In this document: one piece after another, positions 1-64,000 of the stretch
Position numbering within the stretch: position 1 is the first letter of the stretch
How the letters are laid out: every line of letters begins with the position of its first letter
Source: Actinosynnema sp. ALI-1.44
Lineage (GTDB): Bacteria; Actinomycetota; Actinomycetes; Mycobacteriales; Pseudonocardiaceae
Assembly: GCF_001984155.1 (NCBI RefSeq)
Contig: NZ_MTQO01000053.1
Span: 372,001-436,000, forward strand
Direction of reading: 5' to 3'
Length of the DNA: 64,000 nucleotides
Notes under the pieces: generated by a model
Told to the model about the DNA's origin: nothing
The model's input: the letters and a program-made list of their open reading frames with translations, nothing else
The model's database searches: none
Translations under genes and position numbers: made by a program

Positions 1-48
1 TTGGACCACCTCAAAGAACTCTTTGACGCAGTCAAATATATCGGGCCG

Positions 49-126
49 TCAACCCTTGGTTGTGTGGTCGACAACGGCTCCGGCCGCGATCTTGGTTCCA
101 CCGACGTCCAGCGCGAGAACGGTCAT
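49..126 (-). pseudogene. Truncated N-terminus of a ROK-family sugar kinase
   Basis: From an ATG at 126 the minus strand reads MTVLALDVGGTKIAAGAVVD and then stops after 25 codons. LDVGGTKIAAG is the phosphate-1 ATP-binding motif that opens ROK-family glucokinases and repressors, which normally run 300-400 residues. The reading frame ends at a TGA at 49-51, and I cannot find the rest of the kinase in another frame in the remaining 48 bases. The bases beyond the stop are AT-rich compared with their surroundings and hold overlapping short palindromes (TCAAAG/CTTTGA at 11-26, TTTGAC/GTCAAA at 22-36). This looks like a gene cut by an insertion or deletion, but the break lies at the window edge, so a frameshift with the remainder outside is also possible. 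Confidence 0.5.
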
Positions 127-197
127 CCCCACGCGGGACACACCAACGAGGGAACGTCTACCCGGTTCGTGACCGGCTGGCGACCGCCCGGGCCGCC

Positions 198-274
198 GGG
201 CCGGACCACCGGCCCGAGACAGTGGAAGACCCCGGGATGCTGCCAGGTCGGGGGTCCGCCAGCATCTCGGGGTC
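198..274. terminator. Tandem GC-rich hairpins
   Basis: Two inverted repeats lie back to back. The first has 7-bp arms GGGCCGG/CCGGCCC (198-204, 209-215) with a 4-base loop. The second has 15-bp arms 228-242 and 260-274 with a single G/T mismatch and a 17-base loop. They sit between the stop of the 49-residue gene (406) and the ROK start (126). There is no T-run, which is common for actinobacterial terminators. They probably end transcription arriving from the small gene. The rest of 127-405 holds no gene I can support. Confidence 0.45.
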
Positions 275-405
275 ACTGGGAACATCGCCGGTCTGTACCA
301 AGTCGTTACCGACTTCCCGGATGTGTTCCAGCTCACTCTTTCGAGTGTACTTATTCAGCTGTTGGTGGATGGCTCAACCACTCTGCGTGCTGGCCCGACC
401 CTGGG

Positions 406-555
406 TCAGCGAAGGTGGTTGGCCTGCTGGTGCTGCGCGATCATGATCAGCTCGTGACGCATCGCGGGCGTCGCGGCACTGTCGATCGCACGGTTGACTG
501 CTCGCCGGGTACGGGCCTCGGCGCGGCGGGCACGAATCTTGGCGGCGATGTTCAC
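406..555 (-). CDS. Small basic conserved hypothetical protein (49 aa)
   Basis: A GTG at 555 preceded by AGGGG about 11 bases upstream opens a 49-residue frame beginning VNIAAKIRARRAEARTRRAV. The first half is strongly basic (RARRAEARTRR) and the second half has ATPAMRHELIMIAQ, both with helical character. I recall similar very short proteins from other Pseudonocardiales genomes, but no function is assigned to them and I cannot verify the match here. There is no signal peptide or membrane segment. The charge could suit nucleic-acid or ribosome binding, but that is speculation. A longer frame to 654 exists but lacks a ribosome site and adds low-complexity residues. The upstream 187 bases to the ATPase stop (743) contain no other gene. 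Confidence 0.5.
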   Translation of the reverse strand: MNIAAKIRARRAEARTRRAVNRAIDSAATPAMRHELIMIAQHQQANHLR

Positions 556-742
556 AGGTACTGCACCCCTTGGCTTGTGTCTCGGTGGTTCTGTACCTAT
601 TATGCGCGCTCGCGCCCGAGAATGCACCCGATTGTCCGGTGATATGACGCACACGCCGACGATTCGTTGGTCAAAGAGGGTGCTCGGCCGGACATGTCGT
701 CTTATCCCGCCGTCTACCTGGCGGACTAGAGTTCGTTAGACG

Positions 743-1939
743 TCACTCCTCGCGGCCCAACAGGAAGCGTCCGAAGTGCGGCACGGTGAACGCGATCCGG
801 CCCCGTTCGGCGGAGTACACGAGGCCCTTCTTGATCAAGCTGTCCCGTGCGGGCGACAGCGACGACGGCTTGCGCCCCAGGAAGACAGCGATGTCCGTGG
901 TGCTGACGCCCTCGTCGCGCCCCTCGGTCAGCTCGGCTATCGCCCGCAGGTACTCCCGCTCGGCGGGCGTCGCGCGTTCGTAGCGTGAGCCGAAGAACCC
1001 GACGGCCAGTTCCGTCTCCGCCTCCGGCGCCGCCACCTGCACGTCCTCGGCCGTGATCGGATCGCTGGGCGCGGCGTCCCACGCCGCCTTGCCGTACGCC
1101 TGGATGAAGTACGGATAACCGCCGGACGCCTCGAACAAGGCGTCCAACGCGTCCGAGGTGATGTCCGCGTCCTCACGGGTGACCGGCGCGAGGATCGCCT
1201 GGTGGGCATCCTCCTGGTCGAGCCGGTCGATCCGGACGTACCGGAACAGCCTTTCCGAGTAAGACTTGCTCGCCGACAACACCGCGGGCAGGTGCGGCAG
1301 CCCCGCCCCGACGACCACGAGCGGCGCCTGGTTCTGCGACAGCTCGTGGCAGGCGGCGCACATCGCGGACACGTCATCGGGCAGCAGGTCCTGCATCTCG
1401 TCGATCAGCAGCGCGACCCCGGTTCCCACGTCCTGCGCGAGTTCGGCGACGTCGGTGAACAACTCGACCAGGTCGATCTCGATGTCGCCGGAGTCCGCCC
1501 GTCCGTTGGCCGCGGGCACGTCGATACCGGGTTGCCAGCGGTCCCGCAGCTTGGCGCCCTCCGGCGCGGCCCGCAGCGCAAACGCTTTCAGCACGCCGAG
1601 GACGTGTTCGACGCGATCCGGCGCGCGGTGCCGCACGGCCAGATCCCGTACGGCGCGGTGCAGGGCGGCGGACAGCGGCCTGCGCAGATCCGCGTCGGGG
1701 CGTGCTTCGATCTTGCCCGCGCCCCAGCCGCGTTTGAGCGCCATCGACCGGAGTTCGCCGAGCAGCACGGTCTTGCCGACACCCCGCAGGCCGGTCAGGA
1801 CAAGGCTGCGCTCCGGCCGCCCGCGTGCGATGCGTTCCAGCACGACCTCGAAGGCGGCGACTTCCTTGTCCCGACCGGCGAGCTCGGGCGGGCGCTGGCC
1901 CGCGCCGGGAGCGAACGGGTTGCGTACCGGGTCCATCAT
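743..1939 (-). CDS. Stand-alone AAA ATPase with C-terminal winged-helix-like region
   Basis: A 398-residue P-loop ATPase of the AAA_16/Orc1-Cdc6-like type. Walker A is GLRGVGKT at residues 50-57 and Walker B is LLIDE at about 177-181, followed by QDLLPDD. The region after residue 300 (REYLRAIAEL, TTDIAVFLGRK, DSLIKKGLVY) has the pattern of a winged helix ending in a beta hairpin, as in archaeal-type and prokaryotic stand-alone ATPases. Two ATGs are in frame (1939, 1936). No strong Shine-Dalgarno is visible, so the message may be leaderless. It has no operon partner: the thiolase terminator lies upstream and the small basic protein downstream. Such ATPases in actinomycetes are usually uncharacterised; roles in DNA handling, signalling or phage defence are all possible. 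Confidence 0.85.
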   Translation of the reverse strand: MMDPVRNPFAPGAGQRPPELAGRDKEVAAFEVVLERIARGRPERSLVLTGLRGVGKTVLLGELRSMALKRGWGAGKIEARPDADLRRPLSAALHRAVRDLAVRHRAPDRVEHVLGVLKAFALRAAPEGAKLRDRWQPGIDVPAANGRADSGDIEIDLVELFTDVAELAQDVGTGVALLIDEMQDLLPDDVSAMCAACHELSQNQAPLVVVGAGLPHLPAVLSASKSYSERLFRYVRIDRLDQEDAHQAILAPVTREDADITSDALDALFEASGGYPYFIQAYGKAAWDAAPSDPITAEDVQVAAPEAETELAVGFFGSRYERATPAEREYLRAIAELTEGRDEGVSTTDIAVFLGRKPSSLSPARDSLIKKGLVYSAERGRIAFTVPHFGRFLLGREE

Positions 1940-2012
1940 CGGAAGGTATCGGCCTGTCTAGCGTCGATCCGATATTCCCGGATACATCGGTACGGCGTGT
2001 CGTCCATCGGGA

Positions 2013-2054
2013 CGTCTACGGCTTTCTAGCCTTGGAACTAGAAAGCCGTAGACG
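2013..2054 (-). terminator. Perfect 17-bp stem-loop terminator after the thiolase gene
   Basis: Arms 2013-2029 and 2038-2054 are exact reverse complements (17 bp) around an 8-base loop CCTTGGAA. The stem begins 8 bases after the thiolase stop codon and precedes the ATPase promoter, so it should insulate the two genes that run in the same direction. No T-tract follows. Confidence 0.8.
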
Positions 2055-2061
2055 CCGCTAC

Positions 2062-3342
2062 TCACTTCTCGACGATGGCGGTGACGCCCTGGCCGCCCGC
2101 CGCGCAGATCGAGATCAGCCCGCGGCCGGAGCCGCGCTCGTTCAGCAGCTTGGCCAGGGTGGCGACGATCCGGCCGCCGGTCGCGGCGAACGGGTGCCCG
2201 GCGGCCAGCGACGAGCCGTTGACGTTGAGCTTGCTCCGGTCGATCGAGCCGAGCGGTTCGTCGAGGCCGAGCTTCTCCTTGGTGAACGTCGAGTCCTCCC
2301 ACGCCTTGAGCGTGGCGAGCACCTGCGAGGCGAACGCCTCGTGGATCTCGTAGAAGTCGAAGTCCTGCAACGAAATCCCGGCACGGGCCAGCATCCGCGG
2401 CACGGCGTACGCCGGAGCCATCAGCAGGCCCTCGCCGCCGTGCACGTAGTCGACGGCCGCGGTCTCGGTGAAGGTCAGGTACGCCAGCACCGGCAACCGC
2501 CGCGCCTTCGCCCACTGGTCCGTGGCCAGCAGAACCGTGGAAGCGCCATCGGTCAGCGGAGTCGAGTTGCCCGCGGTCATCGTGCCGTCGGAGCCGCCGA
2601 ACACCGGCTTGAGCTTCGCGAGCTTCTCCACCGACGAATCGGCCCGGAGGTTCTGGTCACGCTGCAGGCCCAAGTAAGGCGTGATCAGGTCGTCGAAGAA
2701 GCCGCGCTCGTAGGCCGCGGCCAGGTGGTGGTGGCTCGCGGCGGCCAGTTCGTCCTGGGCGGCTCGTTCGATTCCCCACTCCTTCGCCGTGATCGCGGCG
2801 TGGTCACCCATCGACAGCCCGGTGCGCGGCTCGGCGTTGCGCGGGATGTCCGGGATGATGTGGCCGGGCCGCAGCTTGGCCAGCAGCCGCAGCCGCCCGC
2901 CGAGCGACTTGGTCCGGTTGAGCCGCAGCAGGATCGCGCGCAGGTCCTCGTGCACACCGATCGGCGCGTCGCTGGTGGTGTCCACGCCGCCCGCGACGCC
3001 CGCGTCGATCTGACCGAGTGCGATCTTGTTCGCCACCTGGATGATCGCCTGCAGGCCGGTGCCGCACGCCTGCTGGATGTCGTACGCCGGGGTTTCCGGG
3101 GAAAGCCGTGAGCCGAGCACGGACTCACGTGCCAGGTTGAAGTCGCGGCTGTGCTTGAGCACCGCGCCCGCGGCGACTTCGCCCAGCCGTTCGCCTTGCA
3201 GTGAGAAGCGGCTGACGAGTCCGTCGAGTGCCGCGGTGAACATGTCCTGGTTCGAAGCGGTGGCGTAAGGGCCGTTCGACCGGGCGAACGGGATCCGGTT
3301 ACCGCCGATGATCGCGACCCGCTTCAAGCCTCGTGGCGCCAT
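2062..3342 (-). CDS. fadA2: Thiolase / acetyl-CoA C-acyltransferase (FadA2-like)
   Basis: A 426-residue thiolase catalysing CoA-dependent cleavage of 3-ketoacyl-CoA (or the reverse condensation). The nucleophilic Cys is at 93 (QQACGTGLQ), the catalytic His at 334 (EIHEAF), the GHPFAATGGR motif holds His383, and the second Cys is 413 (ICAAGGQG). I chose the ATG at 3342 because GGAGG lies 5 bases upstream; the longer frame to 3387 would start inside the operator. It is divergent from fabG4-htdX, the same gene set as Rv0243-Rv0242c-Rv0241c of M. tuberculosis, on which the symbol rests. The YTACT-N4-RGTAR operator lies in the shared 78-bp promoter. Expected role: last step of beta-oxidation in the cytosol. 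Confidence 0.92.
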   Translation of the reverse strand: MAPRGLKRVAIIGGNRIPFARSNGPYATASNQDMFTAALDGLVSRFSLQGERLGEVAAGAVLKHSRDFNLARESVLGSRLSPETPAYDIQQACGTGLQAIIQVANKIALGQIDAGVAGGVDTTSDAPIGVHEDLRAILLRLNRTKSLGGRLRLLAKLRPGHIIPDIPRNAEPRTGLSMGDHAAITAKEWGIERAAQDELAAASHHHLAAAYERGFFDDLITPYLGLQRDQNLRADSSVEKLAKLKPVFGGSDGTMTAGNSTPLTDGASTVLLATDQWAKARRLPVLAYLTFTETAAVDYVHGGEGLLMAPAYAVPRMLARAGISLQDFDFYEIHEAFASQVLATLKAWEDSTFTKEKLGLDEPLGSIDRSKLNVNGSSLAAGHPFAATGGRIVATLAKLLNERGSGRGLISICAAGGQGVTAIVEK

Positions 3343-3379
3343 CTCGTCCTCCCACATAGGTCGTACTGGCCATCTTAAC

Positions 3380-3408
3380 CTACTCACAAGTAGTATTACC
3401 GCGAGTAG
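3380..3408. promoter_or_regulatory. Divergent fadA2/fabG4 operator
   Basis: CTACT-CACA-AGTAG at 3380-3393 matches the palindrome YTACT-N4-RGTAR found at three other promoter regions in this window. A second, offset element TTACC-GCG-AGTAG (3-base spacer) lies at 3396-3408. The pair sits 38 bp upstream of the fadA2 ATG and 13 bp upstream of the fabG4 ATG, so a bound repressor would block both promoters. The proposed ligand is the TetR protein encoded at 5751-6398; that assignment is inference from the matching site in its own promoter. Confidence 0.6.
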
Positions 3409-3420
3409 GGAGGCGTCACG

Positions 3421-4737
3421 ATGACCGATGGCTACAGCCGATTCGCTCGTTCGGGACCAGGAAAACTCCTGGTCAAACGGCTAGGACTGCCCAATCCGGC
3501 ACCGTTGCTGCGGTATCGGGCCGGACAGCCCGCACTGCCCGGACCAGCGGTTGTCGGGTCGGCCAAGGGTGGCCGCCTCGAAGAGCAGATCCGCAAGACC
3601 CTCGCCCAGTCCGGCGTCGACGTCATCGACACGGCCGATCGACCAGGCGCTTTGGTGTTCGACGCGACCGGCATCGACAGCCCCGAGCGGCTGCGTGAGC
3701 TTTACGACTTCTTCCACGCGCGCATCCGGGGTATTGCCCCGTCCGGACGCGTCGTGGTTCTCGGCACAACGCCGGACGGCTCGAAGGAGTCGATCCCGCA
3801 GCGCGCGCTCGAAGGCTTCACGCGCTCGGTCGGCAAGGAACTCAAGCGCGGCGCCACCGCGCAGTTGGTGTACGTCGCACCCGGAGCCGAGGACAACATC
3901 GAGTCGACCCTGCGGTTCCTGCTGTCGGCCAAGTCCACCTACGTCGACGGCCAGGTGATCCGGATCGGCGAGGGCACGGTCACCCGCCCGGAGAACTGGC
4001 TCACGCCGTTGGAAGGCAAGGTCGCACTGGTCACCGGCGCGTCACGCGGCATCGGCGCGTCCATCGCCGACGTGCTCGCCCGCGACGGCGCCCACGTCGT
4101 CGTCCTGGACATCCCCGCACAGGGCGAAGAGCTCTCCAAGGTGGCCAACCGCGTCGGCGGCTCGGCACTGCAACTCGACATCACCGCGCCGGAAGCGCCC
4201 ACCCAGCTCGCCGAGTACTTCAAGACACGCCACGGCGGCGTCGACATCGTCGTGCACAACGCGGGCATCACCCGTGACAAGACGCTCGCCAACATGACAG
4301 ACGCCCAATGGGACTCGGTGCTGTCGGTGAACCTGGCCTGCCAGTTGCGGATCAACGACGTCCTGCTGGAGGGAACGCTGAAGCCCGGCGGCCGGATCGT
4401 CGGCGTCTCGTCGATCGCGGGCATCGCGGGCAACGTCGGCCAGACCAACTACGGCACCAGCAAGGCCGGCGTGATCGGCATGGTGAACGCCTACGCGCCA
4501 CTGCTGGCCGAGCAGGGCGGCACGATCAACGCGGTCGCGCCCGGCTTCATCGAGACGAAGATGACCGCCGCGGTGCCGTTGTTCATCAGGGAAGCCGGTC
4601 GCCGGATGAACAGCATGTCCCAGGGCGGGCTGCCGGTGGACGTCGCCGAGGCGATCGCCTGGTACGCCAGCCCGGCATCCGGCGGGGTGAACGGCAACGT
4701 GGTACGCGTCTGCGGCCAGAGCCTGATCGGAGCCTGA
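3421..4737 (+). CDS. fabG4: 3-oxoacyl-ACP/CoA reductase, high-molecular-weight FabG4 type
   Basis: A 438-residue short-chain dehydrogenase of the two-domain FabG4 type. Residues 1-190 form a degenerate flavodoxin-like domain. The C-terminal Rossmann domain carries TGASRGIG at about 205-212, HNAG at 279-282, and the catalytic set Ser331, Tyr344 and Lys348 (YGTSK). It reduces 3-ketoacyl thioesters to (R)-3-hydroxyacyl thioesters, or the reverse. GGGAGG precedes the ATG. It is followed after 3 bases by the MaoC hydratase gene, so the two enzymes are co-translated and act in consecutive steps. M. tuberculosis FabG4 (Rv0242c) has the same neighbours. Confidence 0.92.
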   Translation: MTDGYSRFARSGPGKLLVKRLGLPNPAPLLRYRAGQPALPGPAVVGSAKGGRLEEQIRKTLAQSGVDVIDTADRPGALVFDATGIDSPERLRELYDFFHARIRGIAPSGRVVVLGTTPDGSKESIPQRALEGFTRSVGKELKRGATAQLVYVAPGAEDNIESTLRFLLSAKSTYVDGQVIRIGEGTVTRPENWLTPLEGKVALVTGASRGIGASIADVLARDGAHVVVLDIPAQGEELSKVANRVGGSALQLDITAPEAPTQLAEYFKTRHGGVDIVVHNAGITRDKTLANMTDAQWDSVLSVNLACQLRINDVLLEGTLKPGGRIVGVSSIAGIAGNVGQTNYGTSKAGVIGMVNAYAPLLAEQGGTINAVAPGFIETKMTAAVPLFIREAGRRMNSMSQGGLPVDVAEAIAWYASPASGGVNGNVVRVCGQSLIGA

Positions 4738-4740
4738 CCC

Positions 4741-5586
4741 ATGCCGATCACGCACACCCACGAACTGGACGCTCCGCCCAACCTGCTGGCGCTGTACGGC
4801 AAAGCCGCCATCACCGGCATCGGCAGGCGAGGCGGCTCTCTGCCGTCCACTGTGTACAGCCGGTCGACGGTGGCGATCGACCAGGAACACCTGGCCCGCT
4901 ACGCCAAGGTCTGCGGCTTCCGCCTCACCGACCAGCTGCCGGTGACGTACCCGCACATCCTCGGTTTCTCGTTGCAGGTCAAGCTGATGACCGACAGCGA
5001 CTTCCCCTTCCCGCTGGTCGGCACAGTGCACGCGGCCAACCGCATCACTCAGGTGCGCCCTTTGTTCGTGACCGACGCGCCTCAGTTGCGTGTGCACGTG
5101 GAGAACCTGCGCGACCATCCCAAGGGCAAGCAGTTCGACGTGATCACCGAAGCCCTCCTCGGCGAGGAACTGGTGTGGCACAGCACCAGCACCTACTTGC
5201 GTCGCAAGGGCTCCGGCTCGTCCGGGGAGAAGAAAGCCACCGAAGCCCCCAAGGCGCAGGCGGAGTGGTACGTCCCGGACGATATAGGCCGCCGTTACGG
5301 CGAGGTCTCCGGCGACCGCAACCCGATCCACCTGCACGCGCTGACCGCCAAACTGTTCGGGTTCCCCCGCGCGATCGCGCACGGGATGTGGACGAAAGCC
5401 CGCAGCATCGCCGCTTTCGAAGGACGGCTGCCGGAGGCGTACACGGTCGACGTGTCGTTCAAGCTACCGGTGATGCTGCCGTCGAAGGTCGGCTTCGCCG
5501 GTGTTCGCACCGACGAGGGGTGGGGGTTCGAGCTGTTCAACGCCCGCACGGGCAAACCCCACCTCAGCGGCAGGATCACCGGCTGA
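4741..5586 (+). CDS. htdX: (R)-specific enoyl-CoA hydratase, MaoC family (HtdX-like)
   Basis: A 281-residue double-hotdog MaoC dehydratase. The hydratase-2 motif YGEVSGDRNPIHLH is at 186-199 with the catalytic pair Asp192 and His197; the N-terminal hotdog is degenerate, as in HtdX (Rv0241c, 280 aa). It interconverts trans-2-enoyl and (R)-3-hydroxyacyl thioesters, the substrate or product of the FabG4 protein encoded just upstream. It is the last gene of the fabG4-htdX operon and is followed by a dispersed repeat rather than a clear terminator hairpin. Confidence 0.9.
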   Translation: MPITHTHELDAPPNLLALYGKAAITGIGRRGGSLPSTVYSRSTVAIDQEHLARYAKVCGFRLTDQLPVTYPHILGFSLQVKLMTDSDFPFPLVGTVHAANRITQVRPLFVTDAPQLRVHVENLRDHPKGKQFDVITEALLGEELVWHSTSTYLRRKGSGSSGEKKATEAPKAQAEWYVPDDIGRRYGEVSGDRNPIHLHALTAKLFGFPRAIAHGMWTKARSIAAFEGRLPEAYTVDVSFKLPVMLPSKVGFAGVRTDEGWGFELFNARTGKPHLSGRITG

Positions 5587-5620
5587 CGGCCGTACTTTCA
5601 CGCCCATGGGATCATCGGCG

Positions 5621-5725
5621 AATCTGGTTGTCCACAACTGACCGGTAACCCCGTTGACCAGGCCTGTTGCCGATAGACTGGAGCCGGGGACGCCCCCCGG
5701 GTTGGGCGGGGGACTGTTATGGGGA
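5621..5725 (+). repeat. Dispersed ~105-bp repeat, copy 1 (DnaA-box containing)
   Basis: This segment reads AATCTGGTTGTCCACAAC at its start and ends in GGGGGACTGTTATGGGGA. It matches the minus strand of 28053-28156 with about 10 mismatches and 4 single-base indels over 105 positions in my hand alignment. It contains TTGTCCACA (5628-5636), the actinobacterial DnaA-box sequence, and a GC-rich core CCCCCCGGGTTGGGCGGGGG able to form a short hairpin. It carries no convincing ORF. It lies between the convergent genes htdX and tetR; the other copy also lies between convergent genes. Confidence 0.75.
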
Positions 5726-5750
5726 TGGTGGGCTTGGGAAGGCTGGGGAA

Positions 5751-6398
5751 TCAGTGGTCGGATGGTGACCAGGTGTTTCCTTCCACCAGGTCGCCGAAGC
5801 CCATCCAGACCAGGTTCATCAGCCAGGCCACCACTGTCCTCGTCGGCACTGCCGGGTGGTCGAGCCACCAGTCCGCCAGTGATTCGCTGGCGCCGACGAG
5901 GGCCGCGGACATCGCCTCCGTGCTCTTCTGCGCGTGTTCGTCCATGCCTCGTTTGGTGGCGACTCCCACCAGCAGCGCGTCGACCAGGGTGATCGCCCTT
6001 GAGCGCATCGCCAGTACTTCGTCGCTGAACGGGCCGCCCTGTGAGATCACCTGGCGGTGGAGCACCCGCCAGCTTTGCTTGTTGCCGCCCACGAACTCGA
6101 AGAAGGCTTTCAAACCCATCCACAGCTGCATGTCCGGGGCCACGGTCGCGTCCACGCCTGCCACGATCGCTTCGAGCAGCAGGCCCGCCTCGCGCCTGAT
6201 GCACGCCGCGAACAGGTCTTCCTTCGAGCCGAGGTAGGCGTAGATCATCGGTTTGGACACGCCCGCGACCTCGGAGACCTCGTCCATCGAGGCCTCGTGG
6301 TACCCGTGCTCGGAGAACACGCGGACGGCCGCGTCCAGGATCTGCTTCTCCCGGACTTCCCGTGGTAGCCGTTTGACACGCCTGTCCTCCACGCTCAC
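5751..6398 (-). CDS. TetR-family regulator, candidate controller of the fatty-acid regulon
   Basis: A 215-residue TetR repressor. The N-terminal helix-turn-helix reads ILDAAVRVFSEHGYHEASMDEV and then VAGVSKPMIYAYLGSKEDLF, the classic TetR signature; the C-terminal helices form the ligand pocket. I prefer the GTG at 6398 because GGAGGGG lies about 10 bases upstream; an in-frame ATG at 6437 would add 13 residues. It is divergent from two SCP2-like genes. The intergenic region holds TTACT-CCGG-AGTAG (6459-6472), the same palindrome as in the fadA2/fabG4, fadE5 and etfD promoters, so autoregulation and control of those genes is likely. By analogy with FadR/FasR-type TetR proteins the inducer could be an acyl-CoA. 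Confidence 0.88.
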   Translation of the reverse strand: MSVEDRRVKRLPREVREKQILDAAVRVFSEHGYHEASMDEVSEVAGVSKPMIYAYLGSKEDLFAACIRREAGLLLEAIVAGVDATVAPDMQLWMGLKAFFEFVGGNKQSWRVLHRQVISQGGPFSDEVLAMRSRAITLVDALLVGVATKRGMDEHAQKSTEAMSAALVGASESLADWWLDHPAVPTRTVVAWLMNLVWMGFGDLVEGNTWSPSDH

Positions 6399-6458
6399 CG
6401 CATCCACCCCTCCGCGTCTCGTACGACAGATTGCCATCGTATCTACCCGACCGTATTC

Positions 6459-6472
6459 TTACTCCGGAGTAG
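6459..6472. promoter_or_regulatory. Operator in the tetR/SCP2 divergent promoter
   Basis: TTACT-CCGG-AGTAG, with the 12-bp core TACTCCGGAGTA fully self-complementary. It lies 61 bp upstream of the tetR GTG and 17 bp upstream of the SCP2-like ATG. On the opposite strand it shares CCTACTC with the fadA2/fabG4 operator. Confidence 0.6.
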
Positions 6473-6489
6473 GTAACGAGGAGGCGTTC

Positions 6490-7131
6490 ATGCCCGACCT
6501 CAGTGTTGAGGCCATCAGCCGGCTCAGCCCCAGTGAGCTGATCGCGCTGATCGACCAGTTGGAACCCACGACCGAGGGCCTCGGCGACATCGACATCGAC
6601 GAGGTCGCGCGGCTGATCGACCCGGCGAGGCTCAAGGGCGACGAGTTCGTCCGGCTGATCTCCGGCCTGCAACGGCTGTCCGGCGGGAGCGTCGACATCG
6701 CCAGGATGGGCCCGCGGACCTTCGCCCGGCTCATCTCGGGCGCGTCGAAGAGCCAGCTCGACGAGGTGCTGTCGCGTCCCGAGCTGCGTGCGTTGATCCT
6801 CGGCGAGATCTTCCGCCGGATGACCACGCACCTGCGCAAGGAGAAGGCACGCGACGTCAACGCTGTCGTGCACTGGCGGTTCTCCGGGGGCAGCGGCGAA
6901 GGCGGCTACGACCGCTACGAGACCGTCATCGCGGACGGCGCCTGCACGGTCAACCAGGACATGGCGAACTCCAGCCGGGTCACGATCACCATGCCGCCGC
7001 AGGACTTCCTGCGCCTGATCACGTCGAACGCGTCGGCTCCTGTGCTGTTCATGACGGGCAAGCTCAAGCTGCGGGGTGACCTGCCGTTCGCCGCGGGCAT
7101 GCTCAGCATGTTCGACCTGCCGAAGCCTTGA
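6490..7131 (+). CDS. SCP2 sterol-binding-fold protein (first of a tandem pair)
   Basis: A 213-residue protein. The N-terminal half has short helical repeats with the pattern LxxxxFxRLIxxL (about residues 15-90). The C-terminal half (from VVHWRFSGGSGEGGYDRYETVI to LPFAAGMLSMFDLPKP) follows the SCP2-like lipid-binding fold. SCP2 proteins bind acyl-CoA, sterols or other lipids in a hydrophobic tunnel. GAGGAGG lies upstream of the ATG at 6490. It overlaps the next gene by 4 bases (TTGA), and that gene is its paralogue. Its position next to the TetR and under the shared operator suggests it carries or senses acyl chains. Function remains inferred. Confidence 0.82.
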   Translation: MPDLSVEAISRLSPSELIALIDQLEPTTEGLGDIDIDEVARLIDPARLKGDEFVRLISGLQRLSGGSVDIARMGPRTFARLISGASKSQLDEVLSRPELRALILGEIFRRMTTHLRKEKARDVNAVVHWRFSGGSGEGGYDRYETVIADGACTVNQDMANSSRVTITMPPQDFLRLITSNASAPVLFMTGKLKLRGDLPFAAGMLSMFDLPKP

Positions 7132-7706
7132 GGACCTGGCACCGGCTGGCGGACGAGCCGAAGCTGGGTGCGTTCGACGAGTTCGCCCGGTCGATCGACC
7201 TCGAGAAACTCGACCCCGGCCAGTTCGTCCGTCTCATCGAGACGATGGACATGCTCGGCAGGGCCGGTACCGGCATCGAACTCGCCGGGTTGAGCACCAG
7301 CACGTTCGTCCGGATCATCGAGCAGGCGTCGGCCGCGCAGCTCGACGCCCTGATGGAACACACCGAACTGCGTTCGGTCGTGCTGGCCGAGCTGTTCGGG
7401 CGGATGGGCAGGCACCTCAAACCCGGCGCGCCGAACCTGGTGCTGCACTGGCGGTTCACCGGCGGCTGCGAAGCCGGTGGCTACGACCGCTACCAGACCG
7501 TCATCGAGAATGGACAGTGCGTCTCGGGAATCGTGCAGGACCGCGATCCCCGTGCGACTGTCACCATCGTCCCGACGGACTTCCTGAAGGTCGCGACCGG
7601 CAACGCGTCCGCGCCGCTGCTGTTCCTGCGTGGGCGGGTGAAGGTCAAGGGGGACATCCCCTGCGTCGCTAACTTCCCGAACCACTTCGACCTATCGAGT
7701 CCTTGA
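7128..7706 (+). CDS. SCP2 sterol-binding-fold protein (second of a tandem pair)
   Basis: A 192-residue paralogue of the preceding gene, starting at a TTG inside the overlapping TTGA. Shared landmarks are FARSIDLEKLDPGQFVRLI, LHWRFTGG followed by EAGGYDRYQTVI, and VPTDFLKVATGNASAPLLF. The N-terminal region is shorter than in the first copy by about 20 residues. Co-translation and similarity indicate a local duplication and possibly a heterodimer. Its 3' end overlaps the convergent MocR gene by 38 bp, so the two transcripts are antisense there. Confidence 0.8.
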   Translation: MRTWHRLADEPKLGAFDEFARSIDLEKLDPGQFVRLIETMDMLGRAGTGIELAGLSTSTFVRIIEQASAAQLDALMEHTELRSVVLAELFGRMGRHLKPGAPNLVLHWRFTGGCEAGGYDRYQTVIENGQCVSGIVQDRDPRATVTIVPTDFLKVATGNASAPLLFLRGRVKVKGDIPCVANFPNHFDLSSP

Positions 7707-9021
7707 GCACGGCGACCGCGTCGGTCACCGAGCTGTCCGCCAGGTTGCCGTAGCCCAGCACGAGCGCCGGATCGCCGGGACGGGTGCGGTACGCGTCCAT
7801 GCTGACCAGCTTCAGCCCCTGGGCCGCCGCGTGGTCGACCACTTCGGACGCGTCGGTGTCCAATGGCAACACCAGGTGCAGGCCCGCCGCCGCGCCGGAG
7901 ACGGTCAACGGGTCGAGCGATTCCAGCAGGGCGTCGCGCCTGGCGCGGTAGCGCAGTCTTGCCGCCCGCAGGTACCGGTGGTACGAGCCCTGCTCGATGA
8001 AAGTGGCCAGTGCCAACTGGTTCACGACCGACGGCGCCGCCTTCGGCACCCTTTCGGTCCACTGTGGTGGGACTACGTACCAGCCGATGCCGAGCGCCGG
8101 GCTCAGCGTCTTGCTGACCGAGCCGAACAGGAAGACCCGCCGGGGATCCATGCCCTGCACGGTGCCGACCGGCTTGCGGTCGTAGCGGAAGTCGGCGTCG
8201 TAGTCGTCCTCCAGGATCACCCCGTCGACGTCCCGCGCCCACGACAACAACGCCGCCCGCCGCTCCGGTGAGAGCACGACACCGGACGGGAACTGGTGCG
8301 CGGGCGTCACGACCACCGCGCGCACCCCTGCTGGGATGTCGGAAACGCGCAGGCCGCCCGGGTCGACGGGCACGGGGACGATCTCCAGCCCGGCTTCCTC
8401 GGCAGCGCGCCAGACCTTCGTCCAGCCCGGTTCCTCCACCGCGATGCGCGTGATGCCCTCGGCGTGCAAAGCGCGGCCGACGAGTGTCACGCCGTGGCAG
8501 ACCCCGGACGAGACGAGTACGTCGTTGGTGACCGCGCCACGGGTTCGGTGCAGGAACTCGGCCAGCACTGTGCGCAATCGGGGATGACCGCCTGCGGTCG
8601 GCAAGCCCAGATCGGTGTGCGGCGCCGCCGACAGCGCGTCGCGGACCGCGTCCGCCCAGCGCTTACGTGGAAACGCGCGCAGGTCCGGCAGACCGGGTGC
8701 GAGGTCGTGACGCGGCGGGACAGGGGCGGGCTTCGGTGGCACGGGACGCCAGACCTCGTCCGCCCAACAGTGCACGCGGGTGGCCGAACCGGCACGGGCC
8801 TCCAGGTAGCCCTCGGCGACCAGCTGCGCGTACGCCTGCGTGACCACCCACCGCGAGCACTGCAGATCCCCCGCCAGCCTGCGGCTCGGTGGCAGCGTCG
8901 CGCCCTTGCGCAGAACCCCGTCCCGGATCGCGCCGCGCAACGCGCGGGCGAGCTGGTCCGCCCCGGGGCCGGACACGTCCAGCAGGACGTCCCACCCCAA
9001 ATTGGTCTGCGATCTACTCAC
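7669..9021 (-). CDS. MocR-type regulator (GntR wHTH fused to aminotransferase fold)
   Basis: A 450-residue protein. The N-terminal GntR winged helix contains LPPSRRLAGDLQCSRWVVTQAY and LVAEGYLEARAGSAT. The C-terminal fold-type-I aminotransferase domain has the PLP landmarks EDDYDADFRYD and FGSVSKTLSPALGIGWY, where the Lys (about residue 304) should form the PLP Schiff base. Regulators of this kind (PdxR, GabR) respond to PLP or amino compounds. The GTG at 9021 follows TACTAC/TACAGT at a distance suited to a leaderless message; an ATG at 9069 would overlap the divergent gene. It probably controls that aldo/keto reductase. Confidence 0.88.
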   Translation of the reverse strand: MSRSQTNLGWDVLLDVSGPGADQLARALRGAIRDGVLRKGATLPPSRRLAGDLQCSRWVVTQAYAQLVAEGYLEARAGSATRVHCWADEVWRPVPPKPAPVPPRHDLAPGLPDLRAFPRKRWADAVRDALSAAPHTDLGLPTAGGHPRLRTVLAEFLHRTRGAVTNDVLVSSGVCHGVTLVGRALHAEGITRIAVEEPGWTKVWRAAEEAGLEIVPVPVDPGGLRVSDIPAGVRAVVVTPAHQFPSGVVLSPERRAALLSWARDVDGVILEDDYDADFRYDRKPVGTVQGMDPRRVFLFGSVSKTLSPALGIGWYVVPPQWTERVPKAAPSVVNQLALATFIEQGSYHRYLRAARLRYRARRDALLESLDPLTVSGAAAGLHLVLPLDTDASEVVDHAAAQGLKLVSMDAYRTRPGDPALVLGYGNLADSSVTDAVAVLKDSIGRSGSGS

Positions 9022-9067
9022 GGAAGTGGACTGTAGTACCGGACCGATCGGTTCTAGGTTGGGTCGC
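9022..9067. promoter_or_regulatory. Divergent mocR/AKR promoter
   Basis: Only 46 bp separate the two starts. TAGGTT at 9056-9061 is a plausible -10 element for a leaderless aldo/keto reductase message, and on the other strand GGTACTACAGT serves the MocR gene. The bases GACCGATCGGTTC between them form a partial palindrome that could be the MocR site. Confidence 0.35.
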
Positions 9068-10030
9068 ATGAAGAGAGTTCAACTGGGAGAACAGACCGTC
9101 AGCCAGGTCGCGCTCGGCTGCATGGCCATGGGCACGCTCGCGGACAAGCCGACGTCCGGCCGCATCCTGGACGCCTACCTCGACGCGGGCGGCGACTTCC
9201 TGGACACCGCCGACTGCTACTCGTGGTGGAACTCGGACACGAGCGAAGGCGGCGAGAGCGAGCAGATCCTCGGCGAACTGCTGAAAGGCAGGCGCGACAA
9301 GGTCTTCCTCGCCACCAAGGTGTCGGCGATGATCACCGACTACGCGGCGGCACGCGAAACCGGCAACGCCGAGCCGTACTTCGTCGGCGCGGGCGCCGAC
9401 GTGATCCGGCGTGGCATCGACGACAGCCTCCGCAGGCTCAAGACCGACCACGTCGACCTCTACTACATCCACGTCGACGACATGGCGACTCCGCTGGAGG
9501 AGACGCTGCAGGCGCTGGACGAGATCGTGCGGGCGGGCAAGGTCCGCTACATCGGCTGGAGCAACGTCTGGACCTGGCGGTTGGAGCGGATCCGCGCGCT
9601 GGCCCGCGCCAACGGCTGGGCCGTGCCGATCGTCGCGCAGCAGCAGTTGACGTACCTCGAACCGGTGCGCAGCCGTCGCAATGTCGCGGCCGCCGACATG
9701 CTGGCGTGGCTGGAGCACAACCCGGACGTCACGTTGGCCGCGTACGCGCCGATCCTCCAGGGTTCCTATGAAGAAGGGGGGAGGAGCAAGTCGATCTACA
9801 AGCAGTACGACAGCCCGGAAGCCGACGCGAAGCTGGCGGCTCTCGGCAAGGTCGCGCGGGAGCTGGGCGTGACCAACAGCCAAGTCGTGCTGGCCTGGTT
9901 GTTGCAGGTGTCGAACCAGGTCGCGCCGATCGTCGGACCACGGACCTGGGCGCACTACGAGGCGTACGCGCGTTCGTTCGACCTGGAGCTGTCGCCGGAA
10001 CACGTTGCCCTGCTTGACGATGCTCAGTAG
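9068..10030 (+). CDS. Aldo/keto reductase
   Basis: A 320-residue TIM-barrel NADPH-dependent oxidoreductase. It opens with the usual LGEQTVSQVALGCMAMG. The catalytic tetrad is readable: FLDTADCY (Asp, Tyr), FLATKV (Lys) and DLYYIHVDD (His). The RYIGWSNVWTWRL and WLLQVSNQVAPIVGPRT segments form the cofactor site. Substrates are unknown; members reduce aldehydes, sugars or ketones. An unusual feature is the extended loop with SWWNSDTSEGGESEQ after the active-site Tyr. It is divergent from a MocR regulator and overlaps the convergent AraC gene by 7 bp. Confidence 0.9.
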   Translation: MKRVQLGEQTVSQVALGCMAMGTLADKPTSGRILDAYLDAGGDFLDTADCYSWWNSDTSEGGESEQILGELLKGRRDKVFLATKVSAMITDYAAARETGNAEPYFVGAGADVIRRGIDDSLRRLKTDHVDLYYIHVDDMATPLEETLQALDEIVRAGKVRYIGWSNVWTWRLERIRALARANGWAVPIVAQQQLTYLEPVRSRRNVAAADMLAWLEHNPDVTLAAYAPILQGSYEEGGRSKSIYKQYDSPEADAKLAALGKVARELGVTNSQVVLAWLLQVSNQVAPIVGPRTWAHYEAYARSFDLELSPEHVALLDDAQ

Positions 10031-10758
10031 CGCTGCGCGTAGCGCGTCGGCGTCTCGCCGAACATCCTGGTGAAGTCCCTGGTGAAGTGGGCCTGGTCGG
10101 CGTAGCCGAGATCGGCGGCGAGCCCGGCCCAGTCGATCGCGTCGCCCTTGGCCATCCGCTCGGTCACCTCGTGCAGCCGGTAGCGGCGGATCACCCATTT
10201 CGGCCCGACGCCGACGTGTTCGGCGAACAACCGCTGCAGCTGGCGCACGGTCGTGTCGAACTCCGCCGCCAGTTCGTCGACCCGCACGATCTCAGGCGTG
10301 GCCGTGATCTCCTCGACGATCCGCGCCGCCAGTTCGGCCTTCGGGTCCGGCTCGGGCAGATTCGCCCGCAGGAAGTCCTCCACCTCACCGATCGCGTACT
10401 TCGCCGGAGTGCCATGGAAAACCTCGGCTGCCGGGATGACGCGGTCGGTGATGGTGGTGACCGCGCGGCCGAGGAACGGCCGGAACACCCCCGGCCGGAA
10501 CGCGATGCCGAAGACCTTCTTGCGGCCGTCGAGTTCCTGGAACACGTGTCCACTGGAGACGCCGTTGACGTTGGCGGTGTCCTCGTGGAACGTCAGGTGC
10601 ACGTTCGGGTACGGCACGATCAGCTGGCGGTACGGCTCCGCGTAGTCCCACTCGACCATCCAGTACCGGGCCACGTACGGCGCCAGGTCCGGTGCGGGCG
10701 CGGCGAACTCGTGGCTCTGGAACTTCCGCCAGGCCAGTTCACGCGGGTCCCGTCGCAT
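10024..10758 (-). CDS. AraC-family transcriptional regulator
   Basis: A 244-residue regulator. Residues 1-150 form a DUF6597-like sensor domain (APYVARYWMVEWDYAEPYRQLIVPYPNVHLTF). The C-terminal AraC DNA-binding domain has two helix-turn-helices, the second ending in LGYADQAHFTRDFTRMFGETPTRYAQRY. The ATG at 10758 has AAAGG 7 bases upstream; the frame extends to 10794 without a better signal. It is divergent from the TIGR03086-type gene at 10810, the most likely target. Confidence 0.88.
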   Translation of the reverse strand: MRRDPRELAWRKFQSHEFAAPAPDLAPYVARYWMVEWDYAEPYRQLIVPYPNVHLTFHEDTANVNGVSSGHVFQELDGRKKVFGIAFRPGVFRPFLGRAVTTITDRVIPAAEVFHGTPAKYAIGEVEDFLRANLPEPDPKAELAARIVEEITATPEIVRVDELAAEFDTTVRQLQRLFAEHVGVGPKWVIRRYRLHEVTERMAKGDAIDWAGLAADLGYADQAHFTRDFTRMFGETPTRYAQRY

Positions 10759-10809
10759 CCGTCGCCTTTGTTCAATACACGCCCCGCCGACCACCCTACT
10801 GTTGCGCGC

Positions 10810-11382
10810 ATGTCAGGGAACCAGCTGATCAAGCACGCCACCGGGCCCGTGATCGACGTCGTCAACGGGATCAAGCCGGACCAACTCGGCGCGGCGACGC
10901 CGTGCAGCGACTACGACGTCCGCAAGCTGCTCAACCACCTGCTGTACTGGGGGCCGTCACTGGAAGGCGCCGCGCGCAAGGAACTCGTGCCACCACCCGT
11001 CACCCCGGAAGACGAGACCGACATCCCGGACGACTGGCAGGACAAGCTGGTCTCGAACCTCGAGAAGCTCACCGCGTCCTGGAGCGAGCCGGACGCCTGG
11101 GACGGCACCACGCACATGGGCGGGCCGACCGAACTGCCCGCGGCGCTGGTCGGCGGCATGGTGACCGGTGAGGTCCTCATCCACGGCACCGACCTGGCCA
11201 GGGCCACCGGCCAGCGGCTGGAGTTCGACGCCGACCTGCTCGACTACGTCCACCATGAACTCGTCGCGAACGTGGAATGGGGCCGCGACATGGGCGTCTA
11301 CGGGCCGGAAGTGCCCGTACCCGCAGACGCCCCGCTACTGGACCGGATCCTCGGCCTCACCGGCCGGGACCCGAACAGCTAG
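10810..11382 (+). CDS. TIGR03086-type DinB/mycothiol-dependent family protein
   Basis: A 190-residue protein of the actinobacterial TIGR03086 / maleylpyruvate-isomerase N-terminal (DinB-like four-helix) group. Characteristic stretches are TPCSDYDVRKLLNHLLYWG near residue 31-49, GMVTGEVLIHGTDLARATGQ near 118-137, and a C-terminal tail FGPEV-like as VYGPEVPVPADAPLLDRILGLTGRDP. Many relatives have a three-His metal site and use mycothiol. The message looks leaderless: TACTGT lies 10 bases before the ATG. It shares a promoter with the divergent AraC regulator and its stop overlaps the convergent E2 gene by 4 bp. Confidence 0.82.
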   Translation: MSGNQLIKHATGPVIDVVNGIKPDQLGAATPCSDYDVRKLLNHLLYWGPSLEGAARKELVPPPVTPEDETDIPDDWQDKLVSNLEKLTASWSEPDAWDGTTHMGGPTELPAALVGGMVTGEVLIHGTDLARATGQRLEFDADLLDYVHHELVANVEWGRDMGVYGPEVPVPADAPLLDRILGLTGRDPNS

Positions 11383-12686
11383 TACGTGATCGCGATGCTC
11401 GGGTCGGCGAGGAGGGCACCCACGTCCGCGAGGAACTCGGAACCCTGCTGACCGTCGATCACCCGGTGGTCGAAGCTCAGCGACAGCTGGCAGATCTTGC
11501 GCGGCACCACCTGGCCGTCGACCACCCACGGCATGTCGCGGATCGTGCCGAGCGCCAGGATCGCGGACTCGCCGGGGTTGATGATCGGTGTCCCGGTGTC
11601 CACACCGAACACCCCGATGTTGGTGATGGTGAACGTGCCGTTCGCCATCTCCGCCGGGGTGGTCTTGCCGTCGCGGGCCTTGACGGTCAGCGCTTCGAGC
11701 GCCTCGGCCAGTTCCCGCATCGACAGCTGGTCCGCGTCGTGGACCTTGGGCACGACCAGGCCACGCGGGGTGGCCGCGGCGATCCCCAGGTGCACGTACG
11801 ACTTGTAGACGATCTCGTCGCCCGCCCACACGGCGTTGATGTCCGGCGTCCGCTTCATCGCCAGCAGCACGGCCTTCGCCGCGAACACCAGCGGCGTCAG
11901 CTTCACGCCACGGAACTGCGGGTGGTTCTTGAGCTTCGCCCGCAGTTCCATCATCGGCGTGACGTCGACGGTCATGAACTCGGTGACGTGCGGCGCGGTG
12001 AACGCACTGTCCACCATGGCCTTCGCCGTGGCCTTGCGGACACCGCGAACCGGGACACGGCGTTCCCGTTCACCCGAGGACACCACGGCAGGCGCCTGCG
12101 CAGCAGCGGGCGCTGCCGCGCGTTCGACGTCGTCCCGCGTGATGACCTGGCCAGCGACAGCCAGTGCCCGCAGGTCGACGCCGAGGTCCTTGGCCAGCTT
12201 GCGCACCGGCGGCTTGGCCAGCGGCACGTACCCGCCGGGCAGCGCCACGGGCTCCGGCTCTGGTTCGACGACGACCGGAGCAGCCGGAGCCGGAGCGGAT
12301 CCCTTGCGGGCCCGGCGTTTCGCGGCACCGGTCTTCGGTCCGTAGCCGACCAGGCTCTGGATCCGGCCGTCCGCGCTCTCCTCGCCGATCTTGGTCCCGC
12401 CCCCGCCCGATGCGTCCGGAGTGGACTTCGGGGCGCCGTCGGGGTCGACGTCGAACACGATGAACGGCGTGCCGACCGCGACCGTCTCGCCCGGCTGGGC
12501 CAGCAGTTCGGCCACCACGCCCTCGTAGGGCGCGGGCAGTTCGACGGCCGCCTTGGACGTCTCGATCTCCACGAAGATGTCGTTGACCTTGACCTTCGAC
12601 CCCACCTGGACGTGCCAGGTGAGGATCTCGGCCTCGACGAGACCTTCGCCGACGTCGGGAAGGGGGAAGTGCTTGAAGTCAGGCAC
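11379..12686 (-). CDS. bkdC: 2-oxoacid dehydrogenase E2, dihydrolipoyl acyltransferase
   Basis: A 435-residue E2 core protein. The single lipoyl domain (1-80) has the lipoylated Lys in EIETSKAAVELP. An Ala/Pro linker follows, then the E3-binding domain (about 135-175, with PPVRKLAKDLGVDLRALAVAG). The catalytic domain ends with SLSFDHRVIDGQQGSEFLADV, whose His and Asp are the acyltransferase residues. It transfers acyl groups from E1 to CoA. The GTG start lies 3 bases after the E1beta stop. No E3 gene is in the window, so a shared lipoamide dehydrogenase elsewhere must serve it. Branched-chain rather than pyruvate specificity is inferred from E1alpha similarity to mycobacterial BkdA. Confidence 0.9.
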   Translation of the reverse strand: MPDFKHFPLPDVGEGLVEAEILTWHVQVGSKVKVNDIFVEIETSKAAVELPAPYEGVVAELLAQPGETVAVGTPFIVFDVDPDGAPKSTPDASGGGGTKIGEESADGRIQSLVGYGPKTGAAKRRARKGSAPAPAAPVVVEPEPEPVALPGGYVPLAKPPVRKLAKDLGVDLRALAVAGQVITRDDVERAAAPAAAQAPAVVSSGERERRVPVRGVRKATAKAMVDSAFTAPHVTEFMTVDVTPMMELRAKLKNHPQFRGVKLTPLVFAAKAVLLAMKRTPDINAVWAGDEIVYKSYVHLGIAAATPRGLVVPKVHDADQLSMRELAEALEALTVKARDGKTTPAEMANGTFTITNIGVFGVDTGTPIINPGESAILALGTIRDMPWVVDGQVVPRKICQLSLSFDHRVIDGQQGSEFLADVGALLADPSIAITY

Positions 12687-12689
12687 GGG

Positions 12690-13709
12690 TCACCACGCCA
12701 GCGAACGGTCGACGGCATCGAGCACGCGGTCGAGGTCGGGGAGGTACTCCTCTTCGACCTTCGACGGCGGGTACGGCGTGTCGAACCCGGTCACCTTCAG
12801 CACCGGCGCCTCCAGCGAGTAGAAGCACTCGCGCTGCACCCGGTCGGCGATCTCGGACGCGATCGACACCTCACCCGGCGCCTCGCTGGCCACGACGAGG
12901 TGCCCGGTGCGGCGCACCGACTCGAACACCGGGTCCAGGTCAAGCGGGGACAACGTGCGCAGGTCGATCACCTCGAGGTCCTGCCCGCTCTCCGCGGCGG
13001 CGGTCGCCGCGTCCAGACAGGTCTTCACGAGCGGCCCGTACGTCGCGAGGGTCGCGGTCGTGCCCGGTCGCACCACACGCGACTTGAACAGCGGGTACGG
13101 CGTCGCTTCCGTGTCGATCTCGGCTTTCTCGTGGTAGCGCCGCTTCGGCTCGAAGAAGATCACCGGGTCGTCGGAGTCGATCGCCTGCTGGATCATCCAG
13201 TACGCGTCCACCGGGTTCGCGCAGGACACGACCTTGATCCCGGGCATGTGCGCGAAGTACGACTCCGGTGACTCGGAGTGGTGCTCGACCGCACCGACAC
13301 CGCCGCCGAACGGAACGCGGATCACCAGCGGCAGCTTGAGCATGCCCTGCGTCCGGTAGTGCAGCTTGGCCACCTGGCTGGAGATCTGGTCGAACGCGGG
13401 GAAGATGAAGCCCTCGAACTGGATCTCGCACACCGGCCGGAACCCGCGCACGGCGAGGCCGACCGCGGTGCCGACGATGCCCGACTCGGCCAGCGGGGTG
13501 TCCAGCACCCGGTGCTCGCCGAAGTCCTTCTGCAGCCCGTCGGTGATTCGGTAGACGCCGCCCATCTTGCCGACGTCCTCGCCCATCACCAGGACCTTCG
13601 GGTCGCGCTCCATCGCGGCGCGCAGACCCATGTTGATCGCCTTGCCCATGGTCAGCTTCGTGGGCGCCGCGGGCACTGCCGTCTGCTTGTCCATCACTGG
13701 TGCCGCCAT
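12690..13709 (-). CDS. bkdB: 2-oxoacid dehydrogenase E1 component, beta subunit
   Basis: A 339-residue E1beta subunit, forming the alpha2beta2 ThDP-dependent decarboxylase with the upstream gene. Typical segments are VMGEDVGKMGGVYRIT, LDTPLAESGIVGTAVGLAVRG, and GGGVGAVEHHSESPESYFAHMPG. The ATG at 13709 is preceded by GGAGGTG and overlaps the E1alpha stop by one base (TGATG), so translation is coupled. The first 18 residues before LTMGKAINMGLRAAM are a variable extension. Confidence 0.92.
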   Translation of the reverse strand: MAAPVMDKQTAVPAAPTKLTMGKAINMGLRAAMERDPKVLVMGEDVGKMGGVYRITDGLQKDFGEHRVLDTPLAESGIVGTAVGLAVRGFRPVCEIQFEGFIFPAFDQISSQVAKLHYRTQGMLKLPLVIRVPFGGGVGAVEHHSESPESYFAHMPGIKVVSCANPVDAYWMIQQAIDSDDPVIFFEPKRRYHEKAEIDTEATPYPLFKSRVVRPGTTATLATYGPLVKTCLDAATAAAESGQDLEVIDLRTLSPLDLDPVFESVRRTGHLVVASEAPGEVSIASEIADRVQRECFYSLEAPVLKVTGFDTPYPPSKVEEEYLPDLDRVLDAVDRSLAW

Positions 13710-14917
13710 CAGTGCGCACCTCCCTCGAAACCGGCCAGGTAGTCCATGTACTCGTCGCGCTGCTTGTCCAGCAACGGGTTCCCACCCGCGTAGACCTTCG
13801 AGAAGATCCGTTCGGCCGGGGGATCCGGCATGTTGAAGCAGTACGCGCGCAGTTCGGAGGCCAACTGGTCGGCCTCGACCTGCACCTCTTCGAAGAACTC
13901 CGGCTCGGCCATGCCGTTGCGCACCAGGTGCACCCGGACGCGCTCGATCGGGTCCTTGAGCTTCCACGCCTCCAACTCGTCCGACAGCCGGTAGCGGGTG
14001 GGGTCGTCGGACGTGGTGTGCGCGTCCATCCGGTAGGTGAACGCCTCGATCAGCACCGGGCCGTTGCCCGTGCGGCACTCCTCCAACGCCCAGCGGGACA
14101 CCGCGAGGCAGGCCAGCACGTCGTTGCCGTCAACGCGGATGCCGGGGAAGCCGTAGCCGCGGGCGCGCTGGTACAGCGGGAGCCTGCTCTGCCGCTCGGT
14201 CGGTTCGGAGATCGCCCATTGGTTGTTCTGGCAGTAGAAGACGACAGGCGCGTCGTACACGGCGGCCCACACGAAACCCTCGTGCACGTCGCCCTGGCTG
14301 GTGGCGCCGTCGCCGAAGAAGACCATGGTGGCCTCGGCGTCCGGCTCATGGCCGACCTTGCCGTCGAACCGCTGACCCATCGCGTACCCGGCCGCGTTCA
14401 CGACCTGGTTGCCGATCACGATCGTGTACGGGTGGAACCGGTGTTCCACCGGGTCCCACTCGGAGTGCTGCGTGCCCCGGAACGTGGCGAGGATCTGCTC
14501 CGGCTTGATGCCGCGGCACCAGGCGACGCCGTGCTCGCGGTAGCTCGGGAACGCCATGTCCTGCGGCTTGAGCGCACGGCCCGCGCCGATCTGCGCGGCT
14601 TCCTGGCCGAGCAGCGGGACCCAGATGCCCAACTGCCCCTGGCGCTGCAGGGCGTTGCCCTCACGGTCGGCGCGGCGAACGAGAACCATGTCGCGGTACA
14701 GGCCCCGCAGTTGTTCGGCACCGATGTCGTCGACGTACTTGTCGAACTCGGGGTTCGCTACTCGCTCACCCTCCGGCGTCAGGAGCTCGACCAGCTCCGC
14801 GCCACCTTCGTTGGTCGCACGCAAACCCGCGATCACCTGTTCTGGGGTCGGTTTCGCCGCGGTTGCGGCTGGACCGCCTCCCGGCTCCGGGTGCGTCCAC
14901 TGTTCTGGGGACGACAT
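13709..14917 (-). CDS. bkdA: 2-oxoacid dehydrogenase E1 component, alpha subunit (ThDP binding)
   Basis: A 402-residue E1alpha. The ThDP motif GDGATSQGDVHEGFVWAAVYDAPVVFYCQNNQ holds the Mg-binding residues, and the phosphorylation-loop region RMDAHTTSDDPTRYR is conserved. The ATG at 14917 follows AGGAG; the frame extends upstream to 15085 but that part is low-complexity and lacks the family pattern. First gene of the bkdABC operon, which oxidatively decarboxylates branched-chain 2-oxoacids to the acyl-CoA primers of iso/anteiso fatty acids. Its closest pattern is the BkdA (Rv2497c) type, although pyruvate dehydrogenase activity cannot be excluded. Confidence 0.92.
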   Translation of the reverse strand: MSSPEQWTHPEPGGGPAATAAKPTPEQVIAGLRATNEGGAELVELLTPEGERVANPEFDKYVDDIGAEQLRGLYRDMVLVRRADREGNALQRQGQLGIWVPLLGQEAAQIGAGRALKPQDMAFPSYREHGVAWCRGIKPEQILATFRGTQHSEWDPVEHRFHPYTIVIGNQVVNAAGYAMGQRFDGKVGHEPDAEATMVFFGDGATSQGDVHEGFVWAAVYDAPVVFYCQNNQWAISEPTERQSRLPLYQRARGYGFPGIRVDGNDVLACLAVSRWALEECRTGNGPVLIEAFTYRMDAHTTSDDPTRYRLSDELEAWKLKDPIERVRVHLVRNGMAEPEFFEEVQVEADQLASELRAYCFNMPDPPAERIFSKVYAGGNPLLDKQRDEYMDYLAGFEGGAH

Positions 14918-15276
14918 GCGGCTTACTCCTCGCGTTCGAGGCCACGGCATCGCTCGTGACGGCACCTGGCGGCCACTCCGGTCGCCTGCCACCACCTCAG
15001 GTTGGGAGGCGGACAGCGGCGGTCGGCGTTGACGGCTGTCACATCCATCCTGGCACGCCCGCCCTCGATCTGGTGAGCCCGGCACGTGCCCGCAATCGTC
15101 TCGAAATCGTCCTGAGCAGGCACAATCGTAGGATCACCGATGATCGGGCTGCCTAGCGAGCCCATCCGCCGCGCACGCCAGAGCACGTTCGGTCCTTTCG
15201 TCGTGCGCCTTCCGGACGACATCGGATCCCGCCGATGTGATCTGGACCACCGCTCTGGCCGTGGCAGGATCGGGAC
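14918..15276. promoter_or_regulatory. bkd operon / peptidase divergent intergenic region
   Basis: This 359-bp gap has no supported gene. It contains three copies of AATCGT at 15094-15099, 15105-15110 and 15124-15129, which on the minus strand (towards bkdA) read as direct ACGATT repeats. Spaced short repeats upstream of bkd genes are the usual binding pattern of Lrp/AsnC regulators, but no such regulator is in the window, so this is a suggestion only. The GTG of the peptidase gene has no clear ribosome site. Confidence 0.3.
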
Positions 15277-16695
15277 GTGGAGCACAACACCCTGAACTCG
15301 ACCGTCAGCCGGCTCTGGGATGCGGAGATCCTGCCCAGTTTGTCCGAGCTGGTCACGATTCCCGCCCTGTCGCCCGCGTTCGACCCGGACTGGGCGACGA
15401 CGGGGCACCTGGACGACGCGGTCACGCACGTCAGCAAGTGGATCACCGCGCGCGACCTGCCCGGCGCGACGGTGGAGACTGTGCGGCTGGAAGGCCTGAC
15501 GCCGCTGGTGATGGTGGACGTCCCAGCGACCCCGGGTGCGGAGGACGCGGGCACGGTCCTGCTCTACGGGCACCTGGACAAGCAGCCGCCAGTCGGCGGC
15601 TGGAGCGAGGGGCTCGGTCCGTGGACGCCGGTTCTGCGCGACGGACGGCTGTATGGGCGTGGTGCAGCCGACGACGGTTACTCGGCTTACGCCGCGACGG
15701 CCGCCCTTGAGGCCGTACGCGCCGGCGGCGGTTCCCACGCGCGGTGCGTGATCCTGCTGGAGACGAGCGAGGAGTCAGGCAGCCCCCACCTGGCGCCGTA
15801 CCTCGAGCACCTGCGCGACCGCCTTGGTGACGTGACTCTGGTGGTATGCCTGGATTCGGGCGGTAGCGACTACTCGCGGCTGTGGCTGACCACCTCGCTG
15901 CGGGGCATGGTCTCGGCGGATGTCACCGTGCGCGTGCTCGACGCCGGTGCGCACTCGGGCCTGGCGGGCGGGATCGTGCCGAGCTCGTTCCGGATCATGC
16001 GGACCCTGCTCGACCGCGTGGAGGACTCGGCGACCGGAGACATCCCGCTGTCGGCGATGAACGTCGAGATCCCGCCGCACCGCGTCGAGGAGGCCAAGGT
16101 CAGTGCGGACGCCGCGGCGGGCAAGGTCGGCACGTCGTTCCCGCTCGCCGGGGGCACCCGCCCGGTCACCGACGACGGCCTGGAGTTGCTGCTGAACAAC
16201 AGCTGGCGCCCGACGCTGTCGGTCATCGGCGCCTCGGGCATGCCGGAACCGTACGACGCGGGCAACGTGCTGCGGCCGTACACGACGCTGTCGCTGAGCT
16301 TCCGCCTGCCGCCGACCGCGGACTCGGCCGCGGCCCTCGAGCAGTTGACGCAGGCGCTGACGACGGATGTCCCCTACGGTGCGCAAGTCGAGCTGACCCG
16401 CTCCGAGGTGGCCTACGGCTGGGACGCGCCGGAGCTGGCGCCGTGGCTGCGGACCACATTGGACGACGTGAGCTCGACGGTGTTCGACGCGCCGTGGGGC
16501 ACCGTGGGTCTCGGCGGTTCGATCCCGTTCATGAACCTGCTGGCCACGACCTACCCGTCGGCCCAGTTCCTGGTGACCGGCGCCGTCGGCTCGGACAGCA
16601 ACATCCACGTGCCCGACGAGTGGCTGCACCTCGGCCAAGCCGCACGCGTGACCACCTCAGTCGCCGAGGTTCTGCACGCCCACGCGACCCGCTAG
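15277..16695 (+). CDS. M20-family metallopeptidase (dipeptidase-like)
   Basis: A 472-residue M20 peptidase. The metal-binding motifs are visible: YGHLDKQPP (His, Asp; about 92-100), YGRGAADDGYSA (bridging Asp), and ETSEESGSPHL (catalytic and metal Glu). The final metal His lies near SNIHVPDEWLHLG. The inserted dimerisation domain spans about 205-370. Members cleave dipeptides or N-acyl amino acids in the cytosol; no signal peptide is present. Its 3' end overlaps the convergent endonuclease V gene by 39 bp. Confidence 0.9.
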   Translation: MEHNTLNSTVSRLWDAEILPSLSELVTIPALSPAFDPDWATTGHLDDAVTHVSKWITARDLPGATVETVRLEGLTPLVMVDVPATPGAEDAGTVLLYGHLDKQPPVGGWSEGLGPWTPVLRDGRLYGRGAADDGYSAYAATAALEAVRAGGGSHARCVILLETSEESGSPHLAPYLEHLRDRLGDVTLVVCLDSGGSDYSRLWLTTSLRGMVSADVTVRVLDAGAHSGLAGGIVPSSFRIMRTLLDRVEDSATGDIPLSAMNVEIPPHRVEEAKVSADAAAGKVGTSFPLAGGTRPVTDDGLELLLNNSWRPTLSVIGASGMPEPYDAGNVLRPYTTLSLSFRLPPTADSAAALEQLTQALTTDVPYGAQVELTRSEVAYGWDAPELAPWLRTTLDDVSSTVFDAPWGTVGLGGSIPFMNLLATTYPSAQFLVTGAVGSDSNIHVPDEWLHLGQAARVTTSVAEVLHAHATR

Positions 16696-17346
16696 CGCTT
16701 CGCGGCCGAGGTGATCGGCTGCCCGGGTGGTCTCGGGCAGCCGGTATCTCGCGCTGAGCCGGAGAACCAGGTCGCACGCGGTGCCGAGGTCGATCCGGTG
16801 CCCGACGGACACGAACACCGGCTTGACGCCGTCCTGGGTGCGCACCGCCCGCCCGACGGTTTCGCCGTTGTCCACCAACGGTTCCCAGTCGCCGCGCTGC
16901 GGCCCCGGCGCCTCGTACTCGCCGAGCGCCTGTTTGCCCACACCGATCGACGGCAGACCCGTCTCCACCCCGACGTGGCAGGCGAGCCCGAACCTGCGCG
17001 GATGCGCCAGCCCTTGCCCGTCGCAGACCAGGACGTCCGGCCTGGTGCGGAGCTTCGCCAGCGCCGGAAGCAACGCGGGCAACTCGCGAAAGGCGAACAG
17101 CCCAGGGACGTAAGGGAAGTCGGCCACGGCCTCGTGCACCGCGCTGTCCACAATCGCCAGTGTCGTCATGTCGACACACACCGCGGCCGCGACGATCCGG
17201 TCCGAGTCCGGCGCGTACGCCACATCCAGCCCGGCCGCGACCTTCGGCGCGAAGCCGTCCGGCGCCGTCCGCTCGACCAGGTGCGCCATGTCCAGCTGCA
17301 GCCGGACAGCTTGCTCGACGGAAGGCGCCGCCACGTCGTGCCTCAC
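16657..17346 (-). CDS. nfi: Endonuclease V (deoxyinosine 3' endonuclease)
   Basis: A 229-residue endonuclease V. Conserved residues are present: Asp41 in GLDVAY, Glu88 in YVPGLFAFRELP, Asp109 in VCDGQGLAHPRRFG, and Lys138 in GVGKQ. The enzyme nicks DNA (or inosine-containing RNA) one phosphodiester beyond hypoxanthine. The GTG at 17346 overlaps the stop of the ADP-ribosylglycohydrolase gene (GTGA), suggesting coupled translation; a second GTG at 17334 would remove four residues. The pairing of a repair nuclease with an ADP-ribose hydrolase is worth noting. Confidence 0.9.
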   Translation of the reverse strand: MRHDVAAPSVEQAVRLQLDMAHLVERTAPDGFAPKVAAGLDVAYAPDSDRIVAAAVCVDMTTLAIVDSAVHEAVADFPYVPGLFAFRELPALLPALAKLRTRPDVLVCDGQGLAHPRRFGLACHVGVETGLPSIGVGKQALGEYEAPGPQRGDWEPLVDNGETVGRAVRTQDGVKPVFVSVGHRIDLGTACDLVLRLSARYRLPETTRAADHLGREALAGRVGVQNLGD

Positions 17347-18428
17347 CAGTCCGGGTAGCGGGCGTACCAGGCAGCGTCGCGCAACGGCTTCGGCCCGAAC
17401 TCCACGACGGCGTCGAGGCTCAGGCGTTCGACCACCTCGCGCAGCTCCAGCTGGGCCAGCCACGCGGCCGGGATCGCGTCGATGCCCCATGCGGCGCCGA
17501 GGATGTTGCCGCAGATCGCGCCGGTCGAGTCGCTGTCGCCGGAGTGGTTGACGGCCATCAGCAGGCCTTCGGTCATGTCGTCGGCCGCGAGGGCCGCGCA
17601 CACCGCGATCGCGAGGGCCTCCTCGCCGACCCAGCCGCCGCCGAGTTCCGCCGCGATGGTCTCCGGATCGGGCTTGTGCGGGGACAGTTCGACCGCTTTG
17701 TCCAAAATATCCAGCTGCTCCTGGTGGTCGTCCCAGCGCAGCAGGTGTTCCCGAGCCACCGTGATCGCGTCCGGCAGCGCCGTGCCTTCGAGCAGTTCGC
17801 TGACGACCACCGCCAGCACGCCCGCGGACAGGAAGCCGCTGGGATGGCCGTGGGTGAGTGCGGCGCTCCGCACGGCGATGTCGAAGATCTCCGCCGGGTC
17901 CTCCGACCAGAACGCCACCGGCGCCGCCCGCATCACGCCGCCGCAGCCCTTGGAGTCGTTGATCCGCCGGTCCGGCGTGGTCGGTTCGCCGGAGTTCATG
18001 AACGCCCGCAACGACGCCAGGCACGTGCTGCCCGGCGCACGCCGGTGGAACAGCCCCTGGTTGGTGATCAGCCAGCCGTCCGGCTCCGCCGACTGCTGCG
18101 CGAACACGCCGCCGCAGCGCTCCCACGGCGTGCCCTGCGTGTGGTGCCACCGCTGGTAGGCGTGCTGGATGACCATGGTCAGGTCGATCGCCGTGCCGCG
18201 CCGCAGCCCGGCGTGCGCCCTGATCAGGCCTTCCAGGGTGAACAGCGTCATCTGGGTGTCGTCGGTGATGTCGCCGTTGACGGCGTAGTCCCGCAGTCCG
18301 TGCGGGCCGTACCGCTGCCTGATGCCTTCGATGGAGTCGAACTCGATCGAGGCACCGAGCGCGTCACCGACCGCCCCGGCGAGCATCGTCCCCAGCACCT
18401 TCGACGGCGGCAGCGATCTTCTGGTCAC
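17343..18428 (-). CDS. ADP-ribosylglycohydrolase family protein
   Basis: A 361-residue DraG/ARH-type hydrolase. It begins near VLGTMLAGAVGDALGASIEF (core motif GDALG) and has GDITDDTQMTLFTLEGL and HSGDSDSTGAICGNILGAAWG, whose Asp residues bind the two Mg ions. It removes ADP-ribose from proteins or nucleic acids. The GTG at 18428 fits a leaderless message: TACGAT lies 8 bases upstream on the minus strand. The much longer frame to 18779 reads through the divergent promoter and is not credible. It is co-transcribed with endonuclease V. Confidence 0.9.
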   Translation of the reverse strand: MTRRSLPPSKVLGTMLAGAVGDALGASIEFDSIEGIRQRYGPHGLRDYAVNGDITDDTQMTLFTLEGLIRAHAGLRRGTAIDLTMVIQHAYQRWHHTQGTPWERCGGVFAQQSAEPDGWLITNQGLFHRRAPGSTCLASLRAFMNSGEPTTPDRRINDSKGCGGVMRAAPVAFWSEDPAEIFDIAVRSAALTHGHPSGFLSAGVLAVVVSELLEGTALPDAITVAREHLLRWDDHQEQLDILDKAVELSPHKPDPETIAAELGGGWVGEEALAIAVCAALAADDMTEGLLMAVNHSGDSDSTGAICGNILGAAWGIDAIPAAWLAQLELREVVERLSLDAVVEFGPKPLRDAAWYARYPDW

Positions 18429-18573
18429 TGTCAGAATCGTAGGCGACACACCGGCTCGGCGAAGCAGATCAGCCAATCGGCTGGTCGGTGACCAGGTCGT
18501 AACGGGTGCTTGCTGGGAACGAGCGCTGACAAGTGGCAGTATGCGGACACTTGACCAAGAGAAGGAGTGACCT

Positions 18574-19503
18574 GTGGCGCTACGGACCAGGCACAAGGTG
18601 CTCGCCCTGTTGCCCACGGTGGCACTGGCGACGCTGGCGGCCGCGTGCGGAACCGTGCAAGACAACCCCGGCAGCGGTGGTGGGGCGCCCGGCAACAGCT
18701 CGTCAGCGGAGATCCCGACGGCGACCAAGGACGACAAGCTCGCGGCGCTGCTGCCCGCGGACATCAAGACCGACGGCAAGATCCTGATCGGACAGGACCA
18801 GAGCTACCCGCCGAACGAGTTCGTCGAGAACGGCAAGGCCGTCGGTATGGACGTCGACCTCGGCAAGGCCATCGGGCAGAAGCTCGGCGTCGAGGTCCAG
18901 TACGAGAACACGGCGTTCGACGGCATCATCGCCGGGCTCGCGTCCGGCCGGTACGAGGCCGCGATGTCGTCGTTGACCGTCAACGCCGACCGCCTCAAGG
19001 AAGTCGACATGGTGTCGTACTTCAGCGCGGGCACCTCGGGTGCCGTGCTGAAGGGCAACCCGGACAAGCTGACGCTGGACACGCTGTGCGGCAAGAACGT
19101 CGCCGTCCAGAAGGGCACCGTCCAGGTCGACGACCTGGAGGCCCGCACGGCCAAGTGCAAGGCGGCAGGCCAGCCGGACATCAACGTCCAGCAGTTCCAG
19201 AACCAGACCGACGCCAACCTGGCGCTGACGTCCAAGCGGGTCCAGGGCATGCTGGCCGACTCGCCGGTCGTCGACTACGCGCTCAAGATGACCAACGGCC
19301 AGCTCGAGCAGTTCGGCCAGGTCTACGACAGCGCTCCTTACGGCCTCGCGCTGCCCAAGGGCAAGGGTGACTACGCCAAAGCGATCCAGGGTGCCATCCA
19401 GGCGCTGATCGACGACGGCACGTACAAGAAGATCCTGGAGAAGTGGGGCGTTCAGCAGGGCGCGGTCACCAAGTCTGAGGTGAACCCCGCACCGGCGGGC
19501 TGA
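18574..19503 (+). CDS. Amino-acid ABC transporter substrate-binding lipoprotein
   Basis: A 309-residue lipoprotein with signal peptide and lipobox LAAAC (Cys25). The mature part is a type-II periplasmic-binding fold of the polar amino-acid group (SBP_bac_3): LIGQDQSYPPNEFVENGKAVGMDVDL, AIGQKLGVEVQYENTAFDGIIAGLASGRYEAAMSSLTV, and DALIDDGTYKKILEKWGV-like end. Glutamate, glutamine or a related amino acid is expected. The GTG at 18574 follows AGAAGGAG. First gene of an importer operon with the permease and ATPase downstream. CAGTAT at about 18537 could be its -10 element. Confidence 0.9.
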   Translation: MALRTRHKVLALLPTVALATLAAACGTVQDNPGSGGGAPGNSSSAEIPTATKDDKLAALLPADIKTDGKILIGQDQSYPPNEFVENGKAVGMDVDLGKAIGQKLGVEVQYENTAFDGIIAGLASGRYEAAMSSLTVNADRLKEVDMVSYFSAGTSGAVLKGNPDKLTLDTLCGKNVAVQKGTVQVDDLEARTAKCKAAGQPDINVQQFQNQTDANLALTSKRVQGMLADSPVVDYALKMTNGQLEQFGQVYDSAPYGLALPKGKGDYAKAIQGAIQALIDDGTYKKILEKWGVQQGAVTKSEVNPAPAG

Positions 19504-19516
19504 TCTGGAGATTCCC

Positions 19517-20431
19517 TTGTCTTTGTCAACCGAAGAACGCCGCCCGGAACCGGTCAAAGCGGTTCCGGTGCGGCACGTCGGCCGCTGGATCGGCGGTGCG
19601 ATCGTGCTCGCGCTCGCCGCGTTGGCGGTCCGCAGCATCATCGTCAACCCGAACTTCCACTGGGAGCTGGTCGGGCCGTACCTGTTCGACACCCGGATCG
19701 CCAACGGCCTGGTCACCACGCTGCTGCTGACCGTCGGCTCGATGGCCATCGGCATCATCGGCGGGATCGTGCTCGCGATCATGCGGCTGTCACCCAACCC
19801 GGTGCTGTCCGGTGCCGCGGGCGTGTACATCTGGCTGTTCCGCGGCACACCGCTGATCACCCAGTTGATCTTCTGGGCGAACCTCGGCGCGCTGTACCCG
19901 ACGTTCGGGCTCGGCATCCCGTTCGGCCCCGAGTTCGTCACGTGGCAGACGACCGCGACGATCACCGTGCCGGTCGCGGCACTGCTCGGGCTCGGCCTCA
20001 ACGAGGCCGCGTACATGGCCGAGATCGTCCGCGCGGGTATCTCGTCGGTGGACGAGGGCCAGAACGAGGCCGCAGGCGCACTGGGCATGACCAGGGGCAA
20101 GACCCTGCGCCGGATCGTGCTGCCGCAGGCGATGCGCGTGATCATCCCGCCGACCGGCAACCAGGTGATCTCGATGTTGAAGACCACGTCGCTGGTCGTC
20201 GTGATCGGGTACACCGAGCTGACGGTCGTCGCGCAGCAGATCTACGCGCAGAACTACAAGGTCATCCCGCTGCTGGTCGTCACGGCGATCTGGTACCTGG
20301 TCTGCACCAGCGTGCTGACGGTGTTCCAGGGCTTCATCGAACGCAAGTTCTCCCAGTCGACGATCCAGACGACCGGCTGGGCCAGCCGGATGTTCGGCTT
20401 CCGGTTCGGCGGCGGAAAGGATCGCCAGTGA
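19517..20431 (+). CDS. Amino-acid ABC transporter permease
   Basis: A 304-residue HisM/GlnP-type permease. A 25-residue polar N-terminus precedes a membrane helix ([17 protein letters not shown]). The core region has [23 protein letters not shown] and the ATPase-coupling EAA loop [24 protein letters not shown]. The TTG start at 19517 follows TGGAG. Its stop overlaps the ATPase GTG by 4 bases. Confidence 0.9.
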
Positions 20432-21198
20432 ACCCGATGGTGAAGGCCGAGGGCGTCTGCAAGCGCTTCGGCCGTCTCGAGGTGCTCAAGGGCATCGACC
20501 TGGAAGTCCAGCCCGGTGAGGTGATGTGCATCATCGGGCCGTCCGGCTCCGGCAAGTCCACCTTCCTGCGCTGCATCAACCACCTGGAGAAGGTGGACGC
20601 GGGCAGGCTGTCGGTGGACGGCGAACTCGTCGGCTACCAGCAGCGCGGCGACAAGCTCTACGAGCTCAAAGAGAACGAGGTCGCGCACAAGCGCAGGGAG
20701 ATCGGTATGGTCTTCCAGCGCTTCAACCTGTTCCCGCACATGACCGCGCTCGAGAACGTGATCGAGGCGCCGGTGCAGGTCAAGGGCGAATCCAAGGCGC
20801 AGGCCCGTGCGCGCGGGGCGGAGCTGCTCGACCAGGTGGGGCTGGCCGACAAGGCGAAGAACTACCCGCGTCAGCTCTCCGGCGGCCAGCAGCAGCGTGT
20901 CGCCATCGCGAGGGCGTTGGCCATGCAGCCCAAGCTGATGCTGTTCGACGAGCCGACCTCCGCGCTCGACCCGGAACTGGTCGGCGACGTGCTCGCTGTC
21001 ATGCGTCAGCTCGCCAAGGACGGCATGACGATGGTCGTCGTCACGCACGAGATGGAGTTCGCGCGCGAGGTCGCCGATTCGGTGGTGTTCATGGACGGCG
21101 GTGTCGTCGTCGAGGCAGGCAAGCCGGAAGACGTGATCCGGTCGCCCGAACACGAACGCACCAAGGCGTTCCTGTCCCGCGTGCTGCGCAAGGACTGA
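20428..21198 (+). CDS. Amino-acid ABC transporter ATP-binding protein
   Basis: A 256-residue ABC ATPase of the GlnQ/HisP group. Walker A is GPSGSGKST (about 38-46), the Q-loop is [12 protein letters not shown], the signature is [15 protein letters not shown], Walker B is [12 protein letters not shown], and the switch His is in [10 protein letters not shown]. The GTG at 20428 overlaps the permease stop (GTGA). It energises the importer encoded upstream. Four bases separate it from the beta-helix membrane protein gene, which therefore is probably in the same transcript. Confidence 0.92.
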
Positions 21199-21202
21199 GG
21201 GT

Positions 21203-23389
21203 TTGTCGGGCAACCGTGGCGGCTCCGCACCCGAGGAGTCGCCACGCCTGGACGTGTCCGATCCGAATCCCGGCAAATGGGCCCACATGTCCGCCACGGA
21301 CGTGGTCCGCCGGGTGGTCGAGCCGGACGGCGCGGGCCTGCGGTTCCGTCGCAGGCCCGCGAGCCCGCCGGTGATCGTCGTGGAGGACCGCTTCCTCACC
21401 GGCCTGTTGAACCTGCGGGCGTTGGAGTTCCCGTACGTCCTCGAGTTCGTCCGCTGCCGCTTCGAGCTCCCACCCGACCTGCGGCAGGCCAAACTGGCCG
21501 GACTGGAGTTCCGGGACTGCTGGCTGCCCGGACTGCAGGCCAAGAACATGCGGTGCGACAACGACCTCGTCCTCGTTTCCTCCACTGTGGATGGTTCGAC
21601 GGTCGACCTCGTCGACACCCAGATCGAGGGATCGCTGAATCTGGCCGACAGCAGGATCGGCAACCACACCGGCCGCGCGCTGCAAGCGGACCGGCTGGTC
21701 TGCGCGGGCACGTTGCTCGCCAACAACCTGGTCGCGCGCGGTGAGATCCGGATGCCCGGCCTGCGCGCGGGCGGCAACGTGAACTTCTCCGGTGCCGTCC
21801 TGGACAACGCCGATGGCTACGCGCTCAACGGCTACGGTCTGCACGTCGGCGGGAACCTGTTGTGCGGCATCGACGTCAACACCGGCGCCCGGTTCTCGTC
21901 AACCGGCTGGGTGTTCCTGCCCGCGACCAGGGTGGAGAGCGACTTCTCGCTGCGCGGCGCCGAACTCAACCACGGCGACACGACCGGTACCGAGGTCACC
22001 GGCGACCCGGGCTTCGACGTGAGCGCGACGCTGATCGCCGACCGGCTCAGGGTGGAGGGCAACCTCGAACTGGACCGCGGTCTGCGGTCGAACGGGACCC
22101 TGCGGATCGTCAACGGCGTCATCGGCGGGTCCCTGCGACTGTCCAGTGCGGACATCGACGTGTCCGGCGACCAGGACCCGCCGTGGCCGCACCGGGCGCT
22201 GCACCTCGACGGAACACAGATCAGCGGCGACTTCGACGCGCGGTCGATGCGGATGGCCGGGCAGGCGCGGCTGGTCGACGTGTCGATCAGCGGCAACCTG
22301 ATGCTCGACGGCACGAACCTGCGCAACCCCGACTCGGACGTGATCCTCGGCAGGCGGATGTCCGTCGGCAGCAACCTGGACGGCCGGTTCATCGAGGCAG
22401 CGGGCTGTCTTTCCTTGCAGGGCGCCAAGATCGGCGCGAACATGGACCTGCGTGGCTCCCGGTTGACCGAGCCGGGCAAGAACTTGCGCACCGGCGCGGT
22501 GGCGCCGTCGGTCGACATCCGTGCCGCGACGGTCGGGCGTGACCTGATCCTCGCCGCCGGGCACCGCCCGTTCGCGGCGCACGGCGGCGTCCGGATGCAC
22601 CGCGCGGAGATCGGCCGCGAGGCCAACTTCGACGGTGCGATCCTCGGCTCGGGCCTCGGCGGCACGGCGTTGAACGCGCACGGCATGGTCGCGCAGGAAG
22701 TCGTGCTGACTGTCGGCCAAGCGCCACGCGGCCGTGTGACATTGCGGCACGCGCGGTGTGCTTCGTTGGCGGACAACGAGAAGTTCTGGGACGGAACAGG
22801 CCGCATCGACCTGGAGGACTTCCGCTACGAGGCGTTGGCCGTCCCCATCGACCTGAAGGACGACAAGAAGGTCCGGACCCGATTACGGTGGCTGCGCACC
22901 TCGATGCAGGGCCAGTACAGCCCCGGCCCGTACGACCAACTCGCCGCGGTGTTCCGGGCGACGGGCAACGAGGAACACGCGGCCACAGTCCTGATCGAGA
23001 AGCACCGGTGGCGTTACGCCGCACTGGCGGAAGGAATGCGTGTCCTCTGGCCGGGCGTGCGATTGTGGAGCTGGCTGCAACGCTCGATGGTCGGCTACGG
23101 CTACCGGCCGACCCGCGCGTTGGTGTGGCTGTTGCTGTGCCTTGTGCTCGGCAGCGTCTGGTTCGCGCTGCGCGGCGAGCCGAACGAGATCAACTCCGAC
23201 GACACGCTGATCTGGAACCCGGTGCTGTACACCCTCGACCTGATCGTGCCGATCATCGACTTCGGCAACAAGAATCGCTGGCAGGCACCGGGAGCCTCGC
23301 AATGGGTGGCGACCGGCCTGATCGCCACCGGCTGGGTGCTGGCGACCACCGCGGCGGCGGGCCTGACCCGGATGCTCAGACGCAACTGA
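21203..23389 (+). CDS. Large beta-helix-like protein with C-terminal membrane segments
   Basis: A 728-residue protein starting at a TTG 4 bases after the transporter ATPase. Residues about 60-540 consist of 20-30-residue strand-turn repeats with motifs such as IEGSLNLADSRI, LRAGGNVNFSGAVL, GLHVGGNLLCGID, SISGNLMLDGTNL and KIGANMDLRGSRL, the pattern of a right-handed beta-helix with G-N/S at turns. After a linker (KTR, YSPGPYDQLAAVFRATGNEEHAATVLIEKHRWR) two hydrophobic helices follow (ALVWLLLCLVLGSVWFAL and WVATGLIATGWVLATTAAAG). Streptomyces relatives are often labelled membrane-associated oxidoreductase, but I see no redox motif. Function unknown; co-expression with amino-acid uptake is inferred from spacing. 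Confidence 0.7.
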   Translation: MSGNRGGSAPEESPRLDVSDPNPGKWAHMSATDVVRRVVEPDGAGLRFRRRPASPPVIVVEDRFLTGLLNLRALEFPYVLEFVRCRFELPPDLRQAKLAGLEFRDCWLPGLQAKNMRCDNDLVLVSSTVDGSTVDLVDTQIEGSLNLADSRIGNHTGRALQADRLVCAGTLLANNLVARGEIRMPGLRAGGNVNFSGAVLDNADGYALNGYGLHVGGNLLCGIDVNTGARFSSTGWVFLPATRVESDFSLRGAELNHGDTTGTEVTGDPGFDVSATLIADRLRVEGNLELDRGLRSNGTLRIVNGVIGGSLRLSSADIDVSGDQDPPWPHRALHLDGTQISGDFDARSMRMAGQARLVDVSISGNLMLDGTNLRNPDSDVILGRRMSVGSNLDGRFIEAAGCLSLQGAKIGANMDLRGSRLTEPGKNLRTGAVAPSVDIRAATVGRDLILAAGHRPFAAHGGVRMHRAEIGREANFDGAILGSGLGGTALNAHGMVAQEVVLTVGQAPRGRVTLRHARCASLADNEKFWDGTGRIDLEDFRYEALAVPIDLKDDKKVRTRLRWLRTSMQGQYSPGPYDQLAAVFRATGNEEHAATVLIEKHRWRYAALAEGMRVLWPGVRLWSWLQRSMVGYGYRPTRALVWLLLCLVLGSVWFALRGEPNEINSDDTLIWNPVLYTLDLIVPIIDFGNKNRWQAPGASQWVATGLIATGWVLATTAAAGLTRMLRRN

Positions 23390-23398
23390 GGCGGAGAC

Positions 23399-23776
23399 AT
23401 GATGACCCCGTTGCTGATCATCGACGCCGCCAACGTGGTCGGCTCGGTCCCGGACGGCTGGTGGCGTGACAGGTTCGGCGCGACGGAACGCCTCCGCGAC
23501 GCCCTCACAGACGTGCCAACCACGGGCGTCCCAGGCGTACAACCACCGGTCGACGTGGTGATGGTCGTGGAAGGCAAGGCACGCGGTGTGGAGTCCTCCG
23601 ACACGATCCGCGTGGTCCCCGCGTCCACCTCGGGCGACGGCGACGACGCCATAGTGGACCTCGTCCGCACCGAGGGCGCGGACAGGACCTGCTACGTCGT
23701 CACCGCCGACCGGGGCCTGAAAGCCAGGGTGACCGAGCTCGGCGCAGCGGTGCTCGGCCCCAGCTCTGTGCGCTAG
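23399..23776 (+). CDS. NYN/PIN-like small protein
   Basis: A 125-residue protein resembling a NYN (YacP-like) ribonuclease domain. Acidic residues sit where the PIN-like active site needs them: LLIIDAANVVGS (Asp9, Asn12), GDGDDAIVDLV (about 80-90) and VVTADRGLKARV (Asp near 105). It is short compared with YacP (about 170). The first of two adjacent ATGs (23399) has GGCGGAG upstream. It follows the beta-helix protein by 9 bases and may be co-transcribed. Confidence 0.65.
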   Translation: MMTPLLIIDAANVVGSVPDGWWRDRFGATERLRDALTDVPTTGVPGVQPPVDVVMVVEGKARGVESSDTIRVVPASTSGDGDDAIVDLVRTEGADRTCYVVTADRGLKARVTELGAAVLGPSSVR

Positions 23777-23918
23777 AACGAGGGGTGTTGGGCGGGCTTC
23801 GCCTAGCCGACGACGGAAAACTGCGCCGAGGCGACGGCAGTGGCGATTCGGCCGATCGAACGGGACCAGTGGGTGGACGGTTGGAACAGAGCCTGCTCAC
23901 CTGGTGTTGACTGCGTCC

Positions 23919-25748
23919 GTGACCTCTTCGACCAAGCGGCGGGCTCGCGTGCGGGCGCCGGAACTCGTCGGCCGCGGCTGGCTGAACACCGGTGACAAGG
24001 ACGTCCGCCTCGCGGACCTGCGCGGCAAGATCGTGCTGCTGGACTTCTGGACGTTCTGCTGCATCAACTGCCTGCACGTGCTCGACGAGCTGCGGCCGCT
24101 GGAGGAGGAGTACGCCGACGTCCTCGTCACGATCGGGGTGCATTCGCCCAAGTTCGTGCACGAGGCGGATCCGGAGGCGCTCGCTGCCGCTGTCGAGCGC
24201 TATGAGGTCCACCACCCCGTGCTCGACGACCCCAAGCTCGCCACGTGGCAGAACTACGCGGTCAAGGCATGGCCGACCCTCGTGCTGATCGACCCCGAGG
24301 GGTACGTGGTCCACCACGCGGCGGGTGAGGGGCATGCCGAGGCGCTCAGCCGGGTGGTCCGTGAGCTGGTCGCCGAGCACGAGGCGAAGGGCACGCTGCA
24401 CCGCGGCGACGGGCCGTACTCCCCGCCGGAGCGCGAACACACCGAGTTGCGGTTTCCGTCGAAGGTCGTCGTTGCGCCACAAGGGACGCTGCTCGTCGCC
24501 GACGCCGCCAACCACAGCGTGGCCGAGCTCGAGCCCGACGGGGAGACGCTCGTCCGGCGGATCGGCACAGGCCAAAGGGGACGGTCCAACGGCGGCGCCC
24601 CGAGTTTCTCGGAGCCGTCCGGGATCGTTGTGCTGCCAACCGACATCGCGGTGAAGACGGGGTACCACGCCGTGGTCGCCGACACCGTCAACCACCTGCT
24701 GCGCGGGGTGAACCTGGACACCGGCGAGGTGACCACGGTCGCGGGCACCGGTGAGCAGTGGCGCGACGGGCCGACCGACGGCCCGGCCGGCGAGATCGAC
24801 CTGTCCAGCCCGTGGGATGTCGCGTGGTGGGACGGGAAGATCATCATCGCGATGGCTGGCAACCACACCCTCAGCGCGTTCGACCCGATCGCCGCGACCG
24901 TCACCCGGTACGCGGGCACGACCGTCGAAGGCCTGCACGACGGCCCCGCGGCGGAGGCCTTCTTCGCGCAGACGTCCGGGCTCGCCGCGACCGACGACCG
25001 GTTGTGGCTCGTGGACTCCGAGACGTCCGCGTTGCGCTGGATCGACACCGACCACGTCGTGCACACCGCGGTCGGCAAGGGCCTCTTCGACTTCGGGCAC
25101 CGCGACGGCGACGGCGACCAGGCGCTGCTGCAGCACCCCCTCGGCGTCACCGTCCTTGGCGACGGGAGCGTCGCGATCGCCGACACGTACAACGGCGCGA
25201 TCCGCCGTTACGACCCGGCGACCGGCCAGGTCTCGACGCTCGCCGACGGCATCAAGGAGCCGTCCGGCGCGGCTGTCGTAGACGGCAAGCTCGTGGTCGT
25301 GGCGTCCGCCGCGCACCGGTTGGAGTGGCCTGTCTCGCCCGGTGACAACGAGCAGTTGGTCGCGGGCAAGGCGCACCAGGTCACACGGCCGCCGACCGTG
25401 TTGGCTCCCGGTGAGGTCGACCTCACTGTCGTGTTCCAGCCACCACCCGGCCAGAAGCTCGACGAGCGGTACGGCCCGTCGACCAGGTTGGAGATCACGT
25501 CCTCACCACCGGAATTGCTGGTCGACGGCGCGGGCACGAGTACAACTCTCAGCAGGCGGCTTGTGTTGGCTGAGGGAGTTGACATGGGCGTGCTGCATGT
25601 GGTCGCGCAGGCGGCCAGCTGTGACGATGATCCCGCGATCGACCACCCCGCGTGCCGCCTGACCAGGCAGGACTGGGGTGTGCCGATCCGGGTGGAGCAG
25701 TCCGGTCCGCGTCGTTTGCCGTTGATGTTGGGGGGAATGGACGACTGA
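23919..25748 (+). CDS. Thioredoxin-like domain fused to NHL beta-propeller (NHLRC2-like)
   Basis: A 609-residue two-domain protein. Residues 12-160 form a TlpA/thioredoxin-like domain with the redox motif FCCINC (Cys47, Cys48, Cys51). Residues about 180-520 are NHL repeats (VAPQGTLLVADAANHSVAELEPDG, VVADTVNHLLRGVNLDTGEVTTVAGTG, VAIADTYNGAIRRYDPATGQVSTLA), forming a six-bladed propeller. The architecture is that of NHLRC2, whose role in bacteria is unknown. Start choice is uncertain: GTG at 23919 or 23904, neither with a clear ribosome site. The 142 bases before it contain no gene. No signal peptide, so it is probably cytosolic. Confidence 0.85.
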   Translation: MTSSTKRRARVRAPELVGRGWLNTGDKDVRLADLRGKIVLLDFWTFCCINCLHVLDELRPLEEEYADVLVTIGVHSPKFVHEADPEALAAAVERYEVHHPVLDDPKLATWQNYAVKAWPTLVLIDPEGYVVHHAAGEGHAEALSRVVRELVAEHEAKGTLHRGDGPYSPPEREHTELRFPSKVVVAPQGTLLVADAANHSVAELEPDGETLVRRIGTGQRGRSNGGAPSFSEPSGIVVLPTDIAVKTGYHAVVADTVNHLLRGVNLDTGEVTTVAGTGEQWRDGPTDGPAGEIDLSSPWDVAWWDGKIIIAMAGNHTLSAFDPIAATVTRYAGTTVEGLHDGPAAEAFFAQTSGLAATDDRLWLVDSETSALRWIDTDHVVHTAVGKGLFDFGHRDGDGDQALLQHPLGVTVLGDGSVAIADTYNGAIRRYDPATGQVSTLADGIKEPSGAAVVDGKLVVVASAAHRLEWPVSPGDNEQLVAGKAHQVTRPPTVLAPGEVDLTVVFQPPPGQKLDERYGPSTRLEITSSPPELLVDGAGTSTTLSRRLVLAEGVDMGVLHVVAQAASCDDDPAIDHPACRLTRQDWGVPIRVEQSGPRRLPLMLGGMDD

Positions 25749-25801
25749 TAAGGTGCCGTGCACTTTTCGGTCCCATTCGGCGGACAAGTACGATTCCTGA
25801 C

Positions 25802-26122
25802 GTGTCCGAACTCAAACTCGAGATCCAGATGCTGCACGACCGCGTGCTCGTGCGGATATCGCCCGAGGATGGGGAACGGCGGAGCACAGGCGGCATCGTC
25901 ATCCCGGCAACCGCGCAGATGGCCAAGCGGCTGGCGTGGGGCGACGTACTGGGGGTCGGCAACAGCGTCCGGCAGGTCAAGATCGGCGACCGGGTCCTGT
26001 TCAACCCCGAAGACCAGCTCGAAGTCGAGGTTCAGGCGCAGACCTACCTGGTCATGCGCGAGCGCGACGTGCACGCCATCGCCAGCGAACGCACCGAACA
26101 CGGAACCGGGCTGTACTTGTAG
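25802..26122 (+). CDS. GroES-like (Cpn10 fold) protein, stand-alone
   Basis: A 106-residue protein with the Cpn10 signature: MLHDRVLVRISPEDGERRSTGGIVIP, VGNSVRQVKIGDRVLFNPED, and YLVMRERDVHAI. It has no groEL next to it, so it is an extra GroES-like paralogue rather than the main co-chaperonin. TACGAT lies about 8 bases upstream of the GTG, which suggests a leaderless message with its own promoter. It is followed by the VanW gene after 19 bases. Whether it binds GroEL is unknown; divergent Cpn10 paralogues of this type are common in actinomycetes. Confidence 0.85.
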   Translation: MSELKLEIQMLHDRVLVRISPEDGERRSTGGIVIPATAQMAKRLAWGDVLGVGNSVRQVKIGDRVLFNPEDQLEVEVQAQTYLVMRERDVHAIASERTEHGTGLYL

Positions 26123-26141
26123 TCCCGCGGAGGATTGAGCC

Positions 26142-28022
26142 TTGCCGGAACAGCACCACTGGCCGGAGTCGCACAGCGAACAGACGGATGTCCTGCCGCC
26201 CGTCCGCGTGCAGCCGTCGCCTGCCCCGATGTCTCCGCACGACGTGCCCCCGTTCCAGGCGTCGTCCGCGTACGACGAGCCGACCGCCCGGTGGGCGGAC
26301 GAGCAGCCCGAGGCCGAACCGGCGCCGGACCGCAAGAAGAGGAGCCTGCGCAAGGCCGGCCTCGCGGCAGGCGCGGTCGTCGGTGTGCTCGGTGTTCTCT
26401 ACCTCGTCGACGTGCTGGTCAGCCAGGGCAACGTGCCACGGGGCGTCACGGTCGCCGGTGTCGAGGTCGGCGGGATGAGCCGGGCAGCGGCCGAGAAGAA
26501 GCTCCGCGACGAGATCGAGCCGCGCCTCAACCACCCGGTCCAGCTCAAGGCCGGTGACGTCACCACGGAGCTGGAACCGGCGAAGGCGGGGCTGACCCCC
26601 GACTGGACCAAGACCCTCGACGCGGCGGGCGAGCAGCCGATCAACCCGGTCACCCGCCTGACGTCGTTCTTCGGCAACCGCGAGGTCGGGTTCACCACCC
26701 AGACCGACCAGAAGGCGCTGACCACCGCGGTCGACGAGGTGCGGGGCAAGGTCGACCAGGACCCGGTCGAAGGCAGCATCAAGTTCGACGGCGCCACCCC
26801 GGCGATCGTCGACGCGAAGCAGGGCCGCAAGCTCGACCAGCAGGCGGCGGTCGACCAGATCGTGGCCGACTGGGTCAAGGGCAAGCCGATCGAACTGCCG
26901 GTGGCGGTGACCCCGGTGAAGGTCTCGCCGGACGCCGTGAAAGCCGCGTTCGAGCAGGCCAAGGCCGCCACGTCCGGGCCGATCGTGCTGAAGGGCGAAG
27001 GCAAGGACGCGACGCTGACACCGGTGCAGGTGGCCGCGGCGCTCCGCTTCGAACCGGCGGAGGACAAGCTGGTCGGCAAGGTCGACAACGCGAAAGTCGC
27101 CGAAGCGGCCGGACCGCAGCTGAAGTCGACGGAGAAAGAGGGCAAGGACGCCACCATCGTCTTCGAAGGCGGCAAGCCCACCGTGCACCCGTCGGAAGAC
27201 GGCAAGACGGTGAACTGGGAACCGAGCCTGGTGCCGTTCGTCGAGGTCGCCCAGAAGCAGGACGGCCGCGAACTGAAGCTGCAGTACACGGTGAAGCCGG
27301 CGAAGGTGACCACGGAACAGGCCAACGCGCTGGGCATCAAAGAGGTCATCGGCGAGTTCACCACCAACGGCTTCGCGACGGACTCCGGCGTGAACATCCG
27401 AATGGTGGCCCAGAAGGTCAACGGGGCGATCGTGAAGCCAGGCGACACCTTCAGCCTCAACGGCTTCACCGGCCCCCGCGGCGCGGCACAGGGGTACGTG
27501 GAAGCAGGCGTGATCAAGGACGGTGCCCCCGGCCGCGAAGTCGGTGGCGGCATCTCCCAGTTCGCGACGACGCTCTACAACGCGTCCTACTTCGCGGGCC
27601 TGAAGAACGTCGAGCACAAGGAACACAGCTACTACATCAGCCGCTACCACAAGGCCCGTGAGGCAACGGTCTTCCAGGACCACAGCGGCAAGAGCGTGAT
27701 CGACCTGAAGTTCGCCAACGACGCCCAGACGGGTATCGCGATCCAGACGGCGTGGACGTCGAAGTCGATCACGGTGAAGATCTGGGGAACCAAGCGCTAC
27801 CAGGTGGACTCGGTGACCGGTCCGGACACCAACCCGACCCAGCCCGCGGAGAAAGCAGGTCCGGCGCAGAACTGCTCGCCGAGCAACGGGGCCCCGGGGT
27901 TCACGGCGACGGACACCCGCATCATCAAGGACCTCAACGGCCGTGAGGTCCGCCGCGAAACCCGCACGGTGAAGTACAACCCCCAGCCCAAGATCATTTG
28001 CCCGGGAACCCCGCCTGCCTGA
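26142..28022 (+). CDS. VanW-family membrane protein with peptidoglycan-binding-like repeats
   Basis: A 626-residue cell-envelope protein. A 65-residue acidic/proline-rich cytoplasmic tail ends in KKRSLRKAG, followed by one membrane helix (AAGAVVGVLGVLYLVDVLV, about 70-90). The extracellular part carries two YoaR-type (PG_binding_4) domains (about 100-390) and a VanW domain (about 400-560) with FSLNGFTGPRGAAQGYVEAG and GGGISQFATTLYNASYFAG. The C-terminus has a cysteine pair (QNCSPS, KIICPG). The TTG start follows GGAGGA. VanW proteins occur in glycopeptide-resistance clusters, but no other van genes are here, so a general cell-wall role is more likely. Confidence 0.9.
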   Translation: MPEQHHWPESHSEQTDVLPPVRVQPSPAPMSPHDVPPFQASSAYDEPTARWADEQPEAEPAPDRKKRSLRKAGLAAGAVVGVLGVLYLVDVLVSQGNVPRGVTVAGVEVGGMSRAAAEKKLRDEIEPRLNHPVQLKAGDVTTELEPAKAGLTPDWTKTLDAAGEQPINPVTRLTSFFGNREVGFTTQTDQKALTTAVDEVRGKVDQDPVEGSIKFDGATPAIVDAKQGRKLDQQAAVDQIVADWVKGKPIELPVAVTPVKVSPDAVKAAFEQAKAATSGPIVLKGEGKDATLTPVQVAAALRFEPAEDKLVGKVDNAKVAEAAGPQLKSTEKEGKDATIVFEGGKPTVHPSEDGKTVNWEPSLVPFVEVAQKQDGRELKLQYTVKPAKVTTEQANALGIKEVIGEFTTNGFATDSGVNIRMVAQKVNGAIVKPGDTFSLNGFTGPRGAAQGYVEAGVIKDGAPGREVGGGISQFATTLYNASYFAGLKNVEHKEHSYYISRYHKAREATVFQDHSGKSVIDLKFANDAQTGIAIQTAWTSKSITVKIWGTKRYQVDSVTGPDTNPTQPAEKAGPAQNCSPSNGAPGFTATDTRIIKDLNGREVRRETRTVKYNPQPKIICPGTPPA

Positions 28023-28052
28023 GCGCCCAGCACCCAGTTCGAACCCCAACGC

Positions 28053-28156
28053 CCCCATAAACAGTCCCCCACCCAACCCGGGGGGCGTCCCTGCTCCAGT
28101 CTACCGGGGATAAGGCCTGGTCAAAGGGTTACTGGTGGGTTGTGGACAACCAGATT
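28053..28156 (-). repeat. Dispersed ~105-bp repeat, copy 2 (DnaA-box containing)
   Basis: Read on the minus strand this segment matches 5621-5725 in opposite orientation. It carries TTGTCCACA (minus strand, 28141-28149) inside the perfect palindrome GGTTGTCCACAACC, followed by TTATCCCCGG, TAGACTGGAGC and the GC core. It lies between the convergent vanW and fadE5 genes. Copies 1 and 2 are 22.4 kb apart, so recombination between them would invert that interval. Confidence 0.75.
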
Positions 28157-28224
28157 TGACGAAGGCACCTTCGGTGCGTTCGGGCCAGCCGCTGAGAACG
28201 CCCGGCCGCGTCCCATGCGGACAA

Positions 28225-28260
28225 AAGGGCGGCGATCCCCCGCCAGGGATCGCCGCCCTT
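28225..28260 (-). terminator. Intrinsic terminator of fadE5
   Basis: Arms AAGGGCGGCGATCCC and GGGATCGCCGCCCTT (28225-28239, 28246-28260) pair over 15 bp around the loop CCGCCA. On the minus strand the stem is followed by TTTTGT, a short U-tract. It lies 23 bases beyond the fadE5 stop. Confidence 0.85.
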
Positions 28261-28282
28261 CTCCGCCGCGGGAGCGGGGGTC

Positions 28283-30115
28283 TCAGAAGGCTGCTTCGTC
28301 GATCTCCATCAGGGAGTTGTCGGCGGCTTCCACGATCTTGCGGCCTGCGGAGAGCTCGGGCAGGACGTTGCGTGCGAAGAACGACGCCACGGCCACCTTG
28401 CCCTCGTAGAACGCCTTGTCGCGGGCGGAGACCTCGCCGGACAGCGCGCCGAGCGCCACCTCTGCCTGGCGCAGCAGCTGCCAGCCGATCAGCAGGTCAC
28501 CGGTTGCCAGCAGCAGGCGGACCGTGTGCTGGCCGACCTTGTTGATGTTCTGCGGGTCTTCCTGTGAGCTGGTCAGGTGGCCGATCAGGGCGCCGATGAT
28601 GCCCTGGACGTCCTCGAGGGCCTGCTTGAGAGCCGCGCGCTCTTCCTTCAGCCTGCCGTTCCCGCCTTCTTCCGCCAGGAAGTTGTTGATCTCCCCGGCC
28701 ACGAAGGCCAGTGCCTGGCCCTTGTCGCGGACGATCTTGCGGAAGAAGAAGTCGAGGGACTGGATCGCCGTCGTTCCCTCGTACAGCGAGTCGATCTTGG
28801 CGTCCCTGATGTACTGCTCGATCGGGTAGTCCTGCAGGAAGCCGGAACCGCCGAGGATCTGCAGCGACTGGGTCAGCTGCTCGTAGGCGCGCTCCGAGCC
28901 GACGCCCTTCACGATCGGCAGCAGCAGGTCGTTGATCCTGGAGTTCAGGTCCGTGTCCTCGCCGAGCGCGATGCGGTCCTGGAAGGTCGCGGTGTACAGG
29001 TACACCGCGCGCAGGCCTTCGGCATACGCCTTCTGCAGCATGAGGCTGCGGCGCACCTCCGGGTGGTGCGTGATGGTCACGCGGGGCGCCGCCTTGTTGA
29101 GCATGTTCGGCAGGTCCGCGCCCTGCACGCGCTCCTTGGCGTAGTCCAGCGCGTTCAGGTAGCCGGTCGACAGCGTCGCGATGGCCTTCGTGCCGACCAT
29201 CATCCGGGCGTACTCGATCACCTGGAACATCTGCGCGATGCCGTCGTGCACGTCGCCGAGCAGCCAGCCCACCGCCGGGGTGCCGTGCTGGCCGAAGGTC
29301 AGCTCACAGGTGGCCGACGCGTTCAGGCCCATCTTGTGCTCGACGTTGGTCACGAAGGCGCCGTTGCGCTCGCCTCGTTCGCCCGTCCGCGAGTCGAAGT
29401 GGAACTTCGGGACCAGGAAGAGGCTCAGGCCCTTCGTGCCCGGCCTCGTCTCGATGCCGGGGCCTTCCGGGCGGGCCAGCACCAGGTGCATGATGTTGTC
29501 GGTCATGTCCTGGTCGGCGGAGGTGATGAAGCGCTTCACGCCGTCCAGGTGCCAGCTGCCGTCCTCCTGCAGCACGGCCTTGGTGCGCGCGGCGCCGACG
29601 TCCGAGCCCGCGTCCGGCTCGGTCAGCACCATCGTGGCGCCCCAGCCCTGGTCGATCATCAGCTCGGCCCAGTGCTTCTGCTCGTCGTTGCCGTTGCGGT
29701 GCACGACCTCGGCGAAGTTCGGCCCGGCCATGTACATGAACAGCGCCGGGTTCGAGCCGAGGATCAGCTCGGCCGCCGCCCAGGTCACCGACGGCGGGAT
29801 GCCGAGGCCGCCGAGCTCGTTGCTCAGGCCGATCCGGTACCACTCGCCGTCCCACAGCGCCTGGTAGGACTTCTTGAAGCTCTCGGGGAGCGTCACCGAG
29901 AACGTCTTCGGGTCGTACGTGGTGCCCTGCCGGTCACCGTCGACGAAGGAGTCCGCGAGGGGGCCGACGGCCACCTTGTTCAGCTCCGACAGCACGCCAC
30001 GCGCCGTGTCCTCGTCCGCCTCCGCGAACGGTCCCGTGCCGAGCCGCTCCTGGACTTTGAACACCTCGAAGAGGTTGAACTCCAGGTCGCGAACGTTGCT
30101 CTTGTAGTGGGCCAT
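28283..30115 (-). CDS. fadE5: Acyl-CoA dehydrogenase, FadE5 type
   Basis: A 610-residue acyl-CoA dehydrogenase, the long form with extended N- and C-termini. The start [19 protein letters not shown] is close to FadE5 (Rv0244c). The FAD/substrate region has [19 protein letters not shown] and [16 protein letters not shown], and the C-terminal half has [23 protein letters not shown] followed by [12 protein letters not shown]; the catalytic Glu is expected in YEGTTAIQ. It oxidises acyl-CoA to trans-2-enoyl-CoA and passes electrons to ETF. The ATG at 30115 has GGGGAG upstream; longer readings run into the regulator gene. Two operator copies lie 45-82 bp upstream. In mycobacteria fadE5 is adjacent to fadA2-fabG4; here it is 25 kb away but shares the operator. 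Confidence 0.93.
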
Positions 30116-30159
30116 TGGGTCGCTCCCCTGTGTGTCTGCGTTTCCGGGGCAGACTTGTG

Positions 30160-30197
30160 CTACTCGCCGGTAACAACAGGATATTACTTGCCGGTAA
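30160..30197. promoter_or_regulatory. Double operator upstream of fadE5
   Basis: CTACT-CGCC-GGTAA (30160-30173) and TTACT-TGCC-GGTAA (30184-30197) are two direct copies of YTACT-N4-RGTAR, 24 bp apart, about two helical turns plus three bases. They share the extended core ACT-NGCC-GGTAAC. They lie in the only gap between the LuxR gene and fadE5. Confidence 0.6.
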
Positions 30198-30249
30198 CCC
30201 GGGCAAGCGGATCCCGCCGATGTGGTGAACCAGACGCTCTGGGCGGGGG

Positions 30250-30990
30250 TCAGTACGGGTGGTCTTCCTGGTTCACCGTGAGCACGCCGGAGCGGAAGGC
30301 CACCGCGACGGCGTGCGTGCGGTCTCGTGCGGACAGCTTGCGCAGGATGCTCTTCACATGAGTGCGAACCGTCTCCACGGATACGTACAGCACCTTGGCG
30401 ATCGCCTGGTTCTCCAAGCCGTCCGCGATCAGCTGCAGCACCTGGTACTCGCGCCGGGACAGCGGCTGCTGGCCGTGGATGGCCATCACCGGTCCGCCGC
30501 CCTTGCCCTTCGGGGTGCCGAGTGCGGGCGCCAGCGTCGGATCGATGTACCGGCGTTCGGCGTGCACGCGCTGGATCGCCTGGATCAGCTGCGGCGGCTC
30601 GCTGCGCCGGGAGATCACGCCGTGCACGCCCGCGGCTATCGCTCCCGCGATGTACTGCGTGTTGCGCTGCGCCTCCCGGATCATCAGCAGGACGCCGAGG
30701 TCCGAGTCGTTGCCGATCAGCATCCGGGACAGGTGCCACCGCGGGTCGAGGCCCGAGTCGATGATCACCGCGTGCGGCCGGAACCGTTCACACAGTTGCA
30801 GTGCCGCGTGCGGGCTGCCCGCCGCGCCCACCCACCGCAGTCCCCTCGTCCGCATCACCAGGGCGGACAGGCCCTCGCGAACAAGCGGAACCGAGTCGAC
30901 CAAGGCGATGCCCAGCCCGCCTTCCGTCGACCGCCCGGTGACAACCGCTCCTGTCGGTCGCACCTGGCGGTGGTCGATGTTGTTCACCAT
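30250..30990 (-). CDS. LuxR-family response-regulator-like protein
   Basis: A 246-residue regulator. The N-terminal receiver-like domain (about 28-150) keeps the likely phospho-Asp in [11 protein letters not shown] but the usual acidic pair at the start is [12 protein letters not shown], with one Asp only, and no Lys-containing switch segment is obvious, so phosphorylation is doubtful. The C-terminal LuxR helix-turn-helix is [43 protein letters not shown]. The ATG at 30990 follows GGAGG by 5 bases. No histidine kinase is nearby. It lies upstream of fadE5 in the same direction but with a 134-bp gap containing fadE5's own operators. Confidence 0.88.
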
Positions 30991-31168
30991 CCACGCCTCC
31001 ACGCCCGGTCACTCGTCCGATAGTGCGACGTCAGCGGACTCGAGTAATGACGTTGTAGTCGTCTGTGACCGCCGGTAACACAAAAACTCACCCCTGCGGG
31101 TGATAAGCGAGCGACAAATCTCGTCCTGTGGGCCGGAACGAGTGCCTACCGCCGCCCGTTGGCCAGGC

Positions 31169-31468
31169 ATGGAGATGATGTGGGGAGTGTCGCTGCCCGC
31201 CTTGGCCATGCTCCTCGTCGCGCTGGCGATCATGGAGTTGCTCTGGCGCCGGATCCGGCGCTCGAAGAAGTCGGGCGCACCCTTCTCCGGGGTGGCGTTC
31301 GACGAGTTCACGGCATTCCTCCACGGCGGCAAGCGGGTCGAACTCGATCAACGGGTGACGCAGTCCCTGATGCGTGAGGAAGAGCAGGACGGCGCGCCGC
31401 CGCGCCTTGTAGATCTCGACCGCGGGGTCGTGTTCCTCAATCGCCCAGACGGTGACAGCAAGAAGTAG
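31169..31468 (+). CDS. Small membrane-anchored protein, DUF6191-like
   Basis: A 99-residue protein with one N-terminal membrane helix (SLPALAMLLVALAIMELLW) followed by RRIRRSKKS, so the C-terminus is cytoplasmic by the positive-inside rule. The soluble part FDEFTAFLHGGKRVELDQRV, then MREEEQDGAPPRLVDLDRGVV, matches the pattern I remember for DUF6191 proteins of actinomycetes; the match is from memory. Alternative ATGs at 31175 and 31178 are possible. Function unknown. The 178-bp gap upstream, shared with the divergent LuxR gene, holds only a 6-bp stem TCACCC/GGGTGA (31088-31103). Confidence 0.65.
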   Translation: MEMMWGVSLPALAMLLVALAIMELLWRRIRRSKKSGAPFSGVAFDEFTAFLHGGKRVELDQRVTQSLMREEEQDGAPPRLVDLDRGVVFLNRPDGDSKK

Positions 31469-31518
31469 AACACGTTACAGTTGTCCTTCCTGTCGGCGCG
31501 GGGAAGGACGGCATTCCG

Positions 31519-32388
31519 ATGAAGTTCACGGTCGCCATCGCATTGAGTCCGCTCGACCAGCTGACCGAGCTGGCGCGTACCGCACAGGAGTGCGGATACT
31601 CGGCGATCGCACTGCCAGACTCGATTTTCTACTCCGAGAAGGTGTCGGCGGACTATCCGTACACACCGGACGGATCTCGGTTCTGGACCGAGGAGACGCC
31701 CTGGGTGGACCCGTTGGTCGCCGCTGCGGCGATGGGTGCCGTCACTGATGAGATCAGGTTCTACACGCAGGTTCTGAAACTCGGTCCGCGCAACCCGCTG
31801 CTGCTCGCTCGTCAGGTGCAGTCGGTCGCCTGCCTGACCGGCAACCGGTTCGGGCTGGGGGTGGGCATCGGCTGGACGCCGGAGGAGTTCGAGTGGTGCG
31901 GCGCGCCCTTCGACAACCGCGGTGCCCGTGTCGACGAGGCCATTGACGTGCTGAAACTGGTCCTCGGCGGCGGGATGGTCGAGTACCACGGGACCTACTT
32001 CGACTTCGACAAGCTGCGGATGAGCCCGGCACCGACCGAACCCGTCCCGATCTACGTCGGCGGGCACACCGAGCGCGGCCTGCGCCGGGCCGCGCGCGTC
32101 GGCGACGGCTGGACCTCGGCGATGATCAAGTTCGACGACCTGAAGGCCGTCGTCGACCGGCTCAGCCAACTGCGAGCCGAGTACGGGCGGACCGACGAGC
32201 CCTTCGAGATCCAGTCCGTCTGCGTCGACCGGTTCGGCGTCGACGGCTACCGCCAGCAGGCGGACATCGGTGTCACGGACGTACTGGTGGCGCCGTGGGT
32301 GTTCTACGGCGTCGGCATGGACGGCGACCTGGCCGCGAAGCAGGACGGCATGAAGCGCTTCGCCGACGAGATCGTGCACAAGCTCTGA
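31519..32388 (+). CDS. LLM-class (luciferase-like) F420-dependent oxidoreductase
   Basis: A 289-residue TIM-barrel flavin/F420 enzyme. Landmarks are the start MKFTVAIALSPLDQLTELARTAQECGYSAIALPDS, RFYTQVLKLGPRNPLLLARQVQSV, GVGIGWTPEEFEWCG and PIYVGGHTERGLRRAARVGDGW. Members oxidise alcohols or reduce enones with F420; the substrate is unknown. It is followed after 11 bases by a SnoaL-like gene, which suggests a shared small-molecule pathway. Confidence 0.88.
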   Translation: MKFTVAIALSPLDQLTELARTAQECGYSAIALPDSIFYSEKVSADYPYTPDGSRFWTEETPWVDPLVAAAAMGAVTDEIRFYTQVLKLGPRNPLLLARQVQSVACLTGNRFGLGVGIGWTPEEFEWCGAPFDNRGARVDEAIDVLKLVLGGGMVEYHGTYFDFDKLRMSPAPTEPVPIYVGGHTERGLRRAARVGDGWTSAMIKFDDLKAVVDRLSQLRAEYGRTDEPFEIQSVCVDRFGVDGYRQQADIGVTDVLVAPWVFYGVGMDGDLAAKQDGMKRFADEIVHKL

Positions 32389-32399
32389 AAGGGACTGGG

Positions 32400-32852
32400 A
32401 TGACCGCTGTGACCTGGAAGGCGACCGAGACCGAGCACCCGGCCCGCACCGCGTCCCGCCGCTCGATGAGCGCGGTAAGCCGGGGCGCGAAGGACGAATG
32501 GGTGGCGCTGTTCGCGCCCGACGCGGTGATCGAGGACCCGGTCGGGGTGTCGATGATCGACCCGACCGGCCTGGGGCACCACGGCCACGACGGGATCCGG
32601 GCGTTCTGGGACAAGACAGTCGCCAGTGTGGAGCGGTTCGAGTTCGACATCGACGACTCGTTCGCCGCGGGCGACGAGGTCGCCAACGTGGGCACGATCC
32701 ACGCCTTCCTGCCTGGTGGCATGCGCCTGGCCACCCAGGGCGTGTTCGTCTACCGGGTCGGTCCGGACGGTTTGATCCGGTCGCTGCGGGCGTTTTGGGA
32801 GGTGGACCGGGCAATGGGAACCCTGCGCAAGGCTGACGATTCATCTACATGA
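32400..32852 (+). CDS. SnoaL/NTF2-like protein
   Basis: A 150-residue cone-shaped NTF2-fold protein of the SnoaL / ketosteroid-isomerase-like superfamily: SRGAKDEWVALFAPDAVIEDPVGVSMIDPTG, GHHGHDGIRAFWDKTVASVERFEFDI, and FWEVDRAM near the end. The Asp in VIEDPVG is in the position often used as general base. It may act as an isomerase, cyclase or hydrolase on the product of the upstream oxidoreductase. GGGA precedes the ATG. Confidence 0.82.
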   Translation: MTAVTWKATETEHPARTASRRSMSAVSRGAKDEWVALFAPDAVIEDPVGVSMIDPTGLGHHGHDGIRAFWDKTVASVERFEFDIDDSFAAGDEVANVGTIHAFLPGGMRLATQGVFVYRVGPDGLIRSLRAFWEVDRAMGTLRKADDSST

Positions 32853-32878
32853 AACCGAGTCACGAATGTGACTCAGTT
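32853..32878 (+). terminator. Hairpin after the LLM/SnoaL operon
   Basis: GAGTCAC and GTGACTC (32857-32863, 32868-32874) pair around a GAAT loop, and AAC/GTT extends the stem beyond one mismatch to 11 bp total. It begins right at the SnoaL stop codon. Confidence 0.55.
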
Positions 32879-32964
32879 GTGGCCGAGACCTTCCCCTCCG
32901 ATGTCACGCGTCCGTAAGACGTACGTCACAAGCCGCCGCGCGCTTGGTCGACGTTGGAGGTGCG

Positions 32965-34467
32965 ATGGGCACTCTGGACTGGGTAGTCGTTGTCGGGTAC
33001 TTCTTCGTGATGGTGGCCATCGGCGTCTGGTCGAAGGCCAAGGTCGCCAACACGAGTGACTTCTTCACCGCGGGCGGCAAGATGCCGTGGTGGCTCTCCG
33101 GGATCTCGCACCACATGTCCGGCTACAGCGCGGTCATGTTCGTGGCGTTCGCCGGTGAGGCGTACAAGTACGGGCTGACCGTCTACATCTGGTGGGCGCT
33201 GACGATCGGCGTCGGTGTCGGCGTCGGCGCGTGGCTGTTCGCGCCGCGCTGGAACCGGCTCAGGTCCAAGTACAACGTGGCCTCGCCGCTGGAGTACCTG
33301 GCCAAGCGCTACAACGTGCCGACGCAGCAGGTGCTCGCGTGGTCCGGCTCACTGCTCAAGGTCGTGGACATCGCGGCCAAGTGGGCGGCGGTCGCCGTGC
33401 TGCTGCGCGGGTTCGCCGGCGTGCCGATCACGTGGGGAATAGTGTTGATCGGTGCGGTCACCATGGTCTACTCGGTGATCGGCGGACTGTGGGCGGACGC
33501 GCTCACCGACTTCGGCCAGTTCATCATCCAGGCCGTCGCCGGGTTCGCCATGTTCGGCGCGGTGATCGCCCACTTCGGCGGCATCTCGTGGATCTGGGAC
33601 ATGTGGGGGCAGCTGCCCGCGCAGCACAGCCAGCCGCTGGCCGGGCCGTACACGGTCACGTTCTTCCTCGCGCTCTTCCTGATCAAGACGCTCGAGTACA
33701 ACGGCGGCATGTGGAACCTGGCGCAGCGCTACATGGCCGCGCCGGACGGGTCTGCCGCACGCCGCTCCGCCGCCCTGTCCAGCGTGTTGTGGCTGGTCTG
33801 GCCGCTGGTGCTGTTCCTGCCGATGTGGGCCGCGCCGTTGATCGTGCCCGGCCTCGGCAACGCCGACGACGCGTACGTGGCCATGGGCGTCCAGATGCTG
33901 CCCGCCGGGCTGGTCGGACTGGTGCTCGCCGGGTTCTTCTCGCACACCATGGCGATGGTGTCCTCGGACGCCAACGTGATCTCCGCGGTGATCACCCGCG
34001 ACATGCTGCCGAGGATCTGGAAGGGCATCACCCGGCTCGGCGAGGCCGCCCAGCTCCAACTCGCCCGCGTCACCACGTTTCTGTTCATCGCGGCCAGCAT
34101 GCTGATCGCGATCGGCACGAGCGGCACCGGTGTGGTGATCAAGATCGTGGTCGACGTGGTCGCGGCGACCGTCGGAGTGATCGGCATCCCGCTCATCCTC
34201 GGCCTGCTGCCGTGGTTCCGCCGCTCCGGCCCGCGCGCCGCGCTGTCGGCCGTGCTGCTCGGCCTCGGCGTCTGGGCCGTGCTGTTCATCTTCCAGAAGA
34301 GCGATGTCGCGGTGTCCAAGGAGGCGCTGGTCGCGTATCCAATCCTCACGTCGACCGTTGTCTATGTCCTGGGTGGACTGTTCTTCCCGGAGCGCACCAC
34401 CCGGCGCGACGAGCTGATCGACGCGCTCGACGCGGACCCCGCCCCCGAAGTGGCGGCGGTGAAGTAA
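32965..34467 (+). CDS. Sodium:solute symporter (SSF family)
   Basis: A 500-residue integral membrane protein of the SSF family with about 13 helices. Conserved parts include SDFFTAGGKMPWWLSGISHHMSGYSAVMFV, VYSVIGGLWADALTDFGQFIIQ and SHTMAMVSSDANVISAVITRD. SSF members couple Na+ entry to uptake of sugars, amino acids, carboxylates or similar; the substrate cannot be read from sequence. The ATG at 32965 follows GGAGGTG. The C-terminal tail (RTTRRDELIDALDADPAPEVAAVK) is cytoplasmic. Confidence 0.9.
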   Translation: MGTLDWVVVVGYFFVMVAIGVWSKAKVANTSDFFTAGGKMPWWLSGISHHMSGYSAVMFVAFAGEAYKYGLTVYIWWALTIGVGVGVGAWLFAPRWNRLRSKYNVASPLEYLAKRYNVPTQQVLAWSGSLLKVVDIAAKWAAVAVLLRGFAGVPITWGIVLIGAVTMVYSVIGGLWADALTDFGQFIIQAVAGFAMFGAVIAHFGGISWIWDMWGQLPAQHSQPLAGPYTVTFFLALFLIKTLEYNGGMWNLAQRYMAAPDGSAARRSAALSSVLWLVWPLVLFLPMWAAPLIVPGLGNADDAYVAMGVQMLPAGLVGLVLAGFFSHTMAMVSSDANVISAVITRDMLPRIWKGITRLGEAAQLQLARVTTFLFIAASMLIAIGTSGTGVVIKIVVDVVAATVGVIGIPLILGLLPWFRRSGPRAALSAVLLGLGVWAVLFIFQKSDVAVSKEALVAYPILTSTVVYVLGGLFFPERTTRRDELIDALDADPAPEVAAVK

Positions 34468-34475
34468 AGCAACAA

Positions 34476-34534
34476 GTTGCCAACCCGATTGGCAACGCCG
34501 TGTGGGCGGGCAGCGCCGCTGTGTCCGCCCACAC
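34476..34534 (+). terminator. Tandem hairpins after the symporter gene
   Basis: GTTGCCAA/TTGGCAAC (34476-34483, 34489-34496; 5-base loop) is followed immediately by GTGTGGGCGG/CCGCCCACAC (34500-34509, 34525-34534; 15-base loop). Both are perfect. They start 9 bases after the symporter stop. Confidence 0.7.
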
Positions 34535-34645
34535 CGCTGCGTTGGACCGGATGGACCAGCGGCGGCACTGACGAATGGTCCAAAGTGGATCGGGCGCGTC
34601 CGGCGCGGCGTTCCGGCTGGTGGAGCGGTCCACTACCGTGAGGCC

Positions 34646-34903
34646 GTGGCGGATGACGCGAGGGTGCCTGCGCGGCCGCACGGCGAAGTGGACCCCCGTG
34701 ATCTGCGGGTTTCCGATGCCGAGCGGGAGCACGTTGCCGGCCTGCTGAACAAGGCGCTGGCCAGAGGGCTGATCGACGTCGACGGGTTCGCGGATCGGCT
34801 CGGTACGGCCATGGGCGCGAGGACCCGCGGCGAGCTGAACGCCGTTGTGGTCGACCTTCCCGGCGTCGTCGTCCGGATCGATCCGAACGGCCGTGGTGGA
34901 TGA
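34646..34903 (+). CDS. DUF1707 domain protein (SHOCT-like)
   Basis: An 85-residue protein whose core, DPRDLRVSDAEREHVAGLLNKALARGLIDVDGFADRLGTAMGARTRGELNAVVVDLPG, is the DUF1707 motif common in actinomycetes, usually at the N-terminus of longer membrane proteins. Here it stands alone without a membrane helix. The GTG at 34646 lies 11 bases after TACCGT, so a leaderless message is likely. Function unknown; DUF1707 may mediate oligomerisation or DNA/membrane contacts. Confidence 0.8.
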   Translation: MADDARVPARPHGEVDPRDLRVSDAEREHVAGLLNKALARGLIDVDGFADRLGTAMGARTRGELNAVVVDLPGVVVRIDPNGRGG

Positions 34904-35071
34904 CCGATCGGACGTGGAACCGTGAGCCGATTTCCCGAGTCAATCTCACGAACAGGGCAACACGGCGACACGCCGGACCTACCGTCTGACGCTTTGTGAT
35001 TGACTCGTGACGGCAAGCATCTAAGGTCCCGTCAGTCGGTAACCGGCGGGGCGTACATAAGGGGTCGGTGA

Positions 35072-36307
35072 GTGACGGAAGCACCGGGGCGAGTCACGTT
35101 CCGCGACGTGTTCGCCGTAGCTGAGTTTCGGGCGCTGTGGTTCGCCGAGATCTTCTCGATCGTCGGCGACCAGATGGCGAGGGTCGCGCTGTCGGTCCTG
35201 GTCTTCAAGCAGACGGGCTCGGCGACGCTGACCGGCTTGACCTACGCGCTGACCTTCGCCCCGTCCCTGCTCGGCGGCGTCCTGCTGACCGGCCTCGCCG
35301 ACCGGTTCTCCCGGCGGAACGTGATGATCACCGCGGACCTGATCAGGGCCGCGCTGATCCTGCTCGTCGCCGTACCGGGAATGCCCTTCTGGGCGATGTG
35401 CGTGCTGGTCGCGTCGGCGACGCTGCTCAACCCGCTGTTCAAGGCCTCCCAGTTGGCGACCCTGCCGGACATCCTCAAGGGCGACCGGTTCATCACCGGG
35501 ATGGCCATCCGCAACATCACCACCCAGGCCGGCCAGATGCTGGGCTTCTTCGGCGGCGGTGTGCTGATCTCCCAGATCGACCCGCGGATCGCACTGGTGA
35601 TCGACGCCGGCACGTTCGTGCTGTCCGCCGTGATCCTGCGCGCGGGCATGCACCAGCGTCCGCCTGCGGCCAACCCCCGGCACCGGCCGTCGTTCTTCGG
35701 CTCGATCAGCAAGGGCAGCAAGGTCGTGTTCGCCGACCCCGGCCTGCGGACGTTGCTGCTGATCACGTGGCTGATGGGGTTGCTGCCGGTCTACGAGGGC
35801 ATCGCCGCGCCCTACGCGCAGGTGTTCGGCGGTGGCGGTCTCGCCACCGGGCTGATCTTCGCGAGTGACCCTTTGGGCAGCGTTTTGGGCGCGTTCATCT
35901 ACACCCGTTGGGTTCCCGCGTCGGTCCGCCCGCGCCTGCCCGGCCTGTTGTCCCTGGCGGCGGCGGTCCCCCTGTTGCTGTGTTTCCTGCAGCCGGGGCT
36001 CGTCGTCTCGCTGGTCATTTTCGTAGTGTCGGGGGGCATAGGTACTGTGGCGTTGATGCAGGCCACAGCGTCGCTCTCGCTCAACGTGCCAGACTCGAGC
36101 CGGGCGCAGGTGATGGGCCTGTCGAACACCGGCCTGACGACCGTGCTCGGCGTCTCGCCCCTGATTGGAGGTGTCGTCACGGACATGACAACGCCGCAGA
36201 CCACGGTCGCCGCCTTCGGGACCGCCGGACTGCTCGCGGCGGTCCCGCTGGCGATCGCATGGCGCCGAAGCATCCGGAAGGACCCGGAGCGGTGGGTATC
36301 TCAGTGA
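35072..36307 (+). CDS. MFS transporter
   Basis: A 411-residue, 12-helix major facilitator. The N-half has EFRALWFAEIFSIVGDQMARVALSVLVF and GLADRFSRRNVMITADLIRA, the conserved loop 2-3 motif of drug-efflux-like MFS proteins. The GTG at 35072 has GGGG about 8 bases upstream. TTGACT at 35001 is a reasonable -35. No regulator is adjacent. Substrate unknown. Confidence 0.88.
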   Translation: MTEAPGRVTFRDVFAVAEFRALWFAEIFSIVGDQMARVALSVLVFKQTGSATLTGLTYALTFAPSLLGGVLLTGLADRFSRRNVMITADLIRAALILLVAVPGMPFWAMCVLVASATLLNPLFKASQLATLPDILKGDRFITGMAIRNITTQAGQMLGFFGGGVLISQIDPRIALVIDAGTFVLSAVILRAGMHQRPPAANPRHRPSFFGSISKGSKVVFADPGLRTLLLITWLMGLLPVYEGIAAPYAQVFGGGGLATGLIFASDPLGSVLGAFIYTRWVPASVRPRLPGLLSLAAAVPLLLCFLQPGLVVSLVIFVVSGGIGTVALMQATASLSLNVPDSSRAQVMGLSNTGLTTVLGVSPLIGGVVTDMTTPQTTVAAFGTAGLLAAVPLAIAWRRSIRKDPERWVSQ

Positions 36308-36309
36308 AA

Positions 36310-36352
36310 CCACACCCACGGAATATCGTTGCTGACGTTTCAGTGGGTGTGG
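36310..36352 (+). terminator. Stem-loop after the MFS gene
   Basis: CCACACCCAC (36310-36319) and GTGGGTGTGG (36343-36352) pair over 10 bp with a 23-base loop, 3 bases after the MFS stop. Confidence 0.5.
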
Positions 36353-36490
36353 CGGTCAGACGCGGCAGGTGGAGGCCTGGCGCGGAGACATCACTGTTCC
36401 TTGGTGCTGGCCATTAGGTGCTCACCTTTCACTTTGCTGACTACCAGAAAATACACACCTATGGCCCTTGTCGTCAGCCTGCTATCCGGT

Positions 36491-36515
36491 GGAAACTGTC
36501 TGTAAACGGGTAGTT
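36491..36515 (+). promoter_or_regulatory. Possible ECF-type promoter of the diguanylate cyclase gene
   Basis: GGAAAC (36491-36496) and GTT (36513-36515) with a 16-base spacer fit the -35 GGAAC / -10 GTT pattern of stress ECF sigma factors. The start codon is 37 bases downstream. This is pattern matching only. The remaining 36353-36490 bases contain two very short minus-strand ORFs described in findings. Confidence 0.25.
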
Positions 36516-36551
36516 CGCCTAGCGCGACAATGAGGGGTTTTGGGGGACGAG

Positions 36552-37865
36552 ATGACTACGACAGGGGAACCGGCGAGGCGACTATGGGCGCCTGTCCGTG
36601 ACTGGGCGTTGTGGGAGCGACCCCGACGCTGGGTCGTCTACACCCTCACGACCGAGGCGCTGACACTGGCGCTGGCGGTCGCCGCACTCGTGTTCGTGCC
36701 GGTCAGCGGCAAGCAGATGCTCATGTTCGGCGTGCTCGCGGTACTGGGGGTACTGCAGGCCGAGATGAGCCGCAAGATCGAGCGGGCCCGTCGTTCACTC
36801 AACGTCACGCCGCACGTCAGCATGACGTCGGTCTGGATGCTGCCCGCCATCCTGCTGCTGCCGCCCCAGTTGATCGCCGCGCTGGCTGTCACGTTCTACC
36901 TGCACCTGGGGATCCGCAGCTGGTCGGGGATCCAGCACGCGGCCGCGCACCGTACTGTGACGAACGGCACAACGGTAACCCTGACTTGTTTCGTGGCCAG
37001 TTGGGTCACCCACGCGTTCTTCGGCGCGAACCCGCTGGCGAGTGGGACCGAGGTGGCTGCGGCGGCGGTGTGCGTCGCGGGGGCGATGTACTTCCTGGTC
37101 AACACCGCGATCACCGGTGGCGGTCTGTATCTGGCCGCGCCGGAGAAGGCGAGCGTCAAGCGCATCGTCGGCACCTGGGACGACAACCTGCTCGACCTGG
37201 CCACCCTGTGCATCGGCGGCATGATGGTCATCGCATTGATCAACCAGCCGCTGATGGCGCTGATCACGTTCGTGCCGATGTTCGTGCTGCAGCGTTCGGT
37301 GCTGGCCAAGCAGCTCGAGGACCTGGCGTCCAAGGACCAGAAGACCGGCCTGCTCAACGCCACCGCGTGGCACCACCAGGGCAACCAGGAGGTCTCGCGG
37401 GCCGGCCGCACCGGCGGCGAGTTCAGCGTGCTGATGATCGACCTCGACTTCTTCAAGAAGATCAACGACACCCACGGCCACCTGGCCGGGGACGACATGC
37501 TGATCGCGCTGGCGGACATGCTCAAGCGCGAGACCAGGTCGCACGACCTCGTCGGCCGGTTCGGCGGCGAGGAGTTCGTGGTCCTGCTCGGCGGTTCGTC
37601 GGAGCTCGAGGCGGTCATCGCGGCCGAACGGCTCCGCCACCTGATCACCGAGCTCGTGGTCAGCACGCAGAACAACGAGGGCAAGCCGGTCGTGATCACC
37701 GAACGGACCGCGTCGATCGGCGTGGCCGCGTACCCCGAGGCTGGTCAGACCCTCGACGAGGTACTTGCCGCTGCGGACGCGGCGGTGTACGTGGCCAAGG
37801 AAAGCGGACGCAACAAGGTCGTCGGCGCCACAAACCGCCCGGTCGTGGTAACCACTGCGGGTTAA
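36552..37865 (+). CDS. Membrane-bound diguanylate cyclase (GGDEF)
   Basis: A 437-residue protein. Residues 20-260 contain about six membrane helices (LTLALAVAALVFVPV, MTSVWMLPAILLLPPQLIAALAV, VAAAAVCVAGAMYFLVNTAITG and others) in a MASE-like sensor. The GGDEF domain (about 275-430) has KTGLLNATAW, LMIDLDFFKKINDTHGH, and the active-site motif as GGEEF at about 338-342. RSHD lies exactly five residues before GGEEF, the RxxD inhibitory site, so product feedback is expected. It should make cyclic di-GMP at the membrane. No EAL domain follows. The ATG at 36552 has GGGGG upstream. Confidence 0.92.
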   Translation: MTTTGEPARRLWAPVRDWALWERPRRWVVYTLTTEALTLALAVAALVFVPVSGKQMLMFGVLAVLGVLQAEMSRKIERARRSLNVTPHVSMTSVWMLPAILLLPPQLIAALAVTFYLHLGIRSWSGIQHAAAHRTVTNGTTVTLTCFVASWVTHAFFGANPLASGTEVAAAAVCVAGAMYFLVNTAITGGGLYLAAPEKASVKRIVGTWDDNLLDLATLCIGGMMVIALINQPLMALITFVPMFVLQRSVLAKQLEDLASKDQKTGLLNATAWHHQGNQEVSRAGRTGGEFSVLMIDLDFFKKINDTHGHLAGDDMLIALADMLKRETRSHDLVGRFGGEEFVVLLGGSSELEAVIAAERLRHLITELVVSTQNNEGKPVVITERTASIGVAAYPEAGQTLDEVLAAADAAVYVAKESGRNKVVGATNRPVVVTTAG

Positions 37866-37890
37866 CCCTCGCCGGTGATTGTCAGCTCAC

Positions 37891-37937
37891 AGTAACCGCC
37901 GTCGCATTCAGTGCCACGGCGGTTACTTTTTGTTTTT
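37891..37937 (+). terminator. Intrinsic terminator with T-tract
   Basis: AGTAACCGCCGT and ACGGCGGTTACT (37891-37902, 37916-37927) form a perfect 12-bp stem with a 13-base loop, followed by TTTTTGTTTTT. It is the most canonical terminator in the window and ends the diguanylate cyclase transcript. Confidence 0.92.
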
Positions 37938-38086
37938 ACCGTTCGAGGGTGATTGACATACCATTGGTCATCATTCCGCCGAAGTTGCTTCTTTCCACCT
38001 GAGATCTTGGTGACAATTCACTTCGGCTGGCTGGCGAACAAAATCCCCGCTGTGACACGTCGCGCAGGCGCGATCACCGGTAGTCG

Positions 38087-38602
38087 ATGATGGCCGTCGT
38101 GCTCTCCCAGATTCGGCGGATCGACGGCCACACCGACGTGTGGACCGTCTTCCGCGATCCGTCCGCACTTCGTCAAGTCGTGGCCGCGCTGGCCGAGCCG
38201 TACCAGGGGGTCGGTGTGACGACCGTCGCGGGCATCGAGTCGCGCGGCTTCCTGCTCGGCGGTGCGGTCGCCGTCGCGATGGGCGTCGGCTTCACGGCGA
38301 TCAGGAAACGGGGTGCGCTCTTCCCCGGGCCGAAGGTGCGACACGTGACCGCCGCGGACTACCGGGGCAACGAGACCGAACTCCTCCTGCAGCGCGACTC
38401 GCTCGGGCCGGGCGACCGGGTGTTGCTCGTCGACGACTGGATCGAGACCGGCAGCCAGGCCGCGGCCGCCCAGTCGATGATCGCCGAATGCGGGGCGACC
38501 ATGGTGGGCATCGCCACGATCATCGACGGCCTGACCGACGAGCGCCGCGCCGCCCTGCCGCCCGTTCACCGGCTCATGCGGCAGGACGACCTGCCGCATT
38601 AG
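38087..38602 (+). CDS. Phosphoribosyltransferase (APRT-like)
   Basis: A 171-residue type-I phosphoribosyltransferase with the PRPP motif VLLVDDWIETGSQA (about 119-132) and the upstream TTVAGIESRGFLLGGAVA stretch typical of adenine phosphoribosyltransferases. It lacks the rest of a canonical apt context and could act on another purine or regulate nucleotide pools. Two ATGs (38087, 38090) are adjacent. Its stop overlaps the convergent DUF11 gene by 4 bp. Confidence 0.85.
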   Translation: MMAVVLSQIRRIDGHTDVWTVFRDPSALRQVVAALAEPYQGVGVTTVAGIESRGFLLGGAVAVAMGVGFTAIRKRGALFPGPKVRHVTAADYRGNETELLLQRDSLGPGDRVLLVDDWIETGSQAAAAQSMIAECGATMVGIATIIDGLTDERRAALPPVHRLMRQDDLPH

Positions 38603-40833
38603 TGCTGGACGTCCACGAACCCCACGCCCACACCGCTCACAAGCGGTCCAACGGACGCTCTACCCGTGACTGTGGCCACGGTGGTGACATCGTCCGCAGG
38701 CGCGGTCATCGTGCACGTGTAGTCGACTTGGTCCTTGAGCTCCCCGAGCGTCCGGGCACAGTCGGGCGCGACGGCGTCCGTGACCGTGACTTCGGTCAGC
38801 GGAACGTCGCCGGTGTTGCGGACGCTGACGGCGAACGTCACCGTGTCCCCCGGCTTGTACGGGCCCGCAGTGGTCAACGCGATCGAGACACCCGGGTGGA
38901 TGACCGTGTAGGAGGCGTCGTCGGCCGCAGTCACCGTGCGCGTGGTGATATCCGTGCCGGTCACGGTTGCCTTGGTTGTGGTGCTTGATGCCCCAGCGAC
39001 CTGCGTACACGTATAGGTCTGGGCATCTCCCGCACCGAGCTCGCCGACCTGCTTGCCACAGCCGGGAAGGTCATCGGCCACGGCGACCGCGGACAGCTGC
39101 GTGTCACCGGTGTTCTTCACCGTGATCTTGAACGTGACTGTGTCGCCCTGCCGCACCACGCTCGGCGTGACGTCCTTGGTGACCTGGATGTTCGGGTGGA
39201 TCACCTTGACCGGCGCCTGAGCCGTGGCGGCGACACGCTTGCCGAGCCGGTCGGCCGCGCTGACCTCGGCCACGTTCACGTTGTCCGGCACAGGTGCCGT
39301 CGCGGTGCAGGTGTACGTCGTGGGTTCGGTGAGCTTCCGGGTGCAGTCCGGGGTCTTGGCGTCGACGACCTCGATCCCGGCGAGTGGCGTGTCACCCGCG
39401 TTGTCGACCTTGATGGTGAAGGTGACGGTGTCGCCGTCCCTGTACGCGGGCTTGTCGGCCTGCTTGGTGAGTTGGACCGCCGGGTTGAGCACTTCGACCG
39501 GTACGGACGCGCCACCGTCCACCTCACCGATCGAGGTGGACGCTGTGACCGCGACGGTGTGGGTGAAGTCGTCGGACGGCGCGGTGAGCTGACACGTCAC
39601 AGCCTGGGACTGGCCCGGCTCCAACGCCGCGATCTTCGCGCAGTCACCCGGCGCGTCCCGGCCCGGCTTCGTCGTCTGGACCACCCGAACGTCACGGACC
39701 GGCACGCCACCGGAGTTCGTCACCGTGCTCGTGAACGTGACCTGGTCGCCGGGGTGCACCGCGGGTTTGTCCGAGGTCACCGACACCTGGAGCGCCGGGA
39801 CCGCGACGGACACCACGACGCCCTGCGCCAGGTAGCTGTCACCAGTGGTGGTGAAACCGAGGTCCAGCGTGGTCGCGCCCACGTCGACCGGGACGTCGAG
39901 GGTCCGTGCGTCCACGCTGAAGTTGTTCGAGTCGCCTTCGGCCTGGGAGACAAAGAAGTTGTCGGTCCGGCCGGTGCCGTTCACCAGGAACCGGTCGCCG
40001 CCGATGCCCCAGTCGCCCTCGTACGCGGTCAGGCCGATCCTGGTCGACGCGGTGGCGGCGCGGAAACCGTTGACCCGCAACGTAGTTGTCTCGTCACCGG
40101 GGTTCTGCCGGACATGCCCGTCGAACACCATCACATGGCGTTTGCCCGCGCCCGGATGGCTGTACACGAGGGTGATCGACCAGCCGCCCACGCAGCCGAA
40201 ACCCTTGGGGGTCCACACGTTCGCGACTGTCACAACAGTCGCGCCGGTCGTGAACGCGGCCGTCACGTCGGCGGAAGCGGTGTAGAGCTGACTCGACCCC
40301 CGGAACGTCCCCGGCGGGTCGGTCCGGAACGTCGCGGGCGCCACCTCGGTCGTCTTGGCCCCGACGGTGAGCTTGACCGACCGGTTCGGGGCCCCGTCCG
40401 GCAGGACCGCGGGCACCTGGGACTCACGGGACTGGCACATCCGCACGGTCGAGTCCGCGAACACACCGGTGTTCCCGCCCCAGCTCAGCCGGGCGTACTC
40501 CACTTTCGACCAAGCGGGCAGCTCCGGCGTCGCCGTGCTGGAGTTGAACGTGGCCGGGTCGCTGTCCACGTCCGACCACTGCATGAAGAAGTTGTCGTTC
40601 ACCCGGTTGTTGCCGCGGTTGGCCGCGTCGGCACAGGCCTGCGGCGAGTTGCCGTCACCCGTCGCCGGTGCGTTGTCCGCAGCCACCGGACAACGCACAG
40701 AACTGTTGCCAACAACAAGAAAATCGCCGTTGAGGATCTTCGTGTACGTCGGCGAGAACGGCTGAAACTCAGCGGCGCGCGCACCGGCTGTCAAGCCTGC
40801 CAACAACATCAGCCCGACCAGCACAAGGCGCAT
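38599..40833 (-). CDS. Secreted multi-domain DUF11 repeat protein
   Basis: A 744-residue exported protein. The signal peptide is MRLVLVGLMLLAGLTAGARA with cleavage near ARAAEF. Residues 25-345 are a domain also seen in other actinobacterial DUF11 proteins (SWGGNTGVFADSTVRMC, KRHVMVFDGHVRQNP). Four DUF11-type Ig-like repeats of about 95 residues follow, each opening with a KPAVHPGDQVTFT-like segment and each holding one Cys pair (DC...TC). There is no LPXTG signal or C-terminal membrane helix, so it is released or held non-covalently. Its start lies 54 bases from the dcd stop on the same strand. Confidence 0.85.
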   Translation of the reverse strand: MRLVLVGLMLLAGLTAGARAAEFQPFSPTYTKILNGDFLVVGNSSVRCPVAADNAPATGDGNSPQACADAANRGNNRVNDNFFMQWSDVDSDPATFNSSTATPELPAWSKVEYARLSWGGNTGVFADSTVRMCQSRESQVPAVLPDGAPNRSVKLTVGAKTTEVAPATFRTDPPGTFRGSSQLYTASADVTAAFTTGATVVTVANVWTPKGFGCVGGWSITLVYSHPGAGKRHVMVFDGHVRQNPGDETTTLRVNGFRAATASTRIGLTAYEGDWGIGGDRFLVNGTGRTDNFFVSQAEGDSNNFSVDARTLDVPVDVGATTLDLGFTTTGDSYLAQGVVVSVAVPALQVSVTSDKPAVHPGDQVTFTSTVTNSGGVPVRDVRVVQTTKPGRDAPGDCAKIAALEPGQSQAVTCQLTAPSDDFTHTVAVTASTSIGEVDGGASVPVEVLNPAVQLTKQADKPAYRDGDTVTFTIKVDNAGDTPLAGIEVVDAKTPDCTRKLTEPTTYTCTATAPVPDNVNVAEVSAADRLGKRVAATAQAPVKVIHPNIQVTKDVTPSVVRQGDTVTFKITVKNTGDTQLSAVAVADDLPGCGKQVGELGAGDAQTYTCTQVAGASSTTTKATVTGTDITTRTVTAADDASYTVIHPGVSIALTTAGPYKPGDTVTFAVSVRNTGDVPLTEVTVTDAVAPDCARTLGELKDQVDYTCTMTAPADDVTTVATVTGRASVGPLVSGVGVGFVDVQH

Positions 40834-40886
40834 ACCAGCCGAGTTTGTCAGCGAACGCCGTCACGGACACCACCTCAGCCACTACT

Positions 40887-41480
40887 TCACCCGCTTGTGT
40901 CCCGCCTTGTATCCACCCGGTGGAAGTTCAGGTAAGCCCTTGACGGCGTCGGCCCCCGCTGACCCTGGTAACGAGACCCGGCCTTCTTCGACCCGTACGG
41001 GAACTCGGCGGCACTGGACAGCCGGAACAGGCAGAGCTGCCCGATCTTCATACCCGGCCACAACGTGATCGGCAGATTGGCGACGTTGGACAGCTCAAGC
41101 GTGATGTGCCCGGAGAACCCGGGGTCGATGAAGCCCGCGGTGGAATGAGTCAGCAGCCCGAGACGGCCGAGGGACGACTTGCCCTCGAGACGCCCGGCGA
41201 GATCGTCGGGCAACGTGACCAACTCGTAGGTCGACCCCAGCACGAACTCGCCGGGATGCAGCACGAACGGGTCGTCGCCCTCCTGCTCGACCAGTGACGT
41301 CAGCTCATCCTGCTGCTGCGCCGGGTCGATGTGCGTGTACTTGGTGTTGACGAACACCCGGAAGAACCGGTCAAGACGCACATCGATGCTCGAAGGCTGC
41401 AACATCGCCGGGTCGTAGGGCTCGACGCCCAGCCGTCCCGACTCCAGCTCCTTGGTCAGATCACGATCACTCAGCAGCAC
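40887..41480 (-). CDS. dcd: dCTP deaminase, bifunctional dUTP-forming/hydrolysing type
   Basis: A 197-residue trimeric deaminase. The core [30 protein letters not shown] (101-130) includes Ser103, Arg106 and the catalytic Glu129. This core is nearly identical to the bifunctional DCD-DUT of M. tuberculosis, so conversion of dCTP directly to dUMP is likely. The C-terminus [15 protein letters not shown] closes over the active site. A conserved housekeeping gene of dTTP supply. Confidence 0.95.
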
Positions 41481-41536
41481 GCCAACACCCTAGCTGCGCC
41501 CCGCAGCCGATGTTGTGTATGCTCGGTCAGGCGTTC

Positions 41537-41607
41537 GCGGATGTAGTTCAATGGTAGAACATCAGCTTCCCAAGCTGAATACGCGGGTTCGATTCCCGTC
41601 ATCCGCT
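41537..41607 (+). tRNA. tRNA-Gly (anticodon CCC)
   Basis: A 71-nt tRNA. The acceptor arm GCGGATG pairs with CATCCGC, the D arm has GTTCAATGGTAGAAC, the anticodon stem is TCAGC/GCTGA around loop TTCCCAA (anticodon CCC), and the T arm is GCGGG-TTCGATT-CCCGT. CCA is not encoded. TATGCT at 41518-41523 is a likely -10 element. Confidence 0.97.
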
Positions 41608-41629
41608 CAACTCAGGTTTTAGCAGGTCA

Positions 41630-41673
41630 GAAGGGCTGTCTCCCCGGAGCGGGAGGCGGCCCTTCCGGCTTTT
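41630..41673 (+). terminator. Nested-stem terminator after tRNA-Gly
   Basis: Outer arms GAAGGGC/GCCCTTC (41630-41636, 41659-41665) enclose inner arms CTCCC/GGGAG (41640-41644, 41651-41655). TTTT follows at 41670-41673. Confidence 0.8.
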
Positions 41674-41747
41674 CGGGATCTCTTCGCGTCTGCGGGCAAC
41701 CGCTGGGACGGGTGCGTCCGTACTAAGCGGCGACCGAGGAGGGACCG

Positions 41748-42239
41748 TTGGATCGTGATCGTGACTTCGGTGAGTACGTGGACGCGCGTGCTCTCCTGAT
41801 GCGACGCACGGCGTACCTGTTGTGCGGGGATTGGCATCGGGCGGAAGACATCGTGCAGACGAGCTTGGCCAAGCTCTATGTGGTCTGGCCGCGGGTTCGG
41901 CGTGCTGACACTGTCGACGCGTATGTCAGGAAGGTGCTGGTTCGGGCCGCCATTGACGAGGGGCGGCGTGGCTTCTTCCGGCGGGAACGTGCTGTTGCCG
42001 ATGTGCCGGACACGTCTGTGTCGGCTTCCGCTCCGGATTTCGATGTTCGGCGGGCGTTGGCCGCGTTGCCCGTCGGGCAGCGCACGATCCTGGTTCTGCG
42101 GTTCTGGGAGGACCTCAGTGTGACCGAGGTCGCCCGGCTCGTCGGTCGGACCGAAGGCACCGTGAAGAGCCAGACGGCGAAGGGCCTTGCCTCGCTGCGC
42201 GACCTTCTCGGGAACCCGAAACTCGAGGAACGGCGATGA
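41748..42239 (+). CDS. SigE-type (SigE50) ECF RNA polymerase sigma factor
   Basis: A 163-residue ECF sigma factor. Region 2 has RTAYLLCGDWHRAEDIVQTSLAKLYVVWPRV and region 4 has LPVGQRTILVLRFWEDLSVTEVARLVGRTEGTVKSQTAKGLASLRDLL. The TTG start follows GAGGAGGG. It overlaps the next gene, a single-pass membrane protein, by 4 bases (ATGA), which points to a sigma/anti-sigma-like pair. Target promoters are unknown. Confidence 0.92.
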   Translation: MDRDRDFGEYVDARALLMRRTAYLLCGDWHRAEDIVQTSLAKLYVVWPRVRRADTVDAYVRKVLVRAAIDEGRRGFFRRERAVADVPDTSVSASAPDFDVRRALAALPVGQRTILVLRFWEDLSVTEVARLVGRTEGTVKSQTAKGLASLRDLLGNPKLEERR

Positions 42240-43021
42240 ACGACATCAAACAGACTTTGGCCACGGCGTTCGACGCCGAACCGCCCGTCCGCGTCGACCG
42301 CGACGAGGTGATCAGGAGCGGCCGTCGCCGCCTGTTGCGCAGGCGTGCCGTCACCGCGGGTGGGACCGCGCTCGCCGCGGGCGCTGTCCTGCTGAGCTCC
42401 ACCTTCTTCCTCGGCCGGGGTGAGCCGGAGCAGTTGCAGGTGGCCGCCCCGCCCAAGCCCCCGGGAGCGGCGACCACGACTTCGAAACCGGCGAAGCCGC
42501 CCACGGCCGTCGAGCAGCGCCTCACCAACGCGCTGGCGGCGAGTCGCATCGTGCCGACGGACCTCACGTTGCGCCCGGTTCCTGACTGGCCGTCGGCGCC
42601 ACTGACGTTCAAGCTGAGTCGTGACCGCTACGAAGCCGCCACCGACGTCGTCGACAAGCAAGGCAACGAAGGCACCATGTTCGTCATGGTCCAAATGCAC
42701 GACCCTTCCGCGCCACCCACGGGACCCGGCTCCCGCGATGTGCGACCGTCCTGTGCCGCGCCCAACACCTGTGTGCAACGTGATTTCGGCGGTCGCTCGG
42801 TCCAGCTCACCACTGTCCCCTTTGGCACTGCGGGCGAGGTCATCCTCATGGCGGACACGAAACTGCCCGACGGCACAAGCGTTTACGCCTCGACCTCCAA
42901 CGCTTCCAGCAAGGCTGTCGGCGAGCACGGCAAGTCCACCACTCCGCCGACCACGCCACACCACCTGCTCACCCTCGACCAGTTGGGGCAGATCGTCGGT
43001 CTCGCCGACATGAAGCTCTGA
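42236..43021 (+). CDS. Membrane protein partner of the sigma factor (putative anti-sigma-like)
   Basis: A 261-residue single-pass membrane protein. The cytoplasmic N-terminus (MNDIKQTLATAFDAEPPVRVDRDEVIRSGRRRLLRRR) is followed by one helix (VTAGGTALAAGAVLLSSTFFL, about 38-60), a Pro/Thr-rich linker and an extracellular domain with one Cys pair (RPSCAAPNTC). There is no zinc-binding HxxxCxxC motif, so it is not a ZAS anti-sigma factor. Coupled translation with the sigma gene is the main reason to propose it controls that factor. Confidence 0.75.
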   Translation: MNDIKQTLATAFDAEPPVRVDRDEVIRSGRRRLLRRRAVTAGGTALAAGAVLLSSTFFLGRGEPEQLQVAAPPKPPGAATTTSKPAKPPTAVEQRLTNALAASRIVPTDLTLRPVPDWPSAPLTFKLSRDRYEAATDVVDKQGNEGTMFVMVQMHDPSAPPTGPGSRDVRPSCAAPNTCVQRDFGGRSVQLTTVPFGTAGEVILMADTKLPDGTSVYASTSNASSKAVGEHGKSTTPPTTPHHLLTLDQLGQIVGLADMKL

Positions 43022-43040
43022 CCGACGTGCCCAGCCCGGA

Positions 43041-43727
43041 CTACCTGCGGGCACCGACGATCACGGCCGCGTCCCGGACGTGCCGGCTGAAGATCTCCGG
43101 GTGCGTCATCGGCAGGTAGTGGCCGGTCCCGGGAATCACGACCAGGCGGCCGTCCTGGGCGGCGGCGAGGAACTTGCGTTCGTGGTAGCGGAGATGGTCG
43201 TGGCCGCCGTTGATGAACCACGTGGGGCCGGGGTACTGGGCCACCGCACGCAACGGGTCGAACGAGCGCAAAGCGGTTACGACGGACGGGATCGCGGGTG
43301 TCGCGATGGGACCGGCGCCCAGGGCCGCGACGACGTCCGGCGGCAGAGTGGCACGGAACATCCGACGGCTGAAGCGTTCCCCACCGTCGGGCAAGCGAGT
43401 CAGAACACTGTGCATCGCAAGGAAAGGCGCCGTGGCGAAGCGGTCGGGCACAGTGGTCGAGCCCGCGACGACCAGACCGGCCACACGGGACGGGTGGGTC
43501 GCGGCGGTCGCCATGGAGACGTAACCGCCCAGGGAGTGGCCGACTACCAACGCGCGCCCGCCCAGTGCGTCGATCGCATCGGCGACCACCGCGACGGCGG
43601 CGTCCATCGTGAACGCGTCGCTGAGGCGGGCACCGTGGCCGGGTAAGTCCACCCGGTGCCCGAACTCGTACGAGATCCAGGCGCCCGCGTGGCAGCGAAT
43701 GCCGTGGACCAGAACTACTGGGACCAT
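43041..43727 (-). CDS. Alpha/beta hydrolase
   Basis: A 228-residue alpha/beta hydrolase with the nucleophile elbow GHSLGG, an oxyanion HG near the start (VLVHGIRCHAGAW), an Asp in WFINGGHDHLRY and the catalytic His in IPGTGHYLPMTHPE. It is slightly short because the strand before the HG is trimmed. Substrate unknown. It ends 20 bases from the convergent sigma operon and starts 11 bases after the CoxG-like gene, so it may be part of the molybdenum hydroxylase-linked transcript. Confidence 0.85.
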   Translation of the reverse strand: MVPVVLVHGIRCHAGAWISYEFGHRVDLPGHGARLSDAFTMDAAVAVVADAIDALGGRALVVGHSLGGYVSMATAATHPSRVAGLVVAGSTTVPDRFATAPFLAMHSVLTRLPDGGERFSRRMFRATLPPDVVAALGAGPIATPAIPSVVTALRSFDPLRAVAQYPGPTWFINGGHDHLRYHERKFLAAAQDGRLVVIPGTGHYLPMTHPEIFSRHVRDAAVIVGARR

Positions 43728-43737
43728 AGTCCCGATA

Positions 43738-44352
43738 TTACTGCGTCCGGATGACTATTTCGATCACTCGCTTCCTGCGCATGCCCAGGCCCGCGAGCAG
43801 GCCCAGCGCCACACCGGCCGCGACCGGGGCGTACTTCTTCAACAGCGGCACCACTATCAGTGCCGCGCCGTCGAGCGCCTCCGGAGTCGCCGACGTCACC
43901 GCGGCGGGGTTGTCGAAGGACTTCTCCACGTTGTGCGCGAACTCGTCGATCAGCCGCTGCGACACCTCGCCGATCACGCCGCGCCCGAACTGCGCCACCT
44001 TGCCCCGGATCATCAGGTCCGTTTCGATCGAGACCTTCGAGCCGTCGCCGTCGGGCAGCACACGGGCGGTCACGTGTGCGTCCGCGTTGCCCTGGCCGTG
44101 CTGTTCCCGGCCGGACGCCTTCAGGACCGCTGTGCGCGCCGCCTGGTCGACCGACAGGAACTTCACCGTCCCCGCGTAGGAGACGCCCAGCGGCCCTACC
44201 TTCACCTTTACTTCGCCGGTATAAGTGGAGTCGTCGGCGCGGCCGGTCAGTTTGCTCCCCGGCATGCATCCGGCCACTCGCTCGACGTCGAGCAGCGTCG
44301 CGAACACCTTCGCCGGATCCTGCGCGATGTGGACTTCGTGGGTCAGCTTCAT
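43738..44352 (-). CDS. CoxG-like SRPBCC protein
   Basis: A 204-residue protein. Residues 1-150 are a SRPBCC lipid-binding-like fold of the CO-dehydrogenase subunit G type (MKLTHEVHIAQDPAKVFATLLDVERVAGCMPG, GSKVSIETDLMIRGKVAQFGRGVIGEV). A C-terminal helix (YAPVAAGVALGLLAGLGM) followed by RRKR anchors it to the membrane. CoxG recruits molybdenum hydroxylases to the membrane in Oligotropha. It is divergent from the hydroxylase genes and overlaps an SDR remnant at its start (ATGA). Confidence 0.85.
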   Translation of the reverse strand: MKLTHEVHIAQDPAKVFATLLDVERVAGCMPGSKLTGRADDSTYTGEVKVKVGPLGVSYAGTVKFLSVDQAARTAVLKASGREQHGQGNADAHVTARVLPDGDGSKVSIETDLMIRGKVAQFGRGVIGEVSQRLIDEFAHNVEKSFDNPAAVTSATPEALDGAALIVVPLLKKYAPVAAGVALGLLAGLGMRRKRVIEIVIRTQ

Positions 44353-44465
44353 TTCAGGTATCCATCAGTGCCTTGCCCGCCGTCGACGGGGATGTGTGCG
44401 CCGTTGATGACGCTAGCCCTTGGCGACGCGAGGAACGCCACCAGTGCCGCCCCTTCGTCGTCCTC
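44349..44465 (-). pseudogene. C-terminal remnant of a short-chain dehydrogenase
   Basis: The minus strand reads EDDEGAALVAFLASPRASVINGAHIPVDGGQGTDGYLK and stops at 44349. This is the usual C-terminal end of an SDR (xxVxFLxSxxAxxINGxxxxVDGG), but no Rossmann motif, Ser-Tyr-Lys triad or start is found upstream; the frame becomes unrelated before 44465. The TGA overlaps the CoxG ATG (ATGA), as a working operon gene would. It appears to be the remains of an SDR deleted when the divergent promoter region was formed. Confidence 0.65.
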
Positions 44466-44552
44466 GCTTCGGGAGTCCCAACTCCGACCACAACCACGAG
44501 AATGGGGTCCGACGTCAGATGATCGCTCGGGGACGAGGCTTATGTTGAAATA

Positions 44553-44562
44553 TGGTATACCA
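44553..44562. promoter_or_regulatory. GntR-type palindrome in the molybdenum hydroxylase promoter
   Basis: TGGTATACCA is a perfect 10-bp palindrome 20 bases upstream of the GTG of the FAD subunit gene. FCD-subfamily GntR regulators commonly bind TNGTATACNA-type sites, and such a regulator is the last gene of this operon (50456-51085). Confidence 0.6.
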
Positions 44563-44582
44563 AACGTGCCGGAAGGGGCCCT

Positions 44583-45416
44583 GTGAAGCCGGCGGCGTTC
44601 ACCTACCACCGCGCCTACGACGTGAACGACACGATCGCGCAGCTGGCCGAACTCGGCCAGGACGCGAAGATCCTGGCCGGCGGGCAGAGCCTCGTCGCGA
44701 TGATGAACTTCCGGCTGGCGAGGCCGAGCGCGCTGGTGGACATCACCAGGATCGCTGGCCTCGACTACCTGGAACGGGACGCACAAGGCCTTCGCGTCGG
44801 CGCGCTGACCAGGCACCGAACCGTCGAGACCGCGAAGATCGACGGTTTCGGCGTGCTGTCGAAAGCAGCGCGGTGGATCGGCCACTACCCCATCCGCTGT
44901 CGCGGCACGTTCGGCGGCAGCATCGCCCACGGCGACTCCACCGCCGAATGGTGCGTGCTGGCAGTTCTGCTCGAGGCCCGGATCGTCCTGCAAGGACCGC
45001 GTGGTCGCCGCGAGGTCCCGGCGACCGAGTTCTTCCAAGGTTTCTTCATGACCGCCGCGCAGCCGGACGAGATGATCGTCGAGGTCCGGTTCCCGAAACC
45101 GGCACCGCACGCGGCGCTGACCGAGTACTCCCAGCGGCAGGGCGACTTCGCGATCGTCGCCGCGAGCGCACGGCTTGACCTGACCGAAGACGAGGTGCTC
45201 ACGTCCCGCGTCGTGCTCGGCGGCGTCGGTCAGCAACCTGTGGTCGTCGACGCGGACTTGGCCGGTCAACCGGCGAACGAGGAAACGTGGCGTGCGGCGG
45301 GCGAAGTGGCTGCGGCGCAGGTCGATCCGCCGTCGGATGGGCACGGCAGCAGCGCGTACCGCAAGAAACTCACGGCTGCGCTTGTGGCTCGCGCGCTCGC
45401 CGAGGCGGCGGCATGA
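44583..45416 (+). CDS. Molybdenum hydroxylase FAD-binding subunit (CoxM/xanthine dehydrogenase M type)
   Basis: A 277-residue FAD subunit. The two flavin loops are AGGQSLV (about 37-43) and FGGSIAHGD (about 112-120). It passes electrons from the 2Fe-2S subunit to the final acceptor. The GTG at 44583 follows GGAAGGGG. It opens a five-gene run (M, L, S, L2, GntR) in which each gene overlaps the next by 4 bases, so the products are made together. Confidence 0.9.
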   Translation: MKPAAFTYHRAYDVNDTIAQLAELGQDAKILAGGQSLVAMMNFRLARPSALVDITRIAGLDYLERDAQGLRVGALTRHRTVETAKIDGFGVLSKAARWIGHYPIRCRGTFGGSIAHGDSTAEWCVLAVLLEARIVLQGPRGRREVPATEFFQGFFMTAAQPDEMIVEVRFPKPAPHAALTEYSQRQGDFAIVAASARLDLTEDEVLTSRVVLGGVGQQPVVVDADLAGQPANEETWRAAGEVAAAQVDPPSDGHGSSAYRKKLTAALVARALAEAAA

Positions 45417-47725
45417 CGGCGTGGGTCGGGGCACGCGTTCCCCGCAAGGAAGACCGCCGGATGCTACTGGGGCGCGGTCGCTTCGTCGCCGACATGGCAC
45501 GCGCGGACACGCTGCACGCCGGATTCGTCCGTAGTCCGTACGCATCCGCGACGATCAAGTCGATCGACGTCAGCGCGGCCAAGCGGGTCGACGGCGTGCT
45601 GGACGTGCTGACCGGCGCCGATCTCGGTGACCCGTTCCTGCGGGCGGTGCTGGAACGCGACGAGTTCACCCCGACGGAGATGCCGATGCTGTCGGGTGAC
45701 CGGGTCCGTTTCGTCGGCGAACCGGTCGCCGTCGTGATCGCCGAGGACGCCTACGCGGCCGAGGACGGCGTGGAGGCGGTTGAGGTCGAGTGGGCGACCG
45801 GGCCGGTCGTGCTGGACATCGCCGCCGCGCTCGCCGCCGACGCTGAAGTCCACAGTGGAACGAGGAACTGCCTGGTCGACCTCGTGCTGTTCGACGATCC
45901 CGGGCTCGACGCGATCTTCGCCGACGCCCGGCTGACCATCGAGGCGACGTTCACCAGCGCACGGGTTTCCGCTCAGCCCATGGAAGGCCGCGCGACCATG
46001 GCCGAATGGGACGATCGCGACAGCCAGGTCGTCGTGCACACGTCCACACAGGTGCCGCACCAGTGCCGGTCCGGAATCGCGCAGGCACTGGGTATTCCAG
46101 AACGCTCGGTGCGGGTGATCGCGCCGGACGTCGGTGGCGGGTTCGGCCAGAAGTGCGTGGTCAGCCGGGAAGAGGTGGTGCTGGCCGCAGCCGCCATGCG
46201 CCTGCGCCGTCCGGTGATCTGGGTGGAGGACCGGCAGGAGAACCTGACCGCGTCGGTGCACGGCCACGAACAGCGTTACGACGTCACGGCCGCGTTCGAC
46301 GCCGACGGCCGGATTCTCGGCCTGGCCGCGGACATCACGTGCGACATCGGCGCCTACTCGGTCTTCCCGTTCACGTGCGCGGTCGAGCCGTTGATGGCCG
46401 CGACCGAGTTGCCCGGGATCTACAAGGTCCCCGCCTACCGGGCACGTGGCCGCGGGCTGGCCACGAACAAGGCGCCGACCGCGCCCTATCGCGGTGTGTC
46501 CAGGCCGCAGATCGTGCTGGTCATGGAACGGTTGATGGAGAAGGCGGCTGCCCGGCTCGGCGTCGACCCGATCGAGATCCGCCGCCGGAACATGATCTTG
46601 CCGGGTGAGTTCCCGTACACCGGCGTCAACACCATCACGTACGACGAGGGCAGTTATCTGGAATCCCTCGACCTGACCGAGAAGAAAATCACGGAGGCCG
46701 GGTGGTATACCGAACGCGACCGGTTGCGTGAGCAAGGACTTCTCGCCGGAATCGGTTTCTCCTGTTTCTCCGAGCGAACCGCGTACGGCACGCCGACGAT
46801 GTCGCAGCGCAGAATGCGGATGACGCCCGGATACGACACCGCGCACGTCCGAATGGACCCGTCCGGCGAGGTTGTCGTGACTACCGGGACATGTGGTCAC
46901 GGGCAGGGACACGAAACGACATTCGCGCAAATCGTCGCAGACCAACTGGGGATTCACCCGGACCAAGTGCGACTTCGGCAAGGCGATACCGATCTGACCT
47001 CGTACGGGTGGGGCACGTTCGGCAGCCGCTCGATCGTGATCGGCGGCGGCGCGGCCCGCAAGGCCGCGGACGCGGTCGCGGGCAGACTTCGAAAAGTGGC
47101 CGCGCACCTGCTGGAGGTCGGCGAGGACGACGTCGAGCTCGCGGACGGCCGGGCCGGTGTGCGCGGGGTGCCGGACGTGTCGCTGCCCATCGCCGAGCTG
47201 GCTCGGGTGGTGCATTTCCAAACACACCGGCTGCCCGAGGAATGCCGCTACGGTCTGGAGGCGCGGGAAAGCGCGGACCCGCCGGGAACGTTCTCGAATG
47301 CGTGTCACGCAACACTCGTTTCCGTCGACCCGGAAACCGGGGACATCCGTGCGCGGAAGTTCTTGGTCGTGGAAGACTGTGGGGTCATCATCAACCCGTT
47401 GGTAGTCGACGGCCAAGTGCGCGGCGGTGTCGCGCAGGGGATAGCGGCCGCGCTCTACGAACGGATCACGTTCGACCAAGAAGGACAGCCGACGAGCGCG
47501 ACTCTGATGGACTACCTGGTACCGACGGCGACCGAGATCTGCCCGATCGAGATCCACCACCTGGAAACGCCATCGCCGTTCTCCGAGAACGGTTCCAAAG
47601 GGATGGGCGAAGGCGGGACGATCGGTGCGCCCGCCGCCGTGCTCAACGCGATCAATGACGCGTTGGCGCACCGCGGTGTCGAGTTCGACCACATTCCCGT
47701 CATGCCGGAGGACGTGCTGTCATGA
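45413..47725 (+). CDS. Molybdenum hydroxylase catalytic subunit, first copy
   Basis: A 770-residue Mo-molybdopterin subunit of the xanthine dehydrogenase/CO dehydrogenase large-subunit family. It starts GARVPRKEDRRMLLGRGRFVADM. The MoCo motifs are present (GGGFGQK, GTCGHGQGHET, and GMGEGGTIGAPAA with the catalytic Glu near 732). The active-site loop that in CO dehydrogenase is AYxCSFR reads APYRGVSRP (about 358), without the S-selanyl-Cys, so it is not a CO oxidiser; form II enzymes have AYRGAGR there. Substrate: an N-heterocycle or aldehyde is likely. Confidence 0.9.
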   Translation: MTAWVGARVPRKEDRRMLLGRGRFVADMARADTLHAGFVRSPYASATIKSIDVSAAKRVDGVLDVLTGADLGDPFLRAVLERDEFTPTEMPMLSGDRVRFVGEPVAVVIAEDAYAAEDGVEAVEVEWATGPVVLDIAAALAADAEVHSGTRNCLVDLVLFDDPGLDAIFADARLTIEATFTSARVSAQPMEGRATMAEWDDRDSQVVVHTSTQVPHQCRSGIAQALGIPERSVRVIAPDVGGGFGQKCVVSREEVVLAAAAMRLRRPVIWVEDRQENLTASVHGHEQRYDVTAAFDADGRILGLAADITCDIGAYSVFPFTCAVEPLMAATELPGIYKVPAYRARGRGLATNKAPTAPYRGVSRPQIVLVMERLMEKAAARLGVDPIEIRRRNMILPGEFPYTGVNTITYDEGSYLESLDLTEKKITEAGWYTERDRLREQGLLAGIGFSCFSERTAYGTPTMSQRRMRMTPGYDTAHVRMDPSGEVVVTTGTCGHGQGHETTFAQIVADQLGIHPDQVRLRQGDTDLTSYGWGTFGSRSIVIGGGAARKAADAVAGRLRKVAAHLLEVGEDDVELADGRAGVRGVPDVSLPIAELARVVHFQTHRLPEECRYGLEARESADPPGTFSNACHATLVSVDPETGDIRARKFLVVEDCGVIINPLVVDGQVRGGVAQGIAAALYERITFDQEGQPTSATLMDYLVPTATEICPIEIHHLETPSPFSENGSKGMGEGGTIGAPAAVLNAINDALAHRGVEFDHIPVMPEDVLS

Positions 47726-48201
47726 AGGACATCCACCTGATCGCACTCACGGTCAACGGCACCGAGCACGAGATCGTGGTCGAGTCCCGGCGCACGCTCG
47801 CCGACGTGCTGCGGCACGACCTGGGCTACACCGGTACGCACGTCGGCTGTGAGCACGGCATCTGCGGTGCCTGCACGGTTCTGCTCGACGGTCAGCCGGT
47901 ACGGGCCTGCCTGATCTTCGGTGTACAGGCGGACGGCTGCGAAGTCCGCACGGTCGAAGGCCTCGCCGACGGTGACGAGCTCTCCGACCTGCAGAAAGCG
48001 TTCAGCCGCTGCCACGGGCTGCAGTGCGGGTTCTGCACGCCGGGGTTCCTGATGCTCGCCGAGGCCTATCTGTCCGAACAGGACGGTGTGCCGGACGAGT
48101 CGGAGGTCCGTGAGGTGATGGCGGCCAACCTCTGCCGGTGCACCGGCTACCAGGGGATAGTCGACGCGGTCCGGCAGGTCGCCGAGGAGCGCGCGGGATG
48201 A
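47722..48201 (+). CDS. Molybdenum hydroxylase 2Fe-2S subunit
   Basis: A 159-residue iron-sulfur subunit. The N-terminal plant-type ferredoxin domain has CEHGICGAC and a later Cys in VRACLIF. The C-terminal alpha-helical domain binds the second cluster with CGFC and CRCTGY. Both clusters are complete. The ATG at 47722 overlaps the first L stop (ATGA) and the stop overlaps the second L start. As the only iron-sulfur subunit here it must serve both L subunits. Confidence 0.93.
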   Translation: MKDIHLIALTVNGTEHEIVVESRRTLADVLRHDLGYTGTHVGCEHGICGACTVLLDGQPVRACLIFGVQADGCEVRTVEGLADGDELSDLQKAFSRCHGLQCGFCTPGFLMLAEAYLSEQDGVPDESEVREVMAANLCRCTGYQGIVDAVRQVAEERAG

Positions 48202-50459
48202 CGGCGATCGGCGAGCGCCTGCCGCGCAAGGAGGATTCCCGCCTGCTGCGCGGTCTCGGCCGGTTCTGCGACGACCAGGACCGGGCTGGCCAGGTGTGGA
48301 TGCGCGTGGTTCGTTCGCCGATCGCCCACGGCAGGCTGGTGTCGGTCAGGAAACCTGGAAACGCTGCCAGCGGCAGTGTCGTCACGGCTGAGGACCTGCC
48401 GCCGGGCGTGCGCATCCCGGTCCGCCTCAACGTGCAGGGCATCGACCTGACCGATCACCTGCAACCGGTTCTCGCAGCTGGGGAGGTCCGGTACGTCGGG
48501 GAGCCCGTTGCCGTGGTGATCGCGGACGATCCGTACGAGGCCGAGGACATCGCCGAGCGCGTCGAGGTCGAGATCGACGAGCTACCAGTCACAGTGGACA
48601 CCGCAGCGGGCACGCTGGCCGCGGAGTTCGAACTGGGCTACGGCGACGTGGCGAGCGCGTTCGCCCAGGCAGCGCACGTCGTCGGGATCGAGTTCGACAT
48701 CGGCAGGCACAGCGCGGTCCCGTTGGAGCCGCGGGCGTTGCTCGCCGACGTGGACCCGGCAACAGGGGCGTTGCAGATCTTCGGCATGACCAAGGTTCCG
48801 GTGTTCAACCGGGACGTGCTCGCGGGCATGCTCGGCATCGACGAACACCTGATCCACGTGCACGCCATGGACACCGGCGGCGGCTTCGGCGTGCGCGGCG
48901 AGTTCTACCCGGAGGACTTCCTGGTCGGATGGCTGGCCCGGAAACTGCGCCGCCCGGTCAAGTGGGTGGAGGACCGGGCCGAACACCTCGTCGCGGTCAA
49001 CCACTCCCGCCAGCAGCACCACGTCATCTCGGCGGCGTTCGACGAGAACGGGACGCTGCTCGGGCTGAAGGACGACGTGCTGCACGACAACGGCGCGTAC
49101 GCCAGGACGCACGGGATCATCGTGCCCGAGCTGACGTTGGCGATGCTGCCGGGCCCGTACCGCGTCCCGGCGTTCCACGGGCGCATCCGCGTCATGCTGA
49201 CCAACAAGACTCCGTGCGGTACCTATCGCGCGCCGGGCCGATTCGAGGGAACCTCGGTCCGTGAGCAGCTGTTCGACGTCGCGGCGGACCGGATGGGCGT
49301 CGACCGCGTGGAACTGAGGCGCAGGAACCTGCTCACCGCGGACGAACTGCCGCACACCAGGGCGATGAGCACCCTCGGCACGGACGTCGTGCTCGACTCG
49401 GGCGACTACGTCGGCCTGCTGGACAAGGCGGTGGTCGAAGCCGACCGCCTCGGTTACCAGTCCCAGCTGGAATCGCTGCGGGCACGCGGGCACACCGCAG
49501 GTCTCGGCGTCGCGGTGTTCCTGGAGAAGAGCGGCCTCGGGCCACAGGAGACCGCGGACGTCGTGGTCGGCACGTCCGGCGAGGTCCGCGTGCACTCCGG
49601 CGGAACCTCGCTCGGTCAAGGCATCGAGACCGTGCTGGCGCAGGTCACGGCGGACGCGCTGACCGTGGACCCGGCGGTGGTGACCGTGGTCAACGGCGAC
49701 ACGGTGCTGCAGCCGTTCGGTGGTGGGTCATGGGCGTCGCGGTCCACAGTCGTCGGTGGCAGTGCGGTGCACAAGGCCGCCTTGGCGGTACGGGAACGCG
49801 CGATCCAGTTGGCTGCCCGGATGCTGGAGGTGTCCGAGGACGACCTCGATGTCACCGCGGGCGCGATCGGCGTCAAGGGCGCGCCGGGCACCAGTGTGTC
49901 GTACGCCGAGGTCGCGAAGGCCGCCCGACCAGGCAGTCCGCATCTGCGCGACGACGAACCCGCAGGGCTGTCCGCGCGACGCAGGTTCGAGGTCGAGCAC
50001 ATGACCTATCCGTACGGTGTGCACTTCGCGCTGGTGGACGTGGACACCGGGACGGGTCACGTGAAGGTGTTGCGCTACCTGGTGGCGTACGAAGTCGGCA
50101 GGGCGATCAACCCGACATTGGTCGAAGGTCAGCTACTCGGTGGTGTCGCACAGGGGGTTGGTGGCGCTTTGCTGGAGGAGTTCCGGTACGACGATGCCGG
50201 ACAACCACAGGCGGTGACGTTCATGGACTACCGGATGCCGACGGCGGCGGAGTTGCCGCACGTCGACATCCTGGTGGCCCAGGACGCTCCGGCACCGGGC
50301 AATCCCCTTGGGGTGAAGGGAGCCGGTGAAGGCGGAGTGACCGCGGCGGGCGCGTCGATCGCGGGGGCGATCAGGGACGCGCTGAGCCTCACCGGTCCGG
50401 TGGGGCGGTTGCCGATGACCGCGGAGCGGGTGCGCGGTCTGATCGAGGAGGGGACATGA
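48198..50459 (+). CDS. Molybdenum hydroxylase catalytic subunit, second copy
   Basis: A 753-residue paralogue of the first L subunit. It begins GERLPRKEDSRLLRGLGRFCDD. The MoCo motifs are TGGGFGVRGEFYPED, GGTSLGQGIETV, WASRSTVVGG and GAGEGGVTAAGAS with Glu near 711. The active-site loop reads GTYRAPGRFEG (about 343), close to form II enzymes but different from the first copy. Key residues are kept, so both copies look active. Two unlike catalytic subunits sharing one S and one M subunit would suit two substrates or a mixed heteromer. Confidence 0.9.
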   Translation: MTAIGERLPRKEDSRLLRGLGRFCDDQDRAGQVWMRVVRSPIAHGRLVSVRKPGNAASGSVVTAEDLPPGVRIPVRLNVQGIDLTDHLQPVLAAGEVRYVGEPVAVVIADDPYEAEDIAERVEVEIDELPVTVDTAAGTLAAEFELGYGDVASAFAQAAHVVGIEFDIGRHSAVPLEPRALLADVDPATGALQIFGMTKVPVFNRDVLAGMLGIDEHLIHVHAMDTGGGFGVRGEFYPEDFLVGWLARKLRRPVKWVEDRAEHLVAVNHSRQQHHVISAAFDENGTLLGLKDDVLHDNGAYARTHGIIVPELTLAMLPGPYRVPAFHGRIRVMLTNKTPCGTYRAPGRFEGTSVREQLFDVAADRMGVDRVELRRRNLLTADELPHTRAMSTLGTDVVLDSGDYVGLLDKAVVEADRLGYQSQLESLRARGHTAGLGVAVFLEKSGLGPQETADVVVGTSGEVRVHSGGTSLGQGIETVLAQVTADALTVDPAVVTVVNGDTVLQPFGGGSWASRSTVVGGSAVHKAALAVRERAIQLAARMLEVSEDDLDVTAGAIGVKGAPGTSVSYAEVAKAARPGSPHLRDDEPAGLSARRRFEVEHMTYPYGVHFALVDVDTGTGHVKVLRYLVAYEVGRAINPTLVEGQLLGGVAQGVGGALLEEFRYDDAGQPQAVTFMDYRMPTAAELPHVDILVAQDAPAPGNPLGVKGAGEGGVTAAGASIAGAIRDALSLTGPVGRLPMTAERVRGLIEEGT

Positions 50460-51085
50460 CAGAGTCCGTACAACCGGCGTTGAACTACGTCAGCAAGACC
50501 GACATGGTGGTCGCGCTGATCCGTGAGTTGATCATCACCGGTGAACTGCCCGCGGGCAAGCAGCTCAGACAACGCGATCTCGCCGCGCGGTTCCACGTCA
50601 GCCAGACGCCGGTCCGCGAGGCGATGCGCAGGCTGGAGTCCGAAGGGCTGGTGGTCGGCGACGCCCACCGGGGGTTCACCGTCGTCGAGGCCGACTCCGG
50701 CTCGACCGAGGAGAACTTCCAGATCCGCGCGGCGCTGGAGTCGCTCGGCGCGGCGCTGGCCGCACCGAAGATCGACGAGGCCGGGATCGCCAGGCTGACC
50801 GACCTGAACGAGCGGATGCGCGGACTCGCCGAGAACGACCCGCTCTACCCCGAGCTCAACCGGGAGTTCCACTTCACGCTCTACGAGTACTCGCACAGCC
50901 CGCTGCTGCTGTCGCTGATGCGGCTGCTGTGGCAGGCGCTGCACGGCGGCCCGCGCGTGAACCGCAGCCACGCCGAGTCGATCAGCCAGCACGAGCTGAT
51001 CATCGACGCGCTGCGCCGGGGCGACACCGAAGGCGCGCGCAAGGTGACCTACGAGCACATCATGGGCGCGCTTCCGCTGGGCTGA
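50456..51085 (+). CDS. GntR-family regulator, FCD subfamily
   Basis: A 209-residue regulator. The N-terminal winged helix has ITGELPAGKQLRQRDLAARFHVSQTPVREAMRRLESEGLV. The C-terminal FCD domain has NREFHFTLYEYSHSPLL and SISQHELIIDALRRGD, whose His residues bind a metal and carboxylate ligand. It is translationally coupled (ATGA) to the second L subunit, so the operon encodes its own regulator. The TGGTATACCA palindrome at 44553-44562 is its probable site. Confidence 0.9.
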   Translation: MTESVQPALNYVSKTDMVVALIRELIITGELPAGKQLRQRDLAARFHVSQTPVREAMRRLESEGLVVGDAHRGFTVVEADSGSTEENFQIRAALESLGAALAAPKIDEAGIARLTDLNERMRGLAENDPLYPELNREFHFTLYEYSHSPLLLSLMRLLWQALHGGPRVNRSHAESISQHELIIDALRRGDTEGARKVTYEHIMGALPLG

Positions 51086-51096
51086 GGTGGAGCAGC

Positions 51097-52092
51097 TCAA
51101 CCGTGCAGTTCCCTGCCGTAGCGCGCCAGAACCTTGGCGCGCAGGACAGGGTCGTTGCGCGGCACGGGTTCCAGGAAGATCTCGGTCAGTTCGGCGAACT
51201 CCGCCCGCAGGTCGGCCTCGATCCGGACGCACGCCCGTTCGAGGTCGGCCGCGCCCAGCTCGTCGTCGAAGTCCAGCCGGGCGCACAGCAGCACGCTGTC
51301 GGTGCCGGTGGTCATCGTCAGCAGGTCGACGACCGCCTCGACTTCCGGCGTCTTGCGCAACCGCATGCCCACCGCCTTGACCAGCACGGGGTCGGCCTGG
51401 CGGCCGATCAGCAGGCCCCGGTTGGTCCGGCTGAGCAGGTACGCCACGGCCGCGAGCAGCAGGCCGATCATGACCGACGCGATGCCGTCCGCCAGTTGTG
51501 ACCCGGTGAGCTGGTGCAACCCGATCCCGGCGAACGCGATGAGCAGGCCGACCAGCGCGGCACTGTCCTCGAACAGGACGGTCTTGCTCGTCGGATCGTC
51601 GCTCTGGCGCAGGTATTCGGACAACGAGCGGTTCTCGGCCCTGGCGTCTCGGCGGGTCTGGCGCACGGCCTGCGTCCACGAGATCGACTCCAGCGCGAAC
51701 GCCAACGCCAGCACGACGTACGCGACAACCGGCGACTCCTGTTCGACCGGCTCACCGAAGATGGCCGAAAAGCCTTCGTAGAAAGAGAAAACCGCACCGG
51801 ATACGAAGATCGACACGGCTGCGAGCAACGACCAGAAGTAGCGTTCCTTGCCGTAGCCGAAGGGATGCGTGCGGTCGGCCGGTCGTGCGGACGTGCGCAA
51901 CGCGGTGAGCAGCAACGCTTCGGTGAACGTGTCGGCGACCGAGTGCGCGGCCTCGGCGAGCATCGCGGCCGAGCCGGTGATCAACCCGGCGATCGCCTTC
52001 ATGATCGCGATCGCCAGGTTGACCAGGAGTGCCAGTACGACGGTGAGCGTGCTCTCGCCGCCCGGTTTGTCCTCTTTGGTCTCGCGCGCCAT
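51097..52092 (-). CDS. Cation diffusion facilitator family transporter
   Basis: A 331-residue CDF transporter with about six helices and a cytoplasmic C-terminal domain (VGMRLRKTPEVEAVVDLLTMTTGTDS). The metal site in the second helix is AEAAHSVADTF (HxxxD). The matching site in the fifth helix reads FEDSAALVG instead of HxxxD/DxxxD, a substitution seen in one branch of the family and likely to change metal preference. The ATG at 52092 has GAGGGG upstream. Probable role: Zn, Co or similar metal export. Confidence 0.88.
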   Translation of the reverse strand: MARETKEDKPGGESTLTVVLALLVNLAIAIMKAIAGLITGSAAMLAEAAHSVADTFTEALLLTALRTSARPADRTHPFGYGKERYFWSLLAAVSIFVSGAVFSFYEGFSAIFGEPVEQESPVVAYVVLALAFALESISWTQAVRQTRRDARAENRSLSEYLRQSDDPTSKTVLFEDSAALVGLLIAFAGIGLHQLTGSQLADGIASVMIGLLLAAVAYLLSRTNRGLLIGRQADPVLVKAVGMRLRKTPEVEAVVDLLTMTTGTDSVLLCARLDFDDELGAADLERACVRIEADLRAEFAELTEIFLEPVPRNDPVLRAKVLARYGRELHG

Positions 52093-52141
52093 GCCCCTCA
52101 GTGTGGCGGTCGGGACCTGGGCGTGCACGGCAACCCGGCCG

Positions 52142-54328
52142 TCAGCGGAGGCTGGGGGACTCCTCAGCCGGTTCCGGCTCGGGCTCCGGCTTGGGCTGGC
52201 CGCGCTTGACGGCGGTGAGCAACAACTGCGACACGTCCACGACCTCGACGTGCTCGCCCGCCATGCCGTCGCTCTTGCGCTGGGTGAGGCCGTCGTTGAG
52301 CATCACGCGGCAGAACGGGCAACCGGTGGCGATCTTCGTCGGAGCCGTGCCGAGGGCCTCGTCGACGCGGGCCACGTTGATGCGCTTGCCGATCCGCTCC
52401 TCCATCCACATCCGCGCGCCACCGGCGCCGCAGCACATGGACTTGTCGGCGTGCCGTGGCATCTCGCGCATGGACACGCCCGAGGACTCGATCAGCTCAC
52501 GCGGTGCCTCGTAGACCTTGTTGTGACGGCCCAGGTAGCACGGGTCGTGGTACGTGACGTCCTCCGCCACGGGGGCGACCGGCACCAGTTTGCGCTCGCG
52601 CACCAGCTTGTTGAGCAGTTGCGTGTGGTGCACGACCTCGAACGTGCCGCCGAGCTCCGGGTATTCGTTGCCCAGCGTGTTGAAGCAGTGCGCGCAGGTC
52701 GCCACGATCTTCTTGACCTTGCGGTCCTCGAAGACGCCGTTGAGCACTTCCACGTTCTGCTGCGCCAGCATCTGGAACAGGAACTCGTTGCCCGCGCGCC
52801 GGGCCGGGTCGCCGGTGCAGGCTTCCTCCGAGCCGAGCACCACGTACTTCACGCCCGCGATGTGCAGCAACTCGGCGACCGCACGGGTGGTCTTCTTCGC
52901 CCGGTCCTCGAACGCGCCCGCGCAGCCGACCCAGAACAGGTACTCGAAGTCCTGGCTGCCGTCGAACACCGGGACCTCGAAGTCCAGGTCCTCGGTCCAC
53001 TGCAACCGGTCCTTGGCGTTCTGGCCCCACGGGTTGCCCTTGTTCTCCAGGTTCTTGAACATCCCGTTCAGCTCGGCCGGGAAGTTCGACTCGATCAGCA
53101 CCTGGTAGCGGCGCATGTCGACGATGTGGTCGACGTGCTCGATGTCCACCGGGCACTGCTCGACGCACGCGCCGCAGGTCGTGCAGGACCACAGCGCGTC
53201 CGGGTCGATGACGTCGCCGACGAGCGCCTTCTCCGACTCGGCCAGTGCGAGCACGTCGATGCCCGCGTGCGACTCCAGGCCGATCTCGTCACCGGCCATG
53301 TCACGCTTGCCGCCCGCCAGCAGGTACGGCGCCTTGGCGTACGCGTGGTCGCGCAGCTGGGTGATGACCAACTTGGGCGACAACGGCTTCTCGGTGTTCC
53401 ATGCCGGGCACTGGGACTGGCAGCGCCCGCACTCGGTGCACGTGGTGAAGTCCAGCCAGCCCTTCCAGGAGAAGTCCTCGACCTTGCCGGCGCCGAAGAC
53501 GTCCTTCTCCGGGTCGGCCTCCTCGAAGTCCAGCGGCTTGCCACCGCTCATCATCGGCTTGAGCTTGCCGAGCGCGGTGCCTTCCTCGCGCTTGAAGTAG
53601 ATGTTGAAGAACGCGGTGAAGCGGTGCCACGCCACACCCATGGTCTGGTTCAGCGAGATCACGATCAGCCAGACCATCGCGGAGAAGATCTTCATCGCGG
53701 CGAAGATCGAGACCAGCGCGGGCTCGGCGGGCAGCACCGAGCCGATCAGCTTCGAGATCGGCGCGGACCACGTCGGCACGTCGAAGTAGCCGGCGGCGTA
53801 CTTGGCGGCTCGGATGCCCATCACGCCGAGGCCTTCGACCAGCACGATCGCCTCGACGAAGTACGCGCGTCCCATCCGGGACCCGGTGAACCGCGACGAG
53901 CGGCCCTTGAACCGGGGGTGGTTGCTCTGCCTGATGTAGATCAGGCCGAGGATGCCGAGGACCGTGGCCAGCCCCAGCAGTTCGACGAACAGGTTGTACG
54001 GGCCCCAGTGCCCGATCCACGGCAGGTCCCAGCTGGGCACGAACACCTCGCCGTACGCGGCGACGACGCTCAGGATCAGCCCGCCGAACCCGGCCATGAC
54101 GAACCAGTGCAGCACCCCGATGTGGCTCCACTTGAGCATCCGGGTGTGCCCGAGGACCTCTTTGACCATCACGGCCATGCGCCTGCCGAATGGGCCGTTG
54201 CGCGTGGAGTCCGGCTGGCCCAGCCGGATCGTGGCCAGCATGCGCCGCACCGTCATGGTCGTCATGACGATCGCGACCGCGGTCAGCACCACGCAGAGGA
54301 TGCCGAGGATCAGCCCCAAGCCTGTCAT
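52142..54328 (-). CDS. etfD: Membrane ETF:quinone oxidoreductase-like Fe-S protein (EtfD)
   Basis: A 728-residue membrane iron-sulfur reductase like Rv0338c (EtfD), which re-oxidises EtfBA for beta-oxidation. The N-terminal 260 residues contain about five membrane helices of the NarI-like haem b type (IGVLHWFVMAGFGGLILSVVAAYGE has a His). Two 4Fe-4S motifs follow: CTECGRCQSQCP (about 298) and CTTCGACVEQCP (about 382). The C-terminal half has two CCG domains, with GCAGAFEDR and CHFNT-like CAHCFNT in the first and CYLGRHN, CCGAGG and CPFC in the second. The start ATG has no ribosome site and a short leader. One operator copy lies 21 bp upstream. No etfBA genes are in the window. Confidence 0.9.
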   Translation of the reverse strand: MTGLGLILGILCVVLTAVAIVMTTMTVRRMLATIRLGQPDSTRNGPFGRRMAVMVKEVLGHTRMLKWSHIGVLHWFVMAGFGGLILSVVAAYGEVFVPSWDLPWIGHWGPYNLFVELLGLATVLGILGLIYIRQSNHPRFKGRSSRFTGSRMGRAYFVEAIVLVEGLGVMGIRAAKYAAGYFDVPTWSAPISKLIGSVLPAEPALVSIFAAMKIFSAMVWLIVISLNQTMGVAWHRFTAFFNIYFKREEGTALGKLKPMMSGGKPLDFEEADPEKDVFGAGKVEDFSWKGWLDFTTCTECGRCQSQCPAWNTEKPLSPKLVITQLRDHAYAKAPYLLAGGKRDMAGDEIGLESHAGIDVLALAESEKALVGDVIDPDALWSCTTCGACVEQCPVDIEHVDHIVDMRRYQVLIESNFPAELNGMFKNLENKGNPWGQNAKDRLQWTEDLDFEVPVFDGSQDFEYLFWVGCAGAFEDRAKKTTRAVAELLHIAGVKYVVLGSEEACTGDPARRAGNEFLFQMLAQQNVEVLNGVFEDRKVKKIVATCAHCFNTLGNEYPELGGTFEVVHHTQLLNKLVRERKLVPVAPVAEDVTYHDPCYLGRHNKVYEAPRELIESSGVSMREMPRHADKSMCCGAGGARMWMEERIGKRINVARVDEALGTAPTKIATGCPFCRVMLNDGLTQRKSDGMAGEHVEVVDVSQLLLTAVKRGQPKPEPEPEPAEESPSLR

Positions 54329-54348
54329 GCGGCTGAAGGTAACGGGGG

Positions 54349-54362
54349 TTACTCGTCAGTAA
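54349..54362. promoter_or_regulatory. Operator upstream of etfD
   Basis: TTACT-CGTC-AGTAA, within the longer palindrome GGTTACTCGTCAGTAACC. It matches YTACT-N4-RGTAR of the fadE5, fadA2/fabG4 and tetR promoters. GGTAAC at 54338-54343 adds an extra half-site. Confidence 0.6.
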
Positions 54363-54404
54363 CCAGTCCAGCGTGATCTGGATCGCTCAAATTGCCTTGG
54401 TATT

Positions 54405-54418
54405 GGGACGATCGTCCC
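54405..54418 (+). promoter_or_regulatory. Operator palindrome of the SMR/TetR operon
   Basis: GGGACGATCGTCCC is a perfect 14-bp palindrome that ends 15 bases before the SMR start codon and just upstream of GTTAAC, the likely -10 region. This is the usual arrangement for a TetR repressor that controls its own efflux operon. Confidence 0.7.
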
Positions 54419-54432
54419 GTTAACTTGGCATC

Positions 54433-54759
54433 ATGCCTCCATACCTGCTCCTCGCGGTCGCCATCGCCGGTGAGGTCGCGGCGACCACGTCGCTGAAGCT
54501 GTCGGAGAACTTCTCCAAGCCGGTGCCGTCGGTCGTGGTCGTGGTCGGTTACGTGATCGCCTTCGGCGTGCTCGCCAAGCTGCTCAAGGACGGTTTCCCG
54601 GTCGGTGTCGCGTACGCGGTCTGGGCCGCGGCGGGCATCGCGCTGGTCGCGGCCATCGGCGTGCTGTTCTTCAAGGAGCCGCTGACGTGGACGATGATCG
54701 GCGGCCTCGCGCTGATCATCGGCGGCGTCGTCCTGCTCGAACTGGGCAGGTCGCACTGA
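54433..54759 (+). CDS. Small multidrug resistance (SMR/EmrE-type) transporter
   Basis: A 108-residue, four-helix SMR protein. The essential membrane Glu is Glu14 in AGEVAATTSLK, followed by VAYAVWAAAGIALVA (helix 3 signature) and LLELGRSH at the end. SMR proteins dimerise and exchange protons for quaternary ammonium or guanidinium cations. Its stop overlaps the presumed start of a TetR gene by 4 bases. Confidence 0.93.
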   Translation: MPPYLLLAVAIAGEVAATTSLKLSENFSKPVPSVVVVVGYVIAFGVLAKLLKDGFPVGVAYAVWAAAGIALVAAIGVLFFKEPLTWTMIGGLALIIGGVVLLELGRSH

Positions 54760-55322
54760 TCCGGCAACCGGACGGCCGCAAGGCCAGGGGCGACCGCCGC
54801 AGGCAGGAGCTGATCGAGGCGACCCTGCGGGTGATCGAACGCGACGGCGTCGCGGGTGTGACCCACCGGACCGTCGCCAGGGAGGCGGGCGTGCCGACGA
54901 CGTCGACCACGTACCACTTCTCCAGCCTCGAAGACCTGCTCACGGCCACGCTCACCTGGTGTGCGGGCGGGTTCACCACGGCCGTGCGCGACCTCGTCGA
55001 ACGGGCCAGGATCAGGGGAAGCCAGGGTGCCCGCGAGGTCGCCGAGATGATCGTCGAAGCGCTCGGGCCGCAACGCGGTCGCACCATGGCCGAGTACGAG
55101 CTCTACCTGTTCGCCTCGCGCAGACCAGCGCTGCGCCCGGCCGCGCGGTTGTGGCTCGACGTGCTGACGAGCCTGGTGCAGCACGACGACGAGGTGGCCT
55201 TCCGCGCGTTCCTCGCCGGGATGGACGGGTTGCTGATGCAGGGCCTGATCGACGACGAGCCGCCGACCGTCGCCGAGCTCGAACCGGTGGTCGCGTACCT
55301 GATGCGACCGTCGAAACCCTGA
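54756..55322 (+). CDS. TetR-family repressor of the SMR pump
   Basis: A 188-residue TetR regulator: RRQELIEATLRVIERDGVAGVTHRTVAREAGVPTTSTTYHFSSLEDLLTATLTW, then an all-helical ligand domain. The start is uncertain. Homologues begin close to RQPDGRKARGDRRR, and the only in-frame codon near there is CTG at 54756, within the overlap CTGA with the SMR stop. The next upstream choice, GTG at 54687, would lie 73 bases inside the SMR gene. The palindrome at 54405-54418 is its probable operator. Confidence 0.85.
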   Translation: MIRQPDGRKARGDRRRQELIEATLRVIERDGVAGVTHRTVAREAGVPTTSTTYHFSSLEDLLTATLTWCAGGFTTAVRDLVERARIRGSQGAREVAEMIVEALGPQRGRTMAEYELYLFASRRPALRPAARLWLDVLTSLVQHDDEVAFRAFLAGMDGLLMQGLIDDEPPTVAELEPVVAYLMRPSKP

Positions 55323-55377
55323 GCTTCGACGCCGCCACGCGCTGAGGAATTCACCTCACCCGGGTAGTTTCGCCTGT

Positions 55378-56103
55378 GTGATGGGACTGCCGGATTCGAT
55401 CAAGGCCCTGCTGTTCGATCTCGACGGAGTGCTGACCGGCACCGCCGAGCTGCACAAACAGGCCTGGAAGCGGACATTCGACGACTTCGTGGCAAGCAGG
55501 GAGGGGCAGCGGCCGTTCTCCGAGCAGGACTACCTGGACTACGTGGACGGCAGGCCGCGCGCCGACGGGGTGCGCACGTTCCTCGCGGCTCGCGGCATCC
55601 ACCTGCCGGAAGGCGATCCGATCGACCCGCCGTCCGCCGAGACGGTCAACGGTCTCGGCAACCGGAAGAACGAGCTGCTGCTGTCGATCATCGACAACGA
55701 GGGCGTCCGGCCGTACCCCGGATCGCGGCGGTACCTCGAAGCCGCCGCGCGGGCCGGTCTGAGGATCGGCGTCGTGACGTCGTCGGCCAACGGCGAGGCC
55801 GTGCTGGCCGCCGCGGACCTGGCCAAGTTCGTCCAGGCCAGGGTGGACGGCGTGACCATCGCCGCGCAGGGCCTGCGTGGGAAGCCCGCGCCGGACTCGT
55901 TCCTGGCCGGTGCCAAGGCTTTGGGCGTGTCCCCCGGCGATGCGGCGGTGTTTGAGGACGCGCTGTCGGGTGTACAAGCAGGGCGAGACGGGAAATTCGG
56001 GTTCGTCGTCGGCGTGGACCGCGCGCACCAGGCCGACGCACTGCGCGCGCACGGCGCCGACGTGGTGGTCGAGGACCTCGCCGACCTGCTGGAGGAACGA
56101 TGA
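55378..56103 (+). CDS. HAD-family hydrolase, beta-phosphoglucomutase-like
   Basis: A 241-residue HAD protein. The nucleophile motif is LLFDLDGVL (Asp14, Asp16), motif II is VVTSSANG, and motif III/IV are RGKPAPDSF and AVFEDALSGVQAG. The cap has the ELHKQAWK segment of beta-phosphoglucomutases. It overlaps the GH65 phosphorylase by 4 bases (ATGA), and together they would convert a disaccharide plus phosphate into glucose and glucose 6-phosphate. The pair resembles Rv3400-Rv3401. Start is GTG 55378 or ATG 55381. Confidence 0.9.
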   Translation: MMGLPDSIKALLFDLDGVLTGTAELHKQAWKRTFDDFVASREGQRPFSEQDYLDYVDGRPRADGVRTFLAARGIHLPEGDPIDPPSAETVNGLGNRKNELLLSIIDNEGVRPYPGSRRYLEAAARAGLRIGVVTSSANGEAVLAAADLAKFVQARVDGVTIAAQGLRGKPAPDSFLAGAKALGVSPGDAAVFEDALSGVQAGRDGKFGFVVGVDRAHQADALRAHGADVVVEDLADLLEER

Positions 56104-58448
56104 CGACGCCGGGCTACGAGATCTCGCCGTGGCAGTTGCGCTGGCGCGGACTCGACCTGGAGGGCCTGCGCCGCACCGAATCCACGTTCGCCCTCGCCAA
56201 CGGTCACATCGGACTCCGCGGCACGTTCGAGGAAGGCGAGCCGCGCGGTCTGCCGGGGACGTACCTCAACGGCTTCTACGAGCAGCGCAAACTGCCGTAC
56301 GCCGAGGCCGGGTACGGCTTCCCCGAGGACGGGCAGACGGTCGTCAACGTCACCGACGGCAAGATCATCCGGCTGCTGGTCGAGGACGAGCCGCTGGACA
56401 TGCGCTACGGCCGCGCGCTGGACCACGAGCGTGTCCTCGACTTGCGCTCGGGCACGCTGCGCCGCCGCACCGAGTGGGAGTCGCCGACCGGCCGCCGGGT
56501 CCGGATCACCTCCGAACGGCTGGTGTCGTTCACCCAGCGCGCGATCGCGGCGATCCACTACACCGTCGAGCCGCTGGACGACAAGATCCAGTTGGTCGTG
56601 CAGTCCGACCTGCTGGCCAACGAGCCCGTGCTGTCACGGACCGACGACCCGCGCGTGGCGGCCGCCTTGGACAAACCGCTGATCAGCGACCACGCGGCGG
56701 CGGCCGACTACCGGGCCGTGCTCGCGCACCACACCAGGTTGTCCGGTCTGCGGCTGGCCGCGGCCATGGACCACGAGATCGACCTCGCCGAGGACAACGT
56801 CCGCACTGAGATGTCCGTCGAGGACGACCTCGCCCGGCTGACCATCGCGGCCGACGTGCCCAAGGGCAGCAAGCTGACGCTGACCAAGTACATCGCCTAC
56901 GGCTGGTCGAGCCAACGGTCGTCGCCCGCGTTGCGCGCCCAGGTCGACGCCGCGCTGGTGGGTGCGTTGCAGACGGGCTGGCAAGGCCTGCTGTCCGAGC
57001 AACGGGCTTTCCTGGACGAGTTCTGGGACACGGCGGACATCGAGGTGGAAGGCGACGCGGAACTGCAGCAGGCCGTGCGGTTCGCGCTGTTCCACGTCCT
57101 TCAGGCCGGTGCCCGCGGCGAGTCACGGGCCATCCCGGCCAAGGGCCTGACCGGCCCCGGCTACGACGGGCATGCCTTCTGGGACACGGAGAGCTTCGTC
57201 CTGCCGGTGCTGACGTACACCATCCCGGACGCGGCACGCGACGCGTTGCGTTGGCGACACTCCACTTTGGACAAAGCGCGGGCGCGGGCGAAGACGTTGT
57301 GCCAGGACGGCGCCGCGTTCCCGTGGCGGTCGATCAACGGTGACGAGTGCTCGGGCTACTGGCCCGCGGGCACAGCGGCGTTCCACATCAACGCCGACAT
57401 CGCCGACGCGGTGGTGCGCTACCTGAACGCCACGCAGGACAAGCCGTTCCAGGACGAATGCGCGCTGGAGCTGCTCGTCGAGACGGCACGGCTCTGGCTG
57501 AGCCTCGGCCACCACGACACGCACGGGAAGTTCCGCATCGACGGCGTCACCGGCCCGGACGAGTACACGGCCATTGTGGACAACAACGTCTACACCAACC
57601 TGATGGCCCGGCGGAACTTGCGCGCGGCGGCCGAGATGGTCGAGGCCAACCAGGCACAGGCGCGTCAGTTGGGCGTGGACACCGAGGAGGCGTCACGCTG
57701 GCGTGACGCGGCCGACGACATGGTTGTGTTGTACGACGACGAACTCCACGTGCACCCGCAGTCGGAGTGCTTCACCAGCCATGCCCGCTGGGACTTCAAG
57801 AGCACGCCGGCCGAGGCTTATCCACTGCTGTTGAACTACCCGTACTTCGACCTGTACCGCAAGCAGGTCGTGAAACAAGCGGACCTGGTGCTCGCGTTGC
57901 ACCTGTGCGGCGACGACTTCACGCCCGAGGAGAAAGCCCGCAACTTCGCCTACTACGAGGGGCTGACAGTCCGCGACTCGTCGCTGTCGGCCTGCACCCA
58001 GGCGGTGATCGCCGCCGAGGTCGGTCACGTCGAGCTGGCGTACGACTACTTCGCCGAAGCGGCGCTGACGGACTTGCACGACCTGCACGACAACGTCCAA
58101 AACGGACTGCACATCGCTTCGCTCGCCGGTGCGTGGCTGGCGGTGGTCGCGGGGTTCGGCGGGATGCGCGACCACGGCGGGAAGCTGACGTTCGCACCGC
58201 GCCTGCCGCCGGAGCTGACCAGGATCGCGTTCCGGATGTCGTTCCGCGGCAGCAAGATCGGCGTGGAGATCAGGCCGGAACGAGCCGCGTACCGGCTGAA
58301 CGCGGGCGAACCGCTGGAGCTGGCGCACCACGGCACCCCCTTCACCCTCGGCGCCGAGCCGGTGACCCTGCCCATACCGGCGCCGCCGAACCTGTCGACG
58401 CCCCAGCAGCCGCACGGCCGCGCACCCGCCCGCCGCCGCCCCAGGTAG
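56100..58448 (+). CDS. GH65 glycoside phosphorylase
   Basis: A 782-residue GH65 enzyme. The N-terminal beta-sandwich domain (1-270) starts SPWQLRWRGLDLEGLRRTESTFALANGHIGLRG. The (alpha/alpha)6 barrel (about 310-680) has the catalytic Glu488 in RIDGVTGPDEYTA and the phosphate-binding regions near ASLAGAWLAVVAGFGG. The family phosphorolyses alpha-linked disaccharides (maltose, trehalose, kojibiose) to beta-glucose 1-phosphate; the upstream mutase-like protein fits that product. The last 25 residues are Pro/Arg-rich and variable. Confidence 0.92.
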   Translation: MTTPGYEISPWQLRWRGLDLEGLRRTESTFALANGHIGLRGTFEEGEPRGLPGTYLNGFYEQRKLPYAEAGYGFPEDGQTVVNVTDGKIIRLLVEDEPLDMRYGRALDHERVLDLRSGTLRRRTEWESPTGRRVRITSERLVSFTQRAIAAIHYTVEPLDDKIQLVVQSDLLANEPVLSRTDDPRVAAALDKPLISDHAAAADYRAVLAHHTRLSGLRLAAAMDHEIDLAEDNVRTEMSVEDDLARLTIAADVPKGSKLTLTKYIAYGWSSQRSSPALRAQVDAALVGALQTGWQGLLSEQRAFLDEFWDTADIEVEGDAELQQAVRFALFHVLQAGARGESRAIPAKGLTGPGYDGHAFWDTESFVLPVLTYTIPDAARDALRWRHSTLDKARARAKTLCQDGAAFPWRSINGDECSGYWPAGTAAFHINADIADAVVRYLNATQDKPFQDECALELLVETARLWLSLGHHDTHGKFRIDGVTGPDEYTAIVDNNVYTNLMARRNLRAAAEMVEANQAQARQLGVDTEEASRWRDAADDMVVLYDDELHVHPQSECFTSHARWDFKSTPAEAYPLLLNYPYFDLYRKQVVKQADLVLALHLCGDDFTPEEKARNFAYYEGLTVRDSSLSACTQAVIAAEVGHVELAYDYFAEAALTDLHDLHDNVQNGLHIASLAGAWLAVVAGFGGMRDHGGKLTFAPRLPPELTRIAFRMSFRGSKIGVEIRPERAAYRLNAGEPLELAHHGTPFTLGAEPVTLPIPAPPNLSTPQQPHGRAPARRRPR

Positions 58449-58732
58449 TCGCCCCAGGCAGTCTTCGCAGGTGGGAGCGGGTCATCCTGTCGGCACGAGG
58501 TCGATCCTCCGGACGACTGAGCCGAACGGGGGTAGGGCTGGCACCAAGGTGCGAATGGCGGCCAACTCCCGCGCGCGGCCTACCCCTGACGCGTAACTTC
58601 CTTGCTGGCGGTCCACTCAGGGTCCTCGATCCGGGTCGGGTCCGGGTAGTCCCGGATGCCCCCCGGGGTGCGGGCTCAATAGGTTTTGGGCTGATGCAGG
58701 AAACGAATGCCGATGGGGAGCTGGAGATGGAC
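58449..58732. other. Intergenic region without a supported gene
   Basis: This 284-bp gap between the GH65 gene and the DUF4097 lipoprotein gene holds no ORF with a good start. It contains GGGGTAGG (58529) and CCTACCCC (58578) as distant inverted arms and a partial hairpin near CGGGTAGTCCCG (58646). The downstream promoter is not obvious. Confidence 0.4.
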
Positions 58733-59566
58733 ATGTCTCGTCGTGTTGTGCTGGGGGTCTGCGCGATCGGCGTGGGGACGCTCCTGCTGTCCGGGTGCGA
58801 CGGCTTCCGCGTGAACTCGTCGAACTTCAGCGATACCACCGACCTCACGCAGAAGGTCGCCGCGGTGCGGATCGACAACGGTTCGGGGTCCGTGCGGATC
58901 CGGACCGGGGCGACGTCGTCGGTCAAGCGGACTGTGTACTACCGCGGCGACAACAAACCGGGGCAGACCCATCGGCTCGAAGGTGACACGCTGGTCCTCA
59001 ACGACTGTGATCAGAACAACTGCTCGGTCGACTACGAGGTCACGTTGACCGCCGCGGCCAAGGTCATGGGGGAGAACAGGTCGGGCGAAGTCGAAGTGGC
59101 GAGCATGTCCGAGGTGGGGGTACGGACCGGGTCCGGGGACGTCCGAGTCAGGGACATCCCCGGCCCGGTGACCGTCAACGTGCGCTCCGGCCGGGCCGAG
59201 CTGATCAACGTCGGCCAGTCCGCGGTGGTCGAGGCGGGCTCCGGCGACGTGGTGGTGACCGGGGTCAAGGGCGACGTCACGATCAAGGCCCGGTCCGGTG
59301 CCACGGACGCGACCGGCGTCGAGGGCAAGGCGTCGATCGACAGCTCGTCCGGTGATGTCCGTCTCGACATGGTCACCGCGCAGAGCGCGAAGGTGACCGC
59401 ACAGAGCGGTGCCATCAACGTGCTGGTCCCGCGTGGGCAGGCGTACAAGACCAACGTGTCCACCAGTAGCGGGGAGAAGACGGTCAACGTCGACACCAGT
59501 CAGGACTCGAAATACGTCCTTGACCTGGAGGCGCGCAGCGGTGACGTGACGGTCGACTACCGCTGA
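58733..59566 (+). CDS. DUF4097-type beta-helix lipoprotein
   Basis: A 277-residue lipoprotein: MSRRVVLGVCAIGVGTLLLSGC has a twin-Arg-like start and a lipobox ending at Cys22. The rest is a DUF4097 adhesin-like beta-solenoid of short repeats (VRTGSGDVRVRDIPGPVTVNVRSGRAEL, VEAGSGDVVVTGVKGDVTIKARSGATDATGV). The ATG at 58733 has GGAG 6 bases upstream; ATGs at 58727 and 58694 are in frame. Role unknown; such proteins are often with regulators or envelope genes, but here it stands alone before the dnaK operon. Confidence 0.85.
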   Translation: MSRRVVLGVCAIGVGTLLLSGCDGFRVNSSNFSDTTDLTQKVAAVRIDNGSGSVRIRTGATSSVKRTVYYRGDNKPGQTHRLEGDTLVLNDCDQNNCSVDYEVTLTAAAKVMGENRSGEVEVASMSEVGVRTGSGDVRVRDIPGPVTVNVRSGRAELINVGQSAVVEAGSGDVVVTGVKGDVTIKARSGATDATGVEGKASIDSSSGDVRLDMVTAQSAKVTAQSGAINVLVPRGQAYKTNVSTSSGEKTVNVDTSQDSKYVLDLEARSGDVTVDYR

Positions 59567-59616
59567 GACCCAGCCGGGAACAAATCCGGGACCCCGCTCG
59601 TTGGCCTGTCAGGAAG

Positions 59617-59637
59617 GTTGAGCGGAACCCGCTCAAG
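59617..59637. promoter_or_regulatory. HAIR-like element, distal
   Basis: GTTGAGC-N7-GCTCAAG matches the HspR-associated inverted repeat (CTTGAGT-N7-ACTCAAG type) with one arm mismatch. It lies 103 bp before the dnaK ATG. Confidence 0.7.
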
Positions 59638-59671
59638 TCTGATTTGACCGGCGTGAACTCCCGGGGGCAGA

Positions 59672-59692
59672 CTTGAGCCATCCACGCTCAAG
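59672..59692. promoter_or_regulatory. HAIR element, proximal
   Basis: CTTGAGC-CATCCAC-GCTCAAG is a perfect 7-7-7 HspR site, 27 bp before the dnaK ATG. The presumed -35 TTGACC (59644) lies between the two elements. HspR encoded at the end of the operon should bind here and repress transcription when DnaK is free. Confidence 0.9.
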
Positions 59693-59719
59693 GCGAAGAA
59701 CCACTACCGGGAGGATTCC

Positions 59720-61573
59720 ATGGCGCGAGCGGTCGGCATCGACCTGGGGACGACCAACTCCGTCGTCGCCGTTCTCGAAGGCGGTGAGCCGACGGTCATC
59801 GCCAACTCCGAGGGATCTCGGACGACTCCGTCCATCGTCGCCTTCGCCAAGAACGGCGAGGTGCTCGTCGGGCAGCCGGCGAAGAACCAGGCGGTCACCA
59901 ACGTTGACCGCACCATCCGCTCGGTCAAGCGGCACGTCGGCTCCAACTGGAAGACCGACGAGATCGACGGCAAGACCTACACGGCGCAGGAGATCAGCGC
60001 GCGCGTGCTGCAGAAGCTCAAGCGCGACGCCGAGGCCTACCTGGGTGAGCAGATCACCGACGCCGTGATCACCGTCCCCGCGTACTTCGAGGACGCGCAG
60101 CGGCAGGCCACCAAGGAAGCCGGTCAGATCGCGGGCCTGAACGTGCTGCGGATCGTGAACGAGCCGACTGCGGCCGCCCTGGCGTACGGCCTGGACAAGG
60201 GCAGCAAGGAACAGACCATCCTGGTCTTCGACCTCGGTGGCGGCACGTTCGACGTGTCCTTGCTGGAGATCGGCGACGGTGTCGTCGAGGTCCGCGCGAC
60301 CAGCGGTGACAACCACCTCGGTGGCGACGACTGGGACCAGCGGATCGTCGACTGGCTGGTGGAGAAGTTCAAGCAGTCCAGCGGCATCGACCTGACCAAG
60401 GACAAGATGGCGCTGCAGCGCATCCGCGAGGCGGCCGAGAAGGCGAAGATCGAGCTGTCCAGCTCGACCAGCGCCGCCATCAACCTGCCGTACATCACGG
60501 TCGACGCCGACAAGAACCCGCTGTTCCTCGACGAGACCCTGTCCCGCGCGGAGTTCCAGCGGATCACGTCCGACCTGCTGGACCGCACCCGGGCACCGTT
60601 CAACAACGTGATCAAGGACGGTGGCATCAACGTCGCCGACATCGACCACGTGGTGCTCGTCGGTGGTTCCACCCGCATGCCCGCGGTGACCGACCTGGTC
60701 AAGGAGCTGCTCGGCGGCAAGGAGCCCAACAAGGGCGTCAACCCGGACGAGGTCGTGGCCGTCGGCGCCGCGCTGCAGGCCGGTGTGCTCAAGGGTGAGG
60801 TCAAGGACGTCCTGCTGCTGGACGTGACCCCGCTGTCGCTGGGCATCGAGACCAAGGGCGGCGTGTTCACCAAGCTCATCGAGCGCAACACGACCATCCC
60901 GACCAAGCGCTCGGAGATCTTCTCCACCGCGGACGACAACCAGACCACGGTCGGCATCCAGGTCTTCCAGGGCGAGCGCGAGTTCGCCGTGCACAACAAG
61001 AAGCTGGGCACGTTCGACCTGACCGGCCTGCCCCCGGCGCCGCGCGGCGTCCCGCAGATCGAGGTCACCTTCGACATCGACGCGAACGGCATCGTGCACG
61101 TGTCGGCGAAGGACCTGGGCACCGGCAAGGAGCAGTCGATGACCATCACGGGCGGCTCGGCGCTGCCCAAGGAGGACATCGACCGGATGGTCAAGGACGC
61201 CGAGGCGCACGCGGAGGAGGACAAGCTCCGCCGCGAGGAGGCCGAGGTCCGCAACCAGGCCGAGACGCTCGTCTACCAGACCGAGAAGTTCCTCAACGAC
61301 AACGAGGAGAAGGTCCCGGCCGACGCCAAGGAGAAGGTCACCTCGGCCATCACGGAGGCCAAGGAGGCGCTCAAGGGCGAGGACACGGCCGCGATCAAGG
61401 CCGCGGTCGAGAAGTTGTCGCAGGAGTCGCAGGCCATGGGCGCGGCGATGTACGCCTCCGCCAACGCGGCCGGTGGCGGCGAGGGTGCCCAGGCGGGTGG
61501 CCAGGGCGCGCAGCAGCCGAAGGACGACGTGGTTGACGCCGAGATCGTCGACGAGGACGAGAAGAAGAAGTGA
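59720..61573 (+). CDS. dnaK: Chaperone DnaK (Hsp70)
   Basis: A 617-residue Hsp70. The nucleotide-binding domain opens [15 protein letters not shown] and has [19 protein letters not shown] and [13 protein letters not shown]. The interdomain linker is [18 protein letters not shown]. The C-terminal lid ends in the acidic tail [13 protein letters not shown]. It folds proteins in an ATP cycle with DnaJ and GrpE. GGGAGG precedes the ATG. First gene of dnaK-grpE-dnaJ-hspR. Confidence 0.99.
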
Positions 61574-62325
61574 CTGACCAGGGACCGCACGACAACAACA
61601 CCTCCGCTGACACCGAGCAGTCCGGGGAGCCACGAGTGGTGGTGCGCGACCGTCGCCGGATCGACCCGGAGACCGGCCAGGTCAAGACCGTGACCGAGGA
61701 GGTGCCCGTCGACGAGGCGGGCGCCCCCGAGGGCGGCAGGCACGCGGCGTCCGAGGAGCACACAGACGCCGCGCCGCCTGAGGTCGAGGCCGAGATCGTT
61801 CCGGACATCGTCTCGGAAGAGGTCTCACTCAAGGAGCAGCTCGAGGAGCGCACCAGGGACCTGCAGCGACTGCAGGCCGAGTACGCCAACTACCGCAAGC
61901 GGGTGGACCGCGACCGGGAGAGCGTGGTCACGGGCGCCAAGGCCGCGGTGATCAACGAACTGCTCGCGGTGCTCGACGACCTCGAGCGGGCGGCCGCGCA
62001 CGGCGACCTGACCGGTGCGTTCAAGGCGGTGGCGGACAAGCTGACCGCCACGCTGCAGCGCGTCGGGCTCGAGCCGTTCGGCCACGAGAACGAGGCGTTC
62101 GACCCGTCCGTGCACGAGGCCGTCCAGCACGACACGTCCCCGGACGTGCAGGGCCCGACCGTGACCGCGGTACTGCGCCGCGGCTACCGGATCGGCGAGC
62201 GGACGCTGCGCCCCGCGCTGGTGGCCGTGACCGACCACGAGCCCGGCGCACCGGCGGCCAAGGCGCAGGAATGGGTCGAGCCGGCCGAGGAAAAGGCAGA
62301 TGGCGATCCGGCTGACCGGAACTGA
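61570..62325 (+). CDS. grpE: Nucleotide exchange factor GrpE
   Basis: A 251-residue GrpE. A long acidic N-terminus precedes the coiled coil ([31 protein letters not shown], about 78-110) and the C-terminal beta domain ends with [15 protein letters not shown] and [20 protein letters not shown]. The GTG at 61570 overlaps the dnaK stop (GTGA). It speeds ADP release from DnaK. Confidence 0.97.
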
Positions 62326-62349
62326 CCAGCGGAAGGGAGGGGACGTCCG

Positions 62350-63525
62350 GTGAGCGCTAGGGACTGGATCGACAAGGACTTCTACCGTGAGCTGGGCGTC
62401 TCGTCCAGCGCGACGGACGCGGACATCAAGAAGGCGTACCGCAAGCTGGCCAGGGAACTGCACCCGGACGCCAACCCGGGCAACGTCGAGGCCGAGTCGC
62501 GGTTCAAGGCGGTGTCCGAGGCGTACGGCGTGATCGGCGACCCCGAGAAGCGCAAGCAGTACGACGAGGCCCGCAGGCTGTTCGGTGGCGGGCTGCGCGG
62601 GTTCGGCGGTGGCGGCGGTGGTGGCGCGGGCGGCTTCGACGTCAGCGACATCTTCGGCGGCGCGAACGCGCAGGGCGCGGGCGGCGGTTTCAGCGGCCTC
62701 GGCGACATCCTCGGCGGCCTGTTCGGCAGGCGCGGCCAGGGATCGACCGCGGGCAGGCCACGCCGCGGCGCCGACGTGGACACCGAGGTGCGGATCGACT
62801 TCCTCGAAGCGGTCCGCGGCGCGACTGTCCCCTTGCGACTGTCCAGCCCGTCCACGTGTGGCACGTGCAACGGCAACGGTGCCCGGCCGGGCACCACGCC
62901 GCGCACCTGTCCGACGTGCAACGGCGCGGGCCTGAACACGCGCAGCCAGGGCGCTTTCGCCTTCAGCGAGCCGTGCCGCGACTGCCGCGGCACCGGCCGG
63001 ATCGTCGACGACCCGTGCCCGGAGTGCGGCGGCGACGGCGTGAGCACCAAGAGCCGGACGCTGACCGTCCGCATCCCGCCAGGGGTGGAGGACGACCAGA
63101 AGATCCGGCTGGCCGAACAGGGCGAGCCCGGCCAGAACGGCGGGCACGCAGGTGACCTGTACGTGCGCGTGCACGTCACACCGCACGCCATCTTCGGCCG
63201 CTCGGACAACGACGTGACCATCACCGTGCCGGTCACGTTCCAGGAACTCGCGCTCGGCACCACGCTGACCGTGCCCACACTGGACGGCAAGGTCTCCTTG
63301 CGCGTCGCACCGGGCACAGCCAACGGCCGGGTGTTCCGCGTTCGCGGCAAGGGCGTCGTCAAACGCGACGGCGTGGCCGGGGACCTGCTCGTCACCGTGC
63401 AGGTGTCGGTGCCGAGCAAGTTGTCCGACGAGGCACAGGCAGCGCTGGAGGAGTACACGAAGGCCACCACGGGCCAGGACCCCCGGCCCGAGCTGACCGC
63501 CTTGCTGAAGCAGAGGAGCGAATGA
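62350..63525 (+). CDS. dnaJ: Chaperone DnaJ (type I Hsp40)
   Basis: A 391-residue type I DnaJ. The J domain (9-75) has the HPD motif in ARELHPDANPGN. A Gly/Phe-rich region (78-130) is followed by four zinc-finger repeats CGTCNGNG, CPTCNGAG, CRDCRGTG and CPECGGDG. The substrate-binding C-terminal domain has GDLYVRVHV and GKVSLRVAPGT. The N-terminal MSARDWIDKDFYRELGV is the DnaJ1 form found in HspR operons. It ends overlapping hspR (ATGA). Confidence 0.97.
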   Translation: MSARDWIDKDFYRELGVSSSATDADIKKAYRKLARELHPDANPGNVEAESRFKAVSEAYGVIGDPEKRKQYDEARRLFGGGLRGFGGGGGGGAGGFDVSDIFGGANAQGAGGGFSGLGDILGGLFGRRGQGSTAGRPRRGADVDTEVRIDFLEAVRGATVPLRLSSPSTCGTCNGNGARPGTTPRTCPTCNGAGLNTRSQGAFAFSEPCRDCRGTGRIVDDPCPECGGDGVSTKSRTLTVRIPPGVEDDQKIRLAEQGEPGQNGGHAGDLYVRVHVTPHAIFGRSDNDVTITVPVTFQELALGTTLTVPTLDGKVSLRVAPGTANGRVFRVRGKGVVKRDGVAGDLLVTVQVSVPSKLSDEAQAALEEYTKATTGQDPRPELTALLKQRSE

Positions 63526-63977
63526 TGATGCCCTCGTTCCCCAGCGGCGTCCCCTTCCCGGCCAACGCCGACGAGGACACCCCGATCTTCGTGATCTCGG
63601 TGGCAGCCCAGTTGTCCGGCTTGCACGCGCAGACCCTGCGCAGCTACGACCGCCTGGGCCTGGTCTCCCCCGGCCGGACCTCGGGCGGGGGGCGGCGGTA
63701 CTCCATGCGCGACATCGCGGTGCTCCGCGAGGTTCAGCGTCTCTCCCAGGAGGAGGGCGTGAACCTCGCGGGTATCAAGCGGATCATCCACCTGGAGAAC
63801 CAGGTGACCGCGCTGCAGGCCCGTGTGGAGGAACTCACCCACGAACTGACCGCGGCGTACGTGGCGGCCGAGCAGGCCGCGGCGGCTGTGCACGCGTCCT
63901 ACCGGCACGACCTGGTGCCTGTCCGCAAACCGGCCACAGCGCTGGTGGTCTGGAAACCGCAGCCCCGCCGCGGTTAA
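63522..63977 (+). CDS. hspR: Heat-shock repressor HspR (MerR family)
   Basis: A 151-residue MerR-type repressor. The helix-turn-helix and wing are FVISVAAQLSGLHAQTLRSYDRLGLVSPGRTSGGGRRYS, followed by IAVLREVQRLSQEEGVNLAGIKRII and a coiled coil (about 90-125). It binds the HAIR sites before dnaK with DnaK as co-repressor. Three ATGs (63522, 63525, 63528) lie close together; the first overlaps the dnaJ stop. The window ends 23 bases later. Confidence 0.96.
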   Translation: MMMPSFPSGVPFPANADEDTPIFVISVAAQLSGLHAQTLRSYDRLGLVSPGRTSGGGRRYSMRDIAVLREVQRLSQEEGVNLAGIKRIIHLENQVTALQARVEELTHELTAAYVAAEQAAAAVHASYRHDLVPVRKPATALVVWKPQPRRG

Positions 63978-64000
63978 GCCGGGCTGCTCAGTCCAGGGTG

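Follow-up and report, generated by a model that had tools for sequence, protein, structure and literature searches.

A conserved palindrome at beta-oxidation genes of Actinosynnema sp. ALI-1.44 and its probable reader, a TetR protein of FdmR type

Palindromic sites among beta-oxidation genes

The window analysed here, a 64,000-nucleotide stretch of the genome of Actinosynnema sp. ALI-1.44, carries genes for fatty-acid breakdown and a TetR regulator (Table 1). Gene calling used a purpose-built caller trained on 19 genes of the window. The names fadE5, etfD, fadA2 and fabG4 were assigned by family and similarity, and neither the fadE5 nor the etfD protein matched an NCBIfam equivalog above its cut-off. 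As only 3 bases separate fabG4 from the gene for the MaoC-like hydratase, the two are probably cotranscribed.

A pattern scan with YTACTNNNNRGTAR gave eight strand matches at five places, all of them intergenic, whereas 100 dinucleotide shuffles of the window yielded a mean of 0.05 matches to YTACT-N4-RGTAR and two at most. These are the five sites listed in the original prediction, which was also right in stating that the window holds no further exact match and in describing an offset copy with a 3-base spacer; the latter is a 13-base form on the minus strand, the sole one in the window. What it had missed is a degenerate second copy in the tetR promoter, CTACCCGACCGTAT, which we read from the sequence. 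In each of the two fadE5 sites one half reads GGTA, and the pattern is matched on one strand only. Position-weight scores of the five sites range from 14.4 to 24.6, the next best score in the window being 9.5, inside a gene. Three of the four promoter regions carry double sites, spaced by 15–16 bp at tetR/SCP2 and fabG4/fadA2 and by 24 bp at fadE5, and the sites lie 18–69 bp from start codons.

Table 1. Genes and putative operator sites of the window, in order of position
Feature	Position	Strand	Basis and conservation
fadA2-like thiolase	2062..3342	-	PRK09268, 793.6 bits (cut-off 539)
Putative operator between divergent fadA2 and fabG4, CTACTCACAAGTAG	3380..3393		Pattern scan; kept in relatives at fabG4/fadA2
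Degenerate second tandem copy, 3-base spacer	3396..3408	-	Same form in L074-L078, L096, L108
fabG4-like 3-oxoacyl reductase	3421..4737	+	PRK08261, 678.7 bits (cut-off 410)
MaoC-like R-hydratase (htdX-like)	4741..5586	+	Family search
TetR regulator (TetR_N and TetR_C_46 domains), FdmR orthologue, proposed reader	5751..6398	-	Family search, reciprocal hit, fold
Degenerate second copy TAC-N6-GTA, 16 bp off main tetR site	6443..6456		Sequence; 15-16 bp pairs in relatives
Putative operator between divergent tetR and SCP2 gene, TTACTCCGGAGTAG	6459..6472		Pattern scan; site at tetR promoter in 45/49 related loci
SCP2-domain protein	6490..7131	+	Family search
fadE5-like acyl-CoA dehydrogenase	28283..30115	-	Family search, similarity
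Putative fadE5 operator, proximal, 45 bp upstream of start codon	30160..30173		Scan; also upstream of other families' fadE5 homologues
Putative fadE5 operator, distal, 24 bp off proximal	30184..30197		Scan; class fadE5 pairs 24-28 bp apart in 27/35
etfD-like membrane Fe-S oxidoreductase, CCG/4Fe-4S protein	52142..54328	-	Family search, similarity
Putative etfD operator, 21 bp upstream of start codon	54349..54362		Scan; site upstream of etfD in 8/12 class genomes

Conservation and genome-wide distribution

Conservation was followed in 49 related loci (L074–L122) of the 55 found, L123–L128 being partial or distant matches that were omitted. By position-weight matrix, a site lies upstream of tetR in the 45 loci given in Table 1 (44 by plain pattern), upstream of fabG4 in 33 of 34 and upstream of fadA2 in 33 of 33, counts that depend on the consensus of the original prediction because the matrix was trained with it on these same loci. 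For fadE5 the related loci give five of five assessable, L099 and L118 having been dropped for impossible offsets, with the gene at a contig edge. Loss of the sites in relatives, which the prediction had named as an outcome that would speak against it, was not seen. Tandem pairs at tetR in the relatives are again 15–16 bp apart. In L098, no site was found from the called start of fabG4; there is one on the fadA2 side of the shared region. The tetR loci of four mycobacterium-like and seven Streptomyces-like genomes had no site scoring above 9.

In other families of the class, a site lies upstream of the best fadE5 homologue in 41 of 42 genomes, against 19 of 2,100 shuffles. These genomes lay outside the matrix training and were not a random sample: 44 of 118 were chosen, 43 gave a match (G002 gave none) and 42 loci were obtained (G104 is missing). 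The window motif occurs at fadE5 in 12/12 and at fabG4 in 8/9 genomes of other families, and mycobacterium-like genomes have it at both genes. Second fadE5 paralogues carry no site (0/6).

Across the whole genome, the motif has 66 strand matches and the reversed pattern 27, so that some of the asymmetric motif matches must be chance. A random frequency elsewhere in the genome, also named beforehand as a refuting outcome, is therefore excluded only in part by these totals, but the matches are mostly intergenic: outside the window 36 of 43 places lie between genes (9 of 22 for the reversed control), as do all 15 full palindromes. The claim that all targets belong to one pathway holds within the window and fails genome-wide, where genes for pyruvate kinase, an AceE-like protein and DUF6801 proteins, as well as unrelated genes, adjoin the matches. 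The scan of neighbouring genes covered 36 of the 43 outside places, the other seven being mostly in-gene matches, and for the control 10 of 12 candidate genes, a number too small for an enrichment test. With the DUF6801 domain model (pLDDT 94.2), no structure in the PDB reached an E-value of 0.001; a likeness to MD-1/MD-2 came from weak matches (E about 0.008–0.03, TM-scores 0.17–0.27), which we discounted as evidence.

The regulator and its rivals

The original prediction took the TetR protein encoded at 5751–6398 as the likely regulator, a view supported by the site in its own promoter across the related loci and by a reciprocal best hit with the Rv0238-like protein of G082 (41% identity, 128 bits), a genome that we take to be mycobacterium-like by its kinship and the context of its genes. 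The forward search gave 128.5 versus 93.9 bits, and the next match of the G082 protein in this genome scored 98.6 bits. fabG4 lies near the regulator gene both in the window (3421–6398) and in G003, G049, G066 and G082, where it is about 1–2.2 kb from tetR. The recognition helix, S-K-P-x-x-Y-x-Y, is invariant in 35 relatives, the full set of an alignment that is without L114 (stop codon), L118 and a large number of Actinokineospora and Actinophytocola loci. The structure model (pLDDT 87.5) matches 3f1b, FasR with C20-CoA and Bacillus FadR. On sequence comparison, the protein is the orthologue of FdmR (Rv0238), described as a repressor of fatty acid degradation genes that responds to long-chain acyl-CoA (PMC12403877); fadE5 is among the genes that it is stated to regulate (PMC9262360). 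A 2012 report describes the TAC-N6-GTA palindrome in clusters of two to three copies at mycobacterial fatty-acid genes, among them Rv2524c (fas), Rv3229c and Rv3230c, the portion available assigning no regulator to them (PMC3388012). Regulator and motif are thus both in print, contrary to the earlier statement that no published description was known. We consider it highly probable that the palindrome is the operator of this FdmR-type TetR protein, in an orthologous FdmR regulon that represses beta-oxidation until long-chain acyl-CoA releases it.

The fadE5 operator is retained in every one of the 20 genomes that have no clear FdmR, their TetR matches staying at or below 95 bits among the up to 25 candidates scored per genome. 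The window TetR protein therefore need not be the sole reader in the class, and fadE5 conservation alone does not tie the site to it; where a clear FdmR is absent, a FasR paralogue or a diverged TetR may read the operator. In two such genomes the motif was not above the reversed control (11 versus 26 in G088, 24 versus 27 in G102), and a pattern search turned up a single perfect palindrome in G088, located at fadE5. Of the eight in G102, two are at fadE5 and another is near a gene that looks, from its first residues MKIIALVKHVPD, like a candidate ETF beta gene.

A possible reading, which we do not favour, extends this to FdmR-bearing genomes: FdmR and its paralogue FasR would both read the sites, with FasR or a diverged TetR doing so where FdmR is missing, and one acyl-CoA operator would serve the regulators of degradation and synthesis. 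The 12 best TetR matches scanned from genomes without a clear FdmR, all of which retain the fadE5 operator, comprise eight of FasR type (232–255 bits, cut-off 330), two at 89–110 bits and two that match no family. Five of 18 such tetR genes, including the FasR-type L224 and L230, have a near-site with a score higher than 11 in the 500 bp upstream, whereas the other 13 have none. All six fas promoters examined carry two to three TAC-N6-GTA copies, alongside the published clusters at Rv2524c and the three inverted repeats that FasR is described as binding at fas (PMC7382501). However, most fas copies score 7–15, against 14–25 for the window sites, and many have CGTA in one half. Two fas copies with scores of 17.6 and 18.6 are located 171 bp upstream of the rest. 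This genome has a FasR-type paralogue with a related helix (C47:466218, 281.7 bits against the cut-off of 330), but the FasR-type helix has H in place of the invariant second Y and the 3.5-kb locus of the gene holds no strict match. Equally tentative is the idea that the fadE5 operator predates its reader: an acyl-CoA operator spread across the class would have kept its sites and tandem spacing while the TetR was exchanged (FdmR in some families, FasR or a diverged TetR in others) and would have recruited lineage-specific genes such as those of DUF6801 proteins.

That an unrelated TetR reads the sites, the tetR gene at 5751 being just one target, we consider quite improbable: the window protein and FdmR are reciprocal orthologues and nearly all relatives have a site at the tetR promoter, although in G102 a perfect palindrome lies 23 bp from the start of a different TetR gene (L244). 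The best relative of L244 in this genome is C29:174941 (178.9 bits). There is scarcely any chance that the matches are accidental or structural elements such as terminators, a reading favoured by the reversed-control matches and by those at L056 and L058, which sit within a terminator-like hairpin and were excluded from the counts, and contradicted by positional conservation, the shuffle counts and the mostly intergenic location.

Proposed mechanism and comparison with known systems

From the sites, their positions and conservation, the orthology and the predicted fold, we infer that one FdmR-type TetR dimer would bind each 14-bp palindrome (core TAC-N6-GTA, usually TACT-N4-AGTA). Paired copies at three of the four promoter regions suggest binding of two dimers, which would sit together, side by side. 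On DNA the repressor would cover the core promoter or leader and so hold down expression of the beta-oxidation genes, of EtfD as their electron outlet and of the repressor itself; by analogy with published FdmR and FasR, long-chain acyl-CoA in the C-terminal pocket would free it.

Four elements are apparently new, none having been found in the literature searched: the wide conservation of the fadE5 operator, its persistence in genomes without a clear FdmR, the target-specific tandem spacings and the operator sites at DUF6801 genes. With the present findings, an operator for fatty-acid breakdown can be computed in much of Actinomycetia, among them antibiotic producers, whose polyketide production draws on acyl-CoA supply; EtfD, DUF6801 proteins and lipases are predicted as targets; and the question arises of what reads the conserved operator where the known repressor is not found.

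Bacillus FadR is likewise a TetR regulator of fatty acid degradation with a similar fold, but the window protein scores 48.6 bits against its NCBIfam cut-off of 200. FasR (Rv3208) shares the predicted fold, the long acyl-CoA ligand and a related helix; it differs in being an activator, of fas-acpS, and the window protein reaches 108.9 of the 330 bits required by the FasR equivalog. The 2012 motif paper is that of McGuire et al. Its palindrome has the same core and clustering as the window sites, although the sites named in the portion available lie at fas, Rv3229c and Rv3230c and those of the window at beta-oxidation genes (PMC3388012). The FdmR regulon of mycobacteria differs in that the present one belongs to Pseudonocardiaceae, has a site in the regulator's own promoter, where the four mycobacterium-like loci had none, and has other extra targets; the two have in common an orthologous TetR, the published target fadE5 and the window motif at fadE5 and fabG4.

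Operator sites in the window and the genome

The original prediction placed the palindrome YTACT-N4-RGTAR at five places in the window and no others, which a pattern search reproduced (0.05 expected from shuffling) while also recovering the copy with a 3-base spacer. All window sites are intergenic. Because a second, degenerate TAC-N6-GTA copy can be read in the sequence 16 bp from the main site of the shared tetR/SCP2 region, this region, like those of fabG4/fadA2 and fadE5, is tandem; etfD has one full site and a half-site. Family searches confirmed the gene identities (TetR, thiolase, 3-oxoacyl reductase, MaoC hydratase, SCP2 protein, acyl-CoA dehydrogenase and Fe-S membrane protein).

In the 11.7-Mb genome the pattern has 66 strand matches and its reversed form, our chance control, has 27, so that part of the asymmetric matches must be chance; random frequency of the motif, which would count against the original prediction, is excluded only in part. 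By our own gene caller, 7 of the 43 places outside the window lie in genes, compared with 13/22 for the reversed control (Fisher p 0.0007), and full palindromes outside the window are all intergenic (15/15). Family scans covered 50 neighbouring proteins at 36 of these 43 places; besides those tabulated, SsgA, an ABC transporter, an ion channel and sigma factors have no evident lipid link. Ten scanned neighbours of reversed-control matches include no beta-oxidation enzyme, one ketosynthase and one GDSL lipase. At L025 a perfect palindrome separates DUF3052 from the transketolase-domain gene, which we read as AceE-like, a hint that acyl-CoA status may affect pyruvate entry. Matches at L056 1350 and L058 1335 sit in terminator-like intergenic hairpins and were not counted as operators.

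Operator sites and neighbouring genes (L, extracted loci; C, contigs of the same genome)
Place	Feature	Basis
3380-3393	fabG4/fadA2 palindrome	pattern search
6443-6456	degenerate tetR/SCP2 copy	read from sequence
6459-6472	tetR/SCP2 palindrome	pattern search
30160-30173, 30184-30197	fadE5 palindromes	pattern search
54349-54362	etfD palindrome	pattern search
L014	3-hydroxyacyl-CoA dehydrogenase	family scan
L013	enoyl-CoA hydratase	family scan
L015	acyl-CoA dehydrogenase	family scan
L016	class III CoA-transferase	family scan
L027	thiolase	family scan
L028, L040	AMP-binding enzymes (two)	family scan
L009	NAD_binding_4/SDR protein	family scan
L001, L032	lipases	family scan
L035	KAS III-like protein	family scan
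L025	transketolase-domain gene adjoining DUF3052	family scan
L042	pyruvate kinase	family scan
L010, L017, L034	DUF6801 genes (three)	family scan
L285, L290, L303, L305 (C30, C48, C37, C39)	DUF6801 (PF20611) genes, often with an upstream operator	
L284, L286, L289, L294	DUF6801 (PF20611) genes, often with an operator upstream	

Conservation across relatives and the class

Among the 49 loci encoding a TetR relative (of 55 returned by the search), the 300 bp upstream of tetR contain a site scoring above 9 in 45/49, those of fabG4 in 33/34 and those of fadA2 in 33/33, by a weight matrix trained on the same 49 loci from the predicted consensus. The plain pattern finds the tetR site in 44/49, and gives 109 matches in 965 kb of related loci versus none with the pattern reversed. 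Of 42 genomes examined from other families of the class, 41 have a site above 11 no more than 300 bp upstream of their best fadE5 homologue (shuffled windows, 19/2100); the sole exception, G099, has a TetR relative. Second-copy fadE5 homologues have none (0/6). Across a 12-genome set, sites above 11 precede fabG4 in 8 of the 9 genomes having it (the ninth scores 10.3) and etfD in 8/12. Site spacing tracks the target gene: of 45 close pairs in related loci, 40 are spaced 15-16 bp and 5, at fadE5, 24 bp, and of 35 fadE5 pairs across the class, 27 are spaced 24-28 bp and 5 20-21 bp. Judged by this comparative evidence, the sites are kept in relatives as predicted and the shared-operator regulon is real.

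In the window's own genome, 4/5 DUF6801 loci have an upstream site above 11, one with TACG in one half. Five other genomes that have the family, three matches without a locus being left out, gave clear sites in three (G124 1/1, G126 2/2, G127 1/2), one weak site (12.0, broken half) among several G125 loci and none in G120 (0/2). These upstream sites suggest a fatty-acid-linked role for the family. Its domain is modelled with confidence as a beta-rich fold, for which the PDB gave no clear match.

By the 87-90% TetR identity of the closest named loci, the genome is Kibdelosporangium-like. A contig labelled Rhodococcus rhodnii NRRL B-16535 (L074) encodes a TetR 90% identical to that of the window, and is possibly mislabelled; one labelled Candidatus Melainabacteria (L100), possibly a binning error, has operators at a tetR/fabG4 locus of Pseudonocardiaceae type.

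The proposed regulator and its paralogues

The window TetR (TetR_N and TetR_C_46 domains) and the Rv0238-like protein of genome G082 are reciprocal best hits, and the gene preceding G082 tetR resembles lpqI, the gene ahead of Rv0238. For the window TetR, the predicted fold (pLDDT 87.5) matches those of Rhodococcus 3f1b, of FasR bound to C20-CoA or to DNA, and of Bacillus FadR. FdmR (Rv0238) is reported to repress genes of fatty acid degradation and modification and to be responsive to long-chain acyl-CoA (PMC12403877), and to regulate fadE5 (PMC9262360); the regulon's mechanism is likely that of FdmR. The original prediction knew of no published description, a view contradicted by the FdmR literature and by reported TAC..GTA clusters at fatty-acid genes (PMC3388012). 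Apparently new here are the operator's breadth, spacing and extra targets, and the question of its reader in other families; the open-licence literature searched yielded no report of it outside mycobacteria.

The tetR loci of four mycobacterium-like and seven Streptomyces-like genomes, labels we assigned from gene context, kinship and size, have no site above 9. In 20 of the 42 fadE5 genomes, no TetR match exceeds 95 bits among the candidates scored, at most 25 per genome. All 20 keep a fadE5 operator above 11; in two the motif is not commoner genome-wide than the reversed control. In genome G102, a perfect palindrome lies 23 bp from the start of a TetR gene (L244 864-1478) that is no close FdmR relative. 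Another lies 96 bp ahead of the start of a gene (L265 1610) whose initial residues look like those of ETF beta, a likeness that would be consistent with the link to EtfD.

Best TetR matches from the genomes without a clear FdmR were FasR-type in 8 of 12 scanned (232-255 bits), below the FasR cut-off of 330 bits; FasR-type proteins of the window's own genome and of G082 score 281.7 and 336.8 bits. The recognition helix S-K-P-x-x-Y-x-Y is invariant across 35 TetR relatives, and SKP-x-x-Y is common to FdmR and FasR-type proteins. Since the operator is kept without a clear FdmR, and given the FasR-type matches, this common motif and TAC-N6-GTA copies in 6/6 fas promoters examined (mostly weaker by matrix), the operator may be common to the paralogues FdmR and FasR, or may have survived a change of reader. 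The fas copies agree with the TAC..GTA clusters reported in 2012 at fas, Rv3229c and Rv3230c (PMC3388012) and with the three inverted repeats that FasR is reported to bind at fas (PMC7382501).
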